DNA of 64,000 nucleotides, taken from IMG/VR virus record IMGVR_UViG_3300037116_000081, positions 1 through 64,000 of that record; one strand, written 5' to 3'. Origin of the DNA: a virus. The notes beneath the pieces are model-generated. The model made no database searches and was not told the DNA's origin. It worked only from the letters and a program-made list of their open reading frames with translations. Shown here piece after piece: positions 1 to 64,000 of this stretch. The translations under genes and the position numbers were made by a program. Position 1 is the first letter of the stretch, and each line of letters starts with the position of its first letter.

Positions 1-196
1 AAACCAGATCGGATATTCCTGCCCTGGAACCAACGAACTCGCCGTCGGATCGTTCTTGCCCGTCTTGTCTTTGATGTTCACCGGCCCCACGTTATCGATG
101 TTGAGCGAGCATACGCCCGTCGCGTTCGTCACATCTACTACCAGCCGGAAATGCATTCCGCGCTTATAGGCTGTCAGAGTTTGGCAGCCCTGGCTA
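1..196 (-). pseudogene. 3' fragment of a duplicated secreted-protein gene, open at the left edge
   Basis: Read on the minus strand this encodes a C-terminal segment (GMHFRLVVDVTNATG, then DPTASSLVPGQEYPIWF) nearly identical to the gene at 42153-42635; the DNA match runs from base 1 to about 196 and then stops abruptly. The stop codon lies outside the window. No start codon is found in this frame before an in-frame stop upstream, so it looks like a remnant left by recombination rather than an intact gene. A third family member is at 871-1368. Confidence 0.6.
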
Positions 197-260
197 TCAC
201 GAAAAGGCAGGCCCCAATTACCAATCCGGACGTGATTACCAAACCGTGATCGAAGGCCAT
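174..260 (-). CDS. 28-residue single-pass membrane peptide
   Basis: A short ORF starting with MAFDHGLVITSG, mostly one hydrophobic helix (residues about 7-24). Its ATG lies exactly 6 bases after the -10 box of promoter copy A1, the same spacing used by two other genes behind copies of that promoter, which is the main reason to call it real. Function unknown. Confidence 0.45.
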   Translation of the reverse strand: MAFDHGLVITSGLVIGACLFVIARAAKL

Positions 261-263
261 GTA

Positions 264-313
264 TCAATCCTGCCTCAGCGCGCGCACGCCGTCAAGACCC
301 GGAAGTACTAGGA
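264..313 (-). repeat. 50-bp promoter repeat, copy 1
   Basis: The segment TCAATCCTGCCTCAGCG to AGTACTAGGA recurs at 516-565 and 41372-41421. With the adjoining element E1 it forms a roughly 103-bp block (264-366) that is nearly identical to 41372-41474. Confidence 0.85.
267..295 (-). promoter_or_regulatory. Promoter cassette copy A1 (TTGACG-N17-CAGGAT)
   Basis: The -35 TTGACG is at 290-295 and the -10 CAGGAT at 267-272, spaced 17. The ATG at 258-260 begins 6 bases after the -10, so the message would be leaderless. The surrounding 50 bp is repeated at 516-565 and 41372-41421. Confidence 0.65.
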
Positions 314-314
314 C

Positions 315-512
315 TCACACGCCAGCATCATCTTCCGTTTCGCGCTGAACTGGGGTTTCAGCGCGTGAAGCATTTTCGCTGAATGGTGAAGGTAATATAG
401 ACCCGTCCGGAAAAACCTCAAACAATGCTCCACAATCCCGGCACTGCAAGAGCATCCACCCAGCGCGCTTCAACACGCCGCCGCAATCACATCCGGACGA
501 CCGTACATCCAT
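315..512 (-). CDS. Small zinc-ribbon-like protein with element-encoded tail
   Basis: 65 residues. CDCGG at residues 8-12 and CRDCG at about 24-28 form a plausible four-cysteine zinc site. The last 16 residues (RAETPVQRETEDDAGV) come from palindromic element E1 read in frame, and the unrelated protein at 41423-41623 ends in the same residues. Translation starts at an ATG 6 bases after the -10 box of promoter copy A2. Function not recognised. Confidence 0.65.
   Translation of the reverse strand: MDVRSSGCDCGGVLKRAGWMLLQCRDCGALFEVFPDGSILPSPFSENASRAETPVQRETEDDAGV
341..365. repeat. Palindromic junction element E1
   Basis: Stem CGCGCTGAA/TTCAGCGCG around the loop CTGGGGT. It forms the 3' end of the gene at 315-512, encoding RAETPVQRETE. 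Confidence 0.85.
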
Positions 513-515
513 GCG

Positions 516-565
516 TCAATCCTGCCTCAGCGCGCGCACGCCGTCAAGACCCGGAAGTACTAGGA
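516..565 (-). repeat. 50-bp promoter repeat, copy 2
   Basis: Near-identical to 264-313. It carries promoter A2: -35 TTGACG at 542-547, -10 CAGGAT at 519-524, spacing 17, and the ATG of the gene at 315-512 begins 6 bases later (leaderless). Confidence 0.8.
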
Positions 566-592
566 CCGTCGAGAAAAGCGCCAACATAAAAA

Positions 593-874
593 TCAAAGAC
601 CGTAGCGCTGAGCGTGCTCCATCATCCGTGGCCACCAACTACCAGGCTGAGGACGGGGTCCGTCGTAGCCAATCATCCAGTATTCCTTTTGGGCTATGCG
701 TTCTCGCCGTTCTCGATACCGCCGCGTTATCTCTGCGCGATAGGTCAGTGGGCCAATTCGTGGTTTAGGCTGGTATGGGTTGCGCGTTCTCCATGCCCTG
801 GTTGCCGCACGCGACCTGCACTGCGCGCAGTAGTGAGAGCCGCACTGGCACACGCTGCGCTTCGCGAGTATCAT
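593..874 (-). CDS. 93-residue protein with a shuffled C-terminal module
   Basis: The N-terminus has a cysteine cluster (CQCGSHYCAQC), then an arginine-rich middle. The last 32 residues (EYWMIGYDGP to MMEHAQRYG) are nearly identical to the end of the protein at 41625-41828, whose N-terminal half is unrelated. The start overlaps the stop of the preceding gene by ATGA, so it is translationally coupled. Function unknown. Confidence 0.65.
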   Translation of the reverse strand: MILAKRSVCQCGSHYCAQCRSRAATRAWRTRNPYQPKPRIGPLTYRAEITRRYRERRERIAQKEYWMIGYDGPRPQPGSWWPRMMEHAQRYGL

Positions 875-1368
875 TCCAACCTAAACACCGTCCCGTCAAA
901 CCAGATCGGGTATTCGCGTCCTGGTATCAGAGAAGAGGCTACCGGGTCCGTCAGACCGTCCGCTTGCTTGATGGCAACGGGATTACCGCTGACTTGGTCG
1001 ATCGCCAATGAGCAATGGCCCGCCGCGTTAGTCACGTCGGGCACTAACCTGAGATGCATCCCCTTGGCATAGATAGTCAAAGCTTGGCAACCAGCCGGCC
1101 CGAACTGGTATGTGTAGGCGAAAGTCTTGTTGCTCGACGCCACGAAGTCACAGACGCCGGATTGCGCCGTGGCCTTCGTGAGCAACGTTGCAGTGTTGGC
1201 ATCCACGAACCAGCCTTTACCTGGCGTGAAATACTGAACCAGGTTCTTACCCATCTGGAGACCCTGGAAGGGGTTGATTGCCGTGGTGCCCCGTATTTCG
1301 GTTATCACCAGCGCGCACAGCACTGTCAGCGCAACACCTTGGAGTATTCTCTCTAATGGCGATACCAT
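871..1368 (-). CDS. Exported protein, paralogue of 42153-42635
   Basis: 165 residues. The N-terminus (about residues 8-25) is hydrophobic, a signal peptide or anchor. The core (INPFQGLQMGKNLVQYF, GKGWFVDANTATLL, KGMHLRLVPDVTNA, PGREYPIWFDGTVFRLE) matches 42153-42635 closely. Two conserved cysteines could form a disulphide. It follows the collagen-like gene with a 16-base overlap, and the same gene pair occurs at 42-43 kb. Role unknown; possibly a surface or fibre-associated protein. Confidence 0.75.
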   Translation of the reverse strand: MVSPLERILQGVALTVLCALVITEIRGTTAINPFQGLQMGKNLVQYFTPGKGWFVDANTATLLTKATAQSGVCDFVASSNKTFAYTYQFGPAGCQALTIYAKGMHLRLVPDVTNAAGHCSLAIDQVSGNPVAIKQADGLTDPVASSLIPGREYPIWFDGTVFRLE

Positions 1369-1985
1369 GCGACCAATCCATCCGGCGTCGGAGTTGATTG
1401 AGGAATCGCGCCAGCAAGAAACGTGATCGTATTTCCAGACAGCGTGTAATCGATGCCCGCGGTTTGCAAAAGCCCGTTTCGGATCAGCATCAGGCTACCG
1501 GCCGGCGAAGGCGCCGCGGCAAGGACAAACGTGGCGTTGACGCCGTTGACAGTTCCGCCTGGTACTTCAGCATCCGAAAAGTTTCCGCCGCTTCCTGCTG
1601 GTCCCTGTGGCCCCGTTGCGCCGGCCGCTCCGGCTGCACCTGCGGGTCCGGTCGCGCCAATAGTGCCGGCTGGCCCCTGCGCACCTGTAGCACCGGCCGG
1701 CCCCGCGGGTCCAGCAATCGAACACCCCGTAGCAGCCGCGTTAAACGTAATAGAGCCGTGTGTCCCTGCCACTGTCGGATAGGTCACCACAATGCAAGCG
1801 GATTTATTGTCCAGCTCGACAATCGCCCCGGTTGGAGTCACGGCAATGACCGAGCCGGCCGGCACCGCTACCGTGGCTTTGATTTGCTGCTCAAGGCTCG
1901 GCTTGGTCTGGCCATGCAGGACCGCGACAAGGATGCCCCCTACTCCGATACAAAAGAGCGAGCTAACGATGAGAACTCGTTTCAT
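1353..1985 (-). CDS. Secreted collagen-like fibre protein
   Basis: 210 residues from the ATG at 1985. I prefer this start to one further upstream because it gives a clean signal peptide (MKRVLIVSSLFCIG...) and aligns with the paralogue at 42620-43234. A beta-rich N-terminal domain is followed by about 15 Gly-X-Y triplets (GPAGPAGATGAQGPAG...), then a domain of the kind seen in phage fibres ([30 protein letters not shown]). Collagen-like segments in phages form trimeric fibre shafts; the signal peptide suggests export instead of, or before, virion assembly. Alternative: a host-surface protein expressed from a prophage. Confidence 0.75.
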   Translation of the reverse strand: MKRVLIVSSLFCIGVGGILVAVLHGQTKPSLEQQIKATVAVPAGSVIAVTPTGAIVELDNKSACIVVTYPTVAGTHGSITFNAAATGCSIAGPAGPAGATGAQGPAGTIGATGPAGAAGAAGATGPQGPAGSGGNFSDAEVPGGTVNGVNATFVLAAAPSPAGSLMLIRNGLLQTAGIDYTLSGNTITFLAGAIPQSTPTPDGLVAWYRH

Positions 1986-2023
1986 GCAGACAAGCTTACT
2001 CCAGTTCCCGAAATCGCGCAATA

Positions 2024-2254
2024 CTACGCCAGCTCCGCAAGCAACGTCAGTTTCGCTCCAAACGCCGGTTGAGTCGCCCAGGTCATCGCTATCAGGGTAG
2101 CCGAGAGCACGCCCAGGAAGACGCCGACAGCCGCAAGCGGCGCGACGACTGAAGCCAATCCTGGCATCGCGATAATCCCAAACAGCACCAGTAACATGCT
2201 GATGAAAGAGCCGAGCGCGAGCCCAGCGATAAAGCCTTTGTGTTCGTTACTCAT
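2024..2254 (-). CDS. Small two-helix membrane protein
   Basis: 76 residues with two hydrophobic helices (about 8-32 and 38-58). An SD (GGAAGGA) precedes the ATG and a promoter lies at 2275-2303. It heads the leftward unit that includes the collagen-like gene. Function unknown; a holin-type role is possible but unsupported. Confidence 0.6.
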   Translation of the reverse strand: MSNEHKGFIAGLALGSFISMLLVLFGIIAMPGLASVVAPLAAVGVFLGVLSATLIAMTWATQPAFGAKLTLLAELA

Positions 2255-2274
2255 TTGTGTCCTTCCACGGCTTG

Positions 2275-2303
2275 ATAGTATGGCCTGAAATTGAAGTTTG
2301 AAA
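2275..2303 (-). promoter_or_regulatory. Promoter (TTTCAA-N17-TACTAT)
   Basis: -35 TTTCAA at 2298-2303, -10 TACTAT at 2275-2280, spacing 17. It faces the gene at 2024-2254. The TACTATCAA stretch is shared with the promoter at 44257-44285. Confidence 0.5.
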
Positions 2304-2354
2304 TGAACCAGAAGTACCGATTCACTCTTAGTACTTATGGGCTATCCTGCGTCT

Positions 2355-2379
2355 CGTGCTGCACTGGAGTAGCAGCACG
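2355..2379. repeat. Palindromic junction element E2
   Basis: Stem CGTGCTGC/GCAGCACG with loop ACTGGAGTA, at the 3' edge of the minus-strand gene ending at 2388. Confidence 0.85.
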
Positions 2380-2387
2380 TTGGGGCG

Positions 2388-2648
2388 TTACGCGCTTTTC
2401 CATCCGTAATTGTCTCTCGATCCGTGAATGTGTCGGGCGTGCCACTCCCGGCCCTTCGTGTCTACCAACTCGCGTGGCAAAATCAGATCGTCCTTCAATG
2501 TATCGGCGGGTGGCAGGCTCTTCAAATATTCTATCGCTTGCGCTCGAAGGTCGCGCCGAAGAAATTCAAACGGTGTGATTCCCTTGAAGTGATCCGGCAC
2601 ATCCCGGAGTGTTGAGTCACGCGGAAAGATGACAGGCTCCTGGTTCAC
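2388..2648 (-). CDS. Hypothetical 86-residue protein
   Basis: Starts with GTG overlapping the stop of the gene at 2645-3025 (GTGA). Charged and soluble, with no motif I recognise. Element E2 follows its stop. Confidence 0.55.
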   Translation of the reverse strand: MNQEPVIFPRDSTLRDVPDHFKGITPFEFLRRDLRAQAIEYLKSLPPADTLKDDLILPRELVDTKGREWHARHIHGSRDNYGWKSA

Positions 2649-3025
2649 AGAATGCCTGCCTTTTCGGGATAGTTAAGAACCGCGCCAGTTTCGTTTTGCA
2701 TCCCTCGGATGCTGTCTAGATATTCCCCCACGGTGAAGCCTTCGCCGAAATTGATGGACCCCGACATCCCTTCGATTGTAGGCACGCACTCCATACAGCT
2801 TTCAGTGAGGGCGTCCGTCAACTGCCAAACGGTTTCGCCAGCGAGTAGCGTTTCGTCGATGTGAAATTCCGCCTGGTGAAGCTCTTCGTTTGCCGCGGTC
2901 AGTTTTTCTTTGCCTGGATCTTCCGGCCCCAACTCGTGGATCAGCGCTTGAAGGTCGGCGGTTAGCAGCGCTGCATTTGCTGAGATGCGGGCGAGACGGC
3001 GTACTCTGTCACGAGTCCAGTTCAT
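2645..3025 (-). CDS. Hypothetical 126-residue helical protein
   Basis: I place the start at 3025 (MNWTRDRVRRL) because the longer frame would translate through element E3, and an SD-like AAGGT lies just upstream of this ATG. The first 70 residues look helical (RISANAALLTADLQALIHEL), followed by a Cys-x-x-Cys (CMEC). Promoter 3086-3114 and E3 precede it. Function unknown. Confidence 0.6.
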   Translation of the reverse strand: MNWTRDRVRRLARISANAALLTADLQALIHELGPEDPGKEKLTAANEELHQAEFHIDETLLAGETVWQLTDALTESCMECVPTIEGMSGSINFGEGFTVGEYLDSIRGMQNETGAVLNYPEKAGIL

Positions 3026-3047
3026 TACCTTACACTTTTTTCGTCTT

Positions 3048-3076
3048 GGCAGGGCACTGGAGTTAGTAGCCCTGCC
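3048..3076. repeat. Palindromic junction element E3 (class B stem)
   Basis: Stem GGCAGGGC/GCCCTGCC, loop ACTGGAGTTAGTA with a 4-base expansion. It lies between promoter 3086-3114 and the start at 3025, giving a promoter-hairpin-gene order. Confidence 0.8.
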
Positions 3077-3085
3077 CCTGAGCGG

Positions 3086-3114
3086 ATAATGCCCCAACTC
3101 TGCCTGTAAGTCAA
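3086..3114 (-). promoter_or_regulatory. Promoter (TTGACT-N17-CATTAT)
   Basis: -35 TTGACT at 3109-3114, preceded by the GTAC also seen at other promoters here; -10 CATTAT at 3086-3091. It drives the leftward genes 3025 to 2388. Confidence 0.55.
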
Positions 3115-3240
3115 GTACTGTAGGGTACCAGTCGGGTGAAAACACTTGAGATTTTTCCAGGGCGGGTGTAAACTTTGAACCATGCCACAAACAGCAGCAG
3201 CATTCGCTTGGCTGGTTAAATCTCCAAACCTAAAAACGAA

Positions 3241-3272
3241 AGGCCGGATCTCCGCGTGAGAAAACCCGGCCT
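3241..3272. terminator. Hairpin in the divergent gap
   Basis: Inverted repeat AGGCCGG/CCGGCCT with an 18-base loop and no clear U-run. It sits in the 417-base gap (3026-3442) that separates leftward and rightward units and could be a terminator, an attenuator or a protein site. Confidence 0.35.
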
Positions 3273-3317
3273 GACTCGAATGGTCTGCACTTCCCGGTCA
3301 CCACACCAGAAAGGTTC

Positions 3318-3365
3318 ACAGCCTGAACAACAGCCTGAACATGCCCATTATACAACAGTCTGAAC
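3318..3365 (+). repeat. Three direct repeats ACAGYCTGAAC
   Basis: Copies at 3318-3328, 3330-3340 and 3355-3365 overlap the divergent promoter region. They look like binding sites for a regulator or initiator. Confidence 0.55.
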
Positions 3366-3374
3366 CTGCGTCAA
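3347..3374 (-). promoter_or_regulatory. Strong promoter (TTGACG-N16-TATAAT)
   Basis: -35 TTGACG at 3369-3374 and a perfect -10 TATAAT at 3347-3352, facing left. The upstream GGTACTTTTGGGTC resembles the flank of the 50-bp promoter repeats. The direct repeats overlap its spacer and start site, so it is probably regulated. Confidence 0.65.
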
Positions 3375-3442
3375 GACCCAAAAGTACCAGGTTTGAGAGG
3401 TTCCCGCCTCCAAGCTTAAGGGCACCAGAATGTTTCGATGGG

Positions 3443-3703
3443 ATGGAACTAGGCGGCCCGCTCCACGAACTCCCCCTAGAAGCGCTCGGCCTGCTTTGCC
3501 AGTTTCGGGATTACGCCTTCATCCACTTCGGCCTTCCATGCGAAGAGCGTGATTTAGAACGGGTCGCCAAGCAGTTTCGGATGACCCGGCTGAAATTCCG
3601 GCGGCATTGGCCTAGCCTGCGTAAACTTTGGACAGAGTGCGATGGGCGCTTGGTTTATCAAGCAGATGAAGTCTACATCACCGATCGGGAGCCGCGACAA
3701 TGA
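3443..3703 (+). CDS. DUF1376-like short replication-associated protein
   Basis: 86 residues from the ATG at 3443; a longer version from 3341 would run over the opposing promoter. GLLCQFRDYAFIHFGLP and FRMTRLKFRRHWPSLRKLW parallel LRWYAWYHGGIPNNEEF and STRKFRKMWPFLISFF in the next gene, so the two are tandem paralogues of the DUF1376 family found beside phage replication genes. The stop overlaps the next start (ATGA). Confidence 0.6.
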   Translation: MELGGPLHELPLEALGLLCQFRDYAFIHFGLPCEERDLERVAKQFRMTRLKFRRHWPSLRKLWTECDGRLVYQADEVYITDREPRQ

Positions 3704-4476
3704 GATCCCTCCAGATTTTCCCGGCCGACGAACTCGCGGAGTTCATGGGCTGCACAGCAGATCAATTTTTAGCTTTGACACGGCTCCGGTGGTACGCCTG
3801 GTATCACGGCGGAATCCCTAACAACGAGGAGTTTCTCGCTCAACTTCAGAAGAACTTACTCTGTGTTTCAACGCGGAAATTTCGGAAGATGTGGCCATTT
3901 TTGATTTCATTTTTCACCGAAAACGACGGAACTTTGCGGTTTACACTGGATGAGAAGCGGCGTATAGAGTCAGAAGAAAGGATAGCTAAATCACAGGAAG
4001 CAGGTAGGTTAGGGGCTGAAAAGCGCTGGAATCATAAGCGTGGCGTATCGAAAACTGACGATAGCCACCCTATGTTTTCAAACATAGCTCCCATCCCATC
4101 CCATCCCAACCTACCCCATACAGAAGCAGCAACAGCAGACAGAACTACGGGTATTGTGGAACTCAGCCACGCGGTAGCTGCTGCTGATGCTCAAACCACT
4201 GAATCAATTGAACGCAAACCACCAACACGGCAAGATACCGAGTTCCCGGAAGCCCAAAAGCTCATAGCATCCTGCAAGAAATTCTCCGATGTTACGCCAG
4301 ACTTCGTTGAAAAACTCGCAAATCTTGCTCGGGCAGTGGACCCGGACCTTGACGACGGAAGGCTTTGTGAAGCAATCCGCGCGACGTTCAAACGGGAGAA
4401 ACAGGAAAGCGCTGGACTTTGGCTTCACACTGTCCCGGCCTGGTTACAAAATCGAAGGCGGGCGGCTTCAGCATGA
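3700..4476 (+). CDS. DUF1376 family protein, phage replication region
   Basis: 258 residues. Residues 1-85 form the DUF1376-type domain, followed by the characteristic KSQEAGRLGAEKRWN, a Ser/Thr/Ala-rich linker (about 105-165), and a C-terminal helical domain (about 170-258). Such proteins are encoded next to phage helicase-loader or initiator genes and are thought to act in replication initiation. Coupled by ATGA on both sides. Confidence 0.7.
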   Translation: MRSLQIFPADELAEFMGCTADQFLALTRLRWYAWYHGGIPNNEEFLAQLQKNLLCVSTRKFRKMWPFLISFFTENDGTLRFTLDEKRRIESEERIAKSQEAGRLGAEKRWNHKRGVSKTDDSHPMFSNIAPIPSHPNLPHTEAATADRTTGIVELSHAVAAADAQTTESIERKPPTRQDTEFPEAQKLIASCKKFSDVTPDFVEKLANLARAVDPDLDDGRLCEAIRATFKREKQESAGLWLHTVPAWLQNRRRAASA

Positions 4477-4868
4477 CCGATAGAGAAATAATTTCTGCCG
4501 TAACCAAACTTTTCCACCGGGCGCAAGCTGGAGAGTTCGGGCGTGTCGGAGGATTAAAGCCAGCCGTACACATCAAACTAAATCCATTCGCTGTTGAGAT
4601 TGGCAATGTATACCTGGGCCGTGTTAAAGCTGTCGCTGTAGCAGAAGGTAGGTTGACCGTTGAGGCGAGGACGCTTGGGTGGGCGTTGGTGGGCGAGGAC
4701 AAAAAAGAACGCCGTGTGGTGCCTCTAAAGAGTGGCGCGACGTTCAAAGCCTACATCGAGAAGAGAACGATCCAACGGTTGAATCGCAAGCCAGTTCAGC
4801 CATCGAGAGTGAATCAACCTCAACAGCAACGGCGGATGGAGTATCTCCGCGAAGTTGGACGCCTTTAG
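4473..4868 (+). CDS. Hypothetical protein, third gene of the rightward operon
   Basis: 131 residues from MTDREIISAV; the ATG overlaps the previous stop. Mixed alpha/beta start, then a basic C-terminus (KRTIQRLNRKPVQPSRV) that could bind nucleic acid. It converges on the leftward gene at 4865 with a 4-base overlap and no terminator between them. Confidence 0.6.
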   Translation: MTDREIISAVTKLFHRAQAGEFGRVGGLKPAVHIKLNPFAVEIGNVYLGRVKAVAVAEGRLTVEARTLGWALVGEDKKERRVVPLKSGATFKAYIEKRTIQRLNRKPVQPSRVNQPQQQRRMEYLREVGRL

Positions 4869-5371
4869 TTCGGTTGACCGTTTTCTGGAACCGGCTGAGG
4901 AGTTGAGTAGCGGTCCTTCTCTTCGATAGCGTCTCGCATTTCACGAAGCAGGTTTTCTACTTCCACGGCAAAGTGTGCATAGTGCGGAGTGTCGAGTCCT
5001 TGGAAAATCTGTGCCACTCGATCCCTGATCCGTTCATCGCTCGGATGCGCTTCTTTCCGTGCCGTCAACTTATGCACGTTCCACCGCGTGAAGTCCGTCC
5101 CTAACTTCTCTGCCGTTGCGTTGTCCATCTCGAAACACTTCGATACCATCAGGTAGCCTGCGAATTCCCCGCCTGACATTTGCGCCGCTTGGATTGCATC
5201 CGGATGACTTTTTTGCAAGTGCTTCATCAACGGATTTACCATCGCCGCGACTTGCTGAAGCTTCGCCTTAGGATTTGATCCGACGATAGCGGCTGAGCCG
5301 AGTAGGTCAGATTTGAAGACGTGACCACAGAGGATGCATTTGGTGGGCTGGTGAATCAAAGTTGGATTCAT
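4865..5371 (-). CDS. C2H2-type zinc-finger protein
   Basis: 168 residues. CILCG at residues 12-16 and HLQKSHPD at about 52-59 give a CxxC...HxxxxH zinc site; the rest is helical and charged. An SD (GGAAG) precedes the ATG. Element E4 and a mini-ORF lie between it and the gene before. Function unknown, probably nucleic-acid binding. Confidence 0.6.
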   Translation of the reverse strand: MNPTLIHQPTKCILCGHVFKSDLLGSAAIVGSNPKAKLQQVAAMVNPLMKHLQKSHPDAIQAAQMSGGEFAGYLMVSKCFEMDNATAEKLGTDFTRWNVHKLTARKEAHPSDERIRDRVAQIFQGLDTPHYAHFAVEVENLLREMRDAIEEKDRYSTPQPVPENGQPN

Positions 5372-5384
5372 TTCGTTTCTTCCT

Positions 5385-5441
5385 TCAGGTTTCGGCGGGG
5401 CACTGGAGTAGCCCCGCCCAAAATGTTGGCCGGTCGGTCAC
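5385..5441 (-). CDS. Mini-ORF spanning element E4
   Basis: 18 codons from a GTG that overlaps the stop of the upstream gene (GTGA), through E4, to a TGA just before the SD of the gene at 4865-5371. It fits the coupling pattern of the other element mini-ORFs. Confidence 0.45.
   Translation of the reverse strand: MTDRPTFWAGLLQCPAET
5394..5418. repeat. Palindromic junction element E4 (class B)
   Basis: Stem GGCGGGGC/GCCCCGCC, loop ACTGGAGTA, in the gap between two leftward genes. Confidence 0.85.
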
Positions 5442-5878
5442 TTCAGATACCATCGGCGCGTTTCATCGTCGCCTTCAATCTTCGATTCCACTACTCCTTT
5501 CGATTTGAGCCACGAACAGGCGGTATAGACTGTCTGAGCTGGAACTTTCAAAAACTGAATCAATTCCATGCTCGACATCGGGCGTTTGCGCAAAGCCTCT
5601 TGGACCCGATCTACTATGGACGGACCACCAGCGCGCGGTGCTTCACTTTCGTGTGCTGCTATTGGCGCGTGCTTAACCGGCTGCTTTCGCTGGTACGCGC
5701 GTTTTACTGGTGGCTGTTCTGGGGCTTGTTCTACGGGACTGGCTAACTGGAGTGGCCCCTCCGTTATCACGGGAGCTTCCGCAGGACGGGGAGTTCCCTG
5801 GATCGCGGAAAGCAAACTCCGGATCGTTTCTTCGTTTTCAACTTCGGCATCGATAATAACCGCGTGGATCTTCGCCAT
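5438..5878 (-). CDS. Winged-helix DNA-binding protein
   Basis: 146 residues: an N-terminal segment with a beta-strand and an acidic helix, a Pro-rich linker (about 30-80), then a winged helix-turn-helix (VDRVQEALRKRPMSSMELIQ, VPAQTVYTACSWLKSKGVVE, RRWYLK). Probably a regulator or DNA-organising protein. Upstream lies element E5, read in frame with this gene but without a start codon. Confidence 0.6.
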   Translation of the reverse strand: MAKIHAVIIDAEVENEETIRSLLSAIQGTPRPAEAPVITEGPLQLASPVEQAPEQPPVKRAYQRKQPVKHAPIAAHESEAPRAGGPSIVDRVQEALRKRPMSSMELIQFLKVPAQTVYTACSWLKSKGVVESKIEGDDETRRWYLK

Positions 5879-5893
5879 TGTTCGACCTTTCCC

Positions 5894-5917
5894 CGCGCTG
5901 CTATTCCAGTGCAGCGC
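5894..5917. repeat. Palindromic junction element E5
   Basis: Stem GCGCTGC/GCAGCGC, loop TATTCCAGT. On the minus strand its 3' flank GGGGAAAGG serves as the SD for the gene at 5438-5878. Confidence 0.85.
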
Positions 5918-5924
5918 AAGACGA

Positions 5925-7445
5925 CTAGAAATCTTTCGTTACTGCTTTACGTTCATCTTCTGTCCCTGGCTGTTCTGGATCTTCGTCTTCTTCTTCGGCT
6001 GGTTCATCCGAGAGGAACTGCAAGACAAAAGTCTGCACCTTCTCGGGCGGCTGCAATTGCATGAGCAACTGTTGAACGTTTGGCGCCGCGACTTGCTTTC
6101 GAAGTTCGAAAAGCGCGAGAACTTTCTCCGGCCCCAGCTTTTTCGTTTCCCGATATGAGAAATCTCCGTATTCATCCAGGAACCAATCGCGGAAATGCAT
6201 TCCGGTAGCTTTGTGGAACATGTCCACCATGTGTGGTGTCGCTATGTCGAGCATCGGCCCCATGGTCGCATTGATAAGTTCCAACTCCATGAACATGGTT
6301 TGTTGCTCCGATGTGAGATTGGGATTCATTTGCTGGGGCTGCGGGACGTCAGGCGCGGCCGGTTCGGGAAGGGAATGGTCAGCCTGTACGGTAACGGGCG
6401 GGCGTGGTGGCGGCTTCTGCCCAGCGCGCGCGATGGCAACCTGTGCGACGGCTCCCCCAACTTCTAAAAGCTTTTGGACAACCGGGACAAGCACTCCCGC
6501 CCAATCTGTTCCGGAGCTGGCCGCGCTATTCCCGCGGAACATGCCGGCGATTTCTTTCACGTCGCCCAACTCTTCCTTGAGTGAGCGCCGTGGCTCGGGC
6601 GTGTTGTTCTTCGCGAGCAGTTCGCGTGAGAATTTACGCTCTTCGGAAAGTTCGGATTGCATTGCGGCGAGCTGACTCATCACGAGTTGAACCACTCCCC
6701 CGCCGTCCGACTTGTTGACGCTGAGAATTTTCTCGACCAGCCCCATGAACTGAGCCGGGTTCGCCATCGCCAGCATGCGATCCGCGCTTTTTTCCATACT
6801 CTCTATCACTTTCCCGGCGAGTGAGTTTTGTTCTTCCGGTGCAGCCTCAGGACGAAGTTGCTTGACTGCGTTCACCGCGGCCTTGAACATTTCGGCGGCT
6901 TGATCCATGCCCGCACTCGTGCCGGCCACTTGCTGCTGCTGGATACGCCTCGACTCCGCGGCCTCTAGTAAAGGCTTGGCCCACGCCCAGTCTTTGTTGC
7001 GGCCGTCATTGATCCACTCACCCAGGGGAAGCTTAGGCGGGTAGTTCATGTTCATGATCCGAAAATAGTGACTGTAAGCAGACTTACCGTGGCGGGTTGT
7101 CGGATTAAATAGATTTAATACAGCAAGGTACTTTCCGCTGCCGTACTCTTCCATGACCGACTGCTGATCGATCGGCTGGGTGTACTTCATGATGAAGTTG
7201 TCATTGCCGGTGATCTTCCGGTCGGTGTAGGGCTCACATCGGTACAGGTATATGGTGTATAAGTCCTTCCAATCCTGTTCGGTGAGAGCTTTCAAGCTAT
7301 CGAAGAACGATTCTCCGACGTCCCCCGCTCCCGTGTCGGCTTTTACGTCTCTCGGAGCCCTCGGCCGGCCTGGTGGCCGCTTATCCGGCGGTTCAAGTGG
7401 TTGAGTCTGCTCTTTTTGGATCGGTTCTGCGGTGGTTTCTGCCAC
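5925..7445 (-). CDS. Large AT-hook, coiled-coil protein
   Basis: 506 residues from a GTG with an upstream GGAG. An AT-hook (KRPPGRPRAPR) lies at about residues 23-33. A globular part (about 45-175) contains TARHGKSAYSHYFRIMN-like sequence, followed by Ala/Gln-rich helices, a Pro-rich linker with PKPPPRPP, and an acidic end. It could be a minor-groove DNA-binding protein for packaging, scaffolding or gene control. Its 5' leader contains a parS-like palindrome. Confidence 0.6.
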   Translation of the reverse strand: MAETTAEPIQKEQTQPLEPPDKRPPGRPRAPRDVKADTGAGDVGESFFDSLKALTEQDWKDLYTIYLYRCEPYTDRKITGNDNFIMKYTQPIDQQSVMEEYGSGKYLAVLNLFNPTTRHGKSAYSHYFRIMNMNYPPKLPLGEWINDGRNKDWAWAKPLLEAAESRRIQQQQVAGTSAGMDQAAEMFKAAVNAVKQLRPEAAPEEQNSLAGKVIESMEKSADRMLAMANPAQFMGLVEKILSVNKSDGGGVVQLVMSQLAAMQSELSEERKFSRELLAKNNTPEPRRSLKEELGDVKEIAGMFRGNSAASSGTDWAGVLVPVVQKLLEVGGAVAQVAIARAGQKPPPRPPVTVQADHSLPEPAAPDVPQPQQMNPNLTSEQQTMFMELELINATMGPMLDIATPHMVDMFHKATGMHFRDWFLDEYGDFSYRETKKLGPEKVLALFELRKQVAAPNVQQLLMQLQPPEKVQTFVLQFLSDEPAEEEDEDPEQPGTEDERKAVTKDF

Positions 7446-7467
7446 GTTTCACGGCTCCGTGGGCCTA

Positions 7468-7483
7468 TGTTCCACGTGGAACC
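7468..7483. promoter_or_regulatory. parS-like palindrome
   Basis: TGTTCCACGTGGAACC closely resembles the bacterial chromosomal parS consensus TGTTNCACGTGAAACA, with a perfect 14-base palindrome. It lies in the leader of the gene at 5925-7445. It could recruit a host or phage ParB-like protein, or be an operator. Confidence 0.5.
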
Positions 7484-7518
7484 TTCGTACTAGTCCACCT
7501 GGTGACGCCCTGGCCGTT

Positions 7519-7548
7519 AGTATACGTACCTTAGGAGCGCGGTTGCAA
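7519..7548 (-). promoter_or_regulatory. Leftward promoter of a divergent pair (TTGCAA-N18-TATACT)
   Basis: -35 TTGCAA at 7543-7548 and -10 TATACT at 7519-7524. The -35 box is a palindrome shared with the rightward promoter at 7543-7571. It serves the gene at 5925-7445. Confidence 0.5.
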
Positions 7549-7571
7549 CTGGAAAATTATTGCGGTTACAC
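7543..7571 (+). promoter_or_regulatory. Rightward promoter of the virion operon (TTGCAA-N17-TTACAC)
   Basis: It shares the palindromic TTGCAA at 7543-7548; a weak -10 TTACAC lies at 7566-7571. This is the only candidate seen upstream of the long rightward operon. Confidence 0.4.
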
Positions 7572-7604
7572 TTACGCTTCGTGGACTATCTCGACAGCGG
7601 CTCT

Positions 7605-8807
7605 ATGTACGGGTCCTTAGATAGCGCTCCCCTTGCGCCTCCGGATCCGCAATCGTCAACGCCAGCGAGCGCAGCGATCGCGAAAACTGGCCCTATCATT
7701 AAAGAGAAGATCCCCGCGGCGCCCGACACCGACACATCGACTAAGCAGACCATTGCGAAGATGTGCGAGTACATCGCGGCCGGCGCCTCCGATGACGTGT
7801 GCCAGTTATGGGCAAAGCAAGCGCGCGAACGTTGGGCTGGCCAGTTCAACCAAGTAGCGTCTGTAACCGGCCGAATGGTGCCGCAAACCTCAGGCGATTG
7901 TTGGGGCGTGTGGTGGATGGTGAAACACGCCGTCAAGTTCGCGAAGGACGAACCGCGGTTGTTTCAGATCGGTGAGCCCGATGCGCTCGATTTATTGATA
8001 GCGCCCGCGGTGCTCGTGCGTGAACAGGATCGCAAGGAAGATTGCGACGGCTTCACGATGCTGGTGTGCTGCCTACTCAAGATTCTGGGGATCTCATCGG
8101 TCATTGTGACGGTGGCGGCGGACCCATCCGATCCGGAACGCTGGTCGCACGTCTTCCCGATGGCTGAAGTGAACGGTGCGTATCTTCCAATGGACGCATC
8201 GCACGGAAAGTTCCCTGGCTGGATGGTTCCGCGCGATCACATCTCCCGATGGCAGGCTTGGGACCTCAACGGCAATCCAGTGCAGGCGTTTCCGTCACAG
8301 GCGAAGAACACGCTACACGGATATCTTCCACGCGGGGCGCCGATGCGGAAACGCGGGATGCGCGGACTCGGGCAGACGGACTATACATCAGTGGCGAGCT
8401 CCACGGGTGACTACCAAGTTTTCAGTGATGGCACAGTCTTTGATCCGAACGGCAATGTCGTTACAGATTTCAGCGCGTTGCCTAACTCGTTAACGACCCA
8501 GATTAACAGTGCCCTGAATCCGCTGGCCATCAGCACGCCCGCAACGCCAACTGCCACCAGCGCGTCCGGAACCCCTACCAACTGGACCGGCATTATCAAC
8601 AGTATCGTTTCAGGCGGATTGAAAGCAGCGCAGCTTGCGACGTTGCCTCCGGGCTATGTGATCGGCGCGAATGGCCAGCCCGTGTACACAGGGCAGTCCG
8701 CGGCGAATGCACAACTCACATCCAGCTTCGCGAGTATCCTGCCGTGGTTAGCGATTGGATTGGTTGCGGCTGTAGTGGTCATTCCACTTCTTGGGAGCAA
8801 GCAGTGA
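7605..8807 (+). CDS. Transglutaminase-like cysteine protease with RGLGQ site and C-terminal anchor
   Basis: 400 residues from the ATG at 7605; a TTG at 7560 is the alternative but would precede the predicted transcript start. Residues about 85-235 have the order of a transglutaminase-like catalytic core: Cys in KEDCDGFTMLVCCLL, His in RWSHVFPMAEVNG, Asp in YLPMDASHG. Then come KRGMRGLGQTDYTS, a Ser/Thr/Ala-rich stretch, and a membrane helix (LPWLAIGLVAAVVVIPLLG) ending in SKQ. It heads a row of proteins with the same RGLGQ-type motif, so it may process them and itself during particle maturation. That substrate link is inference. Confidence 0.7.
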   Translation: MYGSLDSAPLAPPDPQSSTPASAAIAKTGPIIKEKIPAAPDTDTSTKQTIAKMCEYIAAGASDDVCQLWAKQARERWAGQFNQVASVTGRMVPQTSGDCWGVWWMVKHAVKFAKDEPRLFQIGEPDALDLLIAPAVLVREQDRKEDCDGFTMLVCCLLKILGISSVIVTVAADPSDPERWSHVFPMAEVNGAYLPMDASHGKFPGWMVPRDHISRWQAWDLNGNPVQAFPSQAKNTLHGYLPRGAPMRKRGMRGLGQTDYTSVASSTGDYQVFSDGTVFDPNGNVVTDFSALPNSLTTQINSALNPLAISTPATPTATSASGTPTNWTGIINSIVSGGLKAAQLATLPPGYVIGANGQPVYTGQSAANAQLTSSFASILPWLAIGLVAAVVVIPLLGSKQ

Positions 8808-9557
8808 ATGTACGTCTCTTCAAGATCTTCCGTCTCGCGCTGCACTGGAGTAGCAGCGCGGGGAACAGTCTCGCGATCGCTTGGCGATATCTCCTCACCG
8901 CAGTCCATCAATCAGATAGTAACGGTTGGCGCATCGACTACTGTTGGAATTCTTGTAGCGTTAGGCACGGTTACGGGTCCGATTGGAGCGGCCATCGCTG
9001 GCTTGATCGCAGTTGGCTCGCTTATCGCCAACATGTTTCACGGCTGTGGGCAGACCTGCGTAGTCGCGACACAGGACGCGAACAAGATCGGCGCGTTGCT
9101 CGATCAGAATCAGGCAGCGTATATGAACGCCCCGGTTCACTACAAGAGCTTGCAAGCGGCGGCGCTAAACAACATCAACACGCTCGCGGCGGCATTGCAG
9201 CAAGCGTGCAGCGATCCATCTTTAGGGCAGGCTGGGCAGCGCTGCATCTCCGAAAGATTGGTCAGGCGTCCGTGTCCGAGCACGTTGAACGATTCGAATA
9301 TCGGCGGCGGGCAGATCAAGTTCTGCGATTACTGGAGCTTCTATTACGATCCGATCGCGAACGATCCGAATGTAGTTCCGGACCCCACGCCAGCTTCGTC
9401 GGGTCCAGCTTCAGCGGCGGTCTCTTCGGTGGGCTCCGCAATTTCTTCTGTGCTGCCTTCATCGGTCAGCAGTCTTTTGACCGGGAGCGTCTTTGGTCTT
9501 CCAGTGTGGCTGCTCGGCGCGGTGGCGCTCACGGCCTTGTGGGTGGCGAGCGAATGA
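8808..9557 (+). CDS. Virion-operon membrane protein, element-encoded N-terminus
   Basis: 249 residues. The ATG directly follows the previous stop; codons 5-20 are element E6 read in frame (SVSRCTGVAARG), and I see no later start. A Gly/Ala-rich hydrophobic helix (about 45-75), a cysteine-containing domain (CGQTCVVATQDANKIGALLD, CISERLVRRPCP), a Ser/Ala linker and a C-terminal helix with the FGLPVWLLG signature shared by its neighbours. Probably a membrane-anchored virion component. Confidence 0.6.
   Translation: MYVSSRSSVSRCTGVAARGTVSRSLGDISSPQSINQIVTVGASTTVGILVALGTVTGPIGAAIAGLIAVGSLIANMFHGCGQTCVVATQDANKIGALLDQNQAAYMNAPVHYKSLQAAALNNINTLAAALQQACSDPSLGQAGQRCISERLVRRPCPSTLNDSNIGGGQIKFCDYWSFYYDPIANDPNVVPDPTPASSGPASAAVSSVGSAISSVLPSSVSSLLTGSVFGLPVWLLGAVALTALWVASE
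8836..8860. repeat. Palindromic junction element E6
   Basis: Stem CGCGCTGC/GCAGCGCG, loop ACTGGAGTA. It lies within the first codons of the gene at 8808. Confidence 0.85.
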
Positions 9558-9615
9558 TCCGTTTTCCTCGCATCCTCGCATCATTTTCCTCGCATCCTCG
9601 TATTGCGGAGGCCTT

Positions 9616-10443
9616 GTGTTTCTAAAAGTACAAGCGGGGCTCTCCGGCATCGGCCAAACCGTTCTGATGCGTCAACCAGGCGGGCGCGTGATGCGCGTCC
9701 AAATGCCGATCGTGTTGGATAGGCCTCGGGGGATGCGTGGCTTAGGCGTTACGTGTCCCACGGGCTTGGTGCAGGCTGCAAACGGCGGCTGCATTGATCC
9801 TGGTTACGCTCCCAACAAAAATGTAGCGGCGGCAAGTCCCAAAGCCGTGACCTACGCATCGGCTCCCGGCTGCAACGTGGTGAACCTCGCATCGAACGAA
9901 TGCATGTTGGACGACGGGACAATCACGGGCTGCAACATCATCCAGCAGTGTGATTCGCTCACCGGCAACGCGAGATGTCAGTATGGGCCGTTCCCTGGCC
10001 AAGCTGCTGATCCAAGTTTGCCGTTCTGCTCTGGAAGCGGGCCGTCCGTTTCGTACACGCCGAATTTGAGTCTCACGAACCCGACAGGGCCGTCAACGCC
10101 GTTCACTCCCACGGCGCTTGCGCCGAATGCCGTTCCGGTAGGATCGAGCCCCACGGCGGCGCAGGTTAAAAGCCTGCTTGGGCAGACTCAGCCTACATCG
10201 TCAACGGCAGCGAGTTCGCCGGCGGCATCGCCAACACAGCCGAGTTCCCAAACGAATTTTCTCCAGCAACTCTTAGCCGGGCCGAATCCTCCAGCGGGCG
10301 GATCGACTACGGCGGTGGCGTCTTCGGATAGTTCGTTATTTAGCGGTTCGCTCGACGTGTTCGGTATGCAGATTCCATACTGGCTCATTGGTGTTGTGGT
10401 CGTCGGCGGCGGGATTCTCCTCATGAGCGGGGGCAAGAAATGA
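9616..10443 (+). CDS. Virion-operon protein with two Gly-Leu-Gly motifs and a tail anchor
   Basis: 275 residues from a GTG preceded by GGAGG at ideal distance. AGLSGIGQTVL near residue 8 and RGMRGLGVTCP near residue 40; then a Cys-rich domain (about 8 Cys, 40-140), a Thr/Pro/Ser/Ala-rich stalk, and a C-terminal helix with FGMQIPYWLIG and a GGKK end. Ends with an ATGA overlap to the next gene. Structural, probably stalk-like; function inferred from layout only. Confidence 0.65.
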   Translation: MFLKVQAGLSGIGQTVLMRQPGGRVMRVQMPIVLDRPRGMRGLGVTCPTGLVQAANGGCIDPGYAPNKNVAAASPKAVTYASAPGCNVVNLASNECMLDDGTITGCNIIQQCDSLTGNARCQYGPFPGQAADPSLPFCSGSGPSVSYTPNLSLTNPTGPSTPFTPTALAPNAVPVGSSPTAAQVKSLLGQTQPTSSTAASSPAASPTQPSSQTNFLQQLLAGPNPPAGGSTTAVASSDSSLFSGSLDVFGMQIPYWLIGVVVVGGGILLMSGGKK

Positions 10444-10727
10444 GACGCGGCTTTCGTGGTCTCGGTCAACCATCATCGCCTTTGCCGATGTCACCAGGTG
10501 GATTCTGTCCAACGCTCGGCGCTGTGTGTCCCTACGGCTATACGCTCGACGCGAGCAACTGTCCGAACTATCCATGTCAAGCCGCGGCGGTCGCTACGGC
10601 TACAACCGGAATCGATTTTTCGTTTCTCACAAATCCGGTGATGATTGGAACCATGTCCATTCCGACGTGGGCTATCGGGCTCGCCGTGATCGTGGGCGGC
10701 TACTTCCTGATGGGAGGCAAAAAATAA
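10440..10727 (+). CDS. Small RGLGQ tail-anchored protein
   Basis: 95 residues: MRRGFRGLGQPSS at the start, a short four-Cys region (GFCPTLGAVCPYGY, SNCPNYPCQ), DFSFLTNP, then SIPTWAIG and a membrane helix ending GGKK. It has the whole family architecture in miniature. Coupled to both neighbours. Confidence 0.7.
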   Translation: MRRGFRGLGQPSSPLPMSPGGFCPTLGAVCPYGYTLDASNCPNYPCQAAAVATATTGIDFSFLTNPVMIGTMSIPTWAIGLAVIVGGYFLMGGKK

Positions 10728-11335
10728 TGGCTAAGCAAGACGGCACGATGGGCGAAGTAATCAAGTGGGTTCTGATTTTGGGCGGCGGGTATCTCGCTTA
10801 CGAGTATTTCATTGCGCCGATGCTGGCCACGACTCTGGCGCCCACGACCGGCGTAACGCCAGCAGCTACAACCGTGACGGGCACACCGGTATCGAGCACG
10901 AATACGACGACGGCTACTCCGGTTACTGTGACGACGCCTCCTCCGCCTCCCGTCAATGCGTACCCACTTTCAAACACGATTCCGAATGCAACCGGGACCG
11001 CGGCTACTCTCGCATCAGCCTTGATTGCGCGAGCGACTTCAGACGGTGTTGCAAAGGGCGGATTGGTCAATGGAAGTATCGCCTACACTCCACAGCAGTG
11101 GAATTACATTTTCAACGAAATGAATCCCGGTAACACGAAGAACCTGCCTAGCTCTTCGCAGGCCATGAGCGCGGGCGATTACACACTCGCGCGGGCGACG
11201 GCGTTTGGACAAGCGGGATTGAGCGGGCTCGGACAACTGATGCGCGTCGGGCGAAATACTTTACGGACAGGCGGGCGTCAACCGATGCGAACAGGATATG
11301 TACGGGCAGGAACGCCAATGCGGAGGACCGGATGA
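10727..11335 (+). CDS. N-anchored virion-operon protein with C-terminal GLSGLGQ
   Basis: 202 residues, TAATG start. Here the order is reversed: a membrane helix (about 10-30) comes first, then a Thr/Pro-rich linker, a globular region, and AGLSGLGQLMRVGRN near residue 165 followed by an Arg-rich end. If the motif is a cleavage site, the basic tail would be released. Confidence 0.65.
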   Translation: MAKQDGTMGEVIKWVLILGGGYLAYEYFIAPMLATTLAPTTGVTPAATTVTGTPVSSTNTTTATPVTVTTPPPPPVNAYPLSNTIPNATGTAATLASALIARATSDGVAKGGLVNGSIAYTPQQWNYIFNEMNPGNTKNLPSSSQAMSAGDYTLARATAFGQAGLSGLGQLMRVGRNTLRTGGRQPMRTGYVRAGTPMRRTG

Positions 11336-11694
11336 GACTCTATAGAACTCCGATGCGTGGCTTTCGTGGATTAGGGCAGACGTATCAGACCGTCTCGACT
11401 GCTGCTGGCGACTATCAAGTAGTTACGGCCCCGGACGGAACAGTCACCACTTTTGACCCATCAGGCAACATCGTTTCTGGCGTTGCCGTGGGGCCGCTTC
11501 AAGCTGGCCAATCAGCGCTCGCGTTTTCTGCGTCAATCAATCCATCAGGCTCGGCGGCTCCGGCTTCACTCGCGTCTCTGTTTCCAGGAATGACTGGCAA
11601 TACAACTGTTGCTGGTGTGTCGGTCCCTTCGTGGCTCGTGCCGGTTGCTCTGATAGCTGGCGCGTTTTTCGTCTATAAGGCTTTTGGGAAATGA
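11332..11694 (+). CDS. Small RGLGQ tail-anchored protein
   Basis: 120 residues: PMRGFRGLGQTYQT at the N-terminus, then a TAAGDYQVV...DGTVTTFDPSGNIV segment also present in the protease gene (SSTGDYQVFSDGTVFDPNGNVV), then VSVPSWLVPVALI and a basic end. The shared segment suggests recombination between these genes. ATGA overlaps at both ends. Confidence 0.7.
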   Translation: MRLYRTPMRGFRGLGQTYQTVSTAAGDYQVVTAPDGTVTTFDPSGNIVSGVAVGPLQAGQSALAFSASINPSGSAAPASLASLFPGMTGNTTVAGVSVPSWLVPVALIAGAFFVYKAFGK

Positions 11695-11921
11695 AGAATC
11701 CGGCTCCAACCCGTTTACGTGACGCCGATCCGCGCGGGCGCATGGACGTAGCTGCGTTTCGCTTCGCTGAGAACATGGCAGAAAAAGCAGGCGCGAAGGA
11801 ATTCTGGAATGCGGGCTTGGGTGATTTTGTCGAGACGGTGATTAACGGCACGGTGCCGGCAAAAGCAATCACAGGGCAGGATGTAGCGAAGGCGCTGGGT
11901 TTGGGAGGCAGAAAGCGGTAA
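11691..11921 (+). CDS. Small soluble protein in the virion operon
   Basis: 76 residues, basic ends, helical middle (VAAFRFAENMAEKAGAKEFW, DFVETVINGTVPAKA). It contains NAGLGDF, a weak match to the Gly-Leu-Gly motif, and no membrane helix. Function unknown. Confidence 0.6.
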   Translation: MKNPAPTRLRDADPRGRMDVAAFRFAENMAEKAGAKEFWNAGLGDFVETVINGTVPAKAITGQDVAKALGLGGRKR

Positions 11922-12436
11922 TGCCTTATTTCCGCACAGGAGCACGGATGCGGCGCGGCGTCGGCCAAATCGCTACGGCTACGCTTGGGCCGGCCGGAAC
12001 GGGCATCGCTCAATACGACGCGAGCGGCCGCTACTTGGGCGGGAGCACGATGATGGATGCGTATTGCGGTTCAAGCATCGGGCAGTTCTTCAGTCCGACT
12101 ACGTGCGCGATCCCGACTCCAGCGCAAATCACGGCTACGCAGACTGCGGAACTTGCGACTACTTCAGCTCCCCCAGCAGTGCAGGCGGCGGCGATCGCGG
12201 CGGGCAATGCGCTAGTTGCGCAAGACGCGGCAGCAAACCCGGCAAATTACCAACAGCAGATCGCGGCGTCGAATTGGCCGGAACTTTCAGCGCTGATCGG
12301 TCCCGCGGCGGTGGCTACGTTGTTTCCCGTCGATGTGACGGATCCGAATAATCCAATTCCCCAAGTCCCGTGGCTTCTGATCGGAATTGTAGTGGTGGGC
12401 TTCTCTGTCTTCTACGCATACGGAGGGAAGCATTGA
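11921..12436 (+). CDS. RGVGQ tail-anchored virion-operon protein
   Basis: 171 residues: ARMRRGVGQIATA near residue 12, then an Ala/Thr-rich domain, and a C-terminal helix introduced by VPWLLIGIVVVG and ending YGGKH. Same plan as its neighbours. Confidence 0.65.
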   Translation: MPYFRTGARMRRGVGQIATATLGPAGTGIAQYDASGRYLGGSTMMDAYCGSSIGQFFSPTTCAIPTPAQITATQTAELATTSAPPAVQAAAIAAGNALVAQDAAANPANYQQQIAASNWPELSALIGPAAVATLFPVDVTDPNNPIPQVPWLLIGIVVVGFSVFYAYGGKH

Positions 12437-12768
12437 GCTACATCCAATACACACCGAAAGCTCCACTCTCTACGTGCGTGACGAAGGTGCGTGGGATGGG
12501 GCAGGACGCGACTTCAACTTCGACGGACACCGTAACAGGGCTCTCGATTCCGAATCCGCTTACGATCTTCAGCAATCTTTTTTCATCGACCGACTTTTCA
12601 ACGTGGGGTATAGGTGAGTGGATCGTAATCGCGGGCGTCGGGTTTCTCGCGTTGAAACTCGTTACCGGTGTGCTCTCGGCAGGCAGCGCAGTAAAGAGCA
12701 CGGTTCGTAAGCGGCAGCGGCGAGCGAAGAAGCGGCAAGGGCTGCTGGACGATCTGAGGGATCTATGA
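12433..12768 (+). CDS. RGMGQ membrane protein with basic tail
   Basis: 111 residues from a TTG overlapping the previous stop, with GGAGGG six bases upstream. KVRGMGQDATS near residue 20; FSTWGIGEWIVIAG starts a membrane helix, then a strongly basic tail (RKRQRRAKKRQ). The tail would face the nucleic acid side. Its stop overlaps the mini-ORF start. Confidence 0.65.
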   Translation: MSYIQYTPKAPLSTCVTKVRGMGQDATSTSTDTVTGLSIPNPLTIFSNLFSSTDFSTWGIGEWIVIAGVGFLALKLVTGVLSAGSAVKSTVRKRQRRAKKRQGLLDDLRDL

Positions 12769-12842
12769 GACGACTGAGGGACACCCCGAAAGCTTCAACG
12801 CGCTGCTACTCCAGTGCAGCGCGAAACGGAGAATGTTCATGA
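12765..12842 (+). CDS. Mini-ORF spanning element E7
   Basis: 25 codons. Its ATG overlaps the stop of the gene before (ATGA) and its TGA overlaps the ATG of the gene after (ATGA), so it bridges the gap exactly while passing through E7. Confidence 0.55.
   Translation: MRRLRDTPKASTRCYSSAARNGECS
12799..12823. repeat. Palindromic junction element E7
   Basis: Stem CGCGCTGC/GCAGCGCG, reversed loop TACTCCAGT. Its downstream flank CGGAGAA supplies the SD for the gene at 12839. Confidence 0.88.
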
Positions 12843-13192
12843 GAGGATTCGGTAGCTACAGCAAAACTCCAACTCCATGGGGATGGGAATATTATCCCCC
12901 ACCGTACCGCTTTGCTTCACCGTCCACGGGGCCTAGCGGAATACGTCCGACTTACGCGAGCGCGCGATACATGGGCATGACAACACGAGCGTTGAGCAAC
13001 CAGGGCGGCGGGCTCGGATGTGCGGGGCAGTGCGGTTGCGGTGGGACGTGCGGCATGGGGCAAGTGGATCTTTCGTTTCTGACGAATACGTTCAGCTTGG
13101 CGGGCTACCAGATTCCGGTCTGGATTGGGCTCATGGTTGGGATCGGCGCGGTCGCAATGTACAGCGGGTTGAGCAATAAAAAGAGACGATGA
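12839..13192 (+). CDS. Tail-anchored protein with MRGFG and GMGQ motifs
   Basis: 117 residues; I chose the second ATG because the element's GGAG is 7 bases upstream. MRGFGSYS, an aromatic/Pro stretch, a Gly/Cys cluster (CAGQCGCGGTCGMGQ), DLSFLTN, then YQIPVWIGL with a membrane helix and KKRR end. DLSFLTN is shared with 10440-10727. Confidence 0.65.
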   Translation: MRGFGSYSKTPTPWGWEYYPPPYRFASPSTGPSGIRPTYASARYMGMTTRALSNQGGGLGCAGQCGCGGTCGMGQVDLSFLTNTFSLAGYQIPVWIGLMVGIGAVAMYSGLSNKKRR

Positions 13193-13434
13193 CTTTAACG
13201 CTTTCACAAACGGCGCAACCTCAGATTTTTACCGATATGGGCTCGTATGCCCACGTCGGAGTGGGATTCATGGCCGGGTATCTTTCACCTGGCTGGGCGC
13301 TCGCGATTGCGGCGGCGTTCATCGGGTATCAATTGTCTCAGGTTTCGGCGGGCGTGCCCTGGGGACGGACGGGCGGGGAAGTGATCGAGTTTGCGTTAGG
13401 AGCTGCTATAGCGGCGCTGGTGGCAAAAAAATGA
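13189..13434 (+). CDS. Small hydrophobic membrane protein
   Basis: 81 residues with two hydrophobic helices (about 20-48 and 64-80) and a KK end. In position it closes the anchored-protein array. Unknown; holin-like size but with structural neighbours. Confidence 0.6.
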   Translation: MTLTLSQTAQPQIFTDMGSYAHVGVGFMAGYLSPGWALAIAAAFIGYQLSQVSAGVPWGRTGGEVIEFALGAAIAALVAKK

Positions 13435-14369
13435 AGCGGCGAAAAACCAATTCAGCAAAGTACGGGCGGCGGAATTCAAGCGGCGATACATCAACGGATG
13501 TTCGCAGCCCAACTTCAACTGAAGTGCGAAGCCCTACCAAGACTTCGACTGAAGCTTATACGCAAGGAAACTTCACGGCCACAGTAACGGGCGGCGCAGG
13601 AGCCGGTGCAACTACCAGCGTGACAATCAAACCGAACCGGGGCAGGCGTGATGCTTTCGCGATTTGCAAACGCACGCGCGGGAATCCGTCACGGTGGAAT
13701 CCACTCGTGCCACTCGATCCAATCTCGGTACTTTCGGCGATCGAAGGGCAGCGCGAGAAGATCGCGAAGAAGCTGTTCACGAAGAACGCCAAGAAAGCGC
13801 GGAAGAATCGATTCGGCAAAAAGCGCGTAGTGCTGCACATGAAGCGCGGCAAGTCCGGGAAGTTTGCGCAGCGGAAGAACAGGGGCAATCCCGTCATGGC
13901 GGCAGAGAAGCGCTATCAATCCTTCCACGGCCGGCCTAGCGAAGACTTGGTTAACGTGCGGACCACGCTGCATTCGCATGACGTGCTCGCGGGCATCGGC
14001 GATCTCCGCAAGCTGAAAATCAAATCCGCAAACGGTCACTGGAAAGTAACAGTGAAATTCTTGAAGCCTTACCCGATTCTATCGATGAACGAAGCCGCAA
14101 CCCAGCTTTACATCGAAGGGGGTGATCAATCCGTAGACTTGAGGGACTTCGGAATCAAAACTCCACACGAAAAAGAAATACTCGGTCACGTCACGGACGT
14201 GTGGTACTTCACAACGAAAGATCACTTACGACCGGAAGACGGCGGCACGGCGATCTACCACCACAAATTCGGAAAGATCAAGCCGACGATGATTTACGAC
14301 GTACCGAACCAGCTACTCGAATTCGCGGGTGGCGGCTACACTATCCCGGATGAAGGGATCGACCAATGA
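13431..14369 (+). CDS. Basic protein with conserved C-terminal domain
   Basis: 312 residues. Residues 1-80 are low complexity with repeated RSPT; 80-155 are very basic (KKLFTKNAKKARKNRFGKKR); 155-312 form a folded domain (MAAEKRYQSFHGRPSEDLV, DVLAGIGDLRKLKIKS, TQLYIEGGDQSVDL). Probably binds DNA in the particle. Family not recognised. Confidence 0.6.
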   Translation: MKRRKTNSAKYGRRNSSGDTSTDVRSPTSTEVRSPTKTSTEAYTQGNFTATVTGGAGAGATTSVTIKPNRGRRDAFAICKRTRGNPSRWNPLVPLDPISVLSAIEGQREKIAKKLFTKNAKKARKNRFGKKRVVLHMKRGKSGKFAQRKNRGNPVMAAEKRYQSFHGRPSEDLVNVRTTLHSHDVLAGIGDLRKLKIKSANGHWKVTVKFLKPYPILSMNEAATQLYIEGGDQSVDLRDFGIKTPHEKEILGHVTDVWYFTTKDHLRPEDGGTAIYHHKFGKIKPTMIYDVPNQLLEFAGGGYTIPDEGIDQ

Positions 14370-14620
14370 AAAAGGCGCGCAAGAATATCAGCTTTAGAAA
14401 GTACAAAAAAGAGTTGAACCGCAAGCACTCTCCGGCGAACGCGAGACTCTATCAGTCATTCCGAAAAGAGGAGCAACGTATCGTGAGAGCGCGACGAAAG
14501 AAGGCGGCAAAATCCAATCCGCCAAAGACCCGCAAAGGCAAGACGGGACGCTGGATCAAAGCCAAAGCTGTGAAGGTGACACGAGTCAAAGGAAAGCTTG
14601 TAGTGCAGGTGAAACGGTGA
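14366..14620 (+). CDS. Small highly basic protein
   Basis: 84 residues, about one third Lys/Arg, with ARRKKAAKSNPPKTRKGKTG. Likely nucleic-acid binding, such as a core or packaging protein. ATGA and GTGA overlaps with its neighbours. Confidence 0.6.
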   Translation: MKKARKNISFRKYKKELNRKHSPANARLYQSFRKEEQRIVRARRKKAAKSNPPKTRKGKTGRWIKAKAVKVTRVKGKLVVQVKR

Positions 14621-15981
14621 GTATCGTATCCTTCATCCCGAAAGCCCTGCGCAAGGACAAGCCACCAGTCCCGATGATTAGTCTGTGTCAAACAACGGCG
14701 CGGCTACCGGACGGCTGGAGAGCGGCGGCACAAGCCTGGAAAGACGCGGCGGACAACCCCGGCGACATCGAGCACGTTATTGTAACGGACGATCCAGCCT
14801 TCAAGGCGGAGCCCATATTCGCGGATACGAAGATCGGCGTGAACAAGGGCCGGCATTCCGCGGTTGACGGCTGGAACACTTCAGCGCAACTCTCAACGGG
14901 AAAGTTCCTCATCACGCTTGCGGATGACTGGTTCCCCTGCCCTCACTGGGATACAGAATTTCTGAAGCTCATCCCGGATCTTGACGGCGAGTACGTTTTG
15001 GAAGTGGACACGGGAGGGAATCCCGGCCTGCTGACATTCTCGCTTCTGACTCGGAAGTATTACGAGCGCTACGGGTATTTTTTCTGGCCTCAGTATCTCG
15101 GCATGTACGCTGACAACGAATTCACGATTGTGGCGCGGCGTGACGGCGTGGTGATCGACGCGAAGCATTTATTCTGCGAACATCGGCACCCGCTCTACGG
15201 CTTCGGCGAGATGGACGAGACTCACAAGCATCAACACCGGCGCGAAGCCTTCGAGGTAGGCGAAGAGGTTTATCGGCGGCGGCTTTTGCATCTCGGGTTC
15301 GCCCAGCAGTATGTTCCGCCCCGCAGTTATTCGATCGCGATTTGTATGCCGGGTGAATCGTTCAAACCGGACTGGGTAGCCAACACTCTGAAGCTCACGA
15401 ACTACATTGCGGCGGAAGCGAGTGTTTTTCCGATGCCTGGCTACGCTCCAAATCCGCACATCGTTCGGCAGGGCATGTCAAGCGAAATCCAAAAGATAGA
15501 GCCGATGCCGGATCTGGTGTTGTGGATTGACCACGATAACCTGGTCGCCCCGATTCACTTCGCGCGGCTGTACGGGGTCCTGAAGGAACATCCGGAGATC
15601 GACGGCGTAGCAGGCTGGTGTTATTGGGGGCAAGAAGAAGGGCCACTCAACATCTCGTGTGGCGTTTATGGCGATGGGCGCCGGCATTATTTCAGCGAAG
15701 CCGAATTGCGGAACGGGCCGGAACTCAGGGAGATTGATTTCACCGGCTTCCCGTGCTTTCTGATGCGCGGCGAGACGCTGAAGAAAGCCGGCAAGAATGC
15801 TTTCGCGCCGATATCGGATGAAACTTTCCCGTACGGTTTCGTTCCGGAAGACCTCGCGTTTTGCAGACGGGCGAAAGAAGCGGGATGTAGGTTCATGGTG
15901 GACCGGACGGTTTACGTCCCCCATCGGAAGGTCCAAACGTTGGAGCCCAGGGAAGGGAATAAAAAGCTTTCAGTTGCGTAG
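14617..15981 (+). CDS. Tandem family-2-like glycosyltransferase
   Basis: 454 residues, GTG start. Two GT-A-like halves: residues about 15-220 (ISLCQTTARLPDGW, TLADDWFPCPHWD) and about 235-454 (YSIAICMPGESFK, DLVLWIDHDNLV, FVPEDLAFCRRAKEAGC). ADD and DHD are candidate metal/nucleotide sites. In phages such enzymes modify virion proteins, DNA or host surface sugars. The location among structural genes favours virion or surface glycosylation. Confidence 0.65.
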   Translation: MSIVSFIPKALRKDKPPVPMISLCQTTARLPDGWRAAAQAWKDAADNPGDIEHVIVTDDPAFKAEPIFADTKIGVNKGRHSAVDGWNTSAQLSTGKFLITLADDWFPCPHWDTEFLKLIPDLDGEYVLEVDTGGNPGLLTFSLLTRKYYERYGYFFWPQYLGMYADNEFTIVARRDGVVIDAKHLFCEHRHPLYGFGEMDETHKHQHRREAFEVGEEVYRRRLLHLGFAQQYVPPRSYSIAICMPGESFKPDWVANTLKLTNYIAAEASVFPMPGYAPNPHIVRQGMSSEIQKIEPMPDLVLWIDHDNLVAPIHFARLYGVLKEHPEIDGVAGWCYWGQEEGPLNISCGVYGDGRRHYFSEAELRNGPELREIDFTGFPCFLMRGETLKKAGKNAFAPISDETFPYGFVPEDLAFCRRAKEAGCRFMVDRTVYVPHRKVQTLEPREGNKKLSVA

Positions 15982-16021
15982 ATGCCCCGGTCAATCGGGA
16001 GCCCTAAAAGGAGAAAGTAGT

Positions 16022-16498
16022 ATGAAGACAAAACATCTCATCGGTTTTCTGGCGGCATTGCTAGTGCTCGCGTTCTTCAGTGTCGCCTTGGTTGTTCACG
16101 ATCAAATTTCCATCCGGACATTGGCCGTGTTTCTCGGATTCGCCTCTTTCGCGTTCGGAACCGTCACTGTGACGTATCAGGTCCCGATCCAAGGAACCAG
16201 CGCGCCCACTGCGGCACAGGTCTACGGGCTCGGACTAATCACGGCTCAAGTCAATAATGCCGACACGGACGCTTCCATCACGATCACGCATAACTTTGGT
16301 CTTGATGCAAACGAATTGGCGGCGCTCTACCCGTTTGTCATCATGAACCAGGATTCAGGCGGAACCACGTTGCCTGTCTACGAAGTTTCGAAGGCTACCA
16401 ACTCGGTGACGATCACGAAGGCGTCAACGTCCGGGACTGGTGGAACCTTCGACGTGTGTATCTGGCGCCCGCCGACGAATCAGAGGCCGCGCGTTTAA
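16022..16498 (+). CDS. Membrane-anchored beta-rich protein
   Basis: 158 residues with a strong SD (AAAGGAGAAAG). Two N-terminal hydrophobic helices (about 5-25 and 33-50), then a beta-rich domain (TVTVTYQVPIQGTSAP, DASITITHNFG, VYEVSKATNSVTITKAS). Likely a virion protein on a membrane. Confidence 0.6.
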   Translation: MKTKHLIGFLAALLVLAFFSVALVVHDQISIRTLAVFLGFASFAFGTVTVTYQVPIQGTSAPTAAQVYGLGLITAQVNNADTDASITITHNFGLDANELAALYPFVIMNQDSGGTTLPVYEVSKATNSVTITKASTSGTGGTFDVCIWRPPTNQRPRV

Positions 16499-16523
16499 GG
16501 CGGCCTGACGCAAGGGAAAACAC

Positions 16524-17390
16524 ATGGCGCAGACCACACGAGAAAGAATTATCGCAAACCGAGGGAAGCGGAAAATGTCTGCAAAGCAAATCCGCATCTT
16601 CGGCACGCGCGCGCAAAAGGCGCGGCTCCGCGGAACGCGGAAGCGCGCAAACTCTTCGCGGTCGAATCATCGCCGTCGATCGCGATCCAACAAGGGCGAG
16701 ATCATAGGTTACACGTTTGCTCAACCGGCAAGCAGAAAGAACAGAGGTAGGAAGATGGCAGCTACAAAGACAAAACGTAGACGCCGTGCCCGCTCCGGTG
16801 GGCATCGCGTTAACCGTCGTCGAAACACTGGGCGTCGGAGAAATTTCGTTCACCATCGCCGTCGCGGCACCATGCGGCGCATGAACCGCGGGCGTCGTCG
16901 GAATCCCGGCATGCTAGGAACGGGGCGAATCTCATCCATCGCGATCAATGCAGTATTCGTGATCGTCGGTGCGGTGGGCTCGAAGCTCCTGGCCCAAATG
17001 GTCCTCGGGACAAACAACACCGGCGTAGTCGGATACGCGGCGAATGCGATCGCGGGCGGCGCAATGTGGTTCGTGGCTGAAAAAGTCATGCACAACACAG
17101 ACGCAGCCAATGGCATCATCGCAGGTACCGCGGTCGAAATCATCCTTCGGTTGATTAACGACTACACGCCGTTCGGTTCCTACGTGGCGGGCCTCGGCAT
17201 GGGCGATTACCAGGCGCAAGCTTGGCTGACTCCCCAGGTCCTGGTTGACCCGTACAAAAACGCCAACATTCAGTGGCCTCAAGGGTTACTCTCGGCCGTA
17301 ACCCCGCCTCCCGCGGCAGTCATGCCGGCTTCGGTCGGCATTGCAAGCGGGATGGGGGATCTCTACGGCGGGAAGTCTTCGCTGTACTAA
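16524..17390 (+). CDS. Arg-rich DNA-binding membrane protein
   Basis: 288 residues. Residues 1-135 are extremely Arg-rich (RRRRARSGGHRVNRRRN, HHRRRGTMRRMNRGRRR). Residues about 140-215 hold two to three helices with Gly/Ala faces, then a Pro-rich end containing AGLGMGDYQ and ASGMGDLYGG, which resemble the operon's Gly-Met-Gly motif. An internal ATG at 16755 with upstream AGAGGTAGG could give a shorter product. It could tether the genome to a membrane or shell. Confidence 0.6.
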   Translation: MAQTTRERIIANRGKRKMSAKQIRIFGTRAQKARLRGTRKRANSSRSNHRRRSRSNKGEIIGYTFAQPASRKNRGRKMAATKTKRRRRARSGGHRVNRRRNTGRRRNFVHHRRRGTMRRMNRGRRRNPGMLGTGRISSIAINAVFVIVGAVGSKLLAQMVLGTNNTGVVGYAANAIAGGAMWFVAEKVMHNTDAANGIIAGTAVEIILRLINDYTPFGSYVAGLGMGDYQAQAWLTPQVLVDPYKNANIQWPQGLLSAVTPPPAAVMPASVGIASGMGDLYGGKSSLY

Positions 17391-17407
17391 AAAGTTGAAG
17401 TAAGCGG

Positions 17408-17440
17408 GCGCGGCTCTTAATCCAGCGGGAGGGGCCGCGC
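17408..17440 (+). terminator. GC-rich hairpin before the capsid-candidate gene
   Basis: Inverted repeat GCGCGGC/GCCGCGC in the 99-base gap after 17390. There is no U-run, so it may be an mRNA-stabilising or processing hairpin that sets apart a highly expressed gene. Confidence 0.35.
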
Positions 17441-17489
17441 GCGCAAAATCCCGCTGGGCAAAATCTTTACGAAAGAAGGAAAATTTCTC

Positions 17490-18173
17490 ATGGCATATGG
17501 CGCAAACGGCCAGATCCCAACTGCTGAAGAAGCTCAGGGCAGAAACACAAACTCGATCATGCAGGGCTTTGTTGATCGTGGCCCCTGGCAGTATTGGGAC
17601 GACATCTATTTCGCAAATGCGACGGTAGTTCCGCCGCAAATCCAAATCTTTCAAAACGCCATTGGGCAACAGAACCCCCAAGGCGCAGTAGGCGGTCCCA
17701 CCAACGGCGTGGCGAAAACCAAGCTCCAAACGAACTTGACTCGCCCCGCTTCGAGCGGGCTCCCGCCTCCCCGTTGTCTTTTGCTTCTGGCCATTGGGTT
17801 CGAGTTCTCCTCGAACTTCTTGAAGCCGGATATCGACGCGATTCTCAACTCCTGTTACATGGAGTTCCGCATCGACGACAAGATTTTCCACGAAGGGTGG
17901 CTCGTAACCTTTCCGGCCGGTGCGGGGCTCATGGGAGTCACGCAAAATTCGGGCGAGTCCGTGTACACGTGCGGATTCCCGGCTCCCCAGGCTCAACGGC
18001 GGTACGCTGACTGGGCCAAGTACATTGCTCCGCTTCAGCAGTTCTCCATGGTGCTGAATTTCGGCGGCGGCGGCGTGGCGGCCCCGACTATCGGAACCGG
18101 ATTGACGACCATCAACTATCCTGGCAACCTACGAGTTGTCTTGGATGGCTTGACAGATCGGTCGGTTCAGTAA
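17490..18173 (+). CDS. Candidate major capsid or shell protein
   Basis: 227 residues, SD AGAAGGAAA. Beta-rich throughout: IGFEFSSNFLKPDIDAIL, YMEFRIDDKIFHEGWLV, FPAGAGLMG, IAPLQQFSMVLNFGG, NLRVVLDGLTDRSVQ. Its own hairpin upstream and a terminator-like hairpin downstream suggest separate, high expression, as usual for a major structural protein. The pattern could fit a jelly-roll fold, but I recognise no specific family; confidence in the capsid role is low. Confidence 0.4.
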   Translation: MAYGANGQIPTAEEAQGRNTNSIMQGFVDRGPWQYWDDIYFANATVVPPQIQIFQNAIGQQNPQGAVGGPTNGVAKTKLQTNLTRPASSGLPPPRCLLLLAIGFEFSSNFLKPDIDAILNSCYMEFRIDDKIFHEGWLVTFPAGAGLMGVTQNSGESVYTCGFPAPQAQRRYADWAKYIAPLQQFSMVLNFGGGGVAAPTIGTGLTTINYPGNLRVVLDGLTDRSVQ

Positions 18174-18223
18174 CACACTAGGGCAACGGTTCAAGCGGTC
18201 GTACTCGAATCGCAAGAGAACCG

Positions 18224-18259
18224 GGGGCTGGTGGATCTTTCGCGGACCTCATCAGCCCC
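18224..18259 (+). terminator. Terminator-like hairpin after the capsid candidate
   Basis: GGGGCTGGTG pairs with CATCAGCCCC over a 16-base loop, followed within a few bases by a TTAAAAGTTTTATT stretch. Plausible intrinsic or partial terminator. Confidence 0.45.
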
Positions 18260-18285
18260 GCTCACTTAAAAGTTTTATTCGTCTT

Positions 18286-18307
18286 GCGCTGCTCTGGAAT
18301 GCAGCGC
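18286..18307. repeat. Palindromic junction element E8
   Basis: Stem GCGCTGC/GCAGCGC, loop TCTGGAAT. The flank GGAGAAAGG is the SD for the 53-residue gene at 18325. Confidence 0.85.
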
Positions 18308-18324
18308 GGAGAAAGGTCGATCAA

Positions 18325-18486
18325 ATGTGTGGATGCAACAGCGCTCTTACACCGCAATGGGGCGGGGTGTCTTTGCCGACCGATCCGATGGAGCGTGCCC
18401 GCTATGTAAGTGCGCTGCTAAAGGGATACACGCAACTCCAGATTGACGAAGATCCGATCCTGAAATATTTGCAGGTACACGGATGA
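18325..18486 (+). CDS. 53-residue hypothetical protein
   Basis: Starts MCGCNSALTPQWGG, where the cysteines could be lipidated or bind metal, then a helical segment (DPMERARYVSALLKG). Its SD comes from element E8 and its stop overlaps the start of the next mini-ORF, which supports a real gene. Confidence 0.55.
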   Translation: MCGCNSALTPQWGGVSLPTDPMERARYVSALLKGYTQLQIDEDPILKYLQVHG

Positions 18487-18548
18487 AACGAAATTCGAAT
18501 GCGCTGCTACTCCAGTGCAGCGCGAAACGGAAAATGGAGAGCGAGTAA
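18483..18548 (+). CDS. Mini-ORF spanning element E9
   Basis: 21 codons from an ATG overlapping the previous stop (ATGA) through E9 to a TAA overlapping the next ATG (TAATG). Confidence 0.55.
   Translation: MKRNSNALLLQCSAKRKMESE
18501..18523. repeat. Palindromic junction element E9
   Basis: Stem GCGCTGC/GCAGCGC, loop TACTCCAGT. Downstream GGAGAGCGAG is the SD for the gene at 18548. Confidence 0.88.
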
Positions 18549-19204
18549 TGTACGTCACTTCCGACATGGCATGTAACCAGCCGAACAGCGCTACTCCAAT
18601 GAGTCAAGCGCGGATCACGGCACAGAACAACCGTGTCGCGAGAGTCGGCAGTCAATTCGAAAACGGCAACGCAATCTTGAGCAACCTGGTTCAGAAACTC
18701 GGCGGGATAGGAATCGGGAACCCTCCGGGGACTTCACCACGAACCACTACCCCAACATTTGTGAATTCGCCGTCATGCTCAACCGCGGTACTCACTGGTG
18801 GCGGAATCTACGGCCGGCGTCTTCCGGTTCTTGGCGGACCAACTGGCCAGCCGATGTTGCAACCTGACGGGACGTGGGCACTCCCCGCGACTCCGGGCGC
18901 CCCTTCTCTCGCTACAGTGGGAGCCTCAACGAACGGCGCAAGTTTAGTAAGCACGGCTCCCGCGGTCCCTGCGGTTGCGAACGCGGCAACCATCGGATTA
19001 GAGAACAACGTCCCTGGTGGATCGAGCCCCGGAATAACTCCTACGACTTTAGGCGGCGGCGGACTATATGACGGAACGGGTTACTGCGCGGCAAACCGTC
19101 CGAGCATTCCAGCGCAACCGGGTGGGGCAGACGTCAATCCGATGTGGCTATTAGGTGGATTACTTTTCATCGTCGGCATAAGCGCAATGATGGGCAAAAA
19201 CTGA
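18548..19204 (+). CDS. Tail-anchored stalk-like virion-operon protein
   Basis: 218 residues. Helical N-terminus with MSQARITAQNNRVARVG, LGGIGIGNPPG near residue 57, long Thr/Pro/Gly/Ala region, then NPMWLLGGLLFIVG and an MMGKN end. It has the same end structure as the array at 9.6-13.2 kb, so is probably the same class of anchored protein. Confidence 0.6.
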   Translation: MYVTSDMACNQPNSATPMSQARITAQNNRVARVGSQFENGNAILSNLVQKLGGIGIGNPPGTSPRTTTPTFVNSPSCSTAVLTGGGIYGRRLPVLGGPTGQPMLQPDGTWALPATPGAPSLATVGASTNGASLVSTAPAVPAVANAATIGLENNVPGGSSPGITPTTLGGGGLYDGTGYCAANRPSIPAQPGGADVNPMWLLGGLLFIVGISAMMGKN

Positions 19205-19636
19205 ATGAGACTCGCAAACCTCACCGATTACCAGTTGCAGGGCTGTAACCGTTGGCAACTTCCAAACGGAGCCATCAAGCTCGCTATTGCTCGAGTGATC
19301 CCGTTTTATCAGTTCATCAACGCTACCCAAGTTTTGAACGATCTCGAAGTAGGCACACCCCCAGATCACGACTTCGTGTGCAAGGTTGTCAGCTCAACCG
19401 GAGTAACACCAGGGACTTTAGTGCAGATTCAGTGGCCTGATGGCCGCTACTTGTCAAATCCGGGCGTCGATTTCTTCAGCTTTGTCGGCACCGGGCGGCG
19501 CGGAAGGTTGATTTCCCCGCATAAATTCATGCCCAAAAATTCGAAAATACGCATCAATCTGGATAATTCCCTGGTGGCGTCGAATGCCAACATGGAGATA
19601 TATTTTGAAGGCGTAATTCTGGTGGACATGGTATGA
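19205..19636 (+). CDS. Beta-sandwich virion protein, single domain
   Basis: 143 residues. Beta-rich (HDFVCKVVSSTGVTPGTLVQ, SKIRINLDNSLVASNANMEI) and closing with YFEGVILVDM, the same kind of final strand as its neighbours. First of the beta-protein run; ATGA overlap with the next. Confidence 0.55.
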   Translation: MRLANLTDYQLQGCNRWQLPNGAIKLAIARVIPFYQFINATQVLNDLEVGTPPDHDFVCKVVSSTGVTPGTLVQIQWPDGRYLSNPGVDFFSFVGTGRRGRLISPHKFMPKNSKIRINLDNSLVASNANMEIYFEGVILVDMV

Positions 19637-20559
19637 CAGGGAATCCATACGCGCCGTCCTGGATGGGCTACACGCCCGTCATTGCGGGAGTCGAAGACTT
19701 CGAATTCGATCTCGACTTACAACCCGTTGCGGTCCCGGCCGGCTCGTTTGTTCTTGGGACTGCGCTCGCGGTTGACGTTGACGCGGATTATCTCGTCAGA
19801 GAGATGCAGTTTTTCGTTACCGCGGTCACGATTGACGGCGGAGCTGCGCCAGCCACGGCTTTAGCTTCTGATATCCGCGTGCGCATCCGAGATGGACAGG
19901 GCAGGCTGTTTACATCCGACTTCATTCCGATAGCGGATCTAAGCGGGCCGCTCTGTCCACCGTGGCCAGTACGGCGCGGTTCGGTGCTTCTGATCGACTA
20001 CCAGAACATCAATACGACCGCCTCAGAAATCGCCACAGTCTGGATGCTGCTGAAGGGCTGGAAACGGAATCCATGTCCCGGCACGAAGGCTTTCACCCCT
20101 CCGTACGTCCCGATGTATCGGCAATACCCGACACCGCAACCGGGGACCGAATTTGAAGACTTTGAATATCCCTTCACGTTCACCGAACCCGGCGCGATCG
20201 ATCTTCTGAAAATCCCATTGCAGACGGATAACGACGCGGATTTCTGGTGGTGCGGAATCTCAGGGGATTGGAACACGGCTAACAACGATGTCGCTGTAGT
20301 CGGAAGTGTGGGCGTCACGTTTTACGACGCGATCGGCTTGCCTATGATGCAAGCGAGACTCTTGAATCCGTGGGGCTCACTGGTTGGACCGTTGTTCCGC
20401 GAGTCCGTCTTTTCCTCAGGCGGCGGGAGACCCGCTGGCTTCTTGCCTGCGATCTTCATTCCGAGGGGCGGGGTTATCCAGGTGGATATGAGTTTCGGCC
20501 AAGCTGCGACGTTGCGGTTCTCGCTTCGCGGGAAGAAAATCTACGGAGCCTGCAAATGA
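19633..20559 (+). CDS. Two-domain beta-sandwich virion protein
   Basis: 308 residues with two copies of one domain. Copy 1 (about 15-145) has YLVREMQFFVTAVTIDGG, VRIRDGQGRLFTSDFIPI, VRRGSVLLIDYQN and VWMLLKGWKR. Copy 2 (about 165-305) has DADFWWCGISG, PAIFIPRGGVIQVDMSF and RFSLRGKKIYG. The pattern of a hydrophobic strand then a G-x-K end recurs in the following genes. Probably spike, vertex or decoration proteins. Confidence 0.6.
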   Translation: MTGNPYAPSWMGYTPVIAGVEDFEFDLDLQPVAVPAGSFVLGTALAVDVDADYLVREMQFFVTAVTIDGGAAPATALASDIRVRIRDGQGRLFTSDFIPIADLSGPLCPPWPVRRGSVLLIDYQNINTTASEIATVWMLLKGWKRNPCPGTKAFTPPYVPMYRQYPTPQPGTEFEDFEYPFTFTEPGAIDLLKIPLQTDNDADFWWCGISGDWNTANNDVAVVGSVGVTFYDAIGLPMMQARLLNPWGSLVGPLFRESVFSSGGGRPAGFLPAIFIPRGGVIQVDMSFGQAATLRFSLRGKKIYGACK

Positions 20560-21365
20560 TCGAGCGGCCACAGTGGTACAGCTTCTCTTATGTCAACACC
20601 GCTTTGGCGGCGGGCGCGCAGCGTCTTTATCAGGAGTTGACGCTCGACACTGACGCGCCGTTCCGAATGACAGGCGTTGCGGTGTACGTCTTCAATTCAG
20701 CAGGCGTTCCGCTAGGACCGGCGGGTAACGTTGGGGTGACGTTGCGGTTCACGATGCCGGATTTATCGTGGATTCAAAAACATCTCGACTCCGCGCAACT
20801 TGTGAATACCTACGACGCGCAAGCGGTTAATGGTGCGGGTGGTCTGACGGCTCCCTACTACGCTTACTTTTCTCCGCTCGGGAAAAACCTTTTCTATCAG
20901 ACAGGCTCGCGTATCGTGATTGACTTCGCGGAACTCGCGGGAATCACAGACGCCGTGGTGATGATTGTTTTCCTCGGGACCAAACTCTACGGCGATGGTT
21001 CGGTGTGGTGGCCGATTCATGACCCGACGAAACCAGCTCGGCCTTATATCGGTTACTCAGTGCAGTTCGATCCGACCAAACTTCCGTTGTATAACATTCC
21101 GTTGAGCATCAACCCGGATGCGGATTTCGCTTGGCAGTGCGGCGCCCAAACATCGCAACCCGCGGCGGCTCTTTCGCCGGTAGGGGCAATCCGGAACATC
21201 GGGATCAAGGTCAAAGACTGGACGGGAAAGTATTACATGAACGACTACATCCCGCTCGATCTGATCTTTGGCTTCGACAATTCTCAAACGCCCGGCTTGT
21301 TGTACCCTGAAATCTACATTCCGAAAAATCAATTGCTCTACATGGATCTGGAGACCTTGGGATAA
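20556..21365 (+). CDS. Two-domain beta-sandwich virion protein
   Basis: 269 residues. Domain 1 (about 5-145) ends VVMIVFLGTKLYGDGS; domain 2 (about 160-269) has NPDADFAWQCGAQ, IGIKVKDWTGKYYMNDYIPL, EIYIPKNQLLYMDLE and then stops without the usual last strand. The next ORF begins with FLFNNKIIGSGG, which looks like that missing strand, so the domain may be split over two genes. TAATG junction. Confidence 0.55.
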   Translation: MIERPQWYSFSYVNTALAAGAQRLYQELTLDTDAPFRMTGVAVYVFNSAGVPLGPAGNVGVTLRFTMPDLSWIQKHLDSAQLVNTYDAQAVNGAGGLTAPYYAYFSPLGKNLFYQTGSRIVIDFAELAGITDAVVMIVFLGTKLYGDGSVWWPIHDPTKPARPYIGYSVQFDPTKLPLYNIPLSINPDADFAWQCGAQTSQPAAALSPVGAIRNIGIKVKDWTGKYYMNDYIPLDLIFGFDNSQTPGLLYPEIYIPKNQLLYMDLETLG

Positions 21366-22594
21366 TGGGCGGATTTCTATTCAATAACAAGATAATCGGC
21401 AGCGGCGGCTATCCGCAGAGCGATCAGTTTGGGATTTTCATGACGCCGATCAACGGGCCTGACGGCAGTACCTACCCACCAGGTGGAGCCGTTTTAGCTT
21501 CGCTTGCCGTGTGCGCTCCATTAAGCAGCGGGAGCGGTGCCGGATATGCCGCAGCAATAGTATTGCAACGGCAAGGTTATCCGGGCGGCTGGCTGAATCA
21601 ACTGGATTTGATTCCGGGCACGGGCGTGGACGCGACAGCAACGGCGGGTTTCCCCGGACTGAGCGGAAACACTGCCATCATCAGCTACTATGTGTCCGGC
21701 GTGTTTCCAAACGGCGCGGCATTCGCTTGCGTGAGAAATTCTGTCGGGGTGTGGAGCATTCAGCAGCAATTGGTCCCTGGCGACGGCGCTCCGCAGCAAA
21801 ATTACGGCTTCACATGCTCTATCTTTGGAAATATCGCAGTGATTGCGTCAACGGTGGGAGACGGCCCCGCTATCTATGTGTTTCTGCGAACCGGGACCAC
21901 GTGGACGCAGGTCCAGCAGTTCCAACCGGGCGACATAGGGCCGAGTGACGATCTTGCGGTAGCGGCGATGACCGCGAACCAATTGTTTCTGAGCGCGAAT
22001 GAGCAGAACACGAACACCGGCGCGGTGTACGTTTACACTCTCGTGGGCGGGCAATACCAGTTCACTCAGAAACTTGTTGGAGCTTCGGCCAATGATTTCT
22101 TCGGCGTTAATGTGAGCTGCGACGGGAACACGCTGGTAATCGGCGGCGGCTTCAGTACCACTGGCAAAGCTTACGTCTACACCAAAGCTGGATCAGCATG
22201 GGCAATTTTGCAGACGCTCGTAGGATCAGACAGCTTGAGCGGAGACAGGTTCGGCGAAGGCGTTGCGGTATCTGGAACGTTGATGGCTGTAGGGGCTCCT
22301 ATTGCTACGGTAGGCGGACATGCTATTGCCGGCGCGGCCTACGTCTTTCAATTGATCGCGGGGGTTTGGACCCAAACGCAAAAGCTCACAGCGCCCGTGC
22401 CGGCAGCCAACACCTATTTCGGTTTGTCGGCAGGAGCCATTGCCGGATCACCTTCTTGGATCGCAGTGGGCGCTCCGGCGATCGCGAACGCGGCAGTAGA
22501 AGGCGCGGCGTACTTTTTCTACGGCCCTGCAATCGCGCCTGTAGCTGATCCCTTCGTGACCCTGACATTCAAAGGACAGAAGGTGTACGCATGA
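21365..22594 (+). CDS. FG-GAP beta-propeller inserted in a beta-sandwich frame
   Basis: 409 residues. The middle (about 60-385) has repeated blades of the form GAVYVYTL...WTQ.QKL..........FG.....G..L.VG, typical of FG-GAP/integrin-like propellers, and the C-terminus returns to DPFVTLTFKGQKVYA, the domain-closing strand of the neighbours. Propellers of this kind bind ligands or sugars, so a receptor-binding role is plausible. Confidence 0.6.
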   Translation: MGGFLFNNKIIGSGGYPQSDQFGIFMTPINGPDGSTYPPGGAVLASLAVCAPLSSGSGAGYAAAIVLQRQGYPGGWLNQLDLIPGTGVDATATAGFPGLSGNTAIISYYVSGVFPNGAAFACVRNSVGVWSIQQQLVPGDGAPQQNYGFTCSIFGNIAVIASTVGDGPAIYVFLRTGTTWTQVQQFQPGDIGPSDDLAVAAMTANQLFLSANEQNTNTGAVYVYTLVGGQYQFTQKLVGASANDFFGVNVSCDGNTLVIGGGFSTTGKAYVYTKAGSAWAILQTLVGSDSLSGDRFGEGVAVSGTLMAVGAPIATVGGHAIAGAAYVFQLIAGVWTQTQKLTAPVPAANTYFGLSAGAIAGSPSWIAVGAPAIANAAVEGAAYFFYGPAIAPVADPFVTLTFKGQKVYA

Positions 22595-23217
22595 GCGCAG
22601 GCGCTTACTGCACATTCCCGGCACTGCCGCCGTTCAACCCCCTTCGGCTCGCGTCAAATTATCGCGACGGCTACGGAGATCCGCACGCACTCTTGACCGA
22701 GCTTACGGACGCGGTCATCGCATCTGGCTGCTACGTGCCGAGAATCTTTCACGCACCTGACACGTCTGTCGATAACGAGATTCTGCAAACCAACAGATTT
22801 CTCGAATACGCTTTGGCCTTACCGATCGGCTCTTTCATTCTGGCCTACCTACACGGATACACGGCGGCTCCCAGTGCGAACGTTACCGATCCTCCGGTCG
22901 CCTCAGGCTTTCGAGTTCAAATCACGGACATCAAGCCGAACTATAAGTTTTTCGGCAAGCCGGTCCCTGAAGCATTCTTTCTGAATGACATCCCGAGCGC
23001 GAATCCGAACAGCGTGCTTTCGCCAAATTTGTTGTCAGTCCAAAACCAGAGCGCGCGATTGTTGACAGCTCCATATCCCGTGACGGCGCCTGGAATTTTC
23101 AAGATCGAATTCTGGAATATCCTCACAACGGGGAATGTCTCGGCAACGTTGAACCCGAACGTCAGGCTGTCGTTTTTAGTTGCCATCCCTGACCCGGATT
23201 TGAAGGTGGGATCATAA
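22591..23217 (+). CDS. Beta-sandwich virion protein
   Basis: 208 residues. GSFILAYLHGYTAAPS, GFRVQITDIKPNYKFFG, IFKIEFWNILTTGN and VRLSFLVAIPDPDLK follow the neighbours' domain plan. Overlaps the previous gene by ATGA. Probable capsid-exterior or spike component. Confidence 0.55.
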   Translation: MSAGAYCTFPALPPFNPLRLASNYRDGYGDPHALLTELTDAVIASGCYVPRIFHAPDTSVDNEILQTNRFLEYALALPIGSFILAYLHGYTAAPSANVTDPPVASGFRVQITDIKPNYKFFGKPVPEAFFLNDIPSANPNSVLSPNLLSVQNQSARLLTAPYPVTAPGIFKIEFWNILTTGNVSATLNPNVRLSFLVAIPDPDLKVGS

Positions 23218-23220
23218 ACC

Positions 23221-23721
23221 ATGGGCGCACTCTCGTTAGCAGACATCCAAAAAGACAAGCGCGATTGGGCAACGTCCTACGTTCCGCCAGAGCGGATCAT
23301 TCCGATCCATCGTCTCCCGATCACTGCGCTCGGCTCAGTTCTATCGCCGGCGTACGGGGTGCTGAATCAAACGCTGATAGTGACTTACACAGTGCGGGCG
23401 AATTGGGCGTGCCTTATAACTCACATCGTGCTCGGCTTCGCGGGACCCGCACCGGCTCCTCTGCCTGGTGACATTATCTGGTCGATTGACATTGATCGGA
23501 ATCTAGGGAGTATGGCGGGATACTTCGAGAAGGACTACGGGAATATCAACATGCCGCTCGGGAGCTTCACGCACGGCTGGATGTGGCCCGTAGAATTTCA
23601 GCACCGGGACAATGAAATCATCCGGGTCAAGGCGTACACGAATCAGAACGTCGCGACGGGTCCGGGCGCGTTCATCACAGCCGCTCTGATCGGCTACGAA
23701 TGGCCGGAGGATTCAGACTAA
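23221..23721 (+). CDS. Beta-sandwich virion protein
   Basis: 166 residues. IVTYTVRANWACLITHIVLG, PLPGDIIWSIDIDRN, WPVEFQHRDNEIIRVKAY and the closing ITAALIGYEWPE match the domain plan. Last of the run. Confidence 0.55.
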   Translation: MGALSLADIQKDKRDWATSYVPPERIIPIHRLPITALGSVLSPAYGVLNQTLIVTYTVRANWACLITHIVLGFAGPAPAPLPGDIIWSIDIDRNLGSMAGYFEKDYGNINMPLGSFTHGWMWPVEFQHRDNEIIRVKAYTNQNVATGPGAFITAALIGYEWPEDSD

Positions 23722-24584
23722 TGAAACGTTATCTTCTAGCGGCCGCTCTCGCCGTTTCTGCCTACGCACAGGTCCCCGCTCCGGATTGCATCGCCAGCTT
23801 CACTCTGAGCGCGGCGGGCTCCCAAACTGGCTTTGCGAACCAGGGCTGCATCTTTTGGAACATGACGTATCGAAACTTCGGTTTCACGGGGCTCTCTCTG
23901 ACTCTCCAGCAAGCTCCGGATGCGAACAACGCACCAGGTACGTGGAAGACTTTCGCGGGCACGGGCGAAGTGGGCTCGAATCCGTCAACGTCGATCACGG
24001 GCGCTTACTACACGATCATTGCATTGGATACCGATCTTGCGGCGTGGGTGCGAGTGACGCTCTCCGGACTAACAGGAACCGGCTTCGTTACCGGCTACGC
24101 CTTCGGGTACAAGACTTACCCCGGCGCGTCAGGCGGCGGTGGCGGCGGTGGCGGCTGTACATCTCCCTGCGTTGTCATTGGACCGGACGCTACGGGTGTG
24201 ACTCCTACTCAAGACCCGGTACAAATCGCGACTACGGACGGCTCCGGGAACGTGGTCCGTCCAATGTACTGCTCACTCAGTGCGCCGATCACGGTTACAG
24301 GGTCCGGGCTTACTCAGATCGTGGCGCTCAGTGGTGGACAGCAAATTGAGATTTGCAACATCTCCGTTTCCTTCGCGTCGGGCGTGGATTTCCAGCTCGA
24401 AACCGGCACAGGCTCAAATTGCGCGGGCGCGACTACCGCACTTACGGGCGTATACAAGACAGTGCTTACGGTCGCACTCGATTTCACCAGCGGCACACTG
24501 AACGGTGTTGTCTCTCAAGCCCTCTGCATCAACCTTGGCGCGGGCGTCACAGGCGGCGGCGTCGTAAACTACGGCCTGAGGTAA
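23721..24584 (+). CDS. Secreted beta-rich protein
   Basis: 287 residues. Signal peptide MKRYLLAAALAVSAYAQ with cleavage after AYA. Beta domain (FTLSAAGSQTGFANQG, TYRNFGFTGLSLTLQ), a Gly-rich hinge (about 142-150), then a second beta domain with paired cysteines. Probably exported; may be a spike or surface-exposed protein acting with the next gene. Confidence 0.6.
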   Translation: MKRYLLAAALAVSAYAQVPAPDCIASFTLSAAGSQTGFANQGCIFWNMTYRNFGFTGLSLTLQQAPDANNAPGTWKTFAGTGEVGSNPSTSITGAYYTIIALDTDLAAWVRVTLSGLTGTGFVTGYAFGYKTYPGASGGGGGGGGCTSPCVVIGPDATGVTPTQDPVQIATTDGSGNVVRPMYCSLSAPITVTGSGLTQIVALSGGQQIEICNISVSFASGVDFQLETGTGSNCAGATTALTGVYKTVLTVALDFTSGTLNGVVSQALCINLGAGVTGGGVVNYGLR

Positions 24585-24585
24585 A

Positions 24586-25986
24586 ATGCTAAATCTGAAA
24601 TCCAAGTGGGTTAAACTGTCTGCCGGTTTGATGGCCGGAGCTGCGCTTCTGTGGGCCTCAGGGATCGCGCCGCAAGCCTACAACCTGATCGTGGGCAACG
24701 GGACACCAGCCGGAAGAGGCAGCACGCTTAGCTTTCCAAACACGGCATCGGTGAGCTGGTCCTGTTCGACTACAGGCATTGTTACCACGTGCCTTGCGAC
24801 CGCATCCGGTGGCGGTGGAGGCAGCGGCGGGGGAATCGTCACGTATTCATCAGGCGCAGCATTGACGCCAGCCGGAACGCAATTCGTAGCTATCGGCGGC
24901 GGCGGGCAAGCATCCGCGACTGAATCTGACGTTGAGATCGGCGCTCCATCAGCCGCGACGATTAGCTCGATGTTTGTCAATCTCGACCTTCCTGCGGGAA
25001 CGGGTAATTCAATCGCGTTCATCTGGCGCAAGGCCGGGGCGGATCAAACTCTTACATGTACGATCTCCGGAGTTTCCGCGACGACCTGCAGCGACACGAC
25101 CCACAGCTTCACTGTGGCGCAGGGCGATTTGATCGACATCAAATTGGTTACGACAGGCACGGTCATTGTAGCTCCCGGCCTGACCATCGCGACGGCCTAC
25201 GGAGTCTCCGGATCGGCTGGGTATTTGACCATTCAGAATAACGGTACTCCACTCGCGCAAGAGCCGGTGTTGAATCTTACGGACGGCACGAACACGACGA
25301 TGGTCTGTGCCGACAATCCAGGTGTTGCAACAAACTGCCAAGTCAACGCATCGGGCGGAGGCGGTGGCACTTTCTCCGCTCTTCCGCCGTACTTGTATGA
25401 CGGCACTAATTATTTCGCGCCTTCCTCCGCAGTTGTCAAGCCTGTGCCGGGTAACTTCACATGGCAGAATCAAGGCGGTGCTACGAACACGACCACTGCG
25501 AACGGGGCGATCTATCTGCTAGGGACAAACGGGAGCCTTGACAACCGATTCTATGAAGAAGCTTGTCCGGGAAGCACCCCTTACACAATCACGGTTGCAT
25601 TCATGCCCCAATTAACGGCTAACACTTTCGCTTGGCTGGGTTTTGGATTCCGTGATCCCGTCGCCGGGAGACTTGAATATATGGCGCTGGAAGGCAACGG
25701 GGCTCAGATCGAAGTTGCTTTATGGGGCTCGATTGCGGGTTTTGCTGGACGAAGCGCTAACAGGTCAGTAGCAGCGGTTCCTTCTGTTCTGTGGTTTAGG
25801 GTGGGGAATGACGGTACAAATCTAACTTTTTCCTGGAGCGTAGACGGTATCAATTTCTTTCAAATACTGGCCGATCCAATCTCCGGCGGTTTTCTGAACG
25901 CCACTCCTACACAATGCGGGTTCTTCTTGGTTAACAACGATTCGAGCCCTGCAATCAGCGCGATGACAGTCTTGAGTGTCCAATGA
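24586..25986 (+). CDS. Secreted fibre-like protein with lectin-type C-terminus
   Basis: 466 residues. N-terminal hydrophobic segment (LSAGLMAGAALLWASG) as signal or anchor, two Gly-rich hinges (about 75-85 and 260-270) separating beta domains, and a C-terminal beta-sandwich (FAWLGFGFRDPVAGRLEYMA, LWFRVGNDGTNLTFSWSVDG, CGFFLVNN) of concanavalin-like appearance. A carbohydrate-binding fibre is likely. Confidence 0.55.
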   Translation: MLNLKSKWVKLSAGLMAGAALLWASGIAPQAYNLIVGNGTPAGRGSTLSFPNTASVSWSCSTTGIVTTCLATASGGGGGSGGGIVTYSSGAALTPAGTQFVAIGGGGQASATESDVEIGAPSAATISSMFVNLDLPAGTGNSIAFIWRKAGADQTLTCTISGVSATTCSDTTHSFTVAQGDLIDIKLVTTGTVIVAPGLTIATAYGVSGSAGYLTIQNNGTPLAQEPVLNLTDGTNTTMVCADNPGVATNCQVNASGGGGGTFSALPPYLYDGTNYFAPSSAVVKPVPGNFTWQNQGGATNTTTANGAIYLLGTNGSLDNRFYEEACPGSTPYTITVAFMPQLTANTFAWLGFGFRDPVAGRLEYMALEGNGAQIEVALWGSIAGFAGRSANRSVAAVPSVLWFRVGNDGTNLTFSWSVDGINFFQILADPISGGFLNATPTQCGFFLVNNDSSPAISAMTVLSVQ

Positions 25987-26162
25987 AAATGTTCCTTTCA
26001 AACAATCCTGACGTAGCCGAACTCTTAGGCGCTGGGCTCATCGCTCTGTTCTTCATGCTGGGCGACTACTACGCTTCACGTGTGGAAGGCGGGTACACGA
26101 TCGCGCGGTCAGTGGAAACGATTCGCGATATGTCGGCTTCAGTTCAAGAGGGCACACCATGA
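25983..26162 (+). CDS. 59-residue single-pass membrane protein
   Basis: One helix (ELLGAGLIALFFMLGDYY), then a short soluble tail. ATGA overlaps with the fibre gene before and the mini-ORF after. Opens the lysis region; function unknown. Confidence 0.55.
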   Translation: MKMFLSNNPDVAELLGAGLIALFFMLGDYYASRVEGGYTIARSVETIRDMSASVQEGTP

Positions 26163-26269
26163 AGTTGAGAGGCTGGATACTCATGGCTCTCTGGAGTGGT
26201 TTCTACAGAAGCATCTTGCGTTTTGTGCCGCACTGGAATTGCGGCACGGAGAAAGGTCGATCCGAATGA
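26159..26269 (+). CDS. Mini-ORF spanning element E10
   Basis: 36 codons: ATGA overlap with the gene before, passage through E10 (SILRFVPHWNCGTEKGR), and ATGA overlap with the holin-like gene after. The peptide shares the SILRFV-x-HW frame with other element mini-ORFs. Confidence 0.5.
   Translation: MKLRGWILMALWSGFYRSILRFVPHWNCGTEKGRSE
26225..26247. repeat. Palindromic junction element E10
   Basis: Stem GTGCCGC/GCGGCAC, loop ACTGGAATT. The flank GGAGAAAGG is the SD for the gene at 26266. Confidence 0.87.
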
Positions 26270-26520
26270 ACGATAATCCGCTAGGCCCATTGCAGGGCAC
26301 ATCGAGTCAGCAGTTCCACCTGAACACGCTGGATTTCCAGAAAGTCGGCCGCATGGTGCTAGTGCAGATCATCGGGCTCGGCCTGACGCTCGGGGTTCCG
26401 TGGTTGCTGAAGCTTTCCTACGTGTGGAAGGGCCACGATTACACGCCAGATGTCCTGATCGTGGTGAACTGCGTAGCTGAACTGGGGAGACGTTTTCTGA
26501 CCGGGGCACCGAAGACCTGA
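26266..26520 (+). CDS. Holin-like membrane protein, paralogue of 46593-46847
   Basis: 84 residues, about 80 percent identical to the minus-strand protein at 46593-46847. Two helices (VLVQIIGLGLTLGVPWLLKL and DVLIVVNCVAELGRRFL) with a charged N-terminus. Size, topology and the nearby muramidase suggest a holin; not proven. Confidence 0.55.
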   Translation: MNDNPLGPLQGTSSQQFHLNTLDFQKVGRMVLVQIIGLGLTLGVPWLLKLSYVWKGHDYTPDVLIVVNCVAELGRRFLTGAPKT

Positions 26521-26529
26521 AAGGAACCC

Positions 26530-26685
26530 ATGAAAGATATCATTCAACGAGTGCTGCTTGAACAGACGAACCTCTCGGACGCAAAGGCGGAGTATGTGGC
26601 ACGGGAAATCGTGAACGCGTTGGGGCCTTACGCGCGGAACGATGATATCGGCAGCAGAACCGAGTACGCGGAGTCCGCAACTTAA
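26530..26685 (+). CDS. 51-residue helical protein
   Basis: SD AAGGAAC. Helical (QRVLLEQTNLSDAKAEYVAREIVNAL is the main segment, here only partly quoted by position 5-30). No motif recognised; lies within the lysis region. Confidence 0.45.
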   Translation: MKDIIQRVLLEQTNLSDAKAEYVAREIVNALGPYARNDDIGSRTEYAESAT

Positions 26686-26697
26686 AAGTAGAGGCGT

Positions 26698-27105
26698 GTG
26701 TTAACCTTGATGTTGAATCCGTTCGCTGATTACCACTTCATCTTTGATATCATCTCTGGCGTTGCGGTTGTCGCGGGCTCCTACTTCGGGCTCATGATAA
26801 AGAACGCGCTCGGGGCCATCCGGCTAGAGCAGGCCAACGCGAAGTCCGAACTACTCTTACAGCAATCGCACACGAAAGCAGAACTACTCGCCCATCAGAA
26901 CGAAGTCAAAGAGGAAATGCTCGAACAGCATGACGTGGTTGTCGAAGGGCAGCACGATTTAAGGGCCGAGTTTGTGGATAAACACGCTGAAAACAAACAA
27001 TCTCTTGCGGTTCACCTCAATGACGATGACCGCCGATTTGAAGCCTTGAACACAGTGCTGGCGCGGATCGATAAGACGGTCGAGAAGATAGCCAACGGGC
27101 ACTGA
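26698..27105 (+). CDS. Membrane-anchored coiled-coil protein
   Basis: 135 residues (GTG; an ATG 12 bases later is possible). One N-terminal helix (IISGVAVVAGSYFGLMI), then a long coiled coil (about 35-130). Architecture matches lysis accessory proteins such as XhlA- or spanin-like factors. Confidence 0.5.
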   Translation: MLTLMLNPFADYHFIFDIISGVAVVAGSYFGLMIKNALGAIRLEQANAKSELLLQQSHTKAELLAHQNEVKEEMLEQHDVVVEGQHDLRAEFVDKHAENKQSLAVHLNDDDRRFEALNTVLARIDKTVEKIANGH

Positions 27106-27122
27106 CGACAGCCCAACCTTTG

Positions 27123-27147
27123 GGCGGGGATACTCCAGATCCCCGCC
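27123..27147. repeat. Palindromic junction element E11 (class B)
   Basis: Stem GGCGGGGA/TCCCCGCC; both arms changed together at the innermost pair relative to the class B consensus. Loop TACTCCAGA. After the stop at 27105. Confidence 0.83.
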
Positions 27148-27227
27148 GACACCTGACTGAGCACATTTGAACAGTATCAAAACCCCTGAACTGGGGTATA
27201 CTCCAATCTGAAGAGGAGAAAACGAAA

Positions 27228-27521
27228 ATGTCTACCAAGCCTGTTCCAGCAACGGATAAAAACGAGAAAACCATCTCGGTGAACGTGGAAGGAAAATCGC
27301 GCCAAGTCGTCATTCAGCGGCACGAAACCACCACACACATTCTCGATCGGCTGAACCTGAAGGGCTATCAGCTCTCCATGGGGCCGAGCACGCCACAGAA
27401 AACTAACGTGCTCAACGCCGGCGATATCGTTTTTGACAACGTAGTAGAAAACGAAGGGCTCGTCGCGACTGCGGTTCCGCCTGTCGGAAGACCTGCGCAA
27501 CCTCAGCCCGTCAAAAAGTAG
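27228..27521 (+). CDS. Small beta-grasp-like protein
   Basis: 97 residues, SD GAGGAG. KTISVNVEGKSRQVVIQRHE, THILDRLNLKGYQLSMGP and DIVFDNVVENEGLVATAV give a beta-beta-alpha-beta order compatible with a ubiquitin-like fold (similar in pattern to multiubiquitin domains). It ends QPVKK rather than Gly-Gly. Tentative. Confidence 0.45.
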   Translation: MSTKPVPATDKNEKTISVNVEGKSRQVVIQRHETTTHILDRLNLKGYQLSMGPSTPQKTNVLNAGDIVFDNVVENEGLVATAVPPVGRPAQPQPVKK

Positions 27522-27526
27522 GGACT

Positions 27527-27730
27527 ATGTTCCCTGCCTTTCTGATCCAGATTGTCATTTGCCTCATCATCGTGGGGCTCCTGCTGTACGTGGTCAACCT
27601 TCTGCCGATTGAGCCGAACATCAAGCAGATTATCCGGGTGGTGGTGATTGTGTTCGTTGTCATCTGGTTACTCTATGCTTTGATGGGTGCGGCTCCTATG
27701 GCTCCTATGAGTTTGCCCCTTAGACGTTGA
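27527..27730 (+). CDS. Two-helix membrane protein (Thivi_2564-like)
   Basis: 67 residues: FLIQIVICLIIVGLLLYVV, NLLPIEPNIKQIIRVVVIV and IWLLYALMG match the pattern of the small Thivi_2564-type membrane family. Possible second holin/antiholin of this lysis region. Confidence 0.5.
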   Translation: MFPAFLIQIVICLIIVGLLLYVVNLLPIEPNIKQIIRVVVIVFVVIWLLYALMGAAPMAPMSLPLRR

Positions 27731-27762
27731 ATCACAGCCGGCTTTAGGCGTATACTTCTGAC

Positions 27763-27819
27763 ATGAGCATCCTCCGTTTCGTGCGGCATTGGAGTAGCCG
27801 CACGGAGGGCTGTCGATGA
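27763..27819 (+). CDS. Mini-ORF spanning element E12
   Basis: 18 codons, MSILRFVRHWSSRTEGCR, ending in a TGA that overlaps the ATG of the methylase gene (ATGA). The peptide matches the mini-ORFs at E10, E14 and E16 in frame and sequence. Confidence 0.55.
   Translation: MSILRFVRHWSSRTEGCR
27780..27804. repeat. Palindromic junction element E12
   Basis: Stem CGTGCGGC/GCCGCACG, loop ATTGGAGTA. The flank CGGAGGG is the SD for the gene at 27816. Confidence 0.88.
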
Positions 27820-28232
27820 CACCGACCTTGCAGGCGCGATCTGTACACTTCAGCTCCTCATCAGACCGTTGGGCCACCCCGCGGGCCGTTTACGATGCGC
27901 TCGACGCGGAGTTTGCTTTTGATTTTGACCCATGCCCGTTAGATGGAAGCGCAGACGGCCTAGCCAGCCTGTTTACGGAGTGGCGTGGAAGGCGGGTATT
28001 CTGCAACCCTCCGTATGGCCCCGGCCTCGGAAAGTGGCTGGAACGTGGCCTAGAAGCCGAACTAGCAGTCTTCCTCGTCCCTGCCCGCACTGATACGCGC
28101 TGGTTCCATGACATCGTGCTACCAAAAGCGGTGGAGATACGATTCCTGAAGGGCCGCCTGACATTCGGAGATGCCGTCAACCCGGCCCCGTTTCCTAGTA
28201 TGGTAGTGATATTCCAGAGGGCAGGTCGATGA
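27816..28232 (+). CDS. dam: Phage-type Dam N6-adenine methyltransferase
   Basis: 138 residues. WATPRAVYDALDAEFAFDFDPCP and the catalytic FCNPPYGPGLGKW (NPPY) are typical of the small phage Dam family, with VEIRFLKGRLTFG downstream. Transfers a methyl group from SAM to adenine N6; in phages it protects DNA from restriction or marks it. Unusual place, inside the lysis cassette. Confidence 0.85.
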   Translation: MTPTLQARSVHFSSSSDRWATPRAVYDALDAEFAFDFDPCPLDGSADGLASLFTEWRGRRVFCNPPYGPGLGKWLERGLEAELAVFLVPARTDTRWFHDIVLPKAVEIRFLKGRLTFGDAVNPAPFPSMVVIFQRAGR

Positions 28233-28384
28233 CCCGGCTGCTACTCGCGGTGTGGTGGTCTGCCGCTGGTTGGATTGCCATGTGCGCGGGTGTTAGCTGG
28301 ATTCTTTTTAACGGTTGGTTGCGGAAGACAGTTCAAACTCTTGGGCGGGGCTACTCCAAGTGCCCCGCCGAAACCCCAAAGTAG
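28229..28384 (+). CDS. 51-residue membrane peptide with element-encoded end
   Basis: Begins MTRLLLAVWWSAAGWIAM, one or two helices; the last 15 residues (TLGRGYSKCPAETPK) come from element E13. ATGA overlap with the methylase gene. Possible small lysis or spanin partner. Confidence 0.5.
   Translation: MTRLLLAVWWSAAGWIAMCAGVSWILFNGWLRKTVQTLGRGYSKCPAETPK
28344..28369. repeat. Palindromic junction element E13 (class B)
   Basis: Stem GGCGGGGC/GCCCCGCC, loop TACTCCAAGT. Inside the 3' end of the gene at 28229-28384. Confidence 0.86.
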
Positions 28385-28387
28385 CGT

Positions 28388-28546
28388 ATGACACTACAGG
28401 TCTGTGACGTATGCCGATTAGTAGACGGAGACTTGTCAGTGAAGTTGTGCGACTGGTGCCAATCCTGTAAAGCGTGGATATGTCAGAAGGACTGGAATAA
28501 CTGGCCCCGGCGCTCGCTCGCGGCTATTCGGAGAATGAGACAATGA
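28388..28546 (+). CDS. 52-residue zinc-binding protein
   Basis: CDVC, CDWCQSC and a later Cys give a compact zinc site, followed by a Trp/Arg-rich end. Its stop overlaps the lysozyme start (ATGA). Function unknown. Confidence 0.5.
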   Translation: MTLQVCDVCRLVDGDLSVKLCDWCQSCKAWICQKDWNNWPRRSLAAIRRMRQ

Positions 28547-29163
28547 ACCCCCTCGGCACACCAGCTTACTTACCAGGCATCGACGTTTCGCACTTCCAGG
28601 GAGTCATAGACTGGCAGCGCGTGAAAGCGGCGGGCATCGGATTCGCATTTATCAAGGCGACGGATGGGACAGGCTTTGTGGACCCGCAACTGAACTACAA
28701 TGCTCTTGCTTGCCAAGCGCTGAGTATCCCGTTCGGGCTTTACCATTTCTTCCGGCCCACCGCGGACTCTGCGTCACAGGCTCAGTTTTTCCTGGCCAAC
28801 ACCAAGCCCTATACCCCGTTGCTTCCGCCTGCGCTTGATCTGGAACTCGGCCCGGTGACAACGAGTCAAGCGGCTACATGGCTCGACATCGTAGACGTGG
28901 CGCTTGGCCGCGAATCTCTGGTGTACACTGCCCCGGCTTTCGCGGCCGAGAATTTTAACGGCGAAAACTCAGGACTGATCAGCGTCTATCCCCTCTGGAT
29001 TGCAGAGTACACAACCAAACCTGCCCCAACTGTGCCGGCCGCGTGGGAAGATTGGGAATTCTGGCAGCACACCCCGAGTGGACAAGTTGACGGAGTACCG
29101 AATGCAGTAGACTTAGATTGGTTCCATGGAACAGCCGACGATTTAAGGGCATGGGTGAAATGA
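28543..29163 (+). CDS. GH25 muramidase (endolysin)
   Basis: 206 residues. GIDVSHFQGVIDWQRVKAAG, GFAFIKATDGTGFVDPQLNYN, FGLYHFFRP, PALDLELG, LWIAEYTTKPAP and FWQHTPSGQVDG are the landmarks of GH25 lysozymes; the DxE in PALDLELG is catalytic. It cleaves the glycan strands of peptidoglycan at lysis. No cell-wall-binding domain. Distinct from the GH24 enzyme at 43250. Confidence 0.9.
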   Translation: MNPLGTPAYLPGIDVSHFQGVIDWQRVKAAGIGFAFIKATDGTGFVDPQLNYNALACQALSIPFGLYHFFRPTADSASQAQFFLANTKPYTPLLPPALDLELGPVTTSQAATWLDIVDVALGRESLVYTAPAFAAENFNGENSGLISVYPLWIAEYTTKPAPTVPAAWEDWEFWQHTPSGQVDGVPNAVDLDWFHGTADDLRAWVK

Positions 29164-29222
29164 CCGCGAGCATTTTGCGTTTCGTTTTGCACTGGGGTAG
29201 CAGGACGCTGGGAGATCGATGA
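29160..29222 (+). CDS. Mini-ORF spanning element E14
   Basis: 20 codons, beginning MTASILRFVLHWGSRT; its start overlaps the lysozyme stop (ATGA) and its TGA abuts the next ATG. Confidence 0.55.
   Translation: MTASILRFVLHWGSRTLGDR
29183..29207. repeat. Palindromic junction element E14
   Basis: Stem CGTTTTGC/GCAGGACG with G-U pairs, loop ACTGGGGTA. The flank GGGAGA provides an SD. Confidence 0.83.
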
Positions 29223-29600
29223 ATGGCGACTAAGCGTAAACAAGTTCGACCCACGAAAGGGGAACCCGCTCAACCGTCTCCCGCTGGTTTTGAAGCATGG
29301 GCTATTATCGAAATCTTTGGCCACCAGAAATACGCGGGCAAGGTTTCGGAGTTCGCAATCGGCGGGTGTAATTTCGTGCGCGTCGATGTTCCCGAGCTGC
29401 CCACGCGCCGTCCACAGGAACCGGCCATGCCCGCGTTTACCAAGCTCTTTGGAAACGGAGCCGTGTATTCGATCACGCTTGTATCTGAGGACGTGGCCCG
29501 CGCGGTCGCTGCGACGATCCGGCCAGAGCCGCTCAACGTTTACATCCCGATAATCCCTGACCGCCAGTTGCGCTCCGGAGACGAGGACGGATTTCAGTGA
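29223..29600 (+). CDS. Acidic-tail protein, inverted paralogue of 33789-34175
   Basis: 125 residues, about 85 percent identical to the minus-strand protein at 33789-34175. Core FEAWAIIEIFGHQKYAGKVS, EFAIGGCNFVRVDVPELP, AVYSITLVSEDVARAVAA, then an acidic end (SGDEDGFQ). This sequence is often found in phages as a small conserved protein of unknown role; the two copies here imply separate use in each gene block. Confidence 0.65.
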   Translation: MATKRKQVRPTKGEPAQPSPAGFEAWAIIEIFGHQKYAGKVSEFAIGGCNFVRVDVPELPTRRPQEPAMPAFTKLFGNGAVYSITLVSEDVARAVAATIRPEPLNVYIPIIPDRQLRSGDEDGFQ

Positions 29601-29668
29601 TGTCGCCGACCGTTCGGAATCTTGGGCAGGGCTACTTCAGTGCCCTGCCGACAGCCCCTGGAACCTGA
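29600..29668 (+). CDS. Mini-ORF spanning element E15
   Basis: 22 codons with NLGQGYFSALPTAPGT; the ATG overlaps the previous stop (TGATG). The mini-ORF at E20 encodes PLGQGYSSALPITPGN, so the class B frame is conserved too. Confidence 0.5.
   Translation: MSPTVRNLGQGYFSALPTAPGT
29625..29649. repeat. Palindromic junction element E15 (class B)
   Basis: Stem GGCAGGGC/GCCCTGCC, loop TACTTCAGT. Confidence 0.86.
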
Positions 29669-29676
29669 AAAGATTC

Positions 29677-30210
29677 GTGTACCTCTACTACCAACCCCGG
29701 CGAAGAAGAGGCTTCGGTGATCTCTCAACCGTTGCGGCCGCGATTCAGCAAATTGAAGGTTGGGCGCCCGGTACACGATCTTACCGCAATAACAATCCTG
29801 GGAACCTGATGTACGCGGGGCAACCCGGCGCGACTGGCCAAGATCCTCAAGGCTTCGCAATCTTTCCGGATTATCAAACCGGGCTCACGGCGCTCGACAA
29901 TCAAATCACACTCGACGCTTCGCGCGGCCAGACCATTTCGCAGTTCACGTCCATCTATGCCCCGGCGTCAGACGGAAATAACCCCACGTCGTATGCGGCG
30001 CAAATAGCTTCAGCGGCCGGCCTCTCACCTTCAGACTCACTTTCAGCAGCAATCGCGGGCTCCAGCTCGGCGCCCGACGTTTCAAGCGGTATGGATCTCT
30101 CATCGCTGTTTCCGTCGCTCAGCCTTCCGTCAATCGACTTCACGGACCCGACGACAATTGCCGTAACGGTGGGGATCGGCCTGGCGCTGGCGTGGGCACT
30201 GAATGCGTAA
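29677..30210 (+). CDS. Lysozyme-like virion protein with tail anchor
   Basis: 177 residues, GTG start. The N-terminus RRRRGFGDLST resembles the operon's Gly-motif; residues 15-110 (AIQQIEGWAPGTRSYRNNNP, GNLMYAG, FAIFPDYQTGLTALDNQI) resemble phage lysozyme/transglycosylase-like domains with the NNNPGNL signature; a Ser-rich linker and a C-terminal helix (TIAVTVGIGLALAWALNA). Probably a virion-bound peptidoglycan hydrolase for entry. Confidence 0.65.
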   Translation: MYLYYQPRRRRGFGDLSTVAAAIQQIEGWAPGTRSYRNNNPGNLMYAGQPGATGQDPQGFAIFPDYQTGLTALDNQITLDASRGQTISQFTSIYAPASDGNNPTSYAAQIASAAGLSPSDSLSAAIAGSSSAPDVSSGMDLSSLFPSLSLPSIDFTDPTTIAVTVGIGLALAWALNA

Positions 30211-30271
30211 CTCTTTTCGTTTTGTGCTGCCCTGGAGTAGCAGCACGGAGAATGGTCGGCAAAGGGGGTGA
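30203..30271 (+). CDS. Mini-ORF spanning element E16
   Basis: 22 codons, beginning MRNSFRFVLPWSSSTENG; it starts inside the end of the gene before and its TGA overlaps the next ATG (TGATG). Confidence 0.5.
   Translation: MRNSFRFVLPWSSSTENGRQRG
30224..30246. repeat. Palindromic junction element E16
   Basis: Stem GTGCTGC/GCAGCAC, loop CCTGGAGTA. Confidence 0.86.
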
Positions 30272-30378
30272 TGCACTTTGCAATCTGCGCACTTTGCGGC
30301 GGCTACCATGCAATCGGATGCTGTCCAACCCCGCAGTTTTGCCCGCGCGTGGACGTGGTAGCGCTAGCGGGCCGGTAA
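30271..30378 (+). CDS. 35-residue zinc-ribbon peptide
   Basis: CALCGGYHAIGCCPTPQFC holds enough Cys/His for one zinc. It is flanked by element E16 and E17, and preceded by AAAGGGGG as SD. One of several tiny zinc proteins closing the operon. Confidence 0.45.
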   Translation: MHFAICALCGGYHAIGCCPTPQFCPRVDVVALAGR

Positions 30379-30401
30379 AACCACGATCTCCCAACCTCTT
30401 G

Positions 30402-30426
30402 GGCGGGGCTATTCCAGTGCCCCGCC
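30402..30426. repeat. Palindromic junction element E17 (class B)
   Basis: Stem GGCGGGGC/GCCCCGCC, loop TATTCCAGT. Between 30378 and promoter 30452. Confidence 0.86.
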
Positions 30427-30451
30427 GATAGCCCCTATAGTACTTTCCAAC

Positions 30452-30480
30452 TTGAATTAAACTGGTGTGTGCAGTAGACT
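30452..30480 (+). promoter_or_regulatory. Rightward promoter (TTGAAT-N17-TAGACT)
   Basis: -35 at 30452-30457, -10 at 30475-30480. A GTG begins 7 bases later (30488), matching the leaderless spacing of the minus-strand promoters. Confidence 0.55.
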
Positions 30481-30487
30481 CTTTATC

Positions 30488-30667
30488 GTGCCCGAAGAAC
30501 TTGACGACACCAACGAACTCTGCCCTGAATGCGGAGAGTCGATTAATGAGTGCGAGTGCGACGACGACGATATTTGCTGTGAAGAGTGCGGAGAGCTGCT
30601 GGCTGAATGCATCTGCGATCCAGACGAAGACGGCGAAGGAGACGAGGACAACGATGAAATCAGCTAA
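30488..30667 (+). CDS. Acidic double zinc-knuckle protein
   Basis: 59 residues. CPECGESINECEC and CCEECGELLAECIC are two four-Cys knuckles in a very acidic chain (DDDD, EDGEGDEDNDE). I chose the GTG at 30488 for its leaderless spacing; a GTG at 30467 would lie inside the promoter. Possibly a DNA mimic or regulator; unknown. Confidence 0.55.
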   Translation: MPEELDDTNELCPECGESINECECDDDDICCEECGELLAECICDPDEDGEGDEDNDEIS

Positions 30668-30872
30668 CCCTTACATCGAAGTGAACCTTCAGATCGACTA
30701 CGATCTACTCGAATCACAGCGCTGCTTGTGTGGCGACCACAAAACGATGGGGCAGAAGATGTGTAACGGCTGCTACGCGAGACTCCGCACGGGCCAGCAA
30801 GCCCAACTCGCGGCAATGCAGCCGGGGGACGGCGTTGCGAATGCAGTAGCAGGATTGGTGCGGCGTGGCTGA
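30654..30872 (+). CDS. Zinc-binding hypothetical protein
   Basis: 72 residues. CLCGDHKTMGQKMCNGC supplies a CxC...CxxC site. Overlaps the acidic gene by 14 bases and the next start by 8. Confidence 0.55.
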   Translation: MKSANPYIEVNLQIDYDLLESQRCLCGDHKTMGQKMCNGCYARLRTGQQAQLAAMQPGDGVANAVAGLVRRG

Positions 30873-31092
30873 TATCGTTCACATTGCCGCGATTCCCCAG
30901 GAGAAAGAGCAACGCTGCCTCCGTTGTCTGCGAAAGCTGATCGACATCGACCCGGTAACGCAAGCCAGCTTTACGCCCACAGCCTTCGTGATGCAAACAG
31001 CGGGCGGGCATTGCGAAATCCAAGAGTCGGACGCAGGGCCGGGACAGATCGCATGCAGGGGTCGGGGTAGGCCACGGGAGAAAAGCATATGA
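30865..31092 (+). CDS. Small Cys-motif protein
   Basis: 75 residues, GTG start. CLRCLRKL near residue 18 and later CEIQ/C residues; basic end RGRGRPREK. May bind zinc and nucleic acid. Confidence 0.5.
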   Translation: MADIVHIAAIPQEKEQRCLRCLRKLIDIDPVTQASFTPTAFVMQTAGGHCEIQESDAGPGQIACRGRGRPREKSI

Positions 31093-31502
31093 CGTGCCCG
31101 AAGTGCGGCGCGGAAGTCCCAGAAGGAAAGATCGCCTGCCAATGTTTCCTGGTGGCTGTCGATAACGAGATTGAAACGCGCGCGCTGAAAAACTTTGCGG
31201 AGGGTCCACCACACACTTCGCGCTTGTACCTGACAAGCTCCCCCTCTAGCGGCTACCACTTAATGCCGATGCCGCGGGACTGCTTGACGCTGTGTCGCAA
31301 GAAACGCTACGGCAGACCCGAGACCCGCATAATCTTCGCCGACGAGATCCGGAAGAAAGGGCTCGATATCACAAGCGGAAAGAAACCCGATTGGTGCATG
31401 GGCTGTCTGATGAAAGCGCTTCAGAGCGCGAACGCGGGAAAGCCTCAGCCGGCGAAAGACAACTCCGAAGAGCGCCAACCCCAAAAGAGCCAATGCGAAT
31501 AG
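31089..31502 (+). CDS. Zinc-ribbon protein with second Cys pair
   Basis: 137 residues. N-terminal CPKCGAEVPEGKIACQC is a classic zinc ribbon; a second site is WCMGC near residue 100. The middle (MPRDCLTLCRKKRYGRP) is basic. Unknown role, perhaps transcription-related. Confidence 0.55.
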   Translation: MTCPKCGAEVPEGKIACQCFLVAVDNEIETRALKNFAEGPPHTSRLYLTSSPSSGYHLMPMPRDCLTLCRKKRYGRPETRIIFADEIRKKGLDITSGKKPDWCMGCLMKALQSANAGKPQPAKDNSEERQPQKSQCE

Positions 31503-31894
31503 ATGTAACTCCTGGTGATGTTCAAGTAGCCTCAGTTGAGGTACGCCGGCATACTGGGGGGATCTACAGCGTCCAAATCCTGACGCCACACGAACGGCGG
31601 GCCGGATGCATCGCGCACGGATCAGTAACTGGCAAGAATGATCCGCGTTCCCAGATGGTCTACCTGTACGCCTTTGAGCCTGGTTTGGGCGTACTGAATG
31701 CCCCGACGCGAATTCTTTTCACGCCAGAATCAAACGATGAAGAAGAAGCTTTTTTACTAGGCCTCTTCGACGTACTGGACGATTGGTCGCGCTACACCGT
31801 GGCGCTCATTGCAATCCCGGCTTCAGTACTTGAAGAAGCTGAAGAAGCAGGAAGCTGGGAGCCACAAGGGCCAGTGGACTACTTGGCTACCTGA
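31493..31894 (+). CDS. Hypothetical alpha/beta protein, last rightward gene
   Basis: 133 residues. IDVTPGDVQVASVEVRRHTG, GIYSVQILTPHERRAG, FLLGLFDVLDDWSRYTVALI; soluble, acidic end. It converges on the leftward gene at 31887 with an 8-base overlap and no terminator. Confidence 0.5.
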   Translation: MRIDVTPGDVQVASVEVRRHTGGIYSVQILTPHERRAGCIAHGSVTGKNDPRSQMVYLYAFEPGLGVLNAPTRILFTPESNDEEEAFLLGLFDVLDDWSRYTVALIAIPASVLEEAEEAGSWEPQGPVDYLAT

Positions 31895-32540
31895 GACCCG
31901 AGATCCGTTCCAGCAATCCCATGATCCTGTCCAGCTTGTCTATTATACATTCGCGCTCCTCTGAGCTGTCTTTCGTCGGCTGTTCCTTTTCCGCGTTCGC
32001 GCGCTGAGGCGGCACGGCGAACGCGGCGCTAGCCCTGAGATTGGGCAACACGTCCCCCTGTGAGTTGCCGGGGAAGTGTGGGCCGTCGTGTCCGACGTCG
32101 TACCCACACCGAATAATCCGCGCCCAATCATTCTGAAACCCAGCAGAACCGTGAGGAGTTGAGTAGAAGTACGGGCACTGTTCACGGTGCTTGGCGCATC
32201 CAGCAACACCAGGACAGTCGGGCTGATCATTGTACATTCGCGGGCCGGCATTCCCGCAAATTCCGCATGGCGAATCCGCATATGCTGAATGGGCTCCTGA
32301 GTGGCCATTATTCAACTCGCATGAATTCCCGCCCATGGTGTCCCTCCCGCACTTTTCACGCGGCATAGCGCCCTCCTTGTTTACTAACTTGTGTGGACCG
32401 TAATGCCCTTCGACCATGACACAACCCGTCTCGTGGCACCGCACCAACGGAGTGAATATGTGCTCTCCGTCATGGCCCCGATGGACCCTACATTGCGTGG
32501 TGCCTTCGTAGACCCCGCAACGCGCTGGATCATGCGGCAT
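31887..32540 (-). CDS. Protein with four C-x4-GHxGxH zinc repeats
   Basis: 217 residues from the ATG behind GGAGG. CRVHRGHDGEH, CVMVEGHYGPH, CELNNGHSGAH and CGYDVGHDGPH are four copies of one Cys/His motif; between them CGICGNAGPRMYNDQ-type and CPGVAGCAKH sequence reappears in the protein at 44032. A second ATG at 32366 has the same GGAGGGCGCT leader, so two genes seem to have fused or an internal start is used. Function unknown. Confidence 0.6.
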   Translation of the reverse strand: MPHDPARCGVYEGTTQCRVHRGHDGEHIFTPLVRCHETGCVMVEGHYGPHKLVNKEGAMPREKCGRDTMGGNSCELNNGHSGAHSAYADSPCGICGNAGPRMYNDQPDCPGVAGCAKHREQCPYFYSTPHGSAGFQNDWARIIRCGYDVGHDGPHFPGNSQGDVLPNLRASAAFAVPPQRANAEKEQPTKDSSEERECIIDKLDRIMGLLERISGLR

Positions 32541-33048
32541 AGCGCCCTCCTTGCTGTCCAATATACACCGAGATCCCGAGACTCTTGATGTCCGAAGGTG
32601 CGAACCTCACAGTATAGCCGATCGACTTCCCGAAGGTCTCAGCAGCAGCGGCAGCGGCTACAGCGGTCTTTAGCGCGTCTTCGAGCCGGGTAGGAGGAAT
32701 AGACGTTGGGATACCGTCCAAGGGCTCAGATTGGTCAAGAATCGTTGCTATGGCTGTTTTAGGAGCTATCTTCGTCTCGTGCGGCAATGGAGTAGCCGCA
32801 CGTTGGGCCCCGTTGGCTATCCAGTTGAAAGTACGCCCGTTCTGGTGTTTCGTGATAGTAAACGGCTGTCCGGGCCTTACGCCCAGGTCTTCGATCTGTG
32901 GGCCTACTAACAGTGGCGTGTACAGCAAGTCACCGTTTGAGAGTATCCAGCGGAGCTGATCTCCCCAGGTGCCGGGCACTAGTTTCCCGGTCGGGTACCT
33001 CAGTGCGATGGTGTAGGGCTTGTTCGGCTCCAACTTTAGGATTGGCAT
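32530..33048 (-). CDS. OB-fold-like protein interrupted by element E18
   Basis: 172 residues from MPILKLEPNKPYTIAL, the ATG that follows the TAA of the gene before by one base. Beta-rich (YPTGKLVPGTWGDQLRWILS, GDLLYTPLLVG, GQPFTITKH) in a way that suggests an OB-fold nucleic-acid binder. Element E18 is read in frame as QRAATPLPHETK in the middle, then an Ala-rich helix and an aromatic end. Confidence 0.55.
   Translation of the reverse strand: MPILKLEPNKPYTIALRYPTGKLVPGTWGDQLRWILSNGDLLYTPLLVGPQIEDLGVRPGQPFTITKHQNGRTFNWIANGAQRAATPLPHETKIAPKTAIATILDQSEPLDGIPTSIPPTRLEDALKTAVAAAAAAETFGKSIGYTVRFAPSDIKSLGISVYIGQQGGRYAA
32778..32802. repeat. Palindromic junction element E18
   Basis: Stem CGTGCGGC/GCCGCACG, loop AATGGAGTA. 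Unlike the others it is internal to a gene, in the same frame as the RAETPVQRETE tails. Confidence 0.85.
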
Positions 33049-33049
33049 G

Positions 33050-33223
33050 TTAGCGGCGAGCCCTTTCGAGTTCATCTTCAGCATCGTCTTCTTCTTCGAC
33101 CGGATCGGCCGCGCGGCTTTGTGCTTGGCTGTGATCTTCAAATCGCCTCTGCTGGTCGCGTGAATAACGGTAAGCGTCCTGTGCGTCAATCGCTCTTTGT
33201 TGTTCTAACCATGTTTGCATCAT
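33050..33223 (-). CDS. 57-residue charged helical protein
   Basis: Starts MMQTWLEQQRAIDAQ; Gln/Arg-rich then Glu/Asp-rich, one long helix. Its TAA sits one base before the ATG of the OB-like gene, indicating coupling. Confidence 0.45.
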   Translation of the reverse strand: MMQTWLEQQRAIDAQDAYRYSRDQQRRFEDHSQAQSRAADPVEEEDDAEDELERARR

Positions 33224-33330
33224 GGTTAAGTTTCGCCCGCAGACGTTGGGCGCGTCACTGGATCGAAGGTACCGAAATGAAAGGCGAAGATGCCTATGCC
33301 AAATCAGGTGTTTGTCCTAGTACCGAATCC

Positions 33331-33375
33331 TCAGGGCGCTGCATTCCAGAGCAGCGCGAGACGCAGAAAAATCAT
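33331..33375 (-). CDS. Mini-ORF spanning element E19
   Basis: 14 codons, MIFLRLALLWNAAP, starting on the stop of the DUF192 gene (ATGA). Same reading frame through the element as the rightward SILRFV-x-HW peptides. Confidence 0.5.
   Translation of the reverse strand: MIFLRLALLWNAAP
33336..33357. repeat. Palindromic junction element E19
   Basis: Stem GCGCTGC/GCAGCGC, loop ATTCCAGA, downstream of the DUF192 gene. Confidence 0.83.
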
Positions 33376-33719
33376 AAGCGAGTGAACGTAATCTGATCTC
33401 CTACTTCTGTTGAAAGTGCTCCCCCAGAAGGAAGCTCAAGCACAGAATTGGAGCCGGATACTTCGGCGATTCTGAACCCAGGCGGTGCCGCAACATGCTG
33501 AAGCACGCGCCCGCGATTGTCCAGGTACAGCACGTCAATCGGAAACTTCATCCCCACCGTATGAACGCTCTGGCACTTCAAAATCAGCAAGCCTTCGCCG
33601 GCCTGCATCGACGTTCGATCGAGTAGCCCGCGCGTTCGTTCCTGATCTGATTGAGCTACTTTACAGACTGAACAGAGGAGTATTTGTTTGGTTTGATTGA
33701 ATACTCTAAGGTGGGCCAC
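33372..33719 (-). CDS. DUF192 family protein
   Basis: 115 residues, GTG start. LLILKCQSVHTVGMKFPIDVLYLDNRGRVL and VLELPSGGA (quoted in part) are the DUF192 core, a small beta-barrel family of unknown function found in many bacteria and archaea. Rare in phages. Confidence 0.7.
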   Translation of the reverse strand: MAHLRVFNQTKQILLCSVCKVAQSDQERTRGLLDRTSMQAGEGLLILKCQSVHTVGMKFPIDVLYLDNRGRVLQHVAAPPGFRIAEVSGSNSVLELPSGGALSTEVGDQITFTRL

Positions 33720-33720
33720 T

Positions 33721-33792
33721 TCAATTTCCAGGAGTTATCGGCAGGGCACTGGAGTAGCCCTGCCCAAGAGGTTGGACGGTCGTAGAGCTCAC
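33721..33792 (-). CDS. Mini-ORF spanning element E20
   Basis: 23 codons with PLGQGYSSALPITPGN, from a GTG overlapping the previous stop (GTGA) to a TGA 2 bases before the GTG of the DUF192 gene. Confidence 0.5.
   Translation of the reverse strand: MSSTTVQPLGQGYSSALPITPGN
33740..33764. repeat. Palindromic junction element E20 (class B)
   Basis: Stem GGCAGGGC/GCCCTGCC, loop ACTGGAGTA. Confidence 0.86.
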
Positions 33793-34175
33793 TGATAATC
33801 ATCCTCGTCTCCTGAGTGCAACTGGCGGTCAGGGATTACCGGAATGTATATATTGAGCGGTTCAGGGCGAATCGTAGCGGCAACCGTGCGCGCTACGCCT
33901 TCAGATACAAGAGTGATCGAATACACAGCGCCGTTCCCAAAAAACTTGGTAAACGCGGGCATCGCGGATTCCTCGGGACGTCGCGCTGGCAACTCCGGAA
34001 CATCGACGCGCACGAAGTTACATCCACCGATTGCGAACTCGGAAACCTTGCCGGCGTATTTTTGATGTCCAAAGATTTCGATAATCGCCCATGCTTCAAA
34101 AGCAGCGGGGGACGGTTGAGCAGGTTCGCCTACCCGTCCCCCTTTGGGGTGTTGAACTTGTTTGCGAGTGCCCAT
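33789..34175 (-). CDS. Paralogue of 29223-29600 on the opposite strand
   Basis: 128 residues with FEAWAIIEIFGHQKYAGKVS, EFAIGGCNFVRVDVPELP, AVYSITLVSEGVARTVAA and an acidic SGDEDDYQ end. The pair forms an inverted duplication 4 kb apart; class B elements sit at the 3' end of both. Function unknown. Confidence 0.65.
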   Translation of the reverse strand: MGTRKQVQHPKGGRVGEPAQPSPAAFEAWAIIEIFGHQKYAGKVSEFAIGGCNFVRVDVPELPARRPEESAMPAFTKFFGNGAVYSITLVSEGVARTVAATIRPEPLNIYIPVIPDRQLHSGDEDDYQ

Positions 34176-34191
34176 TTTTCATAACTCCCAA

Positions 34192-34215
34192 CGTCCTGCA
34201 TTCCAGAGCAGGACG
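34192..34215. repeat. Palindromic junction element E21
   Basis: Stem CGTCCTGC/GCAGGACG, loop ATTCCAGA. On the minus strand its TTGGGAG flank precedes the gene at 33789. Confidence 0.84.
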
Positions 34216-34237
34216 AAACGAATAAATCCCCGCGCCC

Positions 34238-34293
34238 GGCTCCGTTTCACCTTTTCTGATCACCCCCCGGTAATTTTCAAGGGAAGCGGAGCC
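34238..34293 (-). terminator. Long-stem hairpin downstream of the lipoprotein cassette
   Basis: GGCTCCG...CGGAGCC with further pairing inside, in the 170-base gap between the cassette (ends 34388) and the gene at 33789. It may end cassette transcription or be a structured RNA. Confidence 0.4.
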
Positions 34294-34387
34294 AGACACG
34301 AGACGCCCCGAATCTCCGCCGCTCGGGACCACGCGGGTTGCAATCGACGCTCGCCCGGCTAAGGTTGCGGCGCCGATCCGGAACTTG

Positions 34388-34960
34388 TTAAAGCTTCTTA
34401 GCAGCCTTGGCTGTCGCTTGGGCTGCTGTGGTCGTCGCGGTGGTACTCGTAACGGGCGTCGCGACTCCGAACAAATCACCAACCGCCGTCGCTGCTGTCG
34501 GTGACACAGTAACGGTATCGGTCAACGTTTCCGCCGTCGATCCGTCCTTGTTGAGCACCGTCACTGTACAACTGATGGGGACATTCGGCTGCGCGGGAGC
34601 GGAAGGCGTCGATACCACACCGCTAAGCATGGTGAAAGTGCCAGCCGGAACCGAAGCTGTAGCATCTGCCGGCCGCACCGCTACGGGTGATGCGTCAGGC
34701 GTCAACGCGACGGTGGCAGGGTCCGCCGATACAGCGCTAATGGTTTGACCAGGGCCGAGCAACGCGCCAAGAAACGGAGCGGTGCCGAAAATGTAGAAAT
34801 TGTCTGTGTCCCCTACGGGAAGAATCAATGGCATATTTTCTCCTTTTGACTTTGAAAACAGAATGCCGATCCGACTTGGAACCGGGTTAATTAACCGTCG
34901 AAGCTCCTTGAGTATTTCTCTTTCAAGCTCAAGAATTTCTCTAAGCTCTGCGGGCCACAT
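34388..34960 (-). CDS. Beta-rich cassette protein fused to an upstream helical peptide (copy 1)
   Basis: 190 residues as an open frame. Residues 1-42 (LREILELEREILKELRRLI) match the separate 49-residue gene at 45023-45172; residues 43-190 (MPLILPVGDTDNFYIFGTAP, CTVTVLNKDGSTAETLTDTV, Ala/Thr-rich end) match 44545-45021. Compared with copy 2, four bases containing the stop are missing, fusing the frames. Initiation at the old ATG (34834, SD GGAG) remains possible. Role unknown; looks like a surface or virion Ig-like protein. Confidence 0.6.
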   Translation of the reverse strand: MWPAELREILELEREILKELRRLINPVPSRIGILFSKSKGENMPLILPVGDTDNFYIFGTAPFLGALLGPGQTISAVSADPATVALTPDASPVAVRPADATASVPAGTFTMLSGVVSTPSAPAQPNVPISCTVTVLNKDGSTAETLTDTVTVSPTAATAVGDLFGVATPVTSTTATTTAAQATAKAAKKL

Positions 34961-34962
34961 TT

Positions 34963-35181
34963 CTAGGCCGTGGGTGTTGCGGGCTTCGCCGCGGCGGTTT
35001 TTGCCGCTATCGCTGCCTGAAGTCCTTGAATGGCCGTCATGGCCGCAGTGTCATTGACGTCCGCCTGGGCGAGCACCATAATGGTAGTGCTGCCGTCCGG
35101 ATGCACCAAGCTAAGAATCAGGTTCACGATCCCCGGAGCCTGACCGATCAATGTTGTGATGATTGGCAATATCAAGCCCAT
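34963..35181 (-). CDS. Small hydrophobic cassette protein (copy 1)
   Basis: 72 residues: a hydrophobic helix (LILPIITTLIGQAPGIVNLI), then DGSTTIMVLAQADV and an Ala-rich end. Closely matches 45174-45389. Confidence 0.6.
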   Translation of the reverse strand: MGLILPIITTLIGQAPGIVNLILSLVHPDGSTTIMVLAQADVNDTAAMTAIQGLQAAIAAKTAAAKPATPTA

Positions 35182-35661
35182 TTATGTCCCCACCTTTGCT
35201 TGGATTATTTGGAGCGTCACCACGAGACTGCTCAGCGCTGTCGTGATAGCCACCTTTGCGGCCGCGTTTTTGATATTGAAAACATCCCCGGAGGTGATCG
35301 ACGCCTGCGCCTCTTGAATGATTGGGGTGATAATCGCCGCTATCGAGGTATTCCCCGCAGCCGCGAGCGTACTGATGGCTTTGGTTGCCGTCACAGCGCG
35401 CACATTGGCGTTGATGATGTCCGTCAGGAGCGCCGCTACCCTAGTTCCTTCAGCCGGCGTCATAGCGCCCTGGTTCACCAACGCCGTGCTCGTGTTGGCA
35501 ACGATCGTCACGCCTTGGGGAATGGCCACTTCGGCATTGGCCACAATCTGAAGCGGTGTGAGCGCAGGCGCGCCGACCGAGCCTACTTTCGCGCATCCAG
35601 TCAACGCCACGAAAAAGATGAGCGGCAGGATCAGTGCCGCACGATGAAATTTAATAGGCAT
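35182..35661 (-). CDS. Lipoprotein of the duplicated cassette (copy 1)
   Basis: 159 residues. Signal peptide with lipobox (FFVALTGC-AKVGS), so Cys is lipidated and the protein is exported. Then an all-helical repeat-like domain (LTPLQIVANAEVAIPQG, STALVNQGAMTPAEGTRVAA). Paralogue at 45391-45882. May be a surface or superinfection-exclusion protein; speculative. Confidence 0.65.
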   Translation of the reverse strand: MPIKFHRAALILPLIFFVALTGCAKVGSVGAPALTPLQIVANAEVAIPQGVTIVANTSTALVNQGAMTPAEGTRVAALLTDIINANVRAVTATKAISTLAAAGNTSIAAIITPIIQEAQASITSGDVFNIKNAAAKVAITTALSSLVVTLQIIQAKVGT

Positions 35662-35662
35662 G

Positions 35663-36019
35663 TTAGCTCAGTACGTTTTGAATGCTCTCGCCGTTTGCCA
35701 CGCGCACGATGATCATTCCTGCCGCCTCGTAGTTCCCAAAGGCTTCGATCCAGATTTGCAGGTACAGCAAATCGTTCGCCGGGTCCACTCCGAGCGTGGT
35801 CAGGTCTTGGTTCGGGTCCACCCACGGGGCCGAGCCGTTATTCTGTGTGGTGTTGAGCGGGCACATGAGGTTTTGGCCCCCACCCGTTTCGTTAGCGAAG
35901 AGCGCGATCGGTTGGCCTTTGTCGATACCGGCCGCGACGATTGAAGCTATCAGGGCTTGCGCCGCGTTCACGGTCACATTCAGCGAAGCGCGCCCCGCTG
36001 TGAATCCTTGAGTGTTCAT
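35663..36019 (-). CDS. First protein of the duplicated cassette (copy 1)
   Basis: 118 residues, SD AAGGAG. SLNVTVNAAQALIASIVA, PIALFANETGGGQNLMCPLN, YLQIWIEAFGNYEAAGMIIV. Paralogue at 45885-46232. Unknown function; promoter 36061-36088 drives the unit. Confidence 0.6.
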   Translation of the reverse strand: MNTQGFTAGRASLNVTVNAAQALIASIVAAGIDKGQPIALFANETGGGQNLMCPLNTTQNNGSAPWVDPNQDLTTLGVDPANDLLYLQIWIEAFGNYEAAGMIIVRVANGESIQNVLS

Positions 36020-36060
36020 GTATTTCTCCTTTTTATTTTACCGCTACCAGGTTCTCAACC

Positions 36061-36088
36061 ATCATACTGCAATTCAGATAAGAAGCAA
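36061..36088 (-). promoter_or_regulatory. Promoter of cassette copy 1 (TTGCTT-N16-TATGAT)
   Basis: -35 at 36083-36088 within GGTACTTGCTTC, -10 TATGAT at 36061-36066. The position corresponds to promoter 46252-46280 of copy 2. Confidence 0.6.
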
Positions 36089-36109
36089 GTACCGGAGCGT
36101 ACCAGGACC

Positions 36110-36280
36110 TTACTCCGTTTCGCGCTGAACTGGGGTTTCAGCGCGTGAGGATTTGCGGGCACGCCACCACAGTTCTGGATCTCCGCTGCGATTCTTGTGC
36201 CATTTACCTTTGTGCCCCTTAGGGAGCGAGCATTGAGTGCCCCCACGCTTTCCGAACTCAGTTGAACGGCAACGCCTCAC
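36110..36280 (-). CDS. Small basic protein with RAETPVQRETE tail
   Basis: 56 residues from a GTG with GGGAGG six bases upstream, the SD coming from element E23. KGHKGKWHKNRSGDPELWWR is basic and aromatic; the end RAETPVQRETE is element E22 read in frame. Cys at about 5 and 16. Possibly nucleic-acid binding. Confidence 0.5.
   Translation of the reverse strand: MRRCRSTEFGKRGGTQCSLPKGHKGKWHKNRSGDPELWWRARKSSRAETPVQRETE
36121..36145. repeat. Palindromic junction element E22
   Basis: Stem CGCGCTGAA/TTCAGCGCG, loop CTGGGGT; 3' end of the gene at 36110-36280. Confidence 0.87.
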
Positions 36281-36323
36281 GATTGACCTCCCAACGTGCT
36301 GCTACTCCAGATTGACCTCCCAA

Positions 36324-36354
36324 CGTGCTGCTACTCCTACTCCAGTGCAGCACG
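36324..36354. repeat. Palindromic junction element E23 with partial duplication
   Basis: Stem CGTGCTGC/GCAGCACG; the loop has gained CTACTC. A 30-base piece (GATTGACCTCCCAACGTGCT and on) at 36281-36310 repeats the left arm and part of the loop, a tandem slip of the element. Confidence 0.83.
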
Positions 36355-36368
36355 AGACGAATATAACC

Positions 36369-37202
36369 TCACAGAAATCTTTGATTGACCCAGCTCTGTA
36401 CTCCATCCAGAAACTCAATTGGCCCAAAAGGCGTCTCCTGCGTTTTCCCGCATTCGTAATCCCAAACAGGCTCCCAGAGCTGAACCGATAACAGATCCCG
36501 CAAGTCCCGCTCAATCTCCGCGCTGTGCGTTGCGATGTGCAAGCGCTTCACTTTCGCGTTGAGGTCATCCAGCCCTGCGCGGATCACGAGGTATTCCTGG
36601 CCCTGTATGTCCACGTCGATCACATCGACTAACTGGTGAGGGCGCAGAAGATCGGCCAACGTGACGGTTTCAGTTGTTAGCCCTTCTTCATTGAGCGTAG
36701 CTATCCGTTGTCCGTACCACTCAGCCGGCCGGCCAGTCAGAAAGAGACATTCGCCCGGTGTGTCCGATACTGCGGCTTCGACTAATGTCGGAATGATGCA
36801 AGGCGCTATGCCGAGTCCGTTATCTCGGCAATGTTGCAACATCCATTGGTAATGCGTGGGCTCCGCCTCCACCGCTACCAATCGGGTTCGCTCTAGCCCA
36901 GCCGCAAACGCCGCCCGCACAGACCAGCGGCCATATCCGGCGCCCAGCTCCATGAACGTATAAATTTCGTTCGCGGCCTGCACGGATTCCAGTAGATCAA
37001 TCCACTCAAAGTACTCTTCGTTGAACGCAGGAAGCCCAGCTACTCCTACGGCGCCCGGCCCTTCCCTCGTTGTCTGCGCGGTGAATTCCGCCCGCGAAAC
37101 AGTTCCGAGGAAGCTGTCACTTAGAAAAACAGGATTGCCCCACATGCGTAGAGGAGCCGGCTTCCGCACGAAATGAGAGAAGACTGGGTGATGTTCAGGC
37201 AT
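36369..37202 (-). CDS. FkbM-family SAM-dependent methyltransferase
   Basis: 277 residues. FMELGAGYGRWSVRAAFAAG is the SAM-binding motif I; VAVEAEPTHYQWMLQHCRDN and VDVIDVDIQGQEYLVIRAG are typical FkbM motifs. O-methylates sugars or similar small groups. In this phage it could modify a glycan made by the enzyme at 14617 or host surface sugars. Confidence 0.75.
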   Translation of the reverse strand: MPEHHPVFSHFVRKPAPLRMWGNPVFLSDSFLGTVSRAEFTAQTTREGPGAVGVAGLPAFNEEYFEWIDLLESVQAANEIYTFMELGAGYGRWSVRAAFAAGLERTRLVAVEAEPTHYQWMLQHCRDNGLGIAPCIIPTLVEAAVSDTPGECLFLTGRPAEWYGQRIATLNEEGLTTETVTLADLLRPHQLVDVIDVDIQGQEYLVIRAGLDDLNAKVKRLHIATHSAEIERDLRDLLSVQLWEPVWDYECGKTQETPFGPIEFLDGVQSWVNQRFL

Positions 37203-37205
37203 TGC

Positions 37206-37529
37206 TCAAATCGATTCCCAAAACGATTCCCTTGTCTTGAATGGAGGAGACTCAACATTTTCCGTCCCGCGCTGAACTGGGGTTTCAGCGCGTTGAGCAC
37301 TCATCCACTTACTGAGGGCCTTCGATGCGCAGGGTTCGGAGCAGATGTGTTTTTCTACTGTGTCGTCACCCGCGTTTACAACCGTCGTATCCCATGGGAT
37401 TAATATAAAGACATCGGCGATCAACAAGCTCGGCGTTCGCTGTTGCGCGTACGGCCTTAACCTCCACCAGTGATTCGATTCCTGCTTTTGCTTCCCGCAC
37501 CCATCGCACGAGTAGACTTCGGATTTCAT
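37206..37529 (-). CDS. Zinc-binding protein with internal element-encoded segment
   Basis: 107 residues. CDGCGKQ near residue 8 and ICSEPCASK near residue 62 make a zinc site; QRAETPVQRGTENVE near the end comes from element E24 and is followed by 18 further residues. Start overlaps the previous stop (ATGA). Confidence 0.55.
   Translation of the reverse strand: MKSEVYSCDGCGKQKQESNHWWRLRPYAQQRTPSLLIADVFILIPWDTTVVNAGDDTVEKHICSEPCASKALSKWMSAQRAETPVQRGTENVESPPFKTRESFWESI
37268..37292. repeat. Palindromic junction element E24
   Basis: Stem CGCGCTGAA/TTCAGCGCG, loop CTGGGGT; inside the 3' part of the gene at 37206. Confidence 0.87.
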
Positions 37530-37819
37530 TCCGCCATCCGTCCTTTACAGAACTCGCGATGCGCTCCCCGCTGGCCCTGAAGCAACATCACTTCCACGCA
37601 ATTACAGCACAGCCCCGCGTGTTCATCATTCGCGCCTGCGCTCAGTAGCGCGCCGCACTTCCGGCAATTGTGTGGTTCAAACAGCGGACGGAGACGCGTT
37701 CCCAGGTCCCTACAGAATCGCGCGAACTGAAACGGATCAGAAACAGCCAATCCCAAACCAAGCAACGCGAGCAGAGGGAAGAACAACACCAGGCCGACGT
37801 AATTGAATGCGCGTCTCAT
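37526..37819 (-). CDS. Membrane-anchored zinc-ribbon protein
   Basis: 97 residues: a helix (YVGLVLFFPLLALLGLGLAV), then CRKCGALLSAG and CCNCVEV forming a zinc ribbon. Coupled to both neighbours by ATGA. Confidence 0.55.
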   Translation of the reverse strand: MRRAFNYVGLVLFFPLLALLGLGLAVSDPFQFARFCRDLGTRLRPLFEPHNCRKCGALLSAGANDEHAGLCCNCVEVMLLQGQRGAHREFCKGRMAE

Positions 37820-38001
37820 ATTGGCCTCGCTATTACATCGTGGCTATAATGGTCCCACCAGAAATCATGAAAGCGACTCGCGTTCAACTCGCCGGCATCG
37901 GCTTTTAGCTGATCGAAGTCGGGCTCGAGCAACTCCTGTTCTGACGTGGCAACAAGCGAAGGGAACGCGAGCGAGCACGATTTACAGAACAGTTCGAACA
38001 T
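37816..38001 (-). CDS. Small Cys-pair protein
   Basis: 61 residues. CKSCSLAFPS near the start, acidic middle, FHDFWWDHYSHD. Hypothetical. Confidence 0.5.
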   Translation of the reverse strand: MFELFCKSCSLAFPSLVATSEQELLEPDFDQLKADAGELNASRFHDFWWDHYSHDVIARPI

Positions 38002-38643
38002 TTACGCGGCCCTTCGGCTCTTCCCCACGCCTGCGTTCACGTGAGCCAGCGCGGTTTTGAAAAGCTCATCGAAAGATTGCCCGTCTTTGCCGGCCGCGAG
38101 TACGGCCTCCTGCGCTTCAGCAAAAGGAACTTTCAGATTGCAGAGAGCAGAGAGCACATCTTGATGAACTGAAGAAAGCATTTCGCGGTATTGTACTACA
38201 CTTCCACGTTTTGCGTTTCGCGCTGCACTGGAGTTGCAGCGCGTTGGGAGTTCTTTCCCGAAAACTTTGGCAGGACCTCCCACAGTTGCCCGGTTAGGCG
38301 ACGTACCCGACCATTTCTGGCTGTGACTTACCCGTCCCTGTTGTGCCTGGACGCCGATGGATTCAGATTTCTCTGAACGGACGGACTCGCTCATCTCAAG
38401 GTCCTGGGTCTTGCGACCGCGCTTATATGCGCCACTACTCCAGTGTGGCGCAAGACGAAAACTATCGAGATTCAAAAAGAGCCGGGCAACCTTACTGCAA
38501 CCGATTGCCCGGACAAGAAGTACATGCGAAATTACAGATACTCCAAAGCCTATCAGAAACATCCACCCAGGTAAAGAGCGAGTCGCAACCACGCAGAGGG
38601 AAACCAGGGCGACACCAGCGAGGAAGCTGTAGGCGTGTTTCAT
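38002..38643 (-). CDS. Read-through ORF holding two elements; probably two or three genes
   Basis: 213 codons without a stop. Residues 1-60 have two membrane helices; 61-78 are element E26 (SFRLAPHWSSGAYKRG); 79-135 are a low-complexity Ser-rich segment that could start at its own Met (MSESVRSEKSES); 136-150 are E25 (LPTRCNSSAARNAKRG). The last 59 residues, from a possible start at 38181, resemble a small three-helix domain like RuvA domain III (VLSALCNLKVPFAEAQEAVL). I expect separate initiation, but the frame is continuous. Confidence 0.45.
   Translation of the reverse strand: MKHAYSFLAGVALVSLCVVATRSLPGWMFLIGFGVSVISHVLLVRAIGCSKVARLFLNLDSFRLAPHWSSGAYKRGRKTQDLEMSESVRSEKSESIGVQAQQGRVSHSQKWSGTSPNRATVGGPAKVFGKELPTRCNSSAARNAKRGSVVQYREMLSSVHQDVLSALCNLKVPFAEAQEAVLAAGKDGQSFDELFKTALAHVNAGVGKSRRAA
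38219..38243. repeat. Palindromic junction element E25
   Basis: Stem CGCGCTGC/GCAGCGCG, loop ACTGGAGTT. Confidence 0.87.
38429..38451. repeat. Palindromic junction element E26
   Basis: Stem GCGCCAC/GTGGCGC, a stem sequence unique to this copy yet fully paired; loop TACTCCAGT. Confidence 0.86.
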
Positions 38644-38945
38644 TTTAACACCTCAGCATTTTCCGTCTCGCGCTGAATTGGAGTCGGATCGTCAGGCAGA
38701 AGTTCCAGTTCGTTTAGCTCGAATGGTATCGCCCCGCCGAGCATCATCTTGGGACCGAAGACCTCAAAGATATTCCAGAGCTGAGTTTCGATCAAGCCAT
38801 CCCGCCAGCCGGAATAGACTGCGTCACAATATTTTTCCCCATCCTGGATGTGGCCGAACACCACACGCGAATAGAAATTAACGAGGATGTTTTGCCCGTG
38901 TCTGTTGAGCTTCACCCGGACTCGTCGGTTAAGGTTGATCTTCAT
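38640..38945 (-). CDS. Hypothetical protein with decayed element tail
   Basis: 101 residues. RVRVKLNRHGQNILVNFYSR, VFGHIQDGEKYCDAVYSGW, then DPTPIQRETENAEVLK, a worn version of the RAETPVQRETE tail from E27. Function unknown. Confidence 0.55.
   Translation of the reverse strand: MKINLNRRVRVKLNRHGQNILVNFYSRVVFGHIQDGEKYCDAVYSGWRDGLIETQLWNIFEVFGPKMMLGGAIPFELNELELLPDDPTPIQRETENAEVLK
38661..38686. repeat. Degenerate palindromic element E27
   Basis: Left arm CGCGCTGAA and loop TTGGAGT remain, the right arm is lost. The reading frame is still kept open. Confidence 0.6.
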
Positions 38946-38948
38946 GAT

Positions 38949-39029
38949 TTATTTTGTCCCGAAACCAGCCACAAAACAAGTAACCAAAGTACCATTCTTG
39001 TCGTAGTACGAAATCCCTATGTGCTGCAT
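38949..39029 (-). CDS. 26-residue peptide
   Basis: MQHIGISYYDKNGTLVTCFV and on, starting inside element E28 and ending just before the gene at 38640. Position in a tight gap supports it; weak otherwise. Confidence 0.35.
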   Translation of the reverse strand: MQHIGISYYDKNGTLVTCFVAGFGTK

Positions 39030-39042
39030 TCCAGGGCAGCAC
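39021..39042. repeat. Palindromic junction element E28
   Basis: Stem GTGCTGC/GCAGCAC, loop ATTCCAGG. Confidence 0.84.
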
Positions 39043-39060
39043 AAGACGCAACCTGCCCAG

Positions 39061-39216
39061 TCAGCAATCGCCGAAATTAACAGTCCAGAGCGCTACAATC
39101 TTCTGCCAAAACGATCCATGGCCGGTCATCTGTATTTCACAGGTCCCGTACTTATAAGTAGTCGCCAGCAATGGCAGACCGCAGATCAGCACACCACATG
39201 CGAGAATGCGTTTCAT
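39061..39216 (-). CDS. 51-residue exported peptide (copy 1)
   Basis: MKRILACGVLICGLPLLATT is a signal peptide or anchor; the rest (YKYGTCEIQMTGHGSFWQKI) is small with paired Cys. SD AAAGGAGG. Nearly identical to 51971-52126, so the gene is duplicated over 13 kb. Confidence 0.6.
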   Translation of the reverse strand: MKRILACGVLICGLPLLATTYKYGTCEIQMTGHGSFWQKIVALWTVNFGDC

Positions 39217-39246
39217 TTGCCTCCTTTCTCCCCATTTTCTTCGTCT

Positions 39247-39271
39247 CGCGCTGAACTGGGATTTTAGCGCG
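39247..39271. repeat. Palindromic junction element E29
   Basis: Stem CGCGCTGAA with a mismatched TTTAGCGCG arm, loop CTGGGAT. Just after the stop at 39280. Confidence 0.8.
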
Positions 39272-39279
39272 TTGAGCTT

Positions 39280-39558
39280 TCAGTCCGTGTGGCATCGAAA
39301 ATACCAGCCACCGTTTTGAGACTTGGTCCTCGGGATATCCGGGTCTTTTCCGAAGCGCGGTTTTGCGCAACGCGCCTGTTCAAGCCAATCTCCCCGATCC
39401 GTCGCCGCAATAATCACCACCGGCTGAGATAATGGCATTTCCGCAAACACGATCAAACAAGCGCCTACCTGCGGAATGATAGACCGCTCATGGAAGCCTA
39501 CGACAAGGTACCCGCGTTCCTGAATCAGGAAGCTTGCAACTTCATCACCTTTGGTCAT
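39280..39558 (-). CDS. Hypothetical 92-residue protein
   Basis: ATG at 39558 chosen because GGGAGGT from element E30 lies 9 bases upstream. DEVASFLIQERGYLVVGFHE, PVVIIAATDRGDWLEQARCA; alpha/beta, basic end. Unknown. Confidence 0.55.
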   Translation of the reverse strand: MTKGDEVASFLIQERGYLVVGFHERSIIPQVGACLIVFAEMPLSQPVVIIAATDRGDWLEQARCAKPRFGKDPDIPRTKSQNGGWYFRCHTD

Positions 39559-39563
39559 GATGC

Positions 39564-39971
39564 TCAACCTCCCAACGTCCTGCTACTCCAGTGCAGGACG
39601 AAACGAATACCATTCCTCATAAGAATAGCGGCTATAATCACCACTCCGAACCACAACATGGACGGCTCCGGAGTAATCGTTGGCGGTGGCACGTACGGCG
39701 GCGGCACAATTGTCTGTCCTGGAGGAATCACAGGAGGCCCCGGAGGGATGACCACGGCCACATACGCAGGCGGCTCCCACGTCTCCGCTTTCGGCGCGCA
39801 CCATTGGATTGCAGGGTTCAGGACCGAATTCTCACAGATAATTTTATCCGTCCCATAACCCGGAAAGTAGACTACCGTTGTCCAGGCGTCCTGTTGCAAG
39901 GTGATCACGAGATCGCCGTAGGTAAACGGTGTCGTACCGTTCCCCATTGGCTGCTGAAGATTGACACTCAT
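39564..39971 (-). CDS. PEP-CTERM-like protein with element tail (copy 1)
   Basis: 135 residues. Beta domain (GDLVITLQQDAWTTVVYF, NPAIQWCAPKAETW), a Pro-rich stalk, then TPEPSMLWFG with a membrane helix, a PEP-CTERM-like sorting signal. The end RFVLHWSSRTLGG is element E30 in frame, and the TGA sits 6 bases before the next gene. Paralogue at 51522-51881 lacks the element tail and ends KRNRKRR. Confidence 0.6.
   Translation of the reverse strand: MSVNLQQPMGNGTTPFTYGDLVITLQQDAWTTVVYFPGYGTDKIICENSVLNPAIQWCAPKAETWEPPAYVAVVIPPGPPVIPPGQTIVPPPYVPPPTITPEPSMLWFGVVIIAAILMRNGIRFVLHWSSRTLGG
39576..39600. repeat. Palindromic junction element E30
   Basis: Stem CGTCCTGC/GCAGGACG, loop TACTCCAGT. Encodes RFVLHWSSRTLGG on the minus strand and ends in the SD GGGAGGT for the gene at 39280. 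Confidence 0.9.
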
Positions 39972-40447
39972 TAGCATTCCTCCGTCTCGCGCTGAACTGG
40001 GGTTTCAGCGCGGGGAACCTCCGACCAATCCCAGAGACTTAGCGCGCCTTTTGCAGGAATCGGAGTTTCGAACGCGCGCACATTTTTAAGTATCCAACCA
40101 AACCGATTCGGAGAATAGTCTCCGAATGCACGCTCTCTTTCCGTGTCCAGTTCAGGGTAATCGTCAAACACTCCCGAGAGGCAGCCGCGCGCCTCTGTCG
40201 GAAGAATGTCAATGAGTTCGCATGTTGCGATAATCTTCCCAATAGGAAGTTGTAACGCGGACACCACGGAAAGGGAAGAACGGAATGGCTCAATTAGAAC
40301 GTAATCGCGGCAATCGGGCGGGAAGCCCTTCGCGGCGTGTATCGCAAGCGGCCCACGGTACGCGGTGCTCCAGGAGCGTGTCTCGATTCTCTTCGCCCCG
40401 AGTGCTACAAGCGTAGCCCATGGCTGAGTGAGAGTCAGGGCTTTCAT
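39971..40447 (-). CDS. ASCH-domain protein with RAETPVQRETE tail
   Basis: 158 residues. MKALTLTQPWATLVALGAKR and ETRSWSTAYRGPLAIHAAKG are the ASCH signature; then ATCELIDILP and WILKNVRAFETPIPAKG. ASCH domains are RNA/nucleotide-binding relatives of PUA and some cleave modified nucleosides. The end RAETPVQRETEEC is from E31. The SD GGGAGGT comes from E32. Confidence 0.8.
   Translation of the reverse strand: MKALTLTQPWATLVALGAKRIETRSWSTAYRGPLAIHAAKGFPPDCRDYVLIEPFRSSLSVVSALQLPIGKIIATCELIDILPTEARGCLSGVFDDYPELDTERERAFGDYSPNRFGWILKNVRAFETPIPAKGALSLWDWSEVPRAETPVQRETEEC
39988..40012. repeat. Palindromic junction element E31
   Basis: Stem CGCGCTGAA/TTCAGCGCG, loop CTGGGGT; 3' end of the ASCH gene. 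Confidence 0.87.
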
Positions 40448-40461
40448 GCGAGACCTCCCAA

Positions 40462-40486
40462 CGTGCTGCTACTCCAGTGCAGCACG
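40462..40486. repeat. Palindromic junction element E32
   Basis: Stem CGTGCTGC/GCAGCACG, loop TACTCCAGT. Supplies the SD of the ASCH gene at 39971. Confidence 0.9.
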
Positions 40487-40495
40487 AAACGAATA

Positions 40496-40621
40496 CTACT
40501 CCTCATTCTTTGGCCATTTCGCACGGTCAGTCTTAGGGTACTTTGCGTTCGACGTAAACACTTCGTACGCAGCCATCCCGAGCAGGCATACGATGAGGAG
40601 AAAGCATCCAAGTGCAATCAT
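40496..40621 (-). CDS. 41-residue membrane peptide (copy 1)
   Basis: One helix (MIALGCFLLIVCLLGMAAYE), then KYPKTDRAKWPKNEE. Copy 2 at 52168-52368 is the same up to WPKNE and then continues with a zinc ribbon. Overlaps the HNH gene by ATGA. Confidence 0.55.
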   Translation of the reverse strand: MIALGCFLLIVCLLGMAAYEVFTSNAKYPKTDRAKWPKNEE

Positions 40622-41058
40622 GCGGCCCTCCGTTGAATCAACTGATCTCTAAGGTATTCCCCGCAGACACGGAAAGCTCTGAGAATCGCATTCTTGGCCC
40701 CATAGGCAACCGGATCTAGCAAGAATTCTTGCCCTCTGTAAAGCGCATGCCAGTAACGCAAGCCTGCTTCTTCCTCACGTGGGACGATTACCAGCCGCGG
40801 CTTCTCTCTCAACTCCCGTAAAATCTCCTGCACATCCAATTCGTAAGTCTGAATGAATCGCGGCCATCCGATCCGGTGTTGCTCTTCGTGATGCGCGGAG
40901 CACAGCGGCAACGTGTCCAGGTCAGAGCGCTTCTGTCCCATCCCGCGTGATCCCGGAGCGTGCGCCGCTTGGACTCCCCGCGTGCGGCCGCAACCTGGCA
41001 CAGCGCAAGGAAGCGTGCGGATGAAGGCGAGATGTTCGGGAGAGCGTGTGGGAGTCAT
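40618..41058 (-). CDS. HNH-type nuclease (DUF968-like)
   Basis: 146 residues. CAVPGCGRTRGVQAAHAPGS, RGMGQKRSDLDTLPLCSAHH and EEQHRIGWPRF match the Cys-Cys-His-Cys-His-His pattern of the phage DUF968/YbcO-type HNH nucleases. Cuts DNA, probably in recombination or packaging. Helical C-terminus. Confidence 0.75.
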   Translation of the reverse strand: MTPTRSPEHLAFIRTLPCAVPGCGRTRGVQAAHAPGSRGMGQKRSDLDTLPLCSAHHEEQHRIGWPRFIQTYELDVQEILRELREKPRLVIVPREEEAGLRYWHALYRGQEFLLDPVAYGAKNAILRAFRVCGEYLRDQLIQRRAA

Positions 41059-41062
41059 GTGT

Positions 41063-41368
41063 CTACAAGAACCTCTGCGCTACCCAACCGACTCCCAGGA
41101 TCATCAGCAGTCCACAAATTTCATAGATTTCCCTAAAGTGAAAGGGATATTCTCTTTCGGGTTTGGGCTTCTTGAAATTACGCCGCCTGAACATCGCGAC
41201 AAGGCAGGACACGCCAATACTTCTTGCTACACCCAACGGTCTGACGTCGGTATAGGAAACGATAAACCACAGCCAAAAAAAGCTGGTTACGTATCCGGCC
41301 AAAACAATACTGATAGGCACCAGCAATATCCCGACGCAGCCCCAAGCCGAATCTTTTGTTTCGCCCAT
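41063..41368 (-). CDS. Three-helix membrane protein
   Basis: 101 residues with helices at about 10-35, 47-60 and 85-100. ATG lies 6 bases after the -10 box of promoter A3 (leaderless). Unknown. Confidence 0.6.
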   Translation of the reverse strand: MGETKDSAWGCVGILLVPISIVLAGYVTSFFWLWFIVSYTDVRPLGVARSIGVSCLVAMFRRRNFKKPKPEREYPFHFREIYEICGLLMILGVGWVAQRFL

Positions 41369-41371
41369 GCG

Positions 41372-41421
41372 TTAATCTTGCCTCAGCGCGCGCACGCCGT
41401 CAAGATCCGGAAGTACTAGGA
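41372..41421 (-). repeat. 50-bp promoter repeat, copy 3 (A3)
   Basis: -35 TTGACG at 41398-41403, -10 CAAGAT at 41375-41380, spacing 17; ATG of the gene at 41063 begins 6 bases on. Nearly identical to 264-313 and 516-565. Confidence 0.8.
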
Positions 41422-41422
41422 C

Positions 41423-41623
41423 TCACACGCCAGCATCATCTTCCGTTTCGCGCTGAACTGGGGTTTCAGCGCGTTGAAAGTTCGCAACAAAGAATTGGCG
41501 CGAATAAAATCCCACGTCGCCTGAGTCGAACTTCACCGCGACGTAATTGCATCCCAGATTCACCTTGGTGATTTCACCAACGCTCCGTCTCGTAACTTTG
41601 TCACCCACTTTGAAATCTTCCAT
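41423..41623 (-). CDS. Small beta-barrel-like protein with element tail
   Basis: 66 residues. FKVGDKVTRRSVGEITKV, NYVAVKFDSGDVGFYSRQFF look like an SH3-type barrel; the end RAETPVQRETEDDAGV equals that of the protein at 315-512. Possibly a translation- or nucleic-acid-related fold; unknown. Confidence 0.6.
   Translation of the reverse strand: MEDFKVGDKVTRRSVGEITKVNLGCNYVAVKFDSGDVGFYSRQFFVANFQRAETPVQRETEDDAGV
41449..41473. repeat. Palindromic junction element E33
   Basis: Stem CGCGCTGAA/TTCAGCGCG, loop CTGGGGT. Together with promoter A3 it is a copy of the block at 264-366. Confidence 0.88.
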
Positions 41624-41624
41624 T

Positions 41625-41828
41625 TCACCAACCGTAGCGCTGAGCGTGCTCCATCATCCGTGGCCACCAACTGCCCGGCTGTTGGCTGGGTCCGTCGTAG
41701 CCGATCATCCAGTATTCCCGCGCGCCTTCGAGAATTCGCCTTGCTCCCCCGCTACCTCCCGGCATGTACCAACCTTCACGCATCGCGAGCGCTCGGTCCT
41801 TTCGTGGCAGGCTTACGATCTGCTTCAC
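41625..41828 (-). CDS. 67-residue protein with the shuffled C-terminal module
   Basis: GTG start overlapping the previous stop by one base. The second half (EYWMIGYDGPSQQPGSWWPR and on) matches 593-874; the first half is unrelated. Confidence 0.6.
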   Translation of the reverse strand: MKQIVSLPRKDRALAMREGWYMPGGSGGARRILEGAREYWMIGYDGPSQQPGSWWPRMMEHAQRYGW

Positions 41829-42136
41829 TACTTTCCTTTGGCGAATGATTCACGGCAGTCCACTTGGCCGCCGTTTAAGATTGGAATTCCACCCTTGGCT
41901 ATGCACGCATCGACTATCTTGGTCTGGATTTCCAGCATTCGTTTGTTTGATTCCATGCCGAATTGCAGGTCACGTGCGCTCTGTGCAGCCTTCGTCACTT
42001 CTTCGCTAGACGCGCAACTCTTGGTCAGTTGATCCCGAAGTGGCTGGTTCAAAATCGCACCGGCCATCCAGCCGCCAATCATCGCCCCGAGAATCCCTAG
42101 CAGCAAACTGCAAAGCAGGGTGGTTCGCAAGTTCAT
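41828..42136 (-). CDS. Membrane-anchored small protein
   Basis: 102 residues from MNLRTTLLCSLLLGILG; one or two helices to about residue 28, then a soluble part with two Cys. Takes the place held at 0.6-0.9 kb by a different gene in the duplicated block. Confidence 0.55.
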   Translation of the reverse strand: MNLRTTLLCSLLLGILGAMIGGWMAGAILNQPLRDQLTKSCASSEEVTKAAQSARDLQFGMESNKRMLEIQTKIVDACIAKGGIPILNGGQVDCRESFAKGK

Positions 42137-42152
42137 GTTAGGCTCACTTTCA

Positions 42153-42635
42153 TCATTCCAATCTAAAAACCGTTCCGTCAAACCAGATCGGATATTCCTG
42201 CCCTGGAACCAACGAACTCGCCGTCGGATCGTTCTTGCCCGTCTTGTCTTTGATGTTCACCGGCCCTACATTGTCGATGTTCAGTGAGCATACGCCCGTC
42301 GCGTTCGTCACGTCGGGCACCAGCCGCAAATGCATTCCTTTGGTGTACACCGTCAGAACTTGGCAACCGGCCGCACCGAAAGAGTACGTGTACGCTGGAG
42401 TCTTGTTGCTCGAAAACACCGCATCACAGACGCCGGATTGCGCCGTGGCCTTCGTCAGAAGCGTTGCGGTGTTGGCATCAACGAACCAGCCTTTACCTGG
42501 CGTGAAATACTGAACAAGATTCTTGCCCATCTGAAGGCCTTGCATGGGATTGATTGCCGTCGAGGCGAGCGCGGCCGCAACGCAGAAGCCGACCGCGGCG
42601 CCGCAGAGGAACCCGCGGCTCAGTGACGATACCAT
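42153..42635 (-). CDS. Exported protein, paralogue of 871-1368
   Basis: 160 residues. Hydrophobic N-terminus (GFLCGAAVGFCVAAALAST), then INPMQGLQMGKNLVQYF, GKGWFVDANTATLL, KGMHLRLVPDVTNATG, DPTASSLVPGQEYPIW, FDGTVFRLE. Overlaps the collagen-like gene by 16 bases, as in the first block. Confidence 0.75.
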   Translation of the reverse strand: MVSSLSRGFLCGAAVGFCVAAALASTAINPMQGLQMGKNLVQYFTPGKGWFVDANTATLLTKATAQSGVCDAVFSSNKTPAYTYSFGAAGCQVLTVYTKGMHLRLVPDVTNATGVCSLNIDNVGPVNIKDKTGKNDPTASSLVPGQEYPIWFDGTVFRLE

Positions 42636-43234
42636 GCGACAAGTCCATCCGGAGTCGGAGTCGACTGGGGAATCGCACCGGCCAAGAACGTTATCGTGCT
42701 TCCCACCAGCGTGTAATCGATGCCCGCAGTTTGAAGTAGTCCGTTCCTGTGCAGCAAAAGGCTCCCGGCCGGCGAAGGCGCCGCGGCAAGCGTAAAGGTG
42801 GCGTTAACTCCGTTGACTGTTCCGCCTGGTACTTCACCATCCGAGTAGTTGACGCCGCTTCCTGCCGGTCCCTGTGGCCCAGCGGGTCCCGTTGCACCGA
42901 TCGCTCCGGCCGGTCCAATTGCTCCAGCGGGTCCCACTGATCCGTTTACCCCAGCAGTTCCGGTTGCTCCTTGCGGTCCAGCCGGTCCAGCGATCGAGCA
43001 TCCGGGAGCTAAAGCGTTGAATCCGATCTTGCCATGAGTTCCCGAAACAGTCGGGTAAGCCACAGTGATACAGGGTGAGCTGATGTCCAGCTCAACAATC
43101 GTGGCTGTTGGGGTAACCGCTAAAATGGAGCCCGTCGCGATCGCTACCGATGCTTTGGTTTGCTGTTCGAGGCTCGGCTTCGTTTGAGCCCCGAGAGTTG
43201 CGAGAGCCGCGAAAAACAGGAGTAAGATGCGCAT
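42620..43234 (-). CDS. Secreted collagen-like protein (second copy)
   Basis: 204 residues. Signal peptide [36 protein letters not shown]; about 14 Gly-X-Y triplets ([19 protein letters not shown]...); then [30 protein letters not shown] and WYRH. Its C-terminal domain is nearly identical to 1353-1985 while the triplet region differs. Confidence 0.75.
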
Positions 43235-43249
43235 GGGAAAAGTGTACTC

Positions 43250-43651
43250 CTATGCCGAGATTGGCGCAACCGAAGCGATGAGCGCCACCTCGAGGCCTCG
43301 CCTTGACACCAGGCCAGGAAGAACATTGCCGTGCCGATCGTGGACAAAATTCAGCAGCTCGGATTGCCCAAGCAAAACCTGTTCCAAGGTGTGATATCCG
43401 CAGTTATAGCCAAACGAGACGTACGCCGCCGCCGCTATCATGGGTTCGGCTTCGACCAGCTTCAGCAGCGGAGCCGCGTCAGTTTGCAGCAACGAGCTGG
43501 CTGTGTCCATGGTGATCGAGTATTCCTCAACTACCTCCGGTCCGGTGTGACCGAAGCCTACAGTCCAAACTCCGCCTGTGTCCTGATAGGCGGTCAAGCG
43601 CACGCCTTCAAAGACCCGAATCAAAGCTGCTGCCAGCATCGCTACGTTCAT
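43250..43651 (-). CDS. GH24 lysozyme (endolysin)
   Basis: 133 residues. RVFEGVRLTAYQDTGGVWTV and GFGHTGPEV show the Glu-x8-Asp-x5-Thr triad of T4-type lysozymes; YVSFGYNCG and VLPGLVSRRGLEVALI complete the family pattern. Cuts peptidoglycan glycan strands. A second, unrelated lysis enzyme besides the GH25 at 28543. Confidence 0.88.
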   Translation of the reverse strand: MNVAMLAAALIRVFEGVRLTAYQDTGGVWTVGFGHTGPEVVEEYSITMDTASSLLQTDAAPLLKLVEAEPMIAAAAYVSFGYNCGYHTLEQVLLGQSELLNFVHDRHGNVLPGLVSRRGLEVALIASVAPISA

Positions 43652-43661
43652 GGGTTTCTCC

Positions 43662-43892
43662 TCAGTCCGTGCTCACTTCGTAGAAATGGTCGTAATGATA
43701 CAACGGGGCTTCTGCCGCGAAAACATCATCTGGATGAGCCTCCAGGTAGTCCCTAAGCGTCACTTCGCGTATGATTAACAGCGGCTGCGGCGTTACTTCT
43801 CGCCCACCAAGACCGAGCCTGAAATGCTGAATCTCGACGGGAGGATGCCACACCTCGCCGACAGGTAAAGCACAATCGCAGTGAATTATCAC
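43662..43892 (-). CDS. Hypothetical 76-residue protein
   Basis: GTG at 43892 with AGGAG seven bases upstream. IHCDCALPVGEVWHPPVEIQ, TPQPLLIIREVTLRDYLEA. Next to the lysozyme; unknown. Confidence 0.5.
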   Translation of the reverse strand: MIIHCDCALPVGEVWHPPVEIQHFRLGLGGREVTPQPLLIIREVTLRDYLEAHPDDVFAAEAPLYHYDHFYEVSTD

Positions 43893-43903
43893 AAGCCAAC
43901 TCC

Positions 43904-44035
43904 TCAATCGCTGTAATCGAACGGCCAGCCTTTGAACCGGGAATCCTTGCGCCGCCCCGCGCTCTGGCAAGTTCCAAAGAAAACAACCAACGCGATCACT
44001 ATGACCGCTATTCCAAACATCGCTGCGTAATTCAT
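43904..44035 (-). CDS. 43-residue membrane peptide
   Basis: MNYAAMFGIAVIVIALVVFF helix and a basic tail. ATGA overlap with the gene before. Possible lysis accessory. Confidence 0.5.
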   Translation of the reverse strand: MNYAAMFGIAVIVIALVVFFGTCQSAGRRKDSRFKGWPFDYSD

Positions 44036-44250
44036 CGTCTTGCCCTTTCCATTTCGTCTTCCGTGAGTGATTCTAGCTGTTTTTTCGCGCAGCCCTCGAC
44101 ACCTGGGCATTCGTCCATGTCATCGTAGAGCCTGCCACCTTGGTGTCCACAGACGCCACACTCTGGCCCGTAAAACAACCGCGCCTGCTCAACTGTCCGA
44201 TAAACGACGCGTTCCCGACCCATCGCGTCTCGCTCTCTGTAGGCTTCCAT
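44032..44250 (-). CDS. Zinc-binding protein related to 31887-32540
   Basis: 72 residues. CGVCGHQGGRLYDDMDECPG and VEGCAKKQ match CGICG...YNDQPDCPGVAGCAK in the repeat protein at 31887. Its ATG lies 6 bases from the -10 of the promoter at 44257. Confidence 0.6.
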   Translation of the reverse strand: MEAYRERDAMGRERVVYRTVEQARLFYGPECGVCGHQGGRLYDDMDECPGVEGCAKKQLESLTEDEMERARR

Positions 44251-44256
44251 GGTTTG

Positions 44257-44285
44257 ATAGTACGCCCTGGTTTTGAAGCTGGGAA
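44257..44285 (-). promoter_or_regulatory. Promoter (TTCCCA-N17-TACTAT), leaderless spacing
   Basis: -10 TACTAT at 44257-44262, weak -35 at 44280-44285; ATG at 44250. Shares TACTATCAA with 2275-2303. Confidence 0.45.
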
Positions 44286-44332
44286 TGGTACTGAAGGTTC
44301 AATTCGTCTAAGGTGAATCGCTGTAAGGTTGT

Positions 44333-44528
44333 GCCGGGGGTCTTCCTCTGTCCCCGGCGCCGGTGCAAACCCTGCTTCTGCTCCGTAGCGGTTTCAAGCT
44401 TTCCAGGGCGGAAATGTGCTGGGTTTATCCGGCCCGCCCAGCGTCGGGGTTAGCCGAGCCTTTCAGCTCAACCGGAAATGGTGTGGGCCACAACCTTGAC
44501 CGACAATGCTGGTTGAAGGGTGTGGCCC
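44333..44528. other. Structured intergenic region
   Basis: The 294-base gap 44251-44544 has no convincing gene. It holds two good hairpins: GCCGGGG/CCCCGGC at 44333-44358 and GGGCCACA/TGTGGCCC at 44485-44528. The second lies just after the cassette's last stop and may terminate it; the rest may be an RNA. Confidence 0.4.
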
Positions 44529-44544
44529 CGTCCGGACTATATCG

Positions 44545-45021
44545 TTAAAGCCCTGTCGGATTCGTCTTTGGCTTCGCAGCAAGCTTAGCCGCCGCAACCT
44601 GAGCCGCTGTGCCGGTAGCGGTTGTGGTCGAACTGGTTACCGCCGTAGCGACTCCGAACAGATCACCGATCGCCGTCGCCGCTGTGCTGGAAGGTGTGAC
44701 GGTATCGTTTAACGTCTCGGCTGTCGATCCATCGGCATTGAGCACCGTGGCCGTACAGGGAATTGCGACGTTCGGCTGTGCGGGAGCGTTCGGCGTGGAA
44801 ACGACAAGGCTCATTATCGTGGGGGTACCGGCCGGAACCGCAGGAGTCGCATCCGCTGCACGAACCGCTATTGGTGAAGGATCGGGCGTTAGTATGACGC
44901 TGGCCGGATCCGCCGACACCAGGCTAATGGTTTGACCAGGGCCAAGCAATGCGCCAAGAAACGGAGCAGTGCCGAAAATGTATTCGTTTGATGTATCCCC
45001 TATGGGAAGAATGAGAGGCAT
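44545..45021 (-). CDS. Beta-rich cassette protein (copy 2)
   Basis: 158 residues. MPLILPIGDTSNEYIFGTAP, ISLVSADPASVILTPD, CTATVLNADGSTAETLNDTV, Ala/Thr-rich end. Here it is separate from the helical peptide gene that is fused to it in copy 1. Confidence 0.65.
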   Translation of the reverse strand: MPLILPIGDTSNEYIFGTAPFLGALLGPGQTISLVSADPASVILTPDPSPIAVRAADATPAVPAGTPTIMSLVVSTPNAPAQPNVAIPCTATVLNADGSTAETLNDTVTPSSTAATAIGDLFGVATAVTSSTTTATGTAAQVAAAKLAAKPKTNPTGL

Positions 45022-45022
45022 G

Positions 45023-45172
45023 TTAATTTTCTCCTTTTGGTTTCGAAAACAAATCGCCGATCTCGGTCGCTGGTGCGGGTTCTTCCGGGGTCAGCAGGTG
45101 AATCAATCGACGCAACTCCTTGAGGATTTCCTTCTCGGTGTGAAGAATCTCCCCAAGGTCGTCGGGCCACAT
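45023..45172 (-). CDS. 49-residue helical peptide (copy 2)
   Basis: MWPDDLGEILHTEKEILKEL, one amphipathic helix, then an acidic/Pro linker. TAA is one base before the next ATG; corresponds to residues 1-42 of the fused ORF at 34388-34960. Confidence 0.6.
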   Translation of the reverse strand: MWPDDLGEILHTEKEILKELRRLIHLLTPEEPAPATEIGDLFSKPKGEN

Positions 45173-45173
45173 T

Positions 45174-45389
45174 CTAAGCCGTGGGTGTTACGGGCTTCAC
45201 TGTGGCGTTCTTTGCCGCCACCGCTGCCGAAAGTCCTTGAACGGCCGTTATGGCCGTGGCATCGCCTGCGTCCGCACCGGCGAGCGTAGCCATAATCGTG
45301 GTGCTGTTGTTCGGATGCAACAGGTTAACAATCAAGCTCACGAAACTCGGCGCTTCGCTGATAAGAGTCGTAATCAGAGCTGCTGCCAT
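45174..45389 (-). CDS. Small hydrophobic cassette protein (copy 2)
   Basis: 71 residues, MAAALITTLISEAPSFVSLI helix; NNSTTIMATLAGADAGDATA. Matches 34963-35181. Confidence 0.6.
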   Translation of the reverse strand: MAAALITTLISEAPSFVSLIVNLLHPNNSTTIMATLAGADAGDATAITAVQGLSAAVAAKNATVKPVTPTA

Positions 45390-45390
45390 G

Positions 45391-45882
45391 TTAGCCTACC
45401 TTTGCTTGGATGATTTGCAGTGTCACAACCAGGCTAGTTAGCGCCGTCGTTATCGTTACCTTGGCGGTCGCGTTCTTGATATTGAAAACGTCCCCTGAGG
45501 CGATCGAGCCCTGAATCTCTTGGATGATTGGGGTGATAACCGCCGCTATCGAGGCGTTCCCGGTAGTCGCCAATGTGCTGATGGCTCGGGTTGCCACCAC
45601 CGCGCGCGCATTGGCGTCGATAATATCCGTCAGGATCTTCGCCACTGCCGCACCTTCAGCCGGCGACATACTACCCTGGTTCACCAATGCCGTGCTGGTG
45701 TTCGCAATCTGGGCTACCACCTGAGGGATATCGTTCTCAGCGTTCGCGACGATCTGAAGCGGAGTGAGCGCCGGCGCGACGGAGCCGACTTTCGCGCATC
45801 CTGCCAGCCCCATGGAAAGCAGCAACGGTATCAGAACCAGTGCCGCACGCATTCGAGCAAGTCCAGTGTGTCCGATGGGCAT
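45391..45882 (-). CDS. Lipoprotein of the duplicated cassette (copy 2)
   Basis: 163 residues from the ATG at 45882 (SD GGAGT). Lipobox MGLAGC-AKVGS; LTPLQIVANAENDIPQ, STALVNQGSMSPAEGAAVAK. Exported and lipid-anchored. About 70 percent identical to copy 1. Confidence 0.65.
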   Translation of the reverse strand: MPIGHTGLARMRAALVLIPLLLSMGLAGCAKVGSVAPALTPLQIVANAENDIPQVVAQIANTSTALVNQGSMSPAEGAAVAKILTDIIDANARAVVATRAISTLATTGNASIAAVITPIIQEIQGSIASGDVFNIKNATAKVTITTALTSLVVTLQIIQAKVG

Positions 45883-45884
45883 GG

Positions 45885-46232
45885 TTACTCCAGCGCCTCG
45901 TTGACCGTCTCGCCGCGGTTCAGATCGGCAATGACGCCTGCGGCATCGTAGAAGCTTTTCTTCGCCGCTACCCAGATTTGTAGGTAGACCGGAAGCGCAG
46001 TCGGCACTCCGAGGTCCGCAAGATTCTGAGTCTTGTCTATCCATGGAACGCTCGACACGTCTTCGGTTGCGTTGACGGGAATCAGAAATGATCCGGTCCC
46101 CATGCCTCCGATGTTTTCACAGACCAGAACACCAGGCGTGTTGTTCGCCGCCAGTTTTGCGAGAACCCCCGCGGTCTGATCGAGACTGATATTCAGGCTC
46201 GCCCGCGGCGCTTGCAGATTTTCAAAGGGCAT
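45885..46232 (-). CDS. First protein of the duplicated cassette (copy 2)
   Basis: 115 residues, SD AGGAG. SLNISLDQTAGVLAKLAAN, VLVCENIGGMGTGSFLIPVN, YLQIWVAAKKSFYDAAGVI. Matches 35663-36019 in plan. Confidence 0.6.
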   Translation of the reverse strand: MPFENLQAPRASLNISLDQTAGVLAKLAANNTPGVLVCENIGGMGTGSFLIPVNATEDVSSVPWIDKTQNLADLGVPTALPVYLQIWVAAKKSFYDAAGVIADLNRGETVNEALE

Positions 46233-46251
46233 GTATTTCTCCTCACTGGGA

Positions 46252-46280
46252 ACCTTAGCACTTTCGTGCTACTTGCGCAA
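46252..46280 (-). promoter_or_regulatory. Promoter of cassette copy 2 (TTGCGC-N17-TAAGGT)
   Basis: -35 TTGCGC at 46275-46280 inside the palindrome ACTTGCGCAAGT; -10 TAAGGT at 46252-46257; SD-led start at 46232. Confidence 0.65.
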
Positions 46281-46394
46281 GTACCAAAATGCCTCACCTA
46301 TCAGAAACGCCACAAACACCCCAACAATCAGTATCGCGATCGCCCTCAATGACCCAACCAGCAGCGTCCGCAATACGTGGCCTTTCACCGTCAT
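46269..46394 (-). CDS. 41-residue membrane peptide
   Basis: One helix (RAIAILIVGVFVAFLIGEAF); its C-terminal codons WYLRK and stop overlap the -35 palindrome of the cassette promoter. Confidence 0.45.
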   Translation of the reverse strand: MTVKGHVLRTLLVGSLRAIAILIVGVFVAFLIGEAFWYLRK

Positions 46395-46401
46395 CAGGTC
46401 T

Positions 46402-46581
46402 TTAAGGGGCCAGCATTTTCGCGAACCGAGCCTTGGCCTCGATAAGCCGACGTTCTACTTCTTTGAGTTCGCTCCGCTTCTGGTACGCTTGCCGTTCCAA
46501 GTCCTGGATGTAGTTGAACTGCTCATGTTCGTCCGCATCGGATACCTTGGCTGGCTTGTCAGTATGTTTCGTGTGGCTCAT
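46402..46581 (-). CDS. 59-residue coiled-coil protein
   Basis: MSHTKHTDKPAKVSDADEHE then a coiled coil (YIQDLERQAYQKRSELKEVE). SD AAAGGG for the ATG at 46581; an upstream ATG at 46596 overlaps the previous stop. Possibly a lysis accessory after the holin-like gene. Confidence 0.55.
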   Translation of the reverse strand: MSHTKHTDKPAKVSDADEHEQFNYIQDLERQAYQKRSELKEVERRLIEAKARFAKMLAP

Positions 46582-46592
46582 GTTTTTCCCTT

Positions 46593-46847
46593 TCATGTCT
46601 TCGGCGCCCCGGTCAGAAATCGTCTCGCCAGCTCCGCGCCGGCGTTCACCACGATCAAAACTTCCGCGGTGTAATCATGGCCGTTCCAAACGTACGAGAG
46701 TTTCAGCAGCCATGGAACCCCGAGCGTCACGAAAAGTCCGATGATCTGCACCAGGACCATACGCCCGGCCTTCTGGAGATCGAGGCTATTGAGATGGAAC
46801 TGCCGACTCGAAGTACCTTGGAGTGCGCCTAGCGGGTTTTCGTTCAC
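46593..46847 (-). CDS. Holin-like membrane protein, paralogue of 26266-26520
   Basis: 84 residues, MNENPLGALQGTSSRQFHLN, VLVQIIGLFVTLGVPWLLKL, VLIVVNAGAELARRFLTG. Two helices. The near-identical protein on the other strand suggests each gene block has its own lysis set. Confidence 0.55.
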   Translation of the reverse strand: MNENPLGALQGTSSRQFHLNSLDLQKAGRMVLVQIIGLFVTLGVPWLLKLSYVWNGHDYTAEVLIVVNAGAELARRFLTGAPKT

Positions 46848-47014
46848 TTAACCGCGCTCCCAAAAACAGCGAAGCCCAGGATGCCGATCAGGATGAAAAT
46901 CAGAAGGCCGCCACCGCCCCAGCGAAACCACGGCTTTGAAGCATCGTAGCTGATCCAGTTGTAAAACAGGATCGCAATCACAAAGAAAACCCAGAACCAA
47001 ATCGCCAGCGGCAT
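46844..47014 (-). CDS. 56-residue two-helix membrane protein
   Basis: MPLAIWFWVFFVIAILFYNW and LLIFILIGILGFAVFG helices; SD GGAGG. ATGA overlap with the holin-like gene. Confidence 0.6.
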   Translation of the reverse strand: MPLAIWFWVFFVIAILFYNWISYDASKPWFRWGGGGLLIFILIGILGFAVFGSAVK

Positions 47015-47015
47015 G

Positions 47016-47234
47016 TTAAGCCTCCTTGCGGAGAATGGTATCACTTTTCTCGGCTAGGTATTCCGCCCGCCGTTCCTGCCAGGGTGTCGCATGGTTCTTC
47101 GCCGGCCCGCGGCGCTTGATCTCCCGCGGGGTCACGGGCGGCCCTAGCCACCATCGGAACTTGCTCTTTGGTCCCGGTCTGACGCTGTACTTTGTGCGCA
47201 TCTCGTCAGCGTGCGCTTTTTGCCGATCGGTCAT
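47016..47234 (-). CDS. Small basic protein
   Basis: 72 residues from MTDRQKAHADEMRTKYSVRP (SD AGGAG); Arg/Lys/Pro-rich, KFRWWLGPPVTPREIKRRGP. Overlaps the previous gene by 29 bases. Confidence 0.5.
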   Translation of the reverse strand: MTDRQKAHADEMRTKYSVRPGPKSKFRWWLGPPVTPREIKRRGPAKNHATPWQERRAEYLAEKSDTILRKEA

Positions 47235-47703
47235 AGCCGGTCTCCTTTGCTGGTGGCTTCCTGAGCTTGTAGGCTCGCTCAGCAGCTTCGAGCTCCGCTC
47301 CGTTGCCGGTAGGGTACCCCTCAGCGTCTGCCCACGCAAAGAGCTCCAGAACCTCGGGGCTTGGGGTTTCGGTTTCCATGGGACGCTTGCGCCATATCTC
47401 TTCAGCAGTTCCTGCAACTCTATAAGGATAGCGGCCGGAAGCTTTGCCATAGCTTTGCCGTTGCTTCGCCGTAGCTTTGCCATTTTGGTCTGGAACTACT
47501 TGATAACTGGCAGGTTGCGGACCACCCTGAGAAACAGCGACCAAACCGGCTTTTTTTAGTTCAGCAGTGTATCGATCAAGCTGCCTAAGACTGCAATTCA
47601 GGTGTTTGGCGATTGTCGATCGGTAGGGGTAGACTTCCTGAAAGTGTGCGGCGTACCACCTGAGAAGCTTCAGGTATCGCTGGGCACCACGCGAAAGAGT
47701 CAC
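47206..47703 (-). CDS. Helix-turn-helix replication/regulatory protein
   Basis: 165 residues from a GTG overlapping the previous stop. Residues 1-60 (SRGAQRYLKLLRWYAAHFQE, YRSTIAKHLNCSLRQLDRYT, AELKKAGLVAV) form a winged HTH typical of phage replication initiators and DnaD/RepA-like proteins; a Gln/Lys linker and a helical end follow. Confidence 0.6.
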   Translation of the reverse strand: MTLSRGAQRYLKLLRWYAAHFQEVYPYRSTIAKHLNCSLRQLDRYTAELKKAGLVAVSQGGPQPASYQVVPDQNGKATAKQRQSYGKASGRYPYRVAGTAEEIWRKRPMETETPSPEVLELFAWADAEGYPTGNGAELEAAERAYKLRKPPAKETGYDRSAKSAR

Positions 47704-47927
47704 AGAAGTTTGTACCCCATGACAGCGGCGACCTTCCATCCTAGGTCGGCAATCTTTTCGATGTCTGGGTTTGGTGTGACACCCCGAGACTCCAGAGTCA
47801 CCAGTTTCGAATGACAAAGAGCCGAGTCAATCTCTCCATTCAACTCGATCAACTTAGCATCGATTAACTCTTGGATTAGCAGCAGAGCTGCTGTAGCGTC
47901 GGCCTGCTCTTGCAGGGACATTGACAT
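47700..47927 (-). CDS. Helical hypothetical protein
   Basis: 75 residues, SD GAGGAGG. LQEQADATAALLLIQELIDA, then CHSKLVTLESRG. GTGA coupled to the HTH gene. Confidence 0.5.
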   Translation of the reverse strand: MSMSLQEQADATAALLLIQELIDAKLIELNGEIDSALCHSKLVTLESRGVTPNPDIEKIADLGWKVAAVMGYKLL

Positions 47928-48019
47928 AGAGCCTCCTCGAAAGGCAGTGCAGCGTGGGCTGGAAGTTCGAGGCGACCAGCTCAGCGCTGCACGGGACTCT
48001 TACATCCGCGCCCCTTATT

Positions 48020-48409
48020 CTAACTCAGAATCTGGTGGCGCATCAACCCGGACTTCTTGTAATATTCTCGAAATCCGTCGACGTCGTCCACCTTCAGCAC
48101 CAGAGCTCCGCGATTGGTCTCGGTCACAGCCCAGAGCACCTGGTGTGGCAATGGCCCCTTTCCTGGTGCCTTGAACTCGATCCAGAGCACCTGGGCCGTG
48201 CAGGACGAAGGGGCAACTGAGCCATACCGGATGAACAGGTAATCCGGCATTCCCACTTCCCCGAAGCCTTTACCCCGTGATCGATCGCTTACCGGGTCCG
48301 TTCGTATCGCTCGCCAGCCATCGATCTCCAGCATCAGCACTACCGCTTGCTGAACGTCTGCCTCGCTTATTTTGAGTTTTGCAGTTTTGTGTACGCTTCG
48401 AGCCGGCAT
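48020..48409 (-). CDS. VRR-NUC domain nuclease
   Basis: 129 residues. SEADVQQAVVLMLEIDGWRA, GEVGMPDYLFIR, QVLWIEFKAPGKGPLPHQ (quoted in part) are the PD-(D/E)xK motifs of the VRR-NUC family. Phage members cut branched or specific DNA in recombination and replication. Overlaps the next upstream gene by 43 bases. Confidence 0.75.
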   Translation of the reverse strand: MPARSVHKTAKLKISEADVQQAVVLMLEIDGWRAIRTDPVSDRSRGKGFGEVGMPDYLFIRYGSVAPSSCTAQVLWIEFKAPGKGPLPHQVLWAVTETNRGALVLKVDDVDGFREYYKKSGLMRHQILS

Positions 48410-48507
48410 GTTATGCAATACCTCTTTCTGAAGTCACAGAGCCACGCTGGAGATTTGTTGGGGCATGGGCTCCATCCAAGCAACCAGAACAGTAGCGCAC
48501 GCATCAT
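48367..48507 (-). CDS. 46-residue Cys-containing membrane peptide
   Basis: MMRALLFWLLGWSPCPNKSP, then CDFRKRYCITCRLEAY. ATGA overlap with the gene before. Unknown. Confidence 0.45.
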   Translation of the reverse strand: MMRALLFWLLGWSPCPNKSPAWLCDFRKRYCITCRLEAYTKLQNSK

Positions 48508-48590
48508 CGCGCCGCCAATGCCGCTGCGAAGCCCAGTATCACAGCAGCCACATAGCCCAGAAAGATTCCCCACTTCTGACGACTAGTCAT
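48504..48590 (-). CDS. 28-residue membrane peptide
   Basis: MTSRQKWGIFLGYVAAVILG and an Ala-rich end; start overlaps the stop of the gene before, stop overlaps the next start. Confidence 0.45.
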   Translation of the reverse strand: MTSRQKWGIFLGYVAAVILGFAAALAAR

Positions 48591-49092
48591 CGCCCTCAGT
48601 GTCCTTTGCTTGGCCTTCCGAAATCAGCTTGTCCTGCTTGCCGTCGCCTTCCACTACTAGGTCGAGCATGGTCTGTTTGACGTAGCTCACGTTGAGCACA
48701 CCCTTTCCTTCACCCACCGTGGTAATGTACTCTTCGAGAAATTTGCAGGCCGTGGTGTCTGCGAACTCCACCTTGAAATGCAACTCCAGCCGGTGGCCTT
48801 TGTTCTTCTTGCCTTCGACTTCGTACCGGACGCCCTCGAAGCCAGTAACCGCCGTGGCGTCGAATTCGATCTGGTACTTGGCGAGTGGCCCCTCTTTCGG
48901 CTGGAGACTCGCGTGAGTAGCTGAGAGCCGGCCTTCGAGCTTCGCCGAGGTAACACCGTTCTCGAGTGGCCCCCAGCCCATTGCATCGGCAACGGCCTTT
49001 GAGTAGTTGGCTGAGAAGCTGGAAACGCCGCCCTTGGAAGAACGGCTGAAAGATTTCAGAACAACACCAGTGAATTGAATTGAGGTTGACAT
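48583..49092 (-). CDS. Leaderless early protein, possibly nucleic-acid binding
   Basis: 169 residues. Beta-rich (SIQFTGVVLKSFSRSSKGG, KYQIEFDATAVTGFEGVRYE, HRLELHFKVEFADTTA) with an acidic end (EGQAKDTEGDD), a layout like small phage DNA-binding proteins. ATG 7 bases after the -10 of promoter 49100. Confidence 0.5.
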   Translation of the reverse strand: MSTSIQFTGVVLKSFSRSSKGGVSSFSANYSKAVADAMGWGPLENGVTSAKLEGRLSATHASLQPKEGPLAKYQIEFDATAVTGFEGVRYEVEGKKNKGHRLELHFKVEFADTTACKFLEEYITTVGEGKGVLNVSYVKQTMLDLVVEGDGKQDKLISEGQAKDTEGDD

Positions 49093-49099
49093 GGGTTAC

Positions 49100-49128
49100 A
49101 GAATACTTCTTTCAGCGCAGTTGCGCAA
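49100..49128 (-). promoter_or_regulatory. Promoter (TTGCGC-N17-TATTCT), leaderless
   Basis: -35 at 49123-49128 in GTACTTGCGCAACT, -10 TATTCT at 49100-49105, ATG at 49092 seven bases on. Confidence 0.7.
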
Positions 49129-49140
49129 GTACCAAACTAC

Positions 49141-49276
49141 CGCTTCCAGTGAATCACTTGGCCATGCCACGGCTTCGAGTCCCGACCGCTTCCAGTGAAT
49201 CACTTGGCCATGCCACGGCTTCGAGTCCCGACCGCTTCCAGTGAATCACTTGGCCATGCCACGGCTTCGAGTCCCG
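49141..49276. repeat. Tandem 46-bp repeat, three copies
   Basis: Copies at 49141-49186, 49187-49232 and 49233-49276 are identical apart from the last two bases. They lie at the 3' end of the ASCH gene; since 46 is not a multiple of 3, each copy is read in a new frame. Confidence 0.95.
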
Positions 49277-49672
49277 CGCATCCGTCAGCCGCTTGCTCGC
49301 GATCCAGAACCGCGCCATGTCATCAAGTGACGCACGAAACACATCACCAGTGGGCATCCCGCCGATTGTCTTACCGTTCCTGAATCCGTCGCGCCAAGCG
49401 AACTGGCACGCTTCATCAAGGCTCAACGTCTGATCCGCTATCGTGACTCTCAGCGTGTACGAAATACCTATGCTGGTCAGGTCCAGCGTGATCGGTTCCA
49501 CCTTAACGCAAGGCCAGCGCCCGAGCAGCCGCATGGTCTTCTGACGCGGATCAACGTAGCAGTGGCACATCTCGCCAACCTTCGGAGGATTCTTGCGAAA
49601 GCCCCTGACCGTGTGCGTCTTCGAGCCTTCCTCAACGAACTGCGCAAACTGACGCTGGAAACCTAGCAGCAT
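49154..49672 (-). CDS. ASCH-domain protein with repeat-altered C-terminus
   Basis: 172 residues. MLLGFQRQFAQFVEEGSKTH, TVRGFRKNPPKVGEMCHCYV and LDEACQFAWRDGF are ASCH features, so nucleotide or RNA binding is likely. The final part reads the 46-bp repeat in three frames (WHGQVIHWKR, then SGLEAVAWPSDSLEAV, then GTRSRGMAK). With one repeat the protein would end in WKR and a TAG, which is still present at about 49138. Confidence 0.75.
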   Translation of the reverse strand: MLLGFQRQFAQFVEEGSKTHTVRGFRKNPPKVGEMCHCYVDPRQKTMRLLGRWPCVKVEPITLDLTSIGISYTLRVTIADQTLSLDEACQFAWRDGFRNGKTIGGMPTGDVFRASLDDMARFWIASKRLTDARDSKPWHGQVIHWKRSGLEAVAWPSDSLEAVGTRSRGMAK

Positions 49673-50383
49673 CTATTCAACCCTCAGGCTCATCTTATCG
49701 GTCACAAGGCTGCAACCTGGTACGCCTTGGTTTACTTTGCCGGTCGCGTTGCATTTAGGGCAGCCAGGCGCATCGGAGAATGGTGTCGTGCGGCCGATTC
49801 CGTGACACGCTGCGCACGCTATCTGCTGCTTCAACGCTTCGGCTATCCGGATTTTCATGGGCTCACGCTTCGGGTTCGAGAACGGTAGCGATTCTCCCAG
49901 GCGTTGGGCTTCAGGATCTTTAGATTCGCGACATGCAGCTTTCAGCGTGATGACATCGGCCACGGTGAGCTTTAGCTCTGATGCGCAATACTCTGCGGGA
50001 ACCAATTCCGGCTGGGCTATCTCTACGCTTGCCGGACACTTCACCAGCCTCAGCGTATTCGAGTCTCCGTCCAACCGTGCTTTGCCGCTCATCAGCATGA
50101 CCGACTTCACCAGCGTCTTTAATCGTTCGTGCCGAGCTTCCCACGCATCCGCCCTAGCCTTCAGCCGTTTCGCTTCTTCCTTTGCCGCGGCCGCGCGCGC
50201 TTCGAACTCTTTCAGGTAATACGCCACGCCGTCTACTTTCTTGATTTCTCGCCCGACGTATTCGCGAATCTCGATGTCCTTCTCAATAATCGAAAGACCT
50301 TCGGCCGCCAGTTCCTCACGTTCGAACATCAGCCGCATGAGCGTGGCTTCCAGGTTATACAGTGTTAGGTTTGCTGTGCTCAT
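49673..50383 (-). CDS. Gp157-like protein with C-terminal zinc finger
   Basis: 236 residues. YNLEATLMRLMFEREELAAE, long coiled coil (LKEFEARAAAAKEEAKRLKA), SVMLMSGKARLDGDSNTLRL and PASVEIAQPELVPAEYC match the Siphovirus Gp157 family of recombination/replication regions. A DnaJ-type zinc finger (CAACHGIG, CPKCNATGKV) is added at the C-terminus. Confidence 0.75.
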   Translation of the reverse strand: MSTANLTLYNLEATLMRLMFEREELAAEGLSIIEKDIEIREYVGREIKKVDGVAYYLKEFEARAAAAKEEAKRLKARADAWEARHERLKTLVKSVMLMSGKARLDGDSNTLRLVKCPASVEIAQPELVPAEYCASELKLTVADVITLKAACRESKDPEAQRLGESLPFSNPKREPMKIRIAEALKQQIACAACHGIGRTTPFSDAPGCPKCNATGKVNQGVPGCSLVTDKMSLRVE

Positions 50384-50577
50384 TTCTTTGGCTCCTGTAG
50401 GTCCAGCGTTCTCGATTGGCCGGCGTCACTGCGCTTCTTGCGCTTTGGCTGCGCTTCCATTAATTCACGTACGTCGATCACGCCTTGCGCCCACCACACG
50501 AATTCCATTACCTCTTTGAGTGGAGCTGTCCGGACAAACTCTTGACAGTCCCAGATTTCAACCTTCTTGTCAGGCAT
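50380..50577 (-). CDS. Hypothetical 65-residue protein
   Basis: IWDCQEFVRTAPLKEVMEFV, then a basic PKRKKRSDAGQ. ATGA overlap with the Gp157-like gene. Confidence 0.5.
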   Translation of the reverse strand: MPDKKVEIWDCQEFVRTAPLKEVMEFVWWAQGVIDVRELMEAQPKRKKRSDAGQSRTLDLQEPKK

Positions 50578-50579
50578 GT

Positions 50580-50780
50580 TTATTTCGACAGTTCCTCTCT
50601 ACGCAGTTGCTTGTCTTCGTACTCAATCGTTGCATCGTCGAGCGTTTGTTGGGTGGTCTCTCGATACCGAGCGTGAGCGATCGCGCACTCTGGTAGCCCG
50701 CAATGCTCGCTCCCAACAATCCGCTTGCAACGTCCCTTCCTGTTCGGAATAAATTCGTGCATGTGTCGCGGGTCAGCCAT
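50580..50780 (-). CDS. Small zinc-binding protein
   Basis: 66 residues. HEFIPNRKGRCKRIVGSEHC and GLPECAIAH give a Cys/His zinc site, then a charged helix. Common in phage early regions. Confidence 0.5.
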   Translation of the reverse strand: MADPRHMHEFIPNRKGRCKRIVGSEHCGLPECAIAHARYRETTQQTLDDATIEYEDKQLRREELSK

Positions 50781-50789
50781 TCGTTCCTC

Positions 50790-51326
50790 CTAGAAAGGTA
50801 CCCAGTCGTCGCTCGGTATGTCTCCGTCCGGTTCTTGCCCTTGCGTCTGTTGTTCGGCGTCTTCCGGCTTGCGATCCTTCACACGGATGTAATCCCGAAC
50901 CTTCGGCGCTTCCATCGCTTTGGGTAGTCGCATGATCGTAGTGACGTTTGCGTACGTGTCACCTTCCTTGGTGACCTGCATCACGTTCAGCAAAGCTGGA
51001 GCACTCAGTAGCGTTTCGAGATCGAAGCCCTGAAGTTGTTCGTCGCTGAACGGTATACCACGCCACGATTCCAGATCCTTCAGCAGCGCTGCCTTCTTGT
51101 GCAGGCTTAACGTGTAGCGCTTTTGGACGATGTAAGGTTTGTTGTCCGCCATCACTTCCGCAATCTGCCAAACGATTCGAACCTTGTGCTGGCTTTTCTT
51201 TTTCCCGCCGTAGGAGACTTCAAGTACACCCATGTCCACAACGTCACAGCAAACCGCCGCATGGGCGCCGGCTGGCGCCGGGATGAAGTCTCGCCCGCCT
51301 CCAGTTGCTTTCGCCACGATAGCCAT
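50790..51326 (-). CDS. Single-stranded-DNA-binding-like protein
   Basis: 178 residues. AGAHAAVCCDVVDMGVLEVS, KSQHKVRIVWQIAEVMADNK, KRYTLSLHKKAALLKDLESW outline an OB-type phage SSB; the acidic end DGDIPSDDWVPF with a terminal aromatic resembles SSB tails that recruit partners. Confidence 0.65.
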   Translation of the reverse strand: MAIVAKATGGGRDFIPAPAGAHAAVCCDVVDMGVLEVSYGGKKKSQHKVRIVWQIAEVMADNKPYIVQKRYTLSLHKKAALLKDLESWRGIPFSDEQLQGFDLETLLSAPALLNVMQVTKEGDTYANVTTIMRLPKAMEAPKVRDYIRVKDRKPEDAEQQTQGQEPDGDIPSDDWVPF

Positions 51327-51472
51327 TACGCACTCTCCTTTTCTTCGATCTCCGGATAGTCTTGATCGCGCTCCGCATTCGCCCAGGCTTTCGCGACTCG
51401 CTTCCGCATCGCTTGGGTAATTGCCGGCTGCGATTCTCGAAAGTCTAGATCCAGCTTTTCATCAGGTTCCAT
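51326..51472 (-). CDS. 48-residue charged protein
   Basis: MEPDEKLDLDFRESQPAITQ, helical and charged, TAATG junction to the SSB-like gene. ATG 7 bases after the -10 of promoter 51480. Confidence 0.5.
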   Translation of the reverse strand: MEPDEKLDLDFRESQPAITQAMRKRVAKAWANAERDQDYPEIEEKESA

Positions 51473-51479
51473 GCTTTCG

Positions 51480-51508
51480 ATTCTGAACTGAGAACGTGTT
51501 TACAGCAA
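51480..51508 (-). promoter_or_regulatory. Promoter (TTGCTG-N17-CAGAAT), leaderless
   Basis: -35 at 51503-51508, -10 CAGAAT at 51480-51485, ATG at 51472. Drives SSB-like, zinc, Gp157-like and ASCH genes. Confidence 0.55.
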
Positions 51509-51521
51509 TGGAACTGAGGTA

Positions 51522-51881
51522 CTAGCGCCGCTTTCGGTTACGTTTCAGCGCCATCCCGATAATCATCAAAGCTATCCCGAGTGTGAACATAAACATGGTC
51601 GGCTCCGGAGTGGTGGCAACGATCGGTGGTAGCGGTGGAGGTACGATCGTATGCCCCGGCGGAATGATCACCGCCTTGTACGCCAGCGGCACCCATGTCT
51701 CGGCCTTTGGAGCACACCACTGGATCGCTGGATTCAGCACGGAATCCGCACAGATAATCTTATTCGACCCATTGGCGAAGTACACCGTCGCGGTCCACGC
51801 ATCCTGCTGCATGGTGAGAAGAAGATCCTGGTAGGCGAACGCCCCATCGCCGTTCCCGGTAGGCTGTTGATTGATAATCAT
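51522..51881 (-). CDS. PEP-CTERM-like protein (copy 2)
   Basis: 119 residues. QQPTGNGDGAFAYQDLLLTM, NPAIQWCAPKAETWVP, a Pro stalk, then TTPEPTMFMFTLGIALMIIG and KRNRKRR: Pro-Glu-Pro, a helix and an Arg-rich end, the three parts of a PEP-CTERM signal read by exosortase in Gram-negative hosts. Paralogue of 39564-39971. Confidence 0.6.
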   Translation of the reverse strand: MIINQQPTGNGDGAFAYQDLLLTMQQDAWTATVYFANGSNKIICADSVLNPAIQWCAPKAETWVPLAYKAVIIPPGHTIVPPPLPPIVATTPEPTMFMFTLGIALMIIGMALKRNRKRR

Positions 51882-51970
51882 GCGTCAGTTGAGCCCTCGC
51901 GAATGCGCCGTGCACGTTGCCCGCGAAGTTCTCACCGGGGCAACAAGAGACTTGGCGCATTCGTCAAAGC

Positions 51971-52126
51971 TCAGCAGTCGCCGAAATTAACAGTCCAGAG
52001 CGCGACGATCTTCTGCCACAACGATCCATGGCCGGTCATCTGTATTTCACAGGTCCCGTACTTGTAAGTCGTCGCCAACAGTGGCAGACCGCAGATCAGC
52101 ACACCACATGCGAGAATGCGTTTCAT
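51971..52126 (-). CDS. 51-residue exported peptide (copy 2)
   Basis: Identical to 39061-39216 except for a residue or two (GSLWQKI against GSFWQKI). SD AAAGGAG. Confidence 0.6.
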   Translation of the reverse strand: MKRILACGVLICGLPLLATTYKYGTCEIQMTGHGSLWQKIVALWTVNFGDC

Positions 52127-52158
52127 TTTGTCTCCTTTCTCCCCATTTCTTTCGTCTT

Positions 52159-52229
52159 GCGCTGCTACTACTCCTCATGAGAATAGCTCCCACATATCGG
52201 ACAACGGCCCTGCCTTCCGGGTGCAGCGC
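52159..52229. repeat. Interrupted palindromic element E34
   Basis: Arms GCGCTGC (52159-52165) and GCAGCGC (52223-52229) are intact, but about 57 bases encoding CxxC zinc-ribbon sequence lie between them in place of the 9-base loop. Confidence 0.55.
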
Positions 52230-52368
52230 AACCCCAGCATTGAAGTAGCTCATTCTTTGGCCATTTCGCACGGTCAGTCTTTGGGTACTTTGTCATTGAC
52301 GTGAGCACTTCGTACGCAGCCATCCCGAACAGGCATACGATGAGGAGAAAGCAGCCAAGCGCGATCAT
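52168..52368 (-). CDS. Membrane peptide extended by a zinc ribbon (copy 2)
   Basis: 66 residues. Same as 40496-40621 up to KWPKNE, then LLQCWGCAAPGRQGRCPICG adds a CxxC...CxxC site. The added part sits between the arms of element E34. Confidence 0.6.
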   Translation of the reverse strand: MIALGCFLLIVCLFGMAAYEVLTSMTKYPKTDRAKWPKNELLQCWGCAAPGRQGRCPICGSYSHEE

Positions 52369-52550
52369 CGCTTAATCCACTTCCACAGGCGTATCCACCA
52401 AGGAGCAGGTTGCGAATAAAAGACACAATTCAGGTAGATCGCCCGCGGCTCATCCAAAGACTGAACCGGAGGAAATTGAAACGCATCCCGGCCATTGCCG
52501 TAAAAGACGCAGCTAGTGAAAGCGGGGGTCTGCTGTTTTTCTGGTTCCAT
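52365..52550 (-). CDS. Hypothetical 61-residue protein
   Basis: FTSCVFYGNGRDAFQFPPVQ, NCVFYSQPAPWWIRLWKW; ATGA and TAATG junctions. Confidence 0.5.
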   Translation of the reverse strand: MEPEKQQTPAFTSCVFYGNGRDAFQFPPVQSLDEPRAIYLNCVFYSQPAPWWIRLWKWIKR

Positions 52551-52885
52551 CAGTACTCGATTTCCTGATTGCTCTTGCAGCCCACTTTATGGCACGATGC
52601 TTGCCCGTTGATGATTGGCTCCGCGCATTCAGGACAGAACTCCGTCCGTGGTTTCGGCGCGGCCTCGAACGCCACGCGCGCTTCGCGTTCCTGGTCTTCG
52701 GTCTGCTCTTCGTAGCCGGAATCCGTCAACTGCTCGCGAAGATTTGCAATTGCCGCGCTCTCCGTCGCGCCTCGGCCTACATGCCATTCTTCGCGCCCGT
52801 CGAGCCACGCGGACCAATCCATGGAACGAATAGGAATCGGTGGATAGTCGAAGTTGGTTTTTACTGTGGCGTTTCCGATTCTCAT
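52550..52885 (-). CDS. Hypothetical protein with C-terminal zinc ribbon
   Basis: 111 residues. DWSAWLDGREEWHVGRGATE, SAAIANLREQLTDSGYEEQT, then FCPECAEPIINGQASCHKVG and CKS: a zinc ribbon. The first part looks like a small alpha/beta domain. Confidence 0.55.
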   Translation of the reverse strand: MRIGNATVKTNFDYPPIPIRSMDWSAWLDGREEWHVGRGATESAAIANLREQLTDSGYEEQTEDQEREARVAFEAAPKPRTEFCPECAEPIINGQASCHKVGCKSNQEIEY

Positions 52886-53070
52886 GCAACCTCCTCAAGA
52901 TCCGGCTCGGCGTATTCCGCTTTCCAGTTCGCCTCTGCGATTTCAGAGAGGCGGTTTTGAAGTTGCTTGGCGTCTTCTGCCAAGCCGGTTTCGCGTAGCA
53001 CGACAAGCTGCTTAATTAGCGTGTCCAACGTGTCGCCCGCGTCCTGCAAGAGCTGGTAGCGCGTCTTCAT
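52882..53070 (-). CDS. 62-residue helical protein, leaderless
   Basis: Two helices (YQLLQDAGDTLDTLIKQLVV, EDAKQLQNRLSEIAEANW). First gene after promoter 53077; ATG 6 bases from the -10. Confidence 0.55.
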   Translation of the reverse strand: MKTRYQLLQDAGDTLDTLIKQLVVLRETGLAEDAKQLQNRLSEIAEANWKAEYAEPDLEEVA

Positions 53071-53076
53071 GAACTG

Positions 53077-53105
53077 ATTATGCTTGAGAAACGGTAGTTG
53101 CGCAA
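53077..53105 (-). promoter_or_regulatory. Promoter (TTGCGC-N17-CATAAT), leaderless
   Basis: -35 at 53100-53105 in CTACTTGCGCAACT; -10 CATAAT at 53077-53082; ATG at 53070. Confidence 0.7.
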
Positions 53106-53235
53106 GTAGGCAGAAAGTACCGATTGTGACTTAGTACCGAGGTTCTAAGGGCTGGCTGCCTTATTTCCAGCCCCACTGCATTTGGCGCGCCCTCCGTGAC
53201 CGAGACCGGGGTGGAAGCCCGAGCGCCAAAAAACT

Positions 53236-53412
53236 TTAAGCCCGGCGTCCGTCCATCGGCAATCCCCGCAGATGCCGTGTTGGGCTCTTTAACAGCAGCC
53301 GCACGCCCGTGGCTACCAGGACGCCGATGGTCGTTTTCTTGTCTTCTGCGAGCTTCGTAAGCTGCTGGTGATGCTCTGGAGTCACGAAGCCGGATACCTT
53401 GACGGGTTTCAC
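53236..53412 (-). CDS. Ribbon-helix-helix-like regulator, leaderless
   Basis: 58 residues from a GTG 7 bases after the -10. KPVKVSGFVTPEHHQQLTKL and AEDKKTTIGVLVATGVRLLL follow the strand-helix-helix pattern of MetJ/Arc-type proteins. A good candidate for the protein that binds the ACTTGCGCAAGT palindromes, by its early position. Confidence 0.6.
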   Translation of the reverse strand: MKPVKVSGFVTPEHHQQLTKLAEDKKTTIGVLVATGVRLLLKSPTRHLRGLPMDGRRA

Positions 53413-53419
53413 AGACTTG

Positions 53420-53448
53420 ATTGTATGGCAGGATGCAGAGTTGCGCAA
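53420..53448 (-). promoter_or_regulatory. Promoter (TTGCGC-N17-TACAAT), leaderless
   Basis: -35 at 53443-53448, strong -10 TACAAT at 53420-53425, GTG at 53412. Confidence 0.72.
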
Positions 53449-53528
53449 GTTTCAAAAAGACCGGAGCGCCAGACATTCGCGAGAGCGCCCCGGTTGGCAT
53501 GACAGTCCTCTAACGTCCTAACGCTGGA

Positions 53529-53557
53529 ATGCTATCACAGACTCAGTACTTGCGCAA
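53529..53557 (-). promoter_or_regulatory. Promoter (TTGCGC-N17-TAGCAT) with full palindrome
   Basis: The -35 at 53552-53557 lies in the perfect palindrome ACTTGCGCAAGT; -10 TAGCAT at 53529-53534. Directly downstream of the last tail gene. Confidence 0.62.
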
Positions 53558-53565
53558 GTGCTAAC

Positions 53566-54765
53566 TTACCAGGCGTAGCTTCCGACTCCCCCGCATGTGT
53601 ACGGTTTGCTTGGATCAAGGCTCACCAGCTTCATCAGCGAAAACTGCGTACAATGGATTCCTGTCGATAACGCTTTAATCCCCCACTCCGCCGCCCCGAT
53701 GTCCCCATCATTCCACGCCTGATTGTTTGACGGGTTTTTCTCGCTCAAGAACTGGTACGCCAGATACCCGAACATTGGCGGATAACTCGGCTCAACCGTG
53801 CTTCCTGAATCGATTAGCGTGGCATTCGAGCCCATCTGAAACAACGTGACGGCCGGCCGCGTGTACCCGCCGATCTGCGCGCCACCGCCTGTTGGCCGGC
53901 AAACGAAGTTCAAGCCCAACCCGAGAATCAGCCCGTAGCAACGCGGCCGCGAAAAGCCAAACTGCTGCAAAGCTCCTACCGTATTGGGAACCATGTATGT
54001 CGTGTCACCGTCAGGGTAGTTGCCTGTCGGCCCATGCTCACTGACTGCCAGCACGTTCGTAGCGGCGCCGACAGGAGACCAGGGGTTTCCTCCGACACTC
54101 ACGTTTGGAACGAAGCTATCAATCCGTGTGGCGCCCAGGAACCCGGTGAGCCCAGGTTGGGAATCTAGGATATAGTGATTTTGGATTGCCCAATTCTGAT
54201 TCGGCGCGCGCCACACGAACGTGTCGATGAGCGTTAACGCTCCCGCACTGCCGTGCATGATCGGGTTACCCTCGTAGTGGACCAAAAAAGCTCCCGCGCC
54301 GATCTGCACTTCGAGCTTTCCCCAGATAGGCTGCTGACCAAGCGCGTAACTCGATACCGGGAACTGATTTGATGAGACGGCCAGGTCGATCGGTGCCGGC
54401 CCTCCGGTGTTCGTACCAAGTCTGAAATGCAGATAACCGCTGGTATCGATCAGCATTGAGCAGATGATTTGCCCCGTGTGTTGATTCGCCGCTTGCCAGA
54501 TTTCCGCATTGCCCTGAATGACGGTCTGGGTTCCGTCGTTAAAAAACGCGATATCCGCAGCCCAGTACCACGGCTCCTGGAGATCATTTAGAGTGATGAT
54601 GTGGTTCAGTGCGCCGAAAGAAGCGTTGAGCATCCAGTACGCGAAGCCTTGCCCGTCACGACCCACGATTGCCGTAGCCTGCGAAAACTCATTTACCTTG
54701 GTGTATTTGGTCCCTGTTCCGGGTGGATCGGTTACATTGCAGAGATCGTCAAGAAAGCGAAGCAT
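53566..54765 (-). CDS. Tail fibre or receptor-binding protein
   Basis: 399 residues. Beta-rich, lectin-like (EPWYWAADIAFFNDGTQTVI, SGYLHFRLGTNTGGPAPIDL, GKLEVQIGAGAFLVHYEG) with a large C-terminal domain ending CGGVGSYAW. Last gene of the tail module, the usual place of host-recognition proteins. Confidence 0.6.
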   Translation of the reverse strand: MLRFLDDLCNVTDPPGTGTKYTKVNEFSQATAIVGRDGQGFAYWMLNASFGALNHIITLNDLQEPWYWAADIAFFNDGTQTVIQGNAEIWQAANQHTGQIICSMLIDTSGYLHFRLGTNTGGPAPIDLAVSSNQFPVSSYALGQQPIWGKLEVQIGAGAFLVHYEGNPIMHGSAGALTLIDTFVWRAPNQNWAIQNHYILDSQPGLTGFLGATRIDSFVPNVSVGGNPWSPVGAATNVLAVSEHGPTGNYPDGDTTYMVPNTVGALQQFGFSRPRCYGLILGLGLNFVCRPTGGGAQIGGYTRPAVTLFQMGSNATLIDSGSTVEPSYPPMFGYLAYQFLSEKNPSNNQAWNDGDIGAAEWGIKALSTGIHCTQFSLMKLVSLDPSKPYTCGGVGSYAW

Positions 54766-54803
54766 GGAATAGAATGGCCCGGCTGTTACACCGGGCCTGT
54801 TTT

Positions 54804-54917
54804 TTACTGCGATGATTTCTTGCGAAGATCGGCCAGCTCTTTGTCTTCTGCTGGTGTCTTATTGGCTTTGTTGACAAGCTCGGTGACCCGAGCGCTTTCT
54901 TTCGCGTTGAGATTCAT
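54804..54917 (-). CDS. 37-residue helical protein
   Basis: MNLNAKESARVTELVNKANK, charged helix-turn-helix-like hairpin; SD AAAGGAG. Lies between hub and fibre genes. Confidence 0.5.
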   Translation of the reverse strand: MNLNAKESARVTELVNKANKTPAEDKELADLRKKSSQ

Positions 54918-54948
54918 GGCTGAATCTCCTTTCGACAACAAGTCTACA

Positions 54949-57333
54949 TCACATCGCTGTTCTGACTTTGAGCGTGACGCCGCTCGCTGGCGTTGGGTTC
55001 GAGCCGAAAATGTTGTAGCTTGCGCTGATGTTCGAGACGTCGCCGGCAAAGACGTAGATTGGTATCGAGGTTGGTTGGTTGAACTGGAAGAGCTGATTCG
55101 CCGCGGCCGTCGCTGGAAGCGTGATCGTCGCAATGGTCCGGTTGCCATCCGAAACCGTGAGCACCAAATCTTGTCCAGTCGGAGGAACCGAGGCCGCGAG
55201 CAGCAGTTGAACGAAAAGCCCGGTGCGTCCCCAGATGTACGGGTTAGTGATGTTGTTCGCACTCGCTACCGAAGCACCGGCGCCCAGCACAAAGACGGCT
55301 TCCTCGTATTGCAAGACAGGCAGCGGATTGACCGTGCGCCCTACCAACCGTTCGTACCATTTGATCCAGTTGCCCGGATCGAGATTTGTGGTCCCTTCCA
55401 CTGCCCATGAAAACGCGGATCCCTTGTAGAGGTTCGGTGGAATCATCGTCCCGGTAACTTGCGTGACGAGGATTTGCTTGGCGTTAATCCCCGACAGCGG
55501 AATATCGACGCTCATAATCTGGCCCGGTCGAATTCCTGGGTAGCGCGTGGTGAAGTCGATCACAGTTGGAACCCCGCCAAGCCTCAGCAGTTCCGCGCCG
55601 GCGATCGCGTTCAAGTCGTCAATGGTCGAGACGTTCTGGAGTTGCATGACGCCTTCATAGATTCCAGAACCGCAGGTGCCCAGCGGGCTCCCGGAAGGAC
55701 CGACAGGCGCAAGAGCATCACCGTACTGCGCGTTGCTCGAATTGGTTGAGCTGGCTGGCACGTAGTCGATAACGATCACAGCATCCGCTGGAGGCTGGAA
55801 GGTCCACACAACCGTTGTGGTGCCGGGTCCGAAGAACCACAAGTAGTCGGTCAGTCCCGTTCGGACCTGTCCGGAAAACTGGGTGAAGTCGATAACGCTT
55901 TGTGGAGCGCCGTTCACCGTCATACTCAGCACCGAGCCGATTCCCACACTCGTGTTGAACCCCGTCGCGATGAAAGTGTTCGTCGGCGAAAAGAATGTCT
56001 TGATGATTCCCGGCTGGCCCACTGCGAAATTCGGGTAATTATCCGTTATCCCCGTTTGTCCCGTTGTGCCGGATCCGCCTGAGCCTGAGCCTGGGAGAAT
56101 GTTGAGATTCGAAACCGCGTACAGCTTGTTGTAGTAGTTCGTTGTGGTGACGGTGTTTCGGATCGTCAGATCCTTTTCAGGTCCCCAGTAGTTCGCCGAA
56201 CTCTCAGTGAGCGAGAACGGCGCCGCGGGCAGGTTCGTCAGTGACGAGAAATGGAGCACGTAGTTTTCATCGATCCACCACACCATACCGTTATCGGTGC
56301 AGATTTGATCGAATGCCTGGGTGACGGTCGGGAAGTTCCATGTGAGGTCCGCCGCGAGGTCTCCCAGGTTTCCAGGTGCGATTTCCGGACCCGGCACGAT
56401 TCCCTCGCCGTTCAGGAAATTGTTGACAATATCGAGAATGACACCCGCCACGTCGGTCGGCAGTAACGAGATCGGATCAACCGCGGGGTAGGTGACGCCG
56501 ACTACTACCCGATGATCACAGATTCCCGACTTGTCGGTAGCCGTGACGTGGAACGTGGTGGCGTTCGAGCTCTCTGTGCTCAAGAATCGGTCGGTGATTA
56601 TCTGGGTGATGCAGCCTGAAAAGATCCGCGCGCCGAAGTCGAGCATCAAAACCGTCTGGCCGAGGACCGGAATAAGCGACTGACTCTGGCCAGGCGGCTT
56701 CATGTTCATGTCGAAGGTAGCCGTCCAGCGTCCCAGGGTTTGGCTGGTAACCTGACAAGTGCCGTCAACGAAGCTCAGATAGGCTGAAGCGTCTTGGCCG
56801 GACAGAAACAGGAAGATACCCTGATTGCCTCCGTTGAGAGTTGGGGTGTACCAGCGTTCGCCGGACGGGATCCCTACAACATTGAGCCACCGTGGGCTAC
56901 CTTCCACTATCGGGGTAGGCCAAGACTCGCCAGACGGTATCCCGGCTGACAGTGCAATCGTTTGGACGTTGGCCACTCGAGGGGGATACCAGGTCTCACC
57001 GCTCGGAATTGCCACCGTGGGAGGGCTTGCGGTACCCACCAGCACGGTTTGGCCCACCCGGATGGTAGGTGTAGGCCAAGATTCTCCTGAAGGGATGGCA
57101 GCCACCGTGATGGCTCCCGCAACCGCAGGGGTGAACCAGCGTTCCGAAGTGCCGATCGCAGGCAACGGCGGAATGACGGTATTGGCGCCCCCCGTGATGG
57201 TTGGGGTTCCCCAAGACTCACTGGAAGCGATAGCCGGCGCCGCGGGAGTGATGGTCTGCGGACCCGTTGAGGAGCTTTGCAGCGGTCCTATATCGAGGTT
57301 CGAGGTTTGAAGAGGCCCAATGTCAAGAGCCAT
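54949..57333 (-). CDS. Tail tip/baseplate hub-like protein with IPSGESW repeats
   Basis: 794 residues. Residues about 30-175 hold six repeats of about 25 residues built on IPSGESWPTPTI. Residues 180-560 contain a hub-like region (TCQVTSQTLGRWTATFDMNM, VLMLDFGARIFSGCITQII, FDQICTDNGMVWWIDENYVL) as in siphophage tail-tip proteins; the remainder is beta-rich with a carbohydrate-binding appearance. Follows the tape-measure region as in siphophages. Confidence 0.65.
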   Translation of the reverse strand: MALDIGPLQTSNLDIGPLQSSSTGPQTITPAAPAIASSESWGTPTITGGANTVIPPLPAIGTSERWFTPAVAGAITVAAIPSGESWPTPTIRVGQTVLVGTASPPTVAIPSGETWYPPRVANVQTIALSAGIPSGESWPTPIVEGSPRWLNVVGIPSGERWYTPTLNGGNQGIFLFLSGQDASAYLSFVDGTCQVTSQTLGRWTATFDMNMKPPGQSQSLIPVLGQTVLMLDFGARIFSGCITQIITDRFLSTESSNATTFHVTATDKSGICDHRVVVGVTYPAVDPISLLPTDVAGVILDIVNNFLNGEGIVPGPEIAPGNLGDLAADLTWNFPTVTQAFDQICTDNGMVWWIDENYVLHFSSLTNLPAAPFSLTESSANYWGPEKDLTIRNTVTTTNYYNKLYAVSNLNILPGSGSGGSGTTGQTGITDNYPNFAVGQPGIIKTFFSPTNTFIATGFNTSVGIGSVLSMTVNGAPQSVIDFTQFSGQVRTGLTDYLWFFGPGTTTVVWTFQPPADAVIVIDYVPASSTNSSNAQYGDALAPVGPSGSPLGTCGSGIYEGVMQLQNVSTIDDLNAIAGAELLRLGGVPTVIDFTTRYPGIRPGQIMSVDIPLSGINAKQILVTQVTGTMIPPNLYKGSAFSWAVEGTTNLDPGNWIKWYERLVGRTVNPLPVLQYEEAVFVLGAGASVASANNITNPYIWGRTGLFVQLLLAASVPPTGQDLVLTVSDGNRTIATITLPATAAANQLFQFNQPTSIPIYVFAGDVSNISASYNIFGSNPTPASGVTLKVRTAM

Positions 57334-57337
57334 GACG

Positions 57338-58612
57338 TTATGGGATTACCGTTGGGACGCCAGCCTGTTTGCAGGCCGCGCCTGCTCCCGACGTGTTGTT
57401 TAGCGAAAAGTCGCCACTAGATGCGTTCGTAAATGGATCGCCGGTCAAGGTCACGTCATCAACCCCAGGTCCGCATCCGCTATAGTTGCCGCCTGTGTTG
57501 GAGCCGAAAGCGTTGTTAGAAAAGAACTGTCCGGCAGCACTCCCGTTAGAGCGGATGGCAGGTGCCCCCTGTCCCCAAAAGATGCTGTTGATCACCTGAA
57601 GCGAGTTCGCGTTGTTCAGGTAAATCCCGGAGTTTGTGTTTGCGTAAAACGCGCAATTGACGATGGACGGGGTATCTGCGTTTTGTTGAAACCACAGCCC
57701 CCCGAGACTTCCGCAGCCCTTGAAGACGCACCGCTCAAAAGAAGCGACCGCCCCTAAAAACCCGCTATTCCCGATGTTCACACCCTCGGCGGTCGTATCG
57801 TGAATGAAGCAGGCGAACATGCTGATAGCTCCACAGTTCGCAATTCCGTTGATGGTCTGATTTTTGAACTCGCAGAACTGGCAGATAAGTCCCTGGATGG
57901 TGTACGGCGTGGTGTAATCTGCCCACACCCCGTAAGTGCCCCCATCGAAAAGACAATTGGTAACGGTTATTTGGCCTACGTTTCCTCCGCTAGGCCGCAC
58001 GGTGAGCAACGCTCCAGGTGTTCCTGCTGTGCACTCGAAATGAATATTGGCAAACTCAATTTGGTTGTTGTATAGGGTGACTAAATTGACAGAGTTCGTG
58101 GATGTCGTCCAGGTCACCTGTGTGCCGTCACCGCGCGTGGAGCCGTATCCGATGAATTGACAGTTGCCGGGAATGCCCGTTTGGGTAGCTGTGACGATGT
58201 AAGAACCGGAATTCTGGATATATACGTCGTTACCAGGGACCATTTCTGCTATGGCTTGCGCAACCGTCGCAAGCGCGCCGCCGATATTTAGCGTCAACCC
58301 GGTGCCGGTTGTGGTGTTGCGGTCCACCACAATCGTTGTACTGTTGGTGAGGCTCTCGACCCAATACCAATTTCCATCGAAGTAGATGATGTTATCAACG
58401 ATGGCCGAGGTGAAAGACGCCGTTACGCTGACTATCGAGGTGGAACCAACCCCCACTCCGTCTGTGGTGCTTTGATTATTTCCACTGCCTGGGTTTTTGG
58501 AGTCCTGTTGGGAATAGTCCGTACCCGAGCCACCCGAGATGAAGCCGCCGCCGTTGGTGTCATTGCCAACGGTTGGGCGAACCTCCCATACTGCTGTGGC
58601 TGGAAGCGCCAT
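57338..58612 (-). CDS. Right-handed beta-helix tail protein
   Basis: 424 residues. Repeated short rungs with N-ladders (QITVTNCLFDGGTYGVWADY, SIVNCAFYANTNSGIYLNN, LQVINSIFWGQG) mark a parallel beta-helix as in pectate-lyase-like tailspikes. May bind or cut surface polysaccharide; catalytic residues not identifiable here. Confidence 0.7.
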   Translation of the reverse strand: MALPATAVWEVRPTVGNDTNGGGFISGGSGTDYSQQDSKNPGSGNNQSTTDGVGVGSTSIVSVTASFTSAIVDNIIYFDGNWYWVESLTNSTTIVVDRNTTTGTGLTLNIGGALATVAQAIAEMVPGNDVYIQNSGSYIVTATQTGIPGNCQFIGYGSTRGDGTQVTWTTSTNSVNLVTLYNNQIEFANIHFECTAGTPGALLTVRPSGGNVGQITVTNCLFDGGTYGVWADYTTPYTIQGLICQFCEFKNQTINGIANCGAISMFACFIHDTTAEGVNIGNSGFLGAVASFERCVFKGCGSLGGLWFQQNADTPSIVNCAFYANTNSGIYLNNANSLQVINSIFWGQGAPAIRSNGSAAGQFFSNNAFGSNTGGNYSGCGPGVDDVTLTGDPFTNASSGDFSLNNTSGAGAACKQAGVPTVIP

Positions 58613-58615
58613 GCA

Positions 58616-59146
58616 TTACGCCAGAACGATACGCGGTTCGGGAATCCAGATCCCGCCAGGTCCGAGCTTGGCCGGTATCCCAGCGACTTCACGGAACCAC
58701 TCGAGAAGCTTTCGCGCGCGGCCTTTCTCTGATTCTGGCAATCCAGCAAAGAGAGTGAACACTTGGCCGGACGCCCACGCTACCGTGATGTCGCCACCAT
58801 TCGGCGTCACAGGCAAACCGCTCGCGGTGTCGATCAGGCCAATGAGTGGTGACGTGCTCGAAGTCCCGCTATCCACGTATAGGGGAATATAGGAAGCTGT
58901 CGATCCCGACACGGACGTGAAGATCACGTTAGCAGCCGATAGAGTTCCAGCAGATCCAGTACGGCTCGAAAGCGCCACCCCAGCAGCAACGATGTTGCCT
59001 CCGGAGATTGCCGAGTAAAATTGATCCGTGGCCAGGTTCGGCGTGTAGCCGGTCGTCACGAGCGAAATTTTCAGCGCGTCCGTGAGTGCATCCGTTCCGC
59101 CTTCGAGAAACAACTCGCGGCCGTGTGCGTAAAGGCTATTCGCCAT
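58616..59146 (-). CDS. Phage tail protein
   Basis: 176 residues, SD AAAGGAG. MANSLYAHGRELFLEGGTDA, LTDALKISLVTTGYTPNLAT, DTASGLPVTPNGGDITVAWA match a widespread small phage tail/virion protein. A short charged helix at the end. Confidence 0.65.
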   Translation of the reverse strand: MANSLYAHGRELFLEGGTDALTDALKISLVTTGYTPNLATDQFYSAISGGNIVAAGVALSSRTGSAGTLSAANVIFTSVSGSTASYIPLYVDSGTSSTSPLIGLIDTASGLPVTPNGGDITVAWASGQVFTLFAGLPESEKGRARKLLEWFREVAGIPAKLGPGGIWIPEPRIVLA

Positions 59147-59288
59147 CTTGCGGCTCCTTTGGTTGTGTCGCTATTACTTCTGCGATTATCTTCCTAGAAT
59201 CCGCCACTGCTGTTTTTGGAGTTTTCGTGCCTCCCGCGCACATCAGCGCCGCCATGATGCAAATCATTTCAGGATCGATGCGTTTCAT
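59136..59288 (-). CDS. 50-residue tail-region peptide
   Basis: MKRIDPEMICIMAALMCAGG then a soluble, charged end. ATGA overlap with the gene before; contains the SD of the next gene. Confidence 0.5.
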   Translation of the reverse strand: MKRIDPEMICIMAALMCAGGTKTPKTAVADSRKIIAEVIATQPKEPQDGE

Positions 59289-59500
59289 TGCTTAACTCCC
59301 AGATCCAACACTCTCGCGAGACTTGGCGGCCCAGCGGTCTGTCTGAAATGCTCTGCCCACTTCTTATCTCGGTACGGCGTCATCTTTCGGTTTTCGTTCC
59401 TCAGATCGTCCATTGCCCGCCTTCGTTCCATGATGTGCGCTTCCAATTCCTTGATGCTCATCGGCTCGACGTTCGCCAAAATGTCTTGTAGGTCTCTCAT
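59285..59500 (-). CDS. 71-residue charged helical protein
   Basis: MRDLQDILANVEPMSIKELE, HIMERRRAMDDLRNENRKMT; coiled-coil-like. Follows the tape-measure gene. Confidence 0.55.
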   Translation of the reverse strand: MRDLQDILANVEPMSIKELEAHIMERRRAMDDLRNENRKMTPYRDKKWAEHFRQTAGPPSLARVLDLGVKQ

Positions 59501-59513
59501 CGTTCCCCCGATT

Positions 59514-62500
59514 CTACCGTATTTTCTGCCCGCCTACCTGCTGAAGTTTCGTTACCACGTTCTTCGACACCAGATCCGAGAATTGCTGGATCTGCGCATT
59601 GTTGTTCATCGCCACCACTCCCGGAGTGATATTGGTCTGAATGTTGAGAATGAGTTGCCCTGGATTCGTCAGAATGTTGTTCGACGTAAAGCTGTTCGAG
59701 CCGCCTGGCCCGCTGTTGCCGATGCCCGGAACATTCGCGGTTGGCAGGATCGGTGTGAAGCTGTTCGAGCCAGGCGAGTAAGCTACCGTAGCCGGCACAG
59801 GCGTTGCCTTGGTAATCGCGGTGAAGCTGGTCGCCACAGTGTTGGCCGCGGCTGTCACCGTAGTTCCCACAGCCGTCAGAGTCGTACCCAGCGTACTCGT
59901 AACCGTCGAGAGCGTTGCAAGACTCGTGCCTGTCGCGCTTGCCGCCGTCGCCACACCCTGCACTGACGCCCCAAGCCCGTATGGCCCGGCAAGATCCCCA
60001 TCGAGCACTTTGAGATCTGCGCCGATTTGATCGGCGAAGGATTGTAGCGCCGCGCCGCCAGATCCGCCTCCGCCGGCGCCGCCCGCCACCACAGCAGCCA
60101 GGATGTTGGTTAGCGTCTCATTCATTGACTGGGTGAGTTCCATGATGGTCACGACATCGCCATGGATGTAGCCCAGGAATTCCGCTGACTTGCCGGTGTA
60201 AAACTGGATCGAACCGGATCCTGAGTCCCCCAAGTAGATGGCCATGCGCGCGGTTTCATGCTCGATATCCGATAGCAGGGTGTTGGTGTGCATCAACTCA
60301 ATCGCGCTGAAGATGGAGGCGATTGCTGAGACGACAGACGCCACAGCCGTAAGCCCAGAAACCATCTGGCTTGCACTCTGACTTACCGAACTCGCCGCTG
60401 ACTTCATTGAACTGCTCGCGGTGTTGGAAAACGACTTGACCGCATCCCCGGCTTGGCCAAAGTAGGTAATCGAAACCTGCGAGAAATCCTGAGCCGCTTG
60501 CCCGGCCGACTGCATGGCCGGTGCAATGATTCCACCTCCAGACGGTCCACCGAAGATCGCGTTGAACATCTTCCCGAAATCGCTCACTGCGTTCGTGTTC
60601 TGAAGAAACGCATCCTTGAGCTGATTGAGAAGATACTGGGTTACAAGTTCCGCAATCTGCTGTTTCAGTGTGTCGAAAACTTTGGTCAGCGCAGCACCGA
60701 AGTTTTGACCGCTCACCATCGCATCCCCGAGCCCTTTACCGAGATCAGTCCAAGCCGTTCCGAGCGCCTTCACCATGCCGGTGTACAAATTCGATAGGCC
60801 GATGGTCTGATCCTTCAGGACGTTCATCTGGGTCTGAACGGCAGTAAGCTGCTCGGTCCATTGCAACGTCTGCTGAGCCGTCGCACCGGTGGAATCCGCG
60901 ATCTTAATTTGGAGCTGCGCTATCTGAGCCTGCACCGCTAACTGCTGCTGAAGCGGCGCGCCCATCTGTTCCATGGTTTGCAGGTTCCTCTGCATTGCCG
61001 CGAGTTGCTGTTCGTCGAGACTGACATCGTCAATCTTCAGCGTCTTGAGCATCGCGTAGACGGCCCCAACTTTAGCGCCCCAAGTGGTAACGGTAGTCGA
61101 AGAGTCGATCCAGCTTTTGTTGATCGCTTGGATGTTCGCCTCCATTTGGGTGGTGAACACTCCAGCATCCGCCAGTTGGCTAGTGAGCGATTTCCCGAAA
61201 GTGGTATCGAACGTAGCCCAGTCCTTTTGCATACTACTCGCGAGGTCATCAAAACCTTTCTGCATTGCCAGAAGGTTCTCTAAAATCTTCGCAGGGTCGT
61301 CGGTCTGTGCTGCTTGGTGTTGCGCCGCCGCAAACGCCGTCATGTCCTTAATCCATTCCTGAATGGCTGGGCTCATCTCAGCAACCTGTACGGGGAACTT
61401 ATCCGCAAGCGTTTGGATTTTGTCGCCCAACTTGGTGAGATTATCGTCCTCAATGAAACCCTGGACCGTCATCTTCAGCGCGTTGAGTTGATCGATGTAT
61501 TGCTGTATGCCCGCGATTTGCGCTGGAGTAAGACTGAAATTCGCCATGTCCTTCATGGCCAGCGCGAGAGCCTGATTGATCTGAGAAAGCATCTGGGTAG
61601 CTTTCTCGCCACCCTGCTGAAGTTGTATTAGGTAAGCATCCTCAGTAGCGGGAATGGAGTTCAGAAGACTCGCCACCGACTGGCCGAGCTTCGCAAGAGC
61701 GACCTGTATCTGCTGGCCGCTTTGGTCCGCCTTGACGCCTAACAATTTCAGCGCATCACCCACCTGGGAAGCTGAATATCCCATGGCGGCCAGCATCGTG
61801 CCGAGTTGAGTCGCCGCATAGCCTTCGTTCAGTAGCTCCTTGCCCATAGCAAAGGCGCTTGCGGTTACCCCGTCAGTGGACGTCTTCACATTGGTAGCCG
61901 TGGCGGCCCAGATTTGATCGATTATTTTTCCGTTCGCTGCCCAATCAGCAGCCATCTTTTGCCCGGTATCGTGGATATCGCTCGCCACTGCGTTCCACCC
62001 GTTCGTGATGGCGCTCCACGCGCCGGCCCAATCCTGATTCGCCGCTGCGACCGCTGCTTTGCCGACGCTCATGAACACATCGACCGCAACCTTGCCGAGC
62101 CCCACGATGATATCGACGGCTTGCTGCACGTAGCCGATCAGCGCCACAACGAAAGTTTCAATGCCTTGAAGAGCTAGCTTGAAAACACCGACGCCGCCAG
62201 GTCCACCAATCAGTGCGAGCGAATCGCCAATGTTGACGGCGGCCTCATGCACAGCGTTGGACATCTGCTGCCATGACCCGGTGACGTCGCCGGCCGTCGC
62301 TTGGGAGATTCCAGCGACTTTTTGAGTTGCGGCAACCAACACGTTCGCGCGTTCAGCGGCAGCTTCCGCATCGGTGCCGTAATTCGCGAAAGCGTTTTGA
62401 ATATCTTTAACGCTGGCATTCGTCATGCCCATGGCGTTCCCTAAATCGGTCATGCTCAAACCGGCCGCCACGAGAGACCTGGTCATCACCTTACCGGTAG

Positions 62501-63506
62501 CATCCATCCGCTCAAACGAAGATGCGACCGAATCGAAGTCATTGCCCGACGCGCGCGCCGCGTCACTAACAGCGGTGAGCAACGCCGGCATTTGTCCAAG
62601 AGTGACACCGAATAGAGCAAACTTCTGCTGCGCGGCTTCTAATGACGGGACTGCCTGGGCGAGAGAGTTGGCGAGTTCGGGTATCGCTTCGAGAGCGGCC
62701 GCGGCCCCTTCAGCATCCTTGGTTATGGCGGCCAGAGCTTCGCCCGCACGCTGGAATTCAGCGAAGGCCTCTATAGATCCCATGAGCGCTTCTTTGAGAG
62801 CTTCAAGCGTTATAGCGATCCCAGCCAGTTCCAGTCCAGTCGCGAGCATTTCCGTAAAGCCTTCGCTTACGCTGCTCGATTCGGTCTCGACTTCGTGGAG
62901 TGCCGGTGGAATCTGTTCTATGTTGCCCGCAACTTCGCCAGCGCTAGTACCCATGCCGGACATGGACTCAGCCACACCGTCGAGCCCCTGAGCGGCCGTG
63001 TTAGCCTCATCGGCGATTCCCGCAATTGCCTGCGTTGCCGCATTGGCTTCGTCTGGTATTTCACTGAGCCCGGAGGTACTACCGAACGCCTCGTTTACAG
63101 CGGTGCCAGCCTCTTCGGCCGCTTGGCTGATTTGAGCAAAGGATTGTGCAACCTCATCCCCTACACCACCAAGCGCAGCCTCAGTGGCTTGCGCGGCCTC
63201 TTCTGCAGCTACTGGAATAGCATCAAAGGCTTGCTGGGCTTGCTCGTCAATCCCGGTGAAGAGATCCGCCTGCCCAGCGAATGCATCCGCAACCTCCGCC
63301 GCGGCCGCCTGCGCAGCCTCAGGAACCGCTGCGAAAGCCTCCTGGGCTTGCGTGCCGATATCCGCGAACAGGTTGTCTTGGCCGGCAAACGCGTCTTGGA
63401 CGGCAGCGGCCGCCGCTTGCGCAGCTTCGGGGATTTGATCAAACGCGGCCTGGAGATCGGAGATGTCTCCGCCGACTGTGACGACTAAATTATCGAGATC
63501 TGCCAC
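59514..63506 (-). CDS. Tail tape-measure protein
   Basis: 1330 residues, the longest gene. N-terminal 240 residues are Ala/Gln-rich heptads with three near-repeats (PEAAQAAAAEVADAFAGQAD); then tape-measure core sequence (LEALKEALMGSIEAFAEFQR, SSFERMDATGKVMTRSLVAA, MTDLGNAMGMTNASVKDIQN), hydrophobic segments near 460-500 and a C-terminal coiled-coil. It sets tail length and is ejected with the DNA. At about 0.15 nm per residue the tail would be near 200 nm. Confidence 0.9.
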   Translation of the reverse strand: MADLDNLVVTVGGDISDLQAAFDQIPEAAQAAAAAVQDAFAGQDNLFADIGTQAQEAFAAVPEAAQAAAAEVADAFAGQADLFTGIDEQAQQAFDAIPVAAEEAAQATEAALGGVGDEVAQSFAQISQAAEEAGTAVNEAFGSTSGLSEIPDEANAATQAIAGIADEANTAAQGLDGVAESMSGMGTSAGEVAGNIEQIPPALHEVETESSSVSEGFTEMLATGLELAGIAITLEALKEALMGSIEAFAEFQRAGEALAAITKDAEGAAAALEAIPELANSLAQAVPSLEAAQQKFALFGVTLGQMPALLTAVSDAARASGNDFDSVASSFERMDATGKVMTRSLVAAGLSMTDLGNAMGMTNASVKDIQNAFANYGTDAEAAAERANVLVAATQKVAGISQATAGDVTGSWQQMSNAVHEAAVNIGDSLALIGGPGGVGVFKLALQGIETFVVALIGYVQQAVDIIVGLGKVAVDVFMSVGKAAVAAANQDWAGAWSAITNGWNAVASDIHDTGQKMAADWAANGKIIDQIWAATATNVKTSTDGVTASAFAMGKELLNEGYAATQLGTMLAAMGYSASQVGDALKLLGVKADQSGQQIQVALAKLGQSVASLLNSIPATEDAYLIQLQQGGEKATQMLSQINQALALAMKDMANFSLTPAQIAGIQQYIDQLNALKMTVQGFIEDDNLTKLGDKIQTLADKFPVQVAEMSPAIQEWIKDMTAFAAAQHQAAQTDDPAKILENLLAMQKGFDDLASSMQKDWATFDTTFGKSLTSQLADAGVFTTQMEANIQAINKSWIDSSTTVTTWGAKVGAVYAMLKTLKIDDVSLDEQQLAAMQRNLQTMEQMGAPLQQQLAVQAQIAQLQIKIADSTGATAQQTLQWTEQLTAVQTQMNVLKDQTIGLSNLYTGMVKALGTAWTDLGKGLGDAMVSGQNFGAALTKVFDTLKQQIAELVTQYLLNQLKDAFLQNTNAVSDFGKMFNAIFGGPSGGGIIAPAMQSAGQAAQDFSQVSITYFGQAGDAVKSFSNTASSSMKSAASSVSQSASQMVSGLTAVASVVSAIASIFSAIELMHTNTLLSDIEHETARMAIYLGDSGSGSIQFYTGKSAEFLGYIHGDVVTIMELTQSMNETLTNILAAVVAGGAGGGGSGGAALQSFADQIGADLKVLDGDLAGPYGLGASVQGVATAASATGTSLATLSTVTSTLGTTLTAVGTTVTAAANTVATSFTAITKATPVPATVAYSPGSNSFTPILPTANVPGIGNSGPGGSNSFTSNNILTNPGQLILNIQTNITPGVVAMNNNAQIQQFSDLVSKNVVTKLQQVGGQKIR

Positions 63507-63816
63507 CGAATCCGCCCATGAAGTTTTGAATCATTTCTATTTGTTCTTCTGGACTCCTCAACACCTTGCCGCTGGTCACAATCCGTTCCACTCGTTTGGA
63601 GTTGCGCCGCGGGAAAAGCTCGTCCAGGCTTTGCGCCGGTGCGTGCTCGGCTCGGTGCGCGTTGTAGTACATCGTGTAGAGCATTCCGATTCGTCGATCC
63701 GCCCGCTCCTCAGCATCCAGGTATTGCTCCCACACCGCGAAAAACTCCCGCGGCGTCATTTCCCAAAACTCAGCGTCGGTCAGACCCAGTAATTTTCCCG
63801 ACGCCCACGCGCCCAA
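63490..63816 (-). CDS. Tail-assembly chaperone, second frame (T part)
   Basis: 108 residues if started at the TTG at 63816, but the frame is open further upstream and reads GEVLDPVERVLGAWASGKLL. It is the -1 frame of the gene at 63825-64000. FWEMTPREFFAVWEQYLDAE, ERADRRIGMLYTMYYNAHRA is typical of GT-type chaperones between tail tube and tape measure. Probably made by -1 frameshifting. Confidence 0.65.
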   Translation of the reverse strand: MGAWASGKLLGLTDAEFWEMTPREFFAVWEQYLDAEERADRRIGMLYTMYYNAHRAEHAPAQSLDELFPRRNSKRVERIVTSGKVLRSPEEQIEMIQNFMGGFGGRSR

Positions 63817-63824
63817 AACCCTTT

Positions 63825-64000
63825 CTACTGGATCGAGGACTTCTCCGGTATCGGCTCCGGGTTCTCCTGGGGGGCAACTTTTAGGATCATGTTCTTGATG
63901 GCAGTTGCCACAGCGAGAGAGTCGCCGACGTCCAGTTTGTCGATCAACTGATCGGGCGTGAACTGCACGAAACCCGAAAGAGCAACGGATAATATCTTAG
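63825..64000 (-). CDS. Tail-assembly chaperone, first frame (G part), cut at the right edge
   Basis: Partial; visible residues include LSVALSGFVQFTPDQLIDKL, VATAIKNMILKVAPQENPEP and the end EKSSIQ before a TAG. GTTGCCCCCCAGGAG near the end contains a six-C run where the ribosome could slip -1 into the frame at 63490-63816, with AGGAG just downstream. Confidence 0.6.
   Translation of the reverse strand, partial: KILSVALSGFVQFTPDQLIDKLDVGDSLAVATAIKNMILKVAPQENPEPIPEKSSIQ

Follow-up and report, generated by a model that had tools for sequence, protein, structure and literature searches.

REP/BIME elements are GC-rich palindromes dispersed between genes, often in alternating orientation, and mobilised by RAYT transposases. 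In the stretch of phage DNA analysed here (64,000 nucleotides, hereafter the window), 31 hairpin copies were counted, i.e., the elements, which likewise are dispersed GC-rich palindromes lying between genes and often alternating in orientation; a TnpA-REP transposase (Y1_Tnp) was found in none of the six phage records searched. The PeSLs of T4-type phages were reportedly the subject of Arbiol 2010 and Comeau 2014. PeSLs are described as stem-loop modules scattered between genes, with a proposed role in the shuffling of genes among related phages (PMC4503421), and the present elements too are tied to the shuffling of non-core genes, with exchange and duplication at their edges. While a PeSL comprises an early promoter and a terminator stem-loop, the elements have no T run, occur in both orientations and at both ends of cassettes, and are associated with mini-ORFs. 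In cluster K mycobacteriophages, two descriptions report many copies per genome of the SAS/ESAS repeats, which immediately precede the start codons of certain genes and have inverted repeats by a ribosome-binding motif, and suggest a role in translation initiation (PMC3203893, PMC12699233). The likeness resides in multi-copy repeats before start codons and near a ribosome-binding motif, whereas the elements differ by a short-loop hairpin, another sequence, both orientations, location at both cassette ends and also in the structural block, and bridging mini-ORFs; ESAS consists of 17-bp imperfect inverted repeats with a 4-13 nt spacer directly upstream of SAS, as against stems of 8-9 bp and an ACTCCAG loop here. 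The 13-bp SAS motif GGGATAGGAGCCC gave 2 matches (at most two mismatches) in the window versus 1.32 expected by chance.

Respective to translation, the ATGA or TAATG overlaps found at both ends of mini-ORFs are the arrangement known to support reinitiation in termination-reinitiation coupling (PMC10666635, PMC12548453), with the difference that here two successive overlaps are joined by an ORF of 18-37 codons across a palindrome; no account of such a two-overlap bridge was found in the literature search. In Escherichia coli, separating stop from start by 38 nt lowered reinitiation by 80-90% in two gene pairs and eliminated it in a third (PMC10666635), so that genes should lose their coupling when 50-70 nt are inserted with no bridge.

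Judging from their letters, the elements are one palindrome in two opposite orientations, A and S, with near-perfect stems and a conserved loop, and both loop orientations are found on mRNA. The stem pairs covary (83 two-sided changes versus 25.8 after shuffling), and G-U pairs are scarce within them (11 among 82 hairpins); in most RNA families, G-U pairs are not rare inside stems. The consensus fold is restricted to the core stem, the A-class consensus reads ATGAGC...GGTCGATGA, and the sequence after the stem is AAACGG-like or GGAG-like. An intrinsic terminator was rejected, there being no T run and no element among the terminator-like sites of 12500-32000; over the same interval, promoter-like matches were fewer than chance. 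By eye only, promoter-like motifs appeared after some S elements. Orientation nearly alternates in the phage record of the window, G000 (24 of 28 transitions versus 15.0 shuffled, p=0.0002), and more weakly in the phage record G007 (17 of 24 versus 12.9, p=0.056). Rfam gave 0 matches at gathering score within the window, nothing close to 17000-29000 was found among known phages, and the 84 core matches in bacterial genome contigs, lone and scattered with at most one per stretch, were judged to be at chance level and rejected as bacterial copies of the family. Genes were called with our own simple codon-usage script, and weak-stem or odd matches were dropped before counting (26492, 31820, 51209, 58691 and 77653 in G000; 1781, 3995, 4182, 23305, 34800 and 38250 in G007), as was a degenerate copy near 38650.

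A sequence-only reading of the window had proposed that an ORF of 14-36 codons passes through each element and hands ribosomes across it. The features concerned are as follows (window coordinates, stop codon included):

5385-5441, minus strand: E4 mini-ORF, 18 codons from GTG; GTGA at left, no downstream overlap
12765-12842, plus strand: E7 mini-ORF, 25 codons (MRRLRDTPKASTRCYSSAARNGECS); ATGA at both ends
12799-12823, plus strand: E7 hairpin, S orientation, loop TACTCCAGT on the mRNA strand
18285-18308, minus strand: E8 hairpin, A orientation, mRNA loop TCTGGAAT, then the start of a 53-aa gene; bridging mini-ORF absent
18483-18548, plus strand: E9 mini-ORF, 21 codons; ATGA left, TAATG right; the G007 ORF shares this frame, has 25 codons and likewise closes on TAATG
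18500-18524, plus strand: E9 hairpin, S orientation
26159-26269, plus strand: E10 mini-ORF, 36 codons; ATGA at both ends
26224-26248, minus strand: E10 hairpin, A orientation
27763-27819, plus strand: E12 mini-ORF, 18 codons (MSILRFVRHWSSRTEGCR), starting 32 nt beyond the upstream gene's stop and ending in ATGA with a Dam methylase gene; G007 orthologue MNILRFASHWSSDAEGGR, of identical length and end
27780-27804, minus strand: E12 hairpin, A orientation
29160-29222, plus strand: E14 mini-ORF, 20 codons; ATGA left, TGA abutting the next ATG (29223); bridge not retained in the G007 orthologue
29183-29207, minus strand: E14 hairpin, A orientation, two G-U pairs on the mRNA strand
29600-29668, plus strand: E15 mini-ORF, 22 codons; TGATG left, no downstream overlap
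29625-29649, plus strand: E15 hairpin, type II S, stem GGCAGGGC
30203-30271, plus strand: E16 mini-ORF, 22 codons, with its start 5 nt ahead of the upstream stop and its end in TGATG with a 35-aa gene; in G007 neither this gene nor the A element is present
30223-30247, minus strand: E16 hairpin, A orientation
33331-33375, minus strand: E19 mini-ORF, 14 codons; ATGA at left only; G007 orthologue likewise 14 codons
33721-33792, minus strand: E20 mini-ORF, 23 codons from GTG; GTGA at left only
40444-40506, minus strand: mini-ORF at the A hairpin 40462, absent from the earlier list, 20 codons (MRSSIRFVLHWSSSTLGGLA); ATGA right, ATG 8 nt before the upstream stop

All ten elements named in that reading are indeed threaded by an ORF of the announced length, which in eight cases starts on the upstream stop (ATGA at E7, E9, E10, E14 and E19, GTGA at E4 and E20, TGATG at E15; the exceptions being E12 and E16), and the six ORFs said to end on or against the downstream start do so (E7, E9, E10, E12, E14, E16), those of E4, E15, E19 and E20 having no such end. 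Extending this to each element was an overstatement, since strict two-ended bridges exist at 4 of the 31 elements, namely E7, E9 and E10, with -4/-1 stop-start overlaps at both ends, and E14, which overlaps at left and abuts at right; with 40462, a fifth near-bridge close to strict, 26 rather than 27 elements have none. Elsewhere a longer reading frame runs across the element (e.g., 341, 36121, 37268, 39988, 41449) or the element lies within a gene (38219, 38428), and through the remaining elements no translated frame was identified.

That exact overlaps exceed chance expectation was borne out. Among gene gaps of 30-140 nt, bridging ORFs occurred in 5 of 16 containing an element and in 0 of 39 without (Fisher p=0.0013). 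When the frame was shifted by one or two bases for 83 elements in seven phage records, 11 bridges in the true frame, including G013 39768 where the vote on direction was nearly even, compared with 1 and 2 in the shifted frames (p=0.0007 by a one-third expectation); a stricter definition of the upstream gene gave 9 versus 1 and 2 (p=0.0039), the inclusion of GTG starts 12 versus 5 and 4 (p=0.02), and restriction to the 58 elements of G000 and G007 gave 6 versus 1 and 1, all p-values being optimistic because element copies share descent and the counts are non-independent. Gene direction beyond G000 and G007 was set by a vote of long ORFs. The 83 elements exclude G001 18946, G001 19684 and G016 43492, the single G017 match, a near copy of one in G001, and other G001 matches that failed a later scan, of which 5355, 9471 and 29092 have perfect stems and are probably true elements. 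For upstream genes that cross an element to end on a start, frame-specificity was unclear (6 versus 0 and 3; with looser limits, up to 10 versus 3 and 9), and they were set aside.

Comparison with relatives indicates what these bridges may replace or add. At the empty site of E7 in G007, the two genes concerned share a direct ATGA overlap, and the gene downstream of E10 has an element-free paralogue overlapping its own upstream gene by GTGA. At E9, six element-free relatives start the downstream gene without any ORF ending within 3 nt of the start, so coupling there is not ancestral, and E9 as a restored ancestral overlap is ruled out. The bridges of G001 (31 and 32 codons) and G013 (27 codons) use a reading register other than that of G000, G007 and G016; the bridge is thus retained across phages though register and peptide differ, a pattern more in keeping with a hand-over device than with a product. 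On these sequence comparisons, the mini-ORFs likely act as termination-reinitiation bridges.

The elements also mark the limits of gene cassettes:

29165-29669, plus strand: complete cassette, A hairpin, 125-aa gene, type II S hairpin; duplicated
33720-34234, minus strand: second copy of this cassette, in the opposite-strand gene block
39247-40502, minus strand: block between two genes, with an A hairpin (40462) at one edge and an S hairpin (39247) at the other; compared with paralogues

The two cassette copies share 80% nucleotide identity, with homology stopping at both hairpins, and the paralogues of the genes flanking 39247-40502 lie side by side at 51971-52368, separated by half an S element. 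Between G000 and G007, the genes lying between A and S at 27780-28344 and 29183-29625 gave no BLASTP match, and the G007 counterpart of 18285-18500 has no ORF of at least 30 aa between its elements. Of 31 ends of self-homology, 10 fall within 25 nt of an element versus 1.7 expected (p=0.00025). As such, the hairpins look like DNA-level palindromes with edges at the ends of duplicated or exchanged genes, and, since they edge such cassettes and behave as DNA palindromes, coupling is probably not their only or first function. The same elements are also present in the structural gene block. Recombinase families PF01797, PF00589 and PF00239 were not found in G000 or G007; regarding an integron-type tyrosine integrase, PF00589 was also absent from G001 and G015, and present in G013 and G016.

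We read the elements as cassette boundaries that mini-ORFs would keep transparent to translation. Stated in full, i.e., palindromic boundaries of exchangeable cassettes in a group of soil phages, with in-frame ORFs kept for translation succession, this account has about an even chance of being correct. In mRNA sense, a typical cassette would comprise an A hairpin, one or more accessory genes and an S hairpin; where an element sits between genes translated in succession, selection would retain a frame through it, either by the upstream gene running on or by a mini-ORF spanning the upstream stop to the downstream start. A ribosome finishing the upstream gene would reinitiate on the mini-ORF, pass the hairpin, stop at ATGA or TAATG and reinitiate on the downstream gene; we infer this translation and reinitiation, as well as the mode of cassette movement.

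An origin of the bridges as by-products, an element landing on an ATGA overlap and duplicating it with no selection for translation, would account for the left (ATGAGACGACT) and right (ATGAGAGGATT) flanks of E7 both resembling the G007 start (ATGAGGGGACT), as well as for the ATGAGC motif built into the A-class consensus. It is nevertheless unlikely, for a duplication fixes no frame, yet the frame is kept as in the shift control; the G001 and G013 bridges differ in length and register and are still in frame, and the ends of E9 (TAATG) and E14 (TGAATG) are not ATGA. The sequence-only reading had favoured a hairpin that blocks the downstream Shine-Dalgarno (SD) as an mRNA control element and is unfolded by translation of the mini-ORF, which we consider about equally improbable. 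The SD of A elements follows the stem immediately on its 3' side, and of the 14 non-Watson-Crick pairs of G-U or A-C type, 11 are G-U when read on the mRNA; coupling by RNA unfolding is an established model (PMC12548453). The stem, however, stops at or just before GGAG, and the SD's predicted unpaired probability at five A-class sites where an SD was found (0.20) is not clearly below that of 30 control genes (0.32 +/- 0.21) and rises only to 0.26 once the hairpin's 5' arm is removed; both loop orientations on mRNA and the scarcity of G-U pairs also stand against this model, and an extended helix hiding the SD was rejected on the core-stem-only consensus fold and the lack of support from these accessibility values. 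What stands of the hand-through idea is the enrichment of two-ended ORFs at elements, their phase-specificity and the peptide not being kept, while the hidden SD finds no support in folding.

Least probable, indeed quite doubtful, is that mini-ORFs encode functional micropeptides, S elements forming C-terminal tails of upstream proteins. The A elements of G000, G007 and G016 do share one register (ILRFVLHWSSSTEGGR-like), and upstream frames cross many S elements in one register with QRAATPVQRETQDA-like tails in six phages (G000, G007, G001, G013, G015, G016), but a shared register can come by inheritance of the element, stem changes often hit second codon positions and alter residues, the G001 and G013 bridges are in another register, and the orthologue of the gene spanning element 38219 (G007 30146) crosses it in a different one. 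With register and peptide varying between phages, micropeptides were rejected as the main reading.

Coming back to cassette boundaries transparent to translation, their wider significance lies in the organisation of phage gene blocks, which are dense in overlapping stops and starts, yet gain and lose accessory genes. A boundary element with its own translational bridge would solve the uncoupling caused by insertions of 50-70 nt. More tentatively, and with somewhat less likelihood than the boundary account itself, the elements may represent a family of translation-transparent palindromes, in which a DNA hairpin would both delimit mobile cassettes and carry or evolve a mini-gene that is in frame and overlaps stop to start at either end, such that gain, exchange or loss of a cassette would leave coupling unbroken in dense operons. 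If true, the mini-ORFs would be valuable for being read, not for their product.

The mini-ORFs, i.e., the ORFs of 14-36 codons running through the palindromic hairpins (elements E4-E20), are genuine and non-random. All ten of those named in the sequence-only reading exist with the lengths claimed; the start on the upstream stop, asserted for most of them, holds in eight of the ten, and six end on or against the downstream start, as had been stated. The view that a mini-ORF threads each element was wrong, since the remaining elements are without a bridge, namely a mini-ORF joining the upstream stop to the downstream start. Strict two-ended ATG bridges are found at E7, E9, E10 and E14, and a near-bridge absent from the initial list lies at 40444-40506 on the minus strand.

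That such bridges are unlikely to arise by chance was borne out by two controls. The first compared gaps of 30-140 nt between adjacent same-strand genes in the record of the window (G000) and in the phage records G007 and G001: a bridging ORF was present in 5 of the 16 element-containing gaps and in 0 of the 39 element-free ones (Fisher p = 0.0013), all five being in G000. In the second, a frame-shift control, the loop was lengthened by one or two bases and it was scored whether the left start was still joined to the right stop. Over the 58 elements of G000 and G007, they were joined in 6 cases in the true frame vs 1 case after either shift. For 83 elements from seven records, the counts were 11 vs 1 and 2 (p = 0.0007 for an expectation of one third), 9 vs 1 and 2 when an upstream gene of 35 or 45 aa was required (p = 0.0039), and 12 vs 5 and 4 when GTG starts were allowed (p = 0.02), these p-values being optimistic because element copies share ancestry. 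The bridges of G001 (31 and 32 codons) and of the phage record G013 (27 codons) differ in register and length, which argues for separate origins.

Compared site by site, the bridge is kept often, though not at every site. At E7, G007 lacks the element and the same two genes overlap directly as ATGA; at E10, the element-free paralogue of the downstream gene (46593-46847, minus strand) has a GTG start overlapping the stop of the preceding gene. The counterpart of the E12 ORF in G007 has 18 codons with identical length and end, and at E19 a 14-codon ORF starts from ATGA in both G000 and G007. At E9, the G007 ORF has 25 codons, shares the frame and has a TAATG end, but none of six element-free relatives has an ORF ending at the start of the downstream gene; at E14, such an ORF is absent from the G007 orthologue.

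The source of the window is a novel phage, with an IMG/VR record of 85,924 bp of which bases 1-64000 are covered. Its genes include those for a Dam-like methylase and an endolysin, and there is a weak match to a tape-measure protein. Gene blocks lie on the plus strand between about 7.6 and 31.9 kb, and on the minus strand in the rest of the window. No Rfam match was obtained in the window, and no near relative of 17000-29000 among 50,697 phage records. Searching with the capsid-sized gene 17490-18173 returned eight loci, and our own scan of the stretches fetched found the hairpin family in G007 only (IMGVR_UViG_3300050821_008300). The exact loop motif occurred in two of nine whole records searched, G001 and G007; core-motif scans added G011, G013, G015, G016 and G017 as carriers, and a genome_contigs scan for the core gave scattered single matches only. 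Of note, the 106-kb phage G013 (L141-L146) has no fewer than 15 copies, which have diverged: some stems end in a mismatched pair, other loops occur, and TCCCCAA and AGACG flank many of the copies.

Within the window, 31 hairpins were found, spanning bases 341-41473; the stem has 8 bp, often 9, and the loop core, ACTCCAG, varies little. Relative to transcription, S copies have the loop TACTCCAGT or AACCCCAGT, while A copies, the same palindrome in opposite orientation, have its complement, with GGAG at the stem or closely 3' of it and, where a start codon is nearby, the start 11-23 nt behind the stem. When 51 copies taken from five phage records are aligned, 91% of cells pair, two-sided changes affect 9 of 9 stem pairs (83 cells vs 25.8 shuffled) and one-sided changes are nearly absent. 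On the mRNA strand, no more than 11 G-U pairs were counted over 82 hairpins, nine of them at the closing pair, vs three A-C pairs. Such covariation with few G-U pairs is unusual for RNA structure and suggests that the palindrome is maintained as DNA, for which template switching may be responsible. At 36276-36354, an A element is partly duplicated in tandem with the breakpoint within the loop.

Both orientations nearly alternate along the window (24 of 28 transitions vs 15.0 shuffled, p = 0.0002), more weakly in G007 (17 of 24 vs 12.9, p = 0.056), and the hairpins are best read, from sequence comparison, as boundaries of cassettes, i.e., accessory genes between an A and an S hairpin. A unit of A hairpin, 125-aa gene and type II S hairpin is present twice, at 29165-29669 (plus) and 34234-33720 (minus), the 80% nucleotide identity ending at both hairpins and the proteins being 84.8% identical (BLASTP). 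A gene pair adjacent at 51971-52368, with half an S element retained between the genes, is split at 39061-40621 by a block running from A hairpin to S hairpin. Between G000 and G007, the A-to-S genes at 27780-28344 and 29183-29625 have no BLASTP similarity, 18285-18500 (A to S) has no ORF of at least 30 aa in G007, and at 36330-36121 the match is limited to 18 residues in the stretch encoded by the S element. By contrast, at 33335-32778 two A-to-S genes common to both stand beside genes found only in G007; site 2355 has S alone in G000 and A, two genes and S in G007, and the A element and 35-aa gene of site 30223 are missing from G007. Over the first 42.5 kb, 10 of 31 self-homology ends fall within 25 nt of an element vs 1.7 expected, although for pairs with the element in each copy this count is in part another way of saying that the unit ends with the element. 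Behind an A element of G007 (L030, 16279-18222), the cassette holds two ORFs which we take to resemble HNH endonucleases by their motif.

Other repeats were observed. Several paralogous gene segments within this genome share 72-95% nucleotide identity (1-2000/41365-43200; 34439-35643/44626-45849), a 46-bp unit forms three perfect tandem copies at 49139-49276, and a 62-bp inverted repeat (31417-31478 and 31950-32011) lies at the junction of plus and minus gene blocks. By eye, GTACTT..GGTCTTGAC followed after about 17 nt by a TATAAT-like sequence recurs as a promoter-like motif, often behind S elements; a consensus scan of 12500-32000 gave fewer promoter-like matches than shuffles.

Promoter-like motif sites seen by eye (window coordinates)
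about 3380, minus strand: promoter-like motif
257-320: promoter-like motif
509-566: promoter-like motif
41365-41430: promoter-like motif
after 30402-30426: promoter-like motif

The closest known kinds are the SAS/ESAS of cluster K mycobacteriophages (PMC3203893, PMC12699233) and the PeSLs of T4-type phages (PMC4503421), both dispersed start-side or intergenic repeats; the elements here lack the defining motifs of either. In a literature search of open-licence papers, no description emerged of a palindrome bridged by a mini-ORF.

The proposal that the hairpin hides the Shine-Dalgarno (SD) site was unsupported: for five A sites, the predicted SD accessibility was 0.20, and 0.26 once the hairpin had lost its 5' arm, vs 0.32 ± 0.21 in 30 control genes, weak evidence either way because of only five sites. 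S elements are often crossed by upstream frames in one codon register, which gives the proteins of six phage records QRAATPVQRETQDA-like tails; this register may be inherited with the element, and no function is claimed for it. In E. coli, a stop-start spacing of 38 nt lowered reinitiation by 80-90% in two gene pairs and abolished it in a third (PMC10666635). As such, an insert of 50-70 nt should uncouple neighbouring genes unless bridged, and the role of the mini-ORFs is most likely termination-reinitiation across the hairpins.

Follow-up and report, generated by a model that had tools for sequence, protein, structure and literature searches.

A palindrome overlapping the −35 box as probable operator of a small phage RHH repressor

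The window analysed is a stretch of 64,000 nucleotides, bases 1–64000 of an 85,924-base (85.9-kb) virus record whose remaining bases were also read (L001, L002). On its minus strand, at 53236..53412, lies a gene with a predicted leaderless start that encodes a 58-aa RHH-like protein, (V/M)KPVKVSGFV...TTIGVLVATGVRLLLK...MDGRRA, the proposed ligand of all the palindromes described below. The gene is preceded by the palindrome ACTTGCGCAACT (53439..53450, minus strand), which contains the −35 box TTGCGC (53448–53443). This box is followed after 17 bp by the −10 box TACAAT (53425–53420) and, 7 nt beyond, by the GTG start codon of the RHH gene. A second palindrome, ACTTGCGCAAGT, lies 109 bp upstream of the first (53548..53559, minus strand), with a −35 box 17 bp from the −10 box TAGCAT (53534–53529) and no close start codon; it is probably a second, upstream promoter/operator of the RHH gene.

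Three further minus-strand palindromes in the window are associated with promoters. The palindrome at 53096..53107 precedes the −10 box CATAAT (53082–53077) and the leaderless ATG (53070) of a 62-aa gene (52882–53070), and an orthologous promoter is present at 12911 in the related phage G049. The palindrome at 49119..49130, with the −10 box TATTCT (49105–49100), precedes the leaderless ATG (49092) of a 169-aa gene (48583–49092) in the replication/recombination region; orthologous promoters occur at G022:15290 and G049:16709. Adjoining this palindrome, at 49150–49280, a 46-bp unit (CCGCTTCCAGTGAATCACTTGGCCATGCCACGGCTTCGAGTCCCGA) is repeated three times in tandem at the 3′ end of the gene 49154–49672. 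At 46271..46282, the palindrome and its −10 box TAAGGT (46257–46252) are followed by a 19-nt leader with a Shine–Dalgarno sequence and the ATG (46232) of the gene 45885–46232, which belongs to the accessory operon at 46 kb. This Shine–Dalgarno leader is kept in four phages, the arrangement being common to G020, G021 and G049.

An earlier note on this DNA had described five promoters in which TTGCGC is embedded in [A/G]CTTGCGCAA[G/C]T, each exactly 17 bp from a −10 box. All five are confirmed, all on the minus strand, and the coordinates used for them (46252, 49100, 53077, 53420 and 53529) mark the downstream end of each −10 box. The GTA that the note placed just upstream of the palindrome is found at 46280 and 49128 only, the remaining sites having CTA, AAA or GCA.

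Beyond the window, a palindrome promoter at 72941 (−10 box TAACAT) lies 6 nt from the GTG of a 424-aa, MuF-like head gene. Another, at 83389 (−10 box TAATAT), lies directly behind terL (large terminase) and has no close start codon. A variant, eighth palindrome at 85213 is positioned 10 bp before an extended −10 box (TGCTATCCT), ahead of a probable small terminase gene. The proposal of one coherent promoter class is supported; the description of that class as early-gene is too narrow, as orthologous sites at these head and packaging genes show that the regulon would not be limited to early genes. In the MuF-like head protein encoded at record positions 71632–72906 (L001:7632–8906), a histidine phosphatase domain is fused N-terminally to the MuF-like part (His_Phos_1, 5.5e-9; Phage_Mu_F, 0.008), and the fusion gene has a leaderless GTG start.

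Across the 41–86 kb region of the record, TTGCGCAA is the top over-represented palindromic 8-mer (9 seen versus 1.05 expected, P 2e-6), and the left 41 kb shows no over-representation of it. When the palindrome is searched as a 10-mer with up to two mismatches, its count is at chance level, so the signal lies in the exact core plus its flanks. In seven phages, a −10 box at exactly 17 bp from the palindrome −35 box was seen 14 times versus 0.5 expected (P about 1e-16), with four further cases at 18 bp. The combined motif across phages is GTACTTGCGCAAGTAC; because the motif search demanded the core TTGCGCAA, with one variant allowed, it is the flanks, conserved on either side, that are informative. 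Conservation covers both palindrome halves, including the half outside the −35 box. Some sites fall in the promoter spacer, 3–10 bp from the −10 box, and are at odds with a pure −35 role. Hexamers resembling a −10 box also peak at a distance of 6 bp from the palindrome, but this signal was rejected, being the conserved upstream flank TTTNGTAC in reverse reading.

The earlier note had also proposed leaderless starts as a mark of this promoter class. A distance of 6–7 nt from the −10 box to an ATG or GTG is found at 49100, 53077, 53420, 44257, 30452 and 51480 (the last with a weak −10 box, CAGAAT); the 50-bp cassettes for which it had likewise been claimed do not have the look of leaderless starts. 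In all phages compared, this distance peaks at 6 and 7 nt (14 and 13 cases, versus about 2–3 at most other distances); the spacing is also present in phages with neither palindrome nor RHH gene, and the 46252 promoter has its Shine–Dalgarno leader. The predicted leaderless starts are a feature of these phages, and presumably of their host, not of the palindrome promoter class.

The 50-bp cassettes are hairpins: their self-complementary 7–8-bp stems differ through compensated pair changes, and the ACTGGAGTA loop that they enclose is almost invariant. All twelve copies (2362, 3055, 5401, 8843, 12816, 18517, 33747, 36347, 38226, 38445, 39593 and 40479) map within the left 41 kb. Several of them immediately precede GGGAGG, a Shine–Dalgarno site, and an ATG, and the cassette looks like a repeated 5′-leader RNA element. 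The right 45 kb of the record matches 40-kb relatives. In the left 41 kb the structural-looking genes are different ones, on the plus strand; this part also has a repeat of its own and, in diverged form, copies of accessory genes from the right-hand part (for example 1353–1985/42620–43234 and 34388–34960/44545–45021). The record may thus be two viruses joined.

Seven related uncultured phages also contain the palindrome. Exact searches for the promoter pattern across the viral collection as a whole gave hits about as numerous as chance, estimated from collection size, would give. When 18 scan hits were checked as whole records, only G001 had more than one site; this phage, found by promoter pattern alone, has four palindromes, an RHH gene and structural genes in common with the present phage. 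When the products of the 424-aa gene and the terminase gene and the capsid protein served as search queries, about 30 relatives were retrieved, and only distant ones were found among 50,000 phage records. In G020, G021, G022, G027 and G001, palindromes are located at promoters, often of orthologous genes, and in G023 a palindrome lies behind terL. The recurrent positions are those at the RHH gene, the MuF head gene, the small terminase gene, the 169-aa gene and the 46-kb accessory operon. A literature search on the palindrome returned only unrelated papers.

A profile of the RHH family matches in G000, G001, G020, G021, G022 and G027, and gives no match in G028, G030, G032, G034, G036, G041 or G045. 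Palindromes are present in 7 of 7 large records with the RHH family versus 0 of 7 without it (P 3e-4), a comparison to which G044 is an exception and in which G001, chosen by palindrome, and G049, chosen by RHH gene, are not independent draws for both traits. A single half-fitting palindrome copy occurs in G036. Among real-looking genes, only those for the RHH protein and an FkbM-type methyltransferase share the exact distribution of the palindrome. The RHH/palindrome carriers do not form one clade in the capsid tree, and the best tree needs at least three changes, although only one is forced by branches with strong support.

In all seven carriers (one copy degenerate) and in G044, a palindrome precedes the RHH gene. 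The orthologous promoter is found in G001, G020, G021, G022, G027 and G049, the degenerate copy being that of G020, which has a mismatch (TTGCGAAA); judged by sequence arrangement, an inverted repeat thus lies within the RHH gene's own predicted promoter in eight phages. G044, the most distant relative, has eight copies of TTGCGCAA and lacks this RHH family. It encodes instead an RHH_1 protein of another family, scoring above the RHH_1 cut-off, and the gene lies directly behind a palindrome in the arrangement TTGCGC-18-TACGCT. Another sequence over-represented in G044, CCTCGAGG, was discarded as it has no promoter arrangement.

Single dyads at G020:8800, G028:27864 and G030:9928 were likewise rejected, each occurring once per genome; XRE-type regulators had been expected behind them, and the genes instead appear to encode a second RHH-like protein (G020/G021, G030) or have no assignment. 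The second, unrelated RHH-like small protein of G020/G021 (L068:8615–8800) and the one of G030 (L112:9764–9928) were recognised by eye and have no Pfam match. Each gene is leaderless, and its promoter has the −10 box within a palindrome unlike the main one (CTACATTAGAATGTAG; AGATAGCTGTATAGTTATCT).

As a near-blind test, the RHH protein was used as sole query, and the search yielded a single new phage, G049 (44,886 bases), whose capsid protein is only 34% identical. The palindrome occurs ten times in G049, and the reversed control not once. One copy heads the RHH gene there, in the arrangement TTGCGC-17-TACAAT-7-GTG, and of five further sites 17 bp from a −10 box, three precede orthologues of the 53077, 49100 and 46252 genes. 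At 32206, a palindrome lies only 3 bp from a perfect TATAAT, with a GTG start 6 nt beyond, which excludes a −35 role at that site.

Assignment of the 58-aa protein to the RHH fold draws on several weak matches. In Pfam, Antitox_RHH matches with an E-value of 0.0011, below the curated cut-off, and RHH proteins rank first, with weak E-values, when a profile of seven relatives is compared with the PDB; searches of PHROGs and of the phage record collection gave no match. A structure model (mean pLDDT 69) has helices at residues 12–24 and 29–42 after an N-terminal stretch. The putative N-terminal strand is not formed in this monomer model; the N-terminal VKVSGFV region is conserved in the family. 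Fold matches of the model are weak and mostly to RHH proteins: ORF56, ParG, TacA, CopA, NikA, Arc, AvtR and CopG. RHH dimers insert a two-stranded sheet into the DNA major groove, and the usual action of viral RHH proteins is to cover elements of their own promoter and thereby repress it (PMC5569661).

From the sites, their spacing, their conservation and their co-distribution with RHH genes, we infer that ACTTGCGCAA[G/C]T (extended, GTACTTGCGCAAGTAC) is probably the operator of an autoregulating phage RHH repressor, sharing its DNA with the −35 box. The earlier suggestions that the palindrome could double as an operator and that the RHH protein was its likely ligand gain support from the co-distribution, from the position of a palindrome ahead of every carrier's RHH gene and from the prediction of a new phage. 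It is proposed that the −35 box read by a host sigma-70-type polymerase is a weak one beginning with the palindrome's TTG, 17–18 bp from a good −10 box. Occupying the palindrome, whose centre lies some 32 bp ahead of the start codon in leaderless genes, an RHH dimer or dimer pair would mask the −35 box and thereby close the promoter. Closing its own gene likewise, the protein would set the level of a regulon with about eight sites across the phage genome, comprising the RHH gene, the 62-aa gene, the replication-region gene, the accessory/lysis operon, the head gene and the terminase sites. Palindromes between the −35 and −10 boxes, as at 85213 and in relatives, would have an operator role only. 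The constant spacing and the conservation of the second half would both follow from an operator that doubles as a −35 box.

The palindrome might instead be the site of an RHH protein that activates, or that activates or represses by dose as AvtR does. TTGCGC, identical to TTGACA at only three of six positions, could be a poor −35 box needing help, and AvtR, an archaeal virus regulator, is reported both to activate and to repress (PMC5569661). However, the palindrome is centred on the −35 box or in the spacer, where a bound protein normally blocks polymerase, and activation is unlikely; it is solely this position of the sites that favours repression over activation. The fixed 17/18-bp spacing to the −10 box would also suit a −35 element, formed by TTGCGC and its flanks, for an alternative sigma factor of phage or host, with only incidental symmetry. 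This is very improbable, as conservation of the downstream half (AA[G/C]T) almost equals that of the upstream half, the −10 boxes have the ordinary form TAnnnT, sites exist in the spacer and site presence follows the RHH gene. Little credence is given to a host protein reading the palindrome, with the RHH gene merely another target: the contact of RHH protein and palindrome is a prediction and a search of a bacterial genome collection for prophages found no relatives and identified no host, but seven relatives without this RHH family, some at 70–71% capsid identity, lack the sites, and related phages probably have related hosts.

Seven records, fragments among them, contained no tyrosine integrase, serine recombinase or resolvase; under the preferred reading, in which the RHH protein is an autoregulating repressor, it may therefore govern the timing of the lytic programme instead of holding lysogeny. 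A broader proposal, which we advance tentatively and with some doubt, is that this family of tailed phages, in which no integrase was detected, could place the entire lytic programme, both early and late, under one tiny RHH protein as master switch. Its operators would at the same time be the −35 boxes of promoters that are mostly leaderless, and different RHH families would have taken over the same palindrome (G044). With the findings reported here, an uncultured phage group gains a defined candidate regulator, operator and target list, testable with one small protein and an oligonucleotide. Operator–regulator pairing would be achievable from metagenomes by co-distribution, and the compact repressor–promoter pair is a possible genetic part.

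Arc and Mnt of phage P22 are RHH repressors with few operators in one immunity region. Unlike these proteins, which are not known to have a genome-wide set of sites, the present candidate would act at a phage-wide set, and Arc appears only among the weak fold matches. The leaderless component is ordinary: leaderless starts are known for many bacteria, and TA-led genes, in which TANNNT precedes the start codon by about 12 bp, have the same layout (PMC3160421). Cluster A mycobacteriophages similarly combine one repressor with many genome-wide sites, and the motif shifts along with the repressor; their stoperators, however, are asymmetric, lie mostly outside promoters, bind another kind of protein and belong to temperate phages (PMC6550527). 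The sites described here are palindromic and mostly in promoters, in phages that gave no integrase in seven records, fragments included, and a stoperator system was accordingly rejected. Similar in design are the archaeal virus regulators F55 of SSV1, SvtR of SIRV1 and AvtR of AFV6, small virus-encoded RHH proteins that repress their own and several other promoters by covering promoter elements; AvtR has eight potential genomic sites, conserved in its genus (PMC5569661). In contrast with these three, the candidate repressor belongs to bacterial tailed phages, its proposed binding sequence is a different one, and a single palindrome would serve as the sigma-70-type −35 box.
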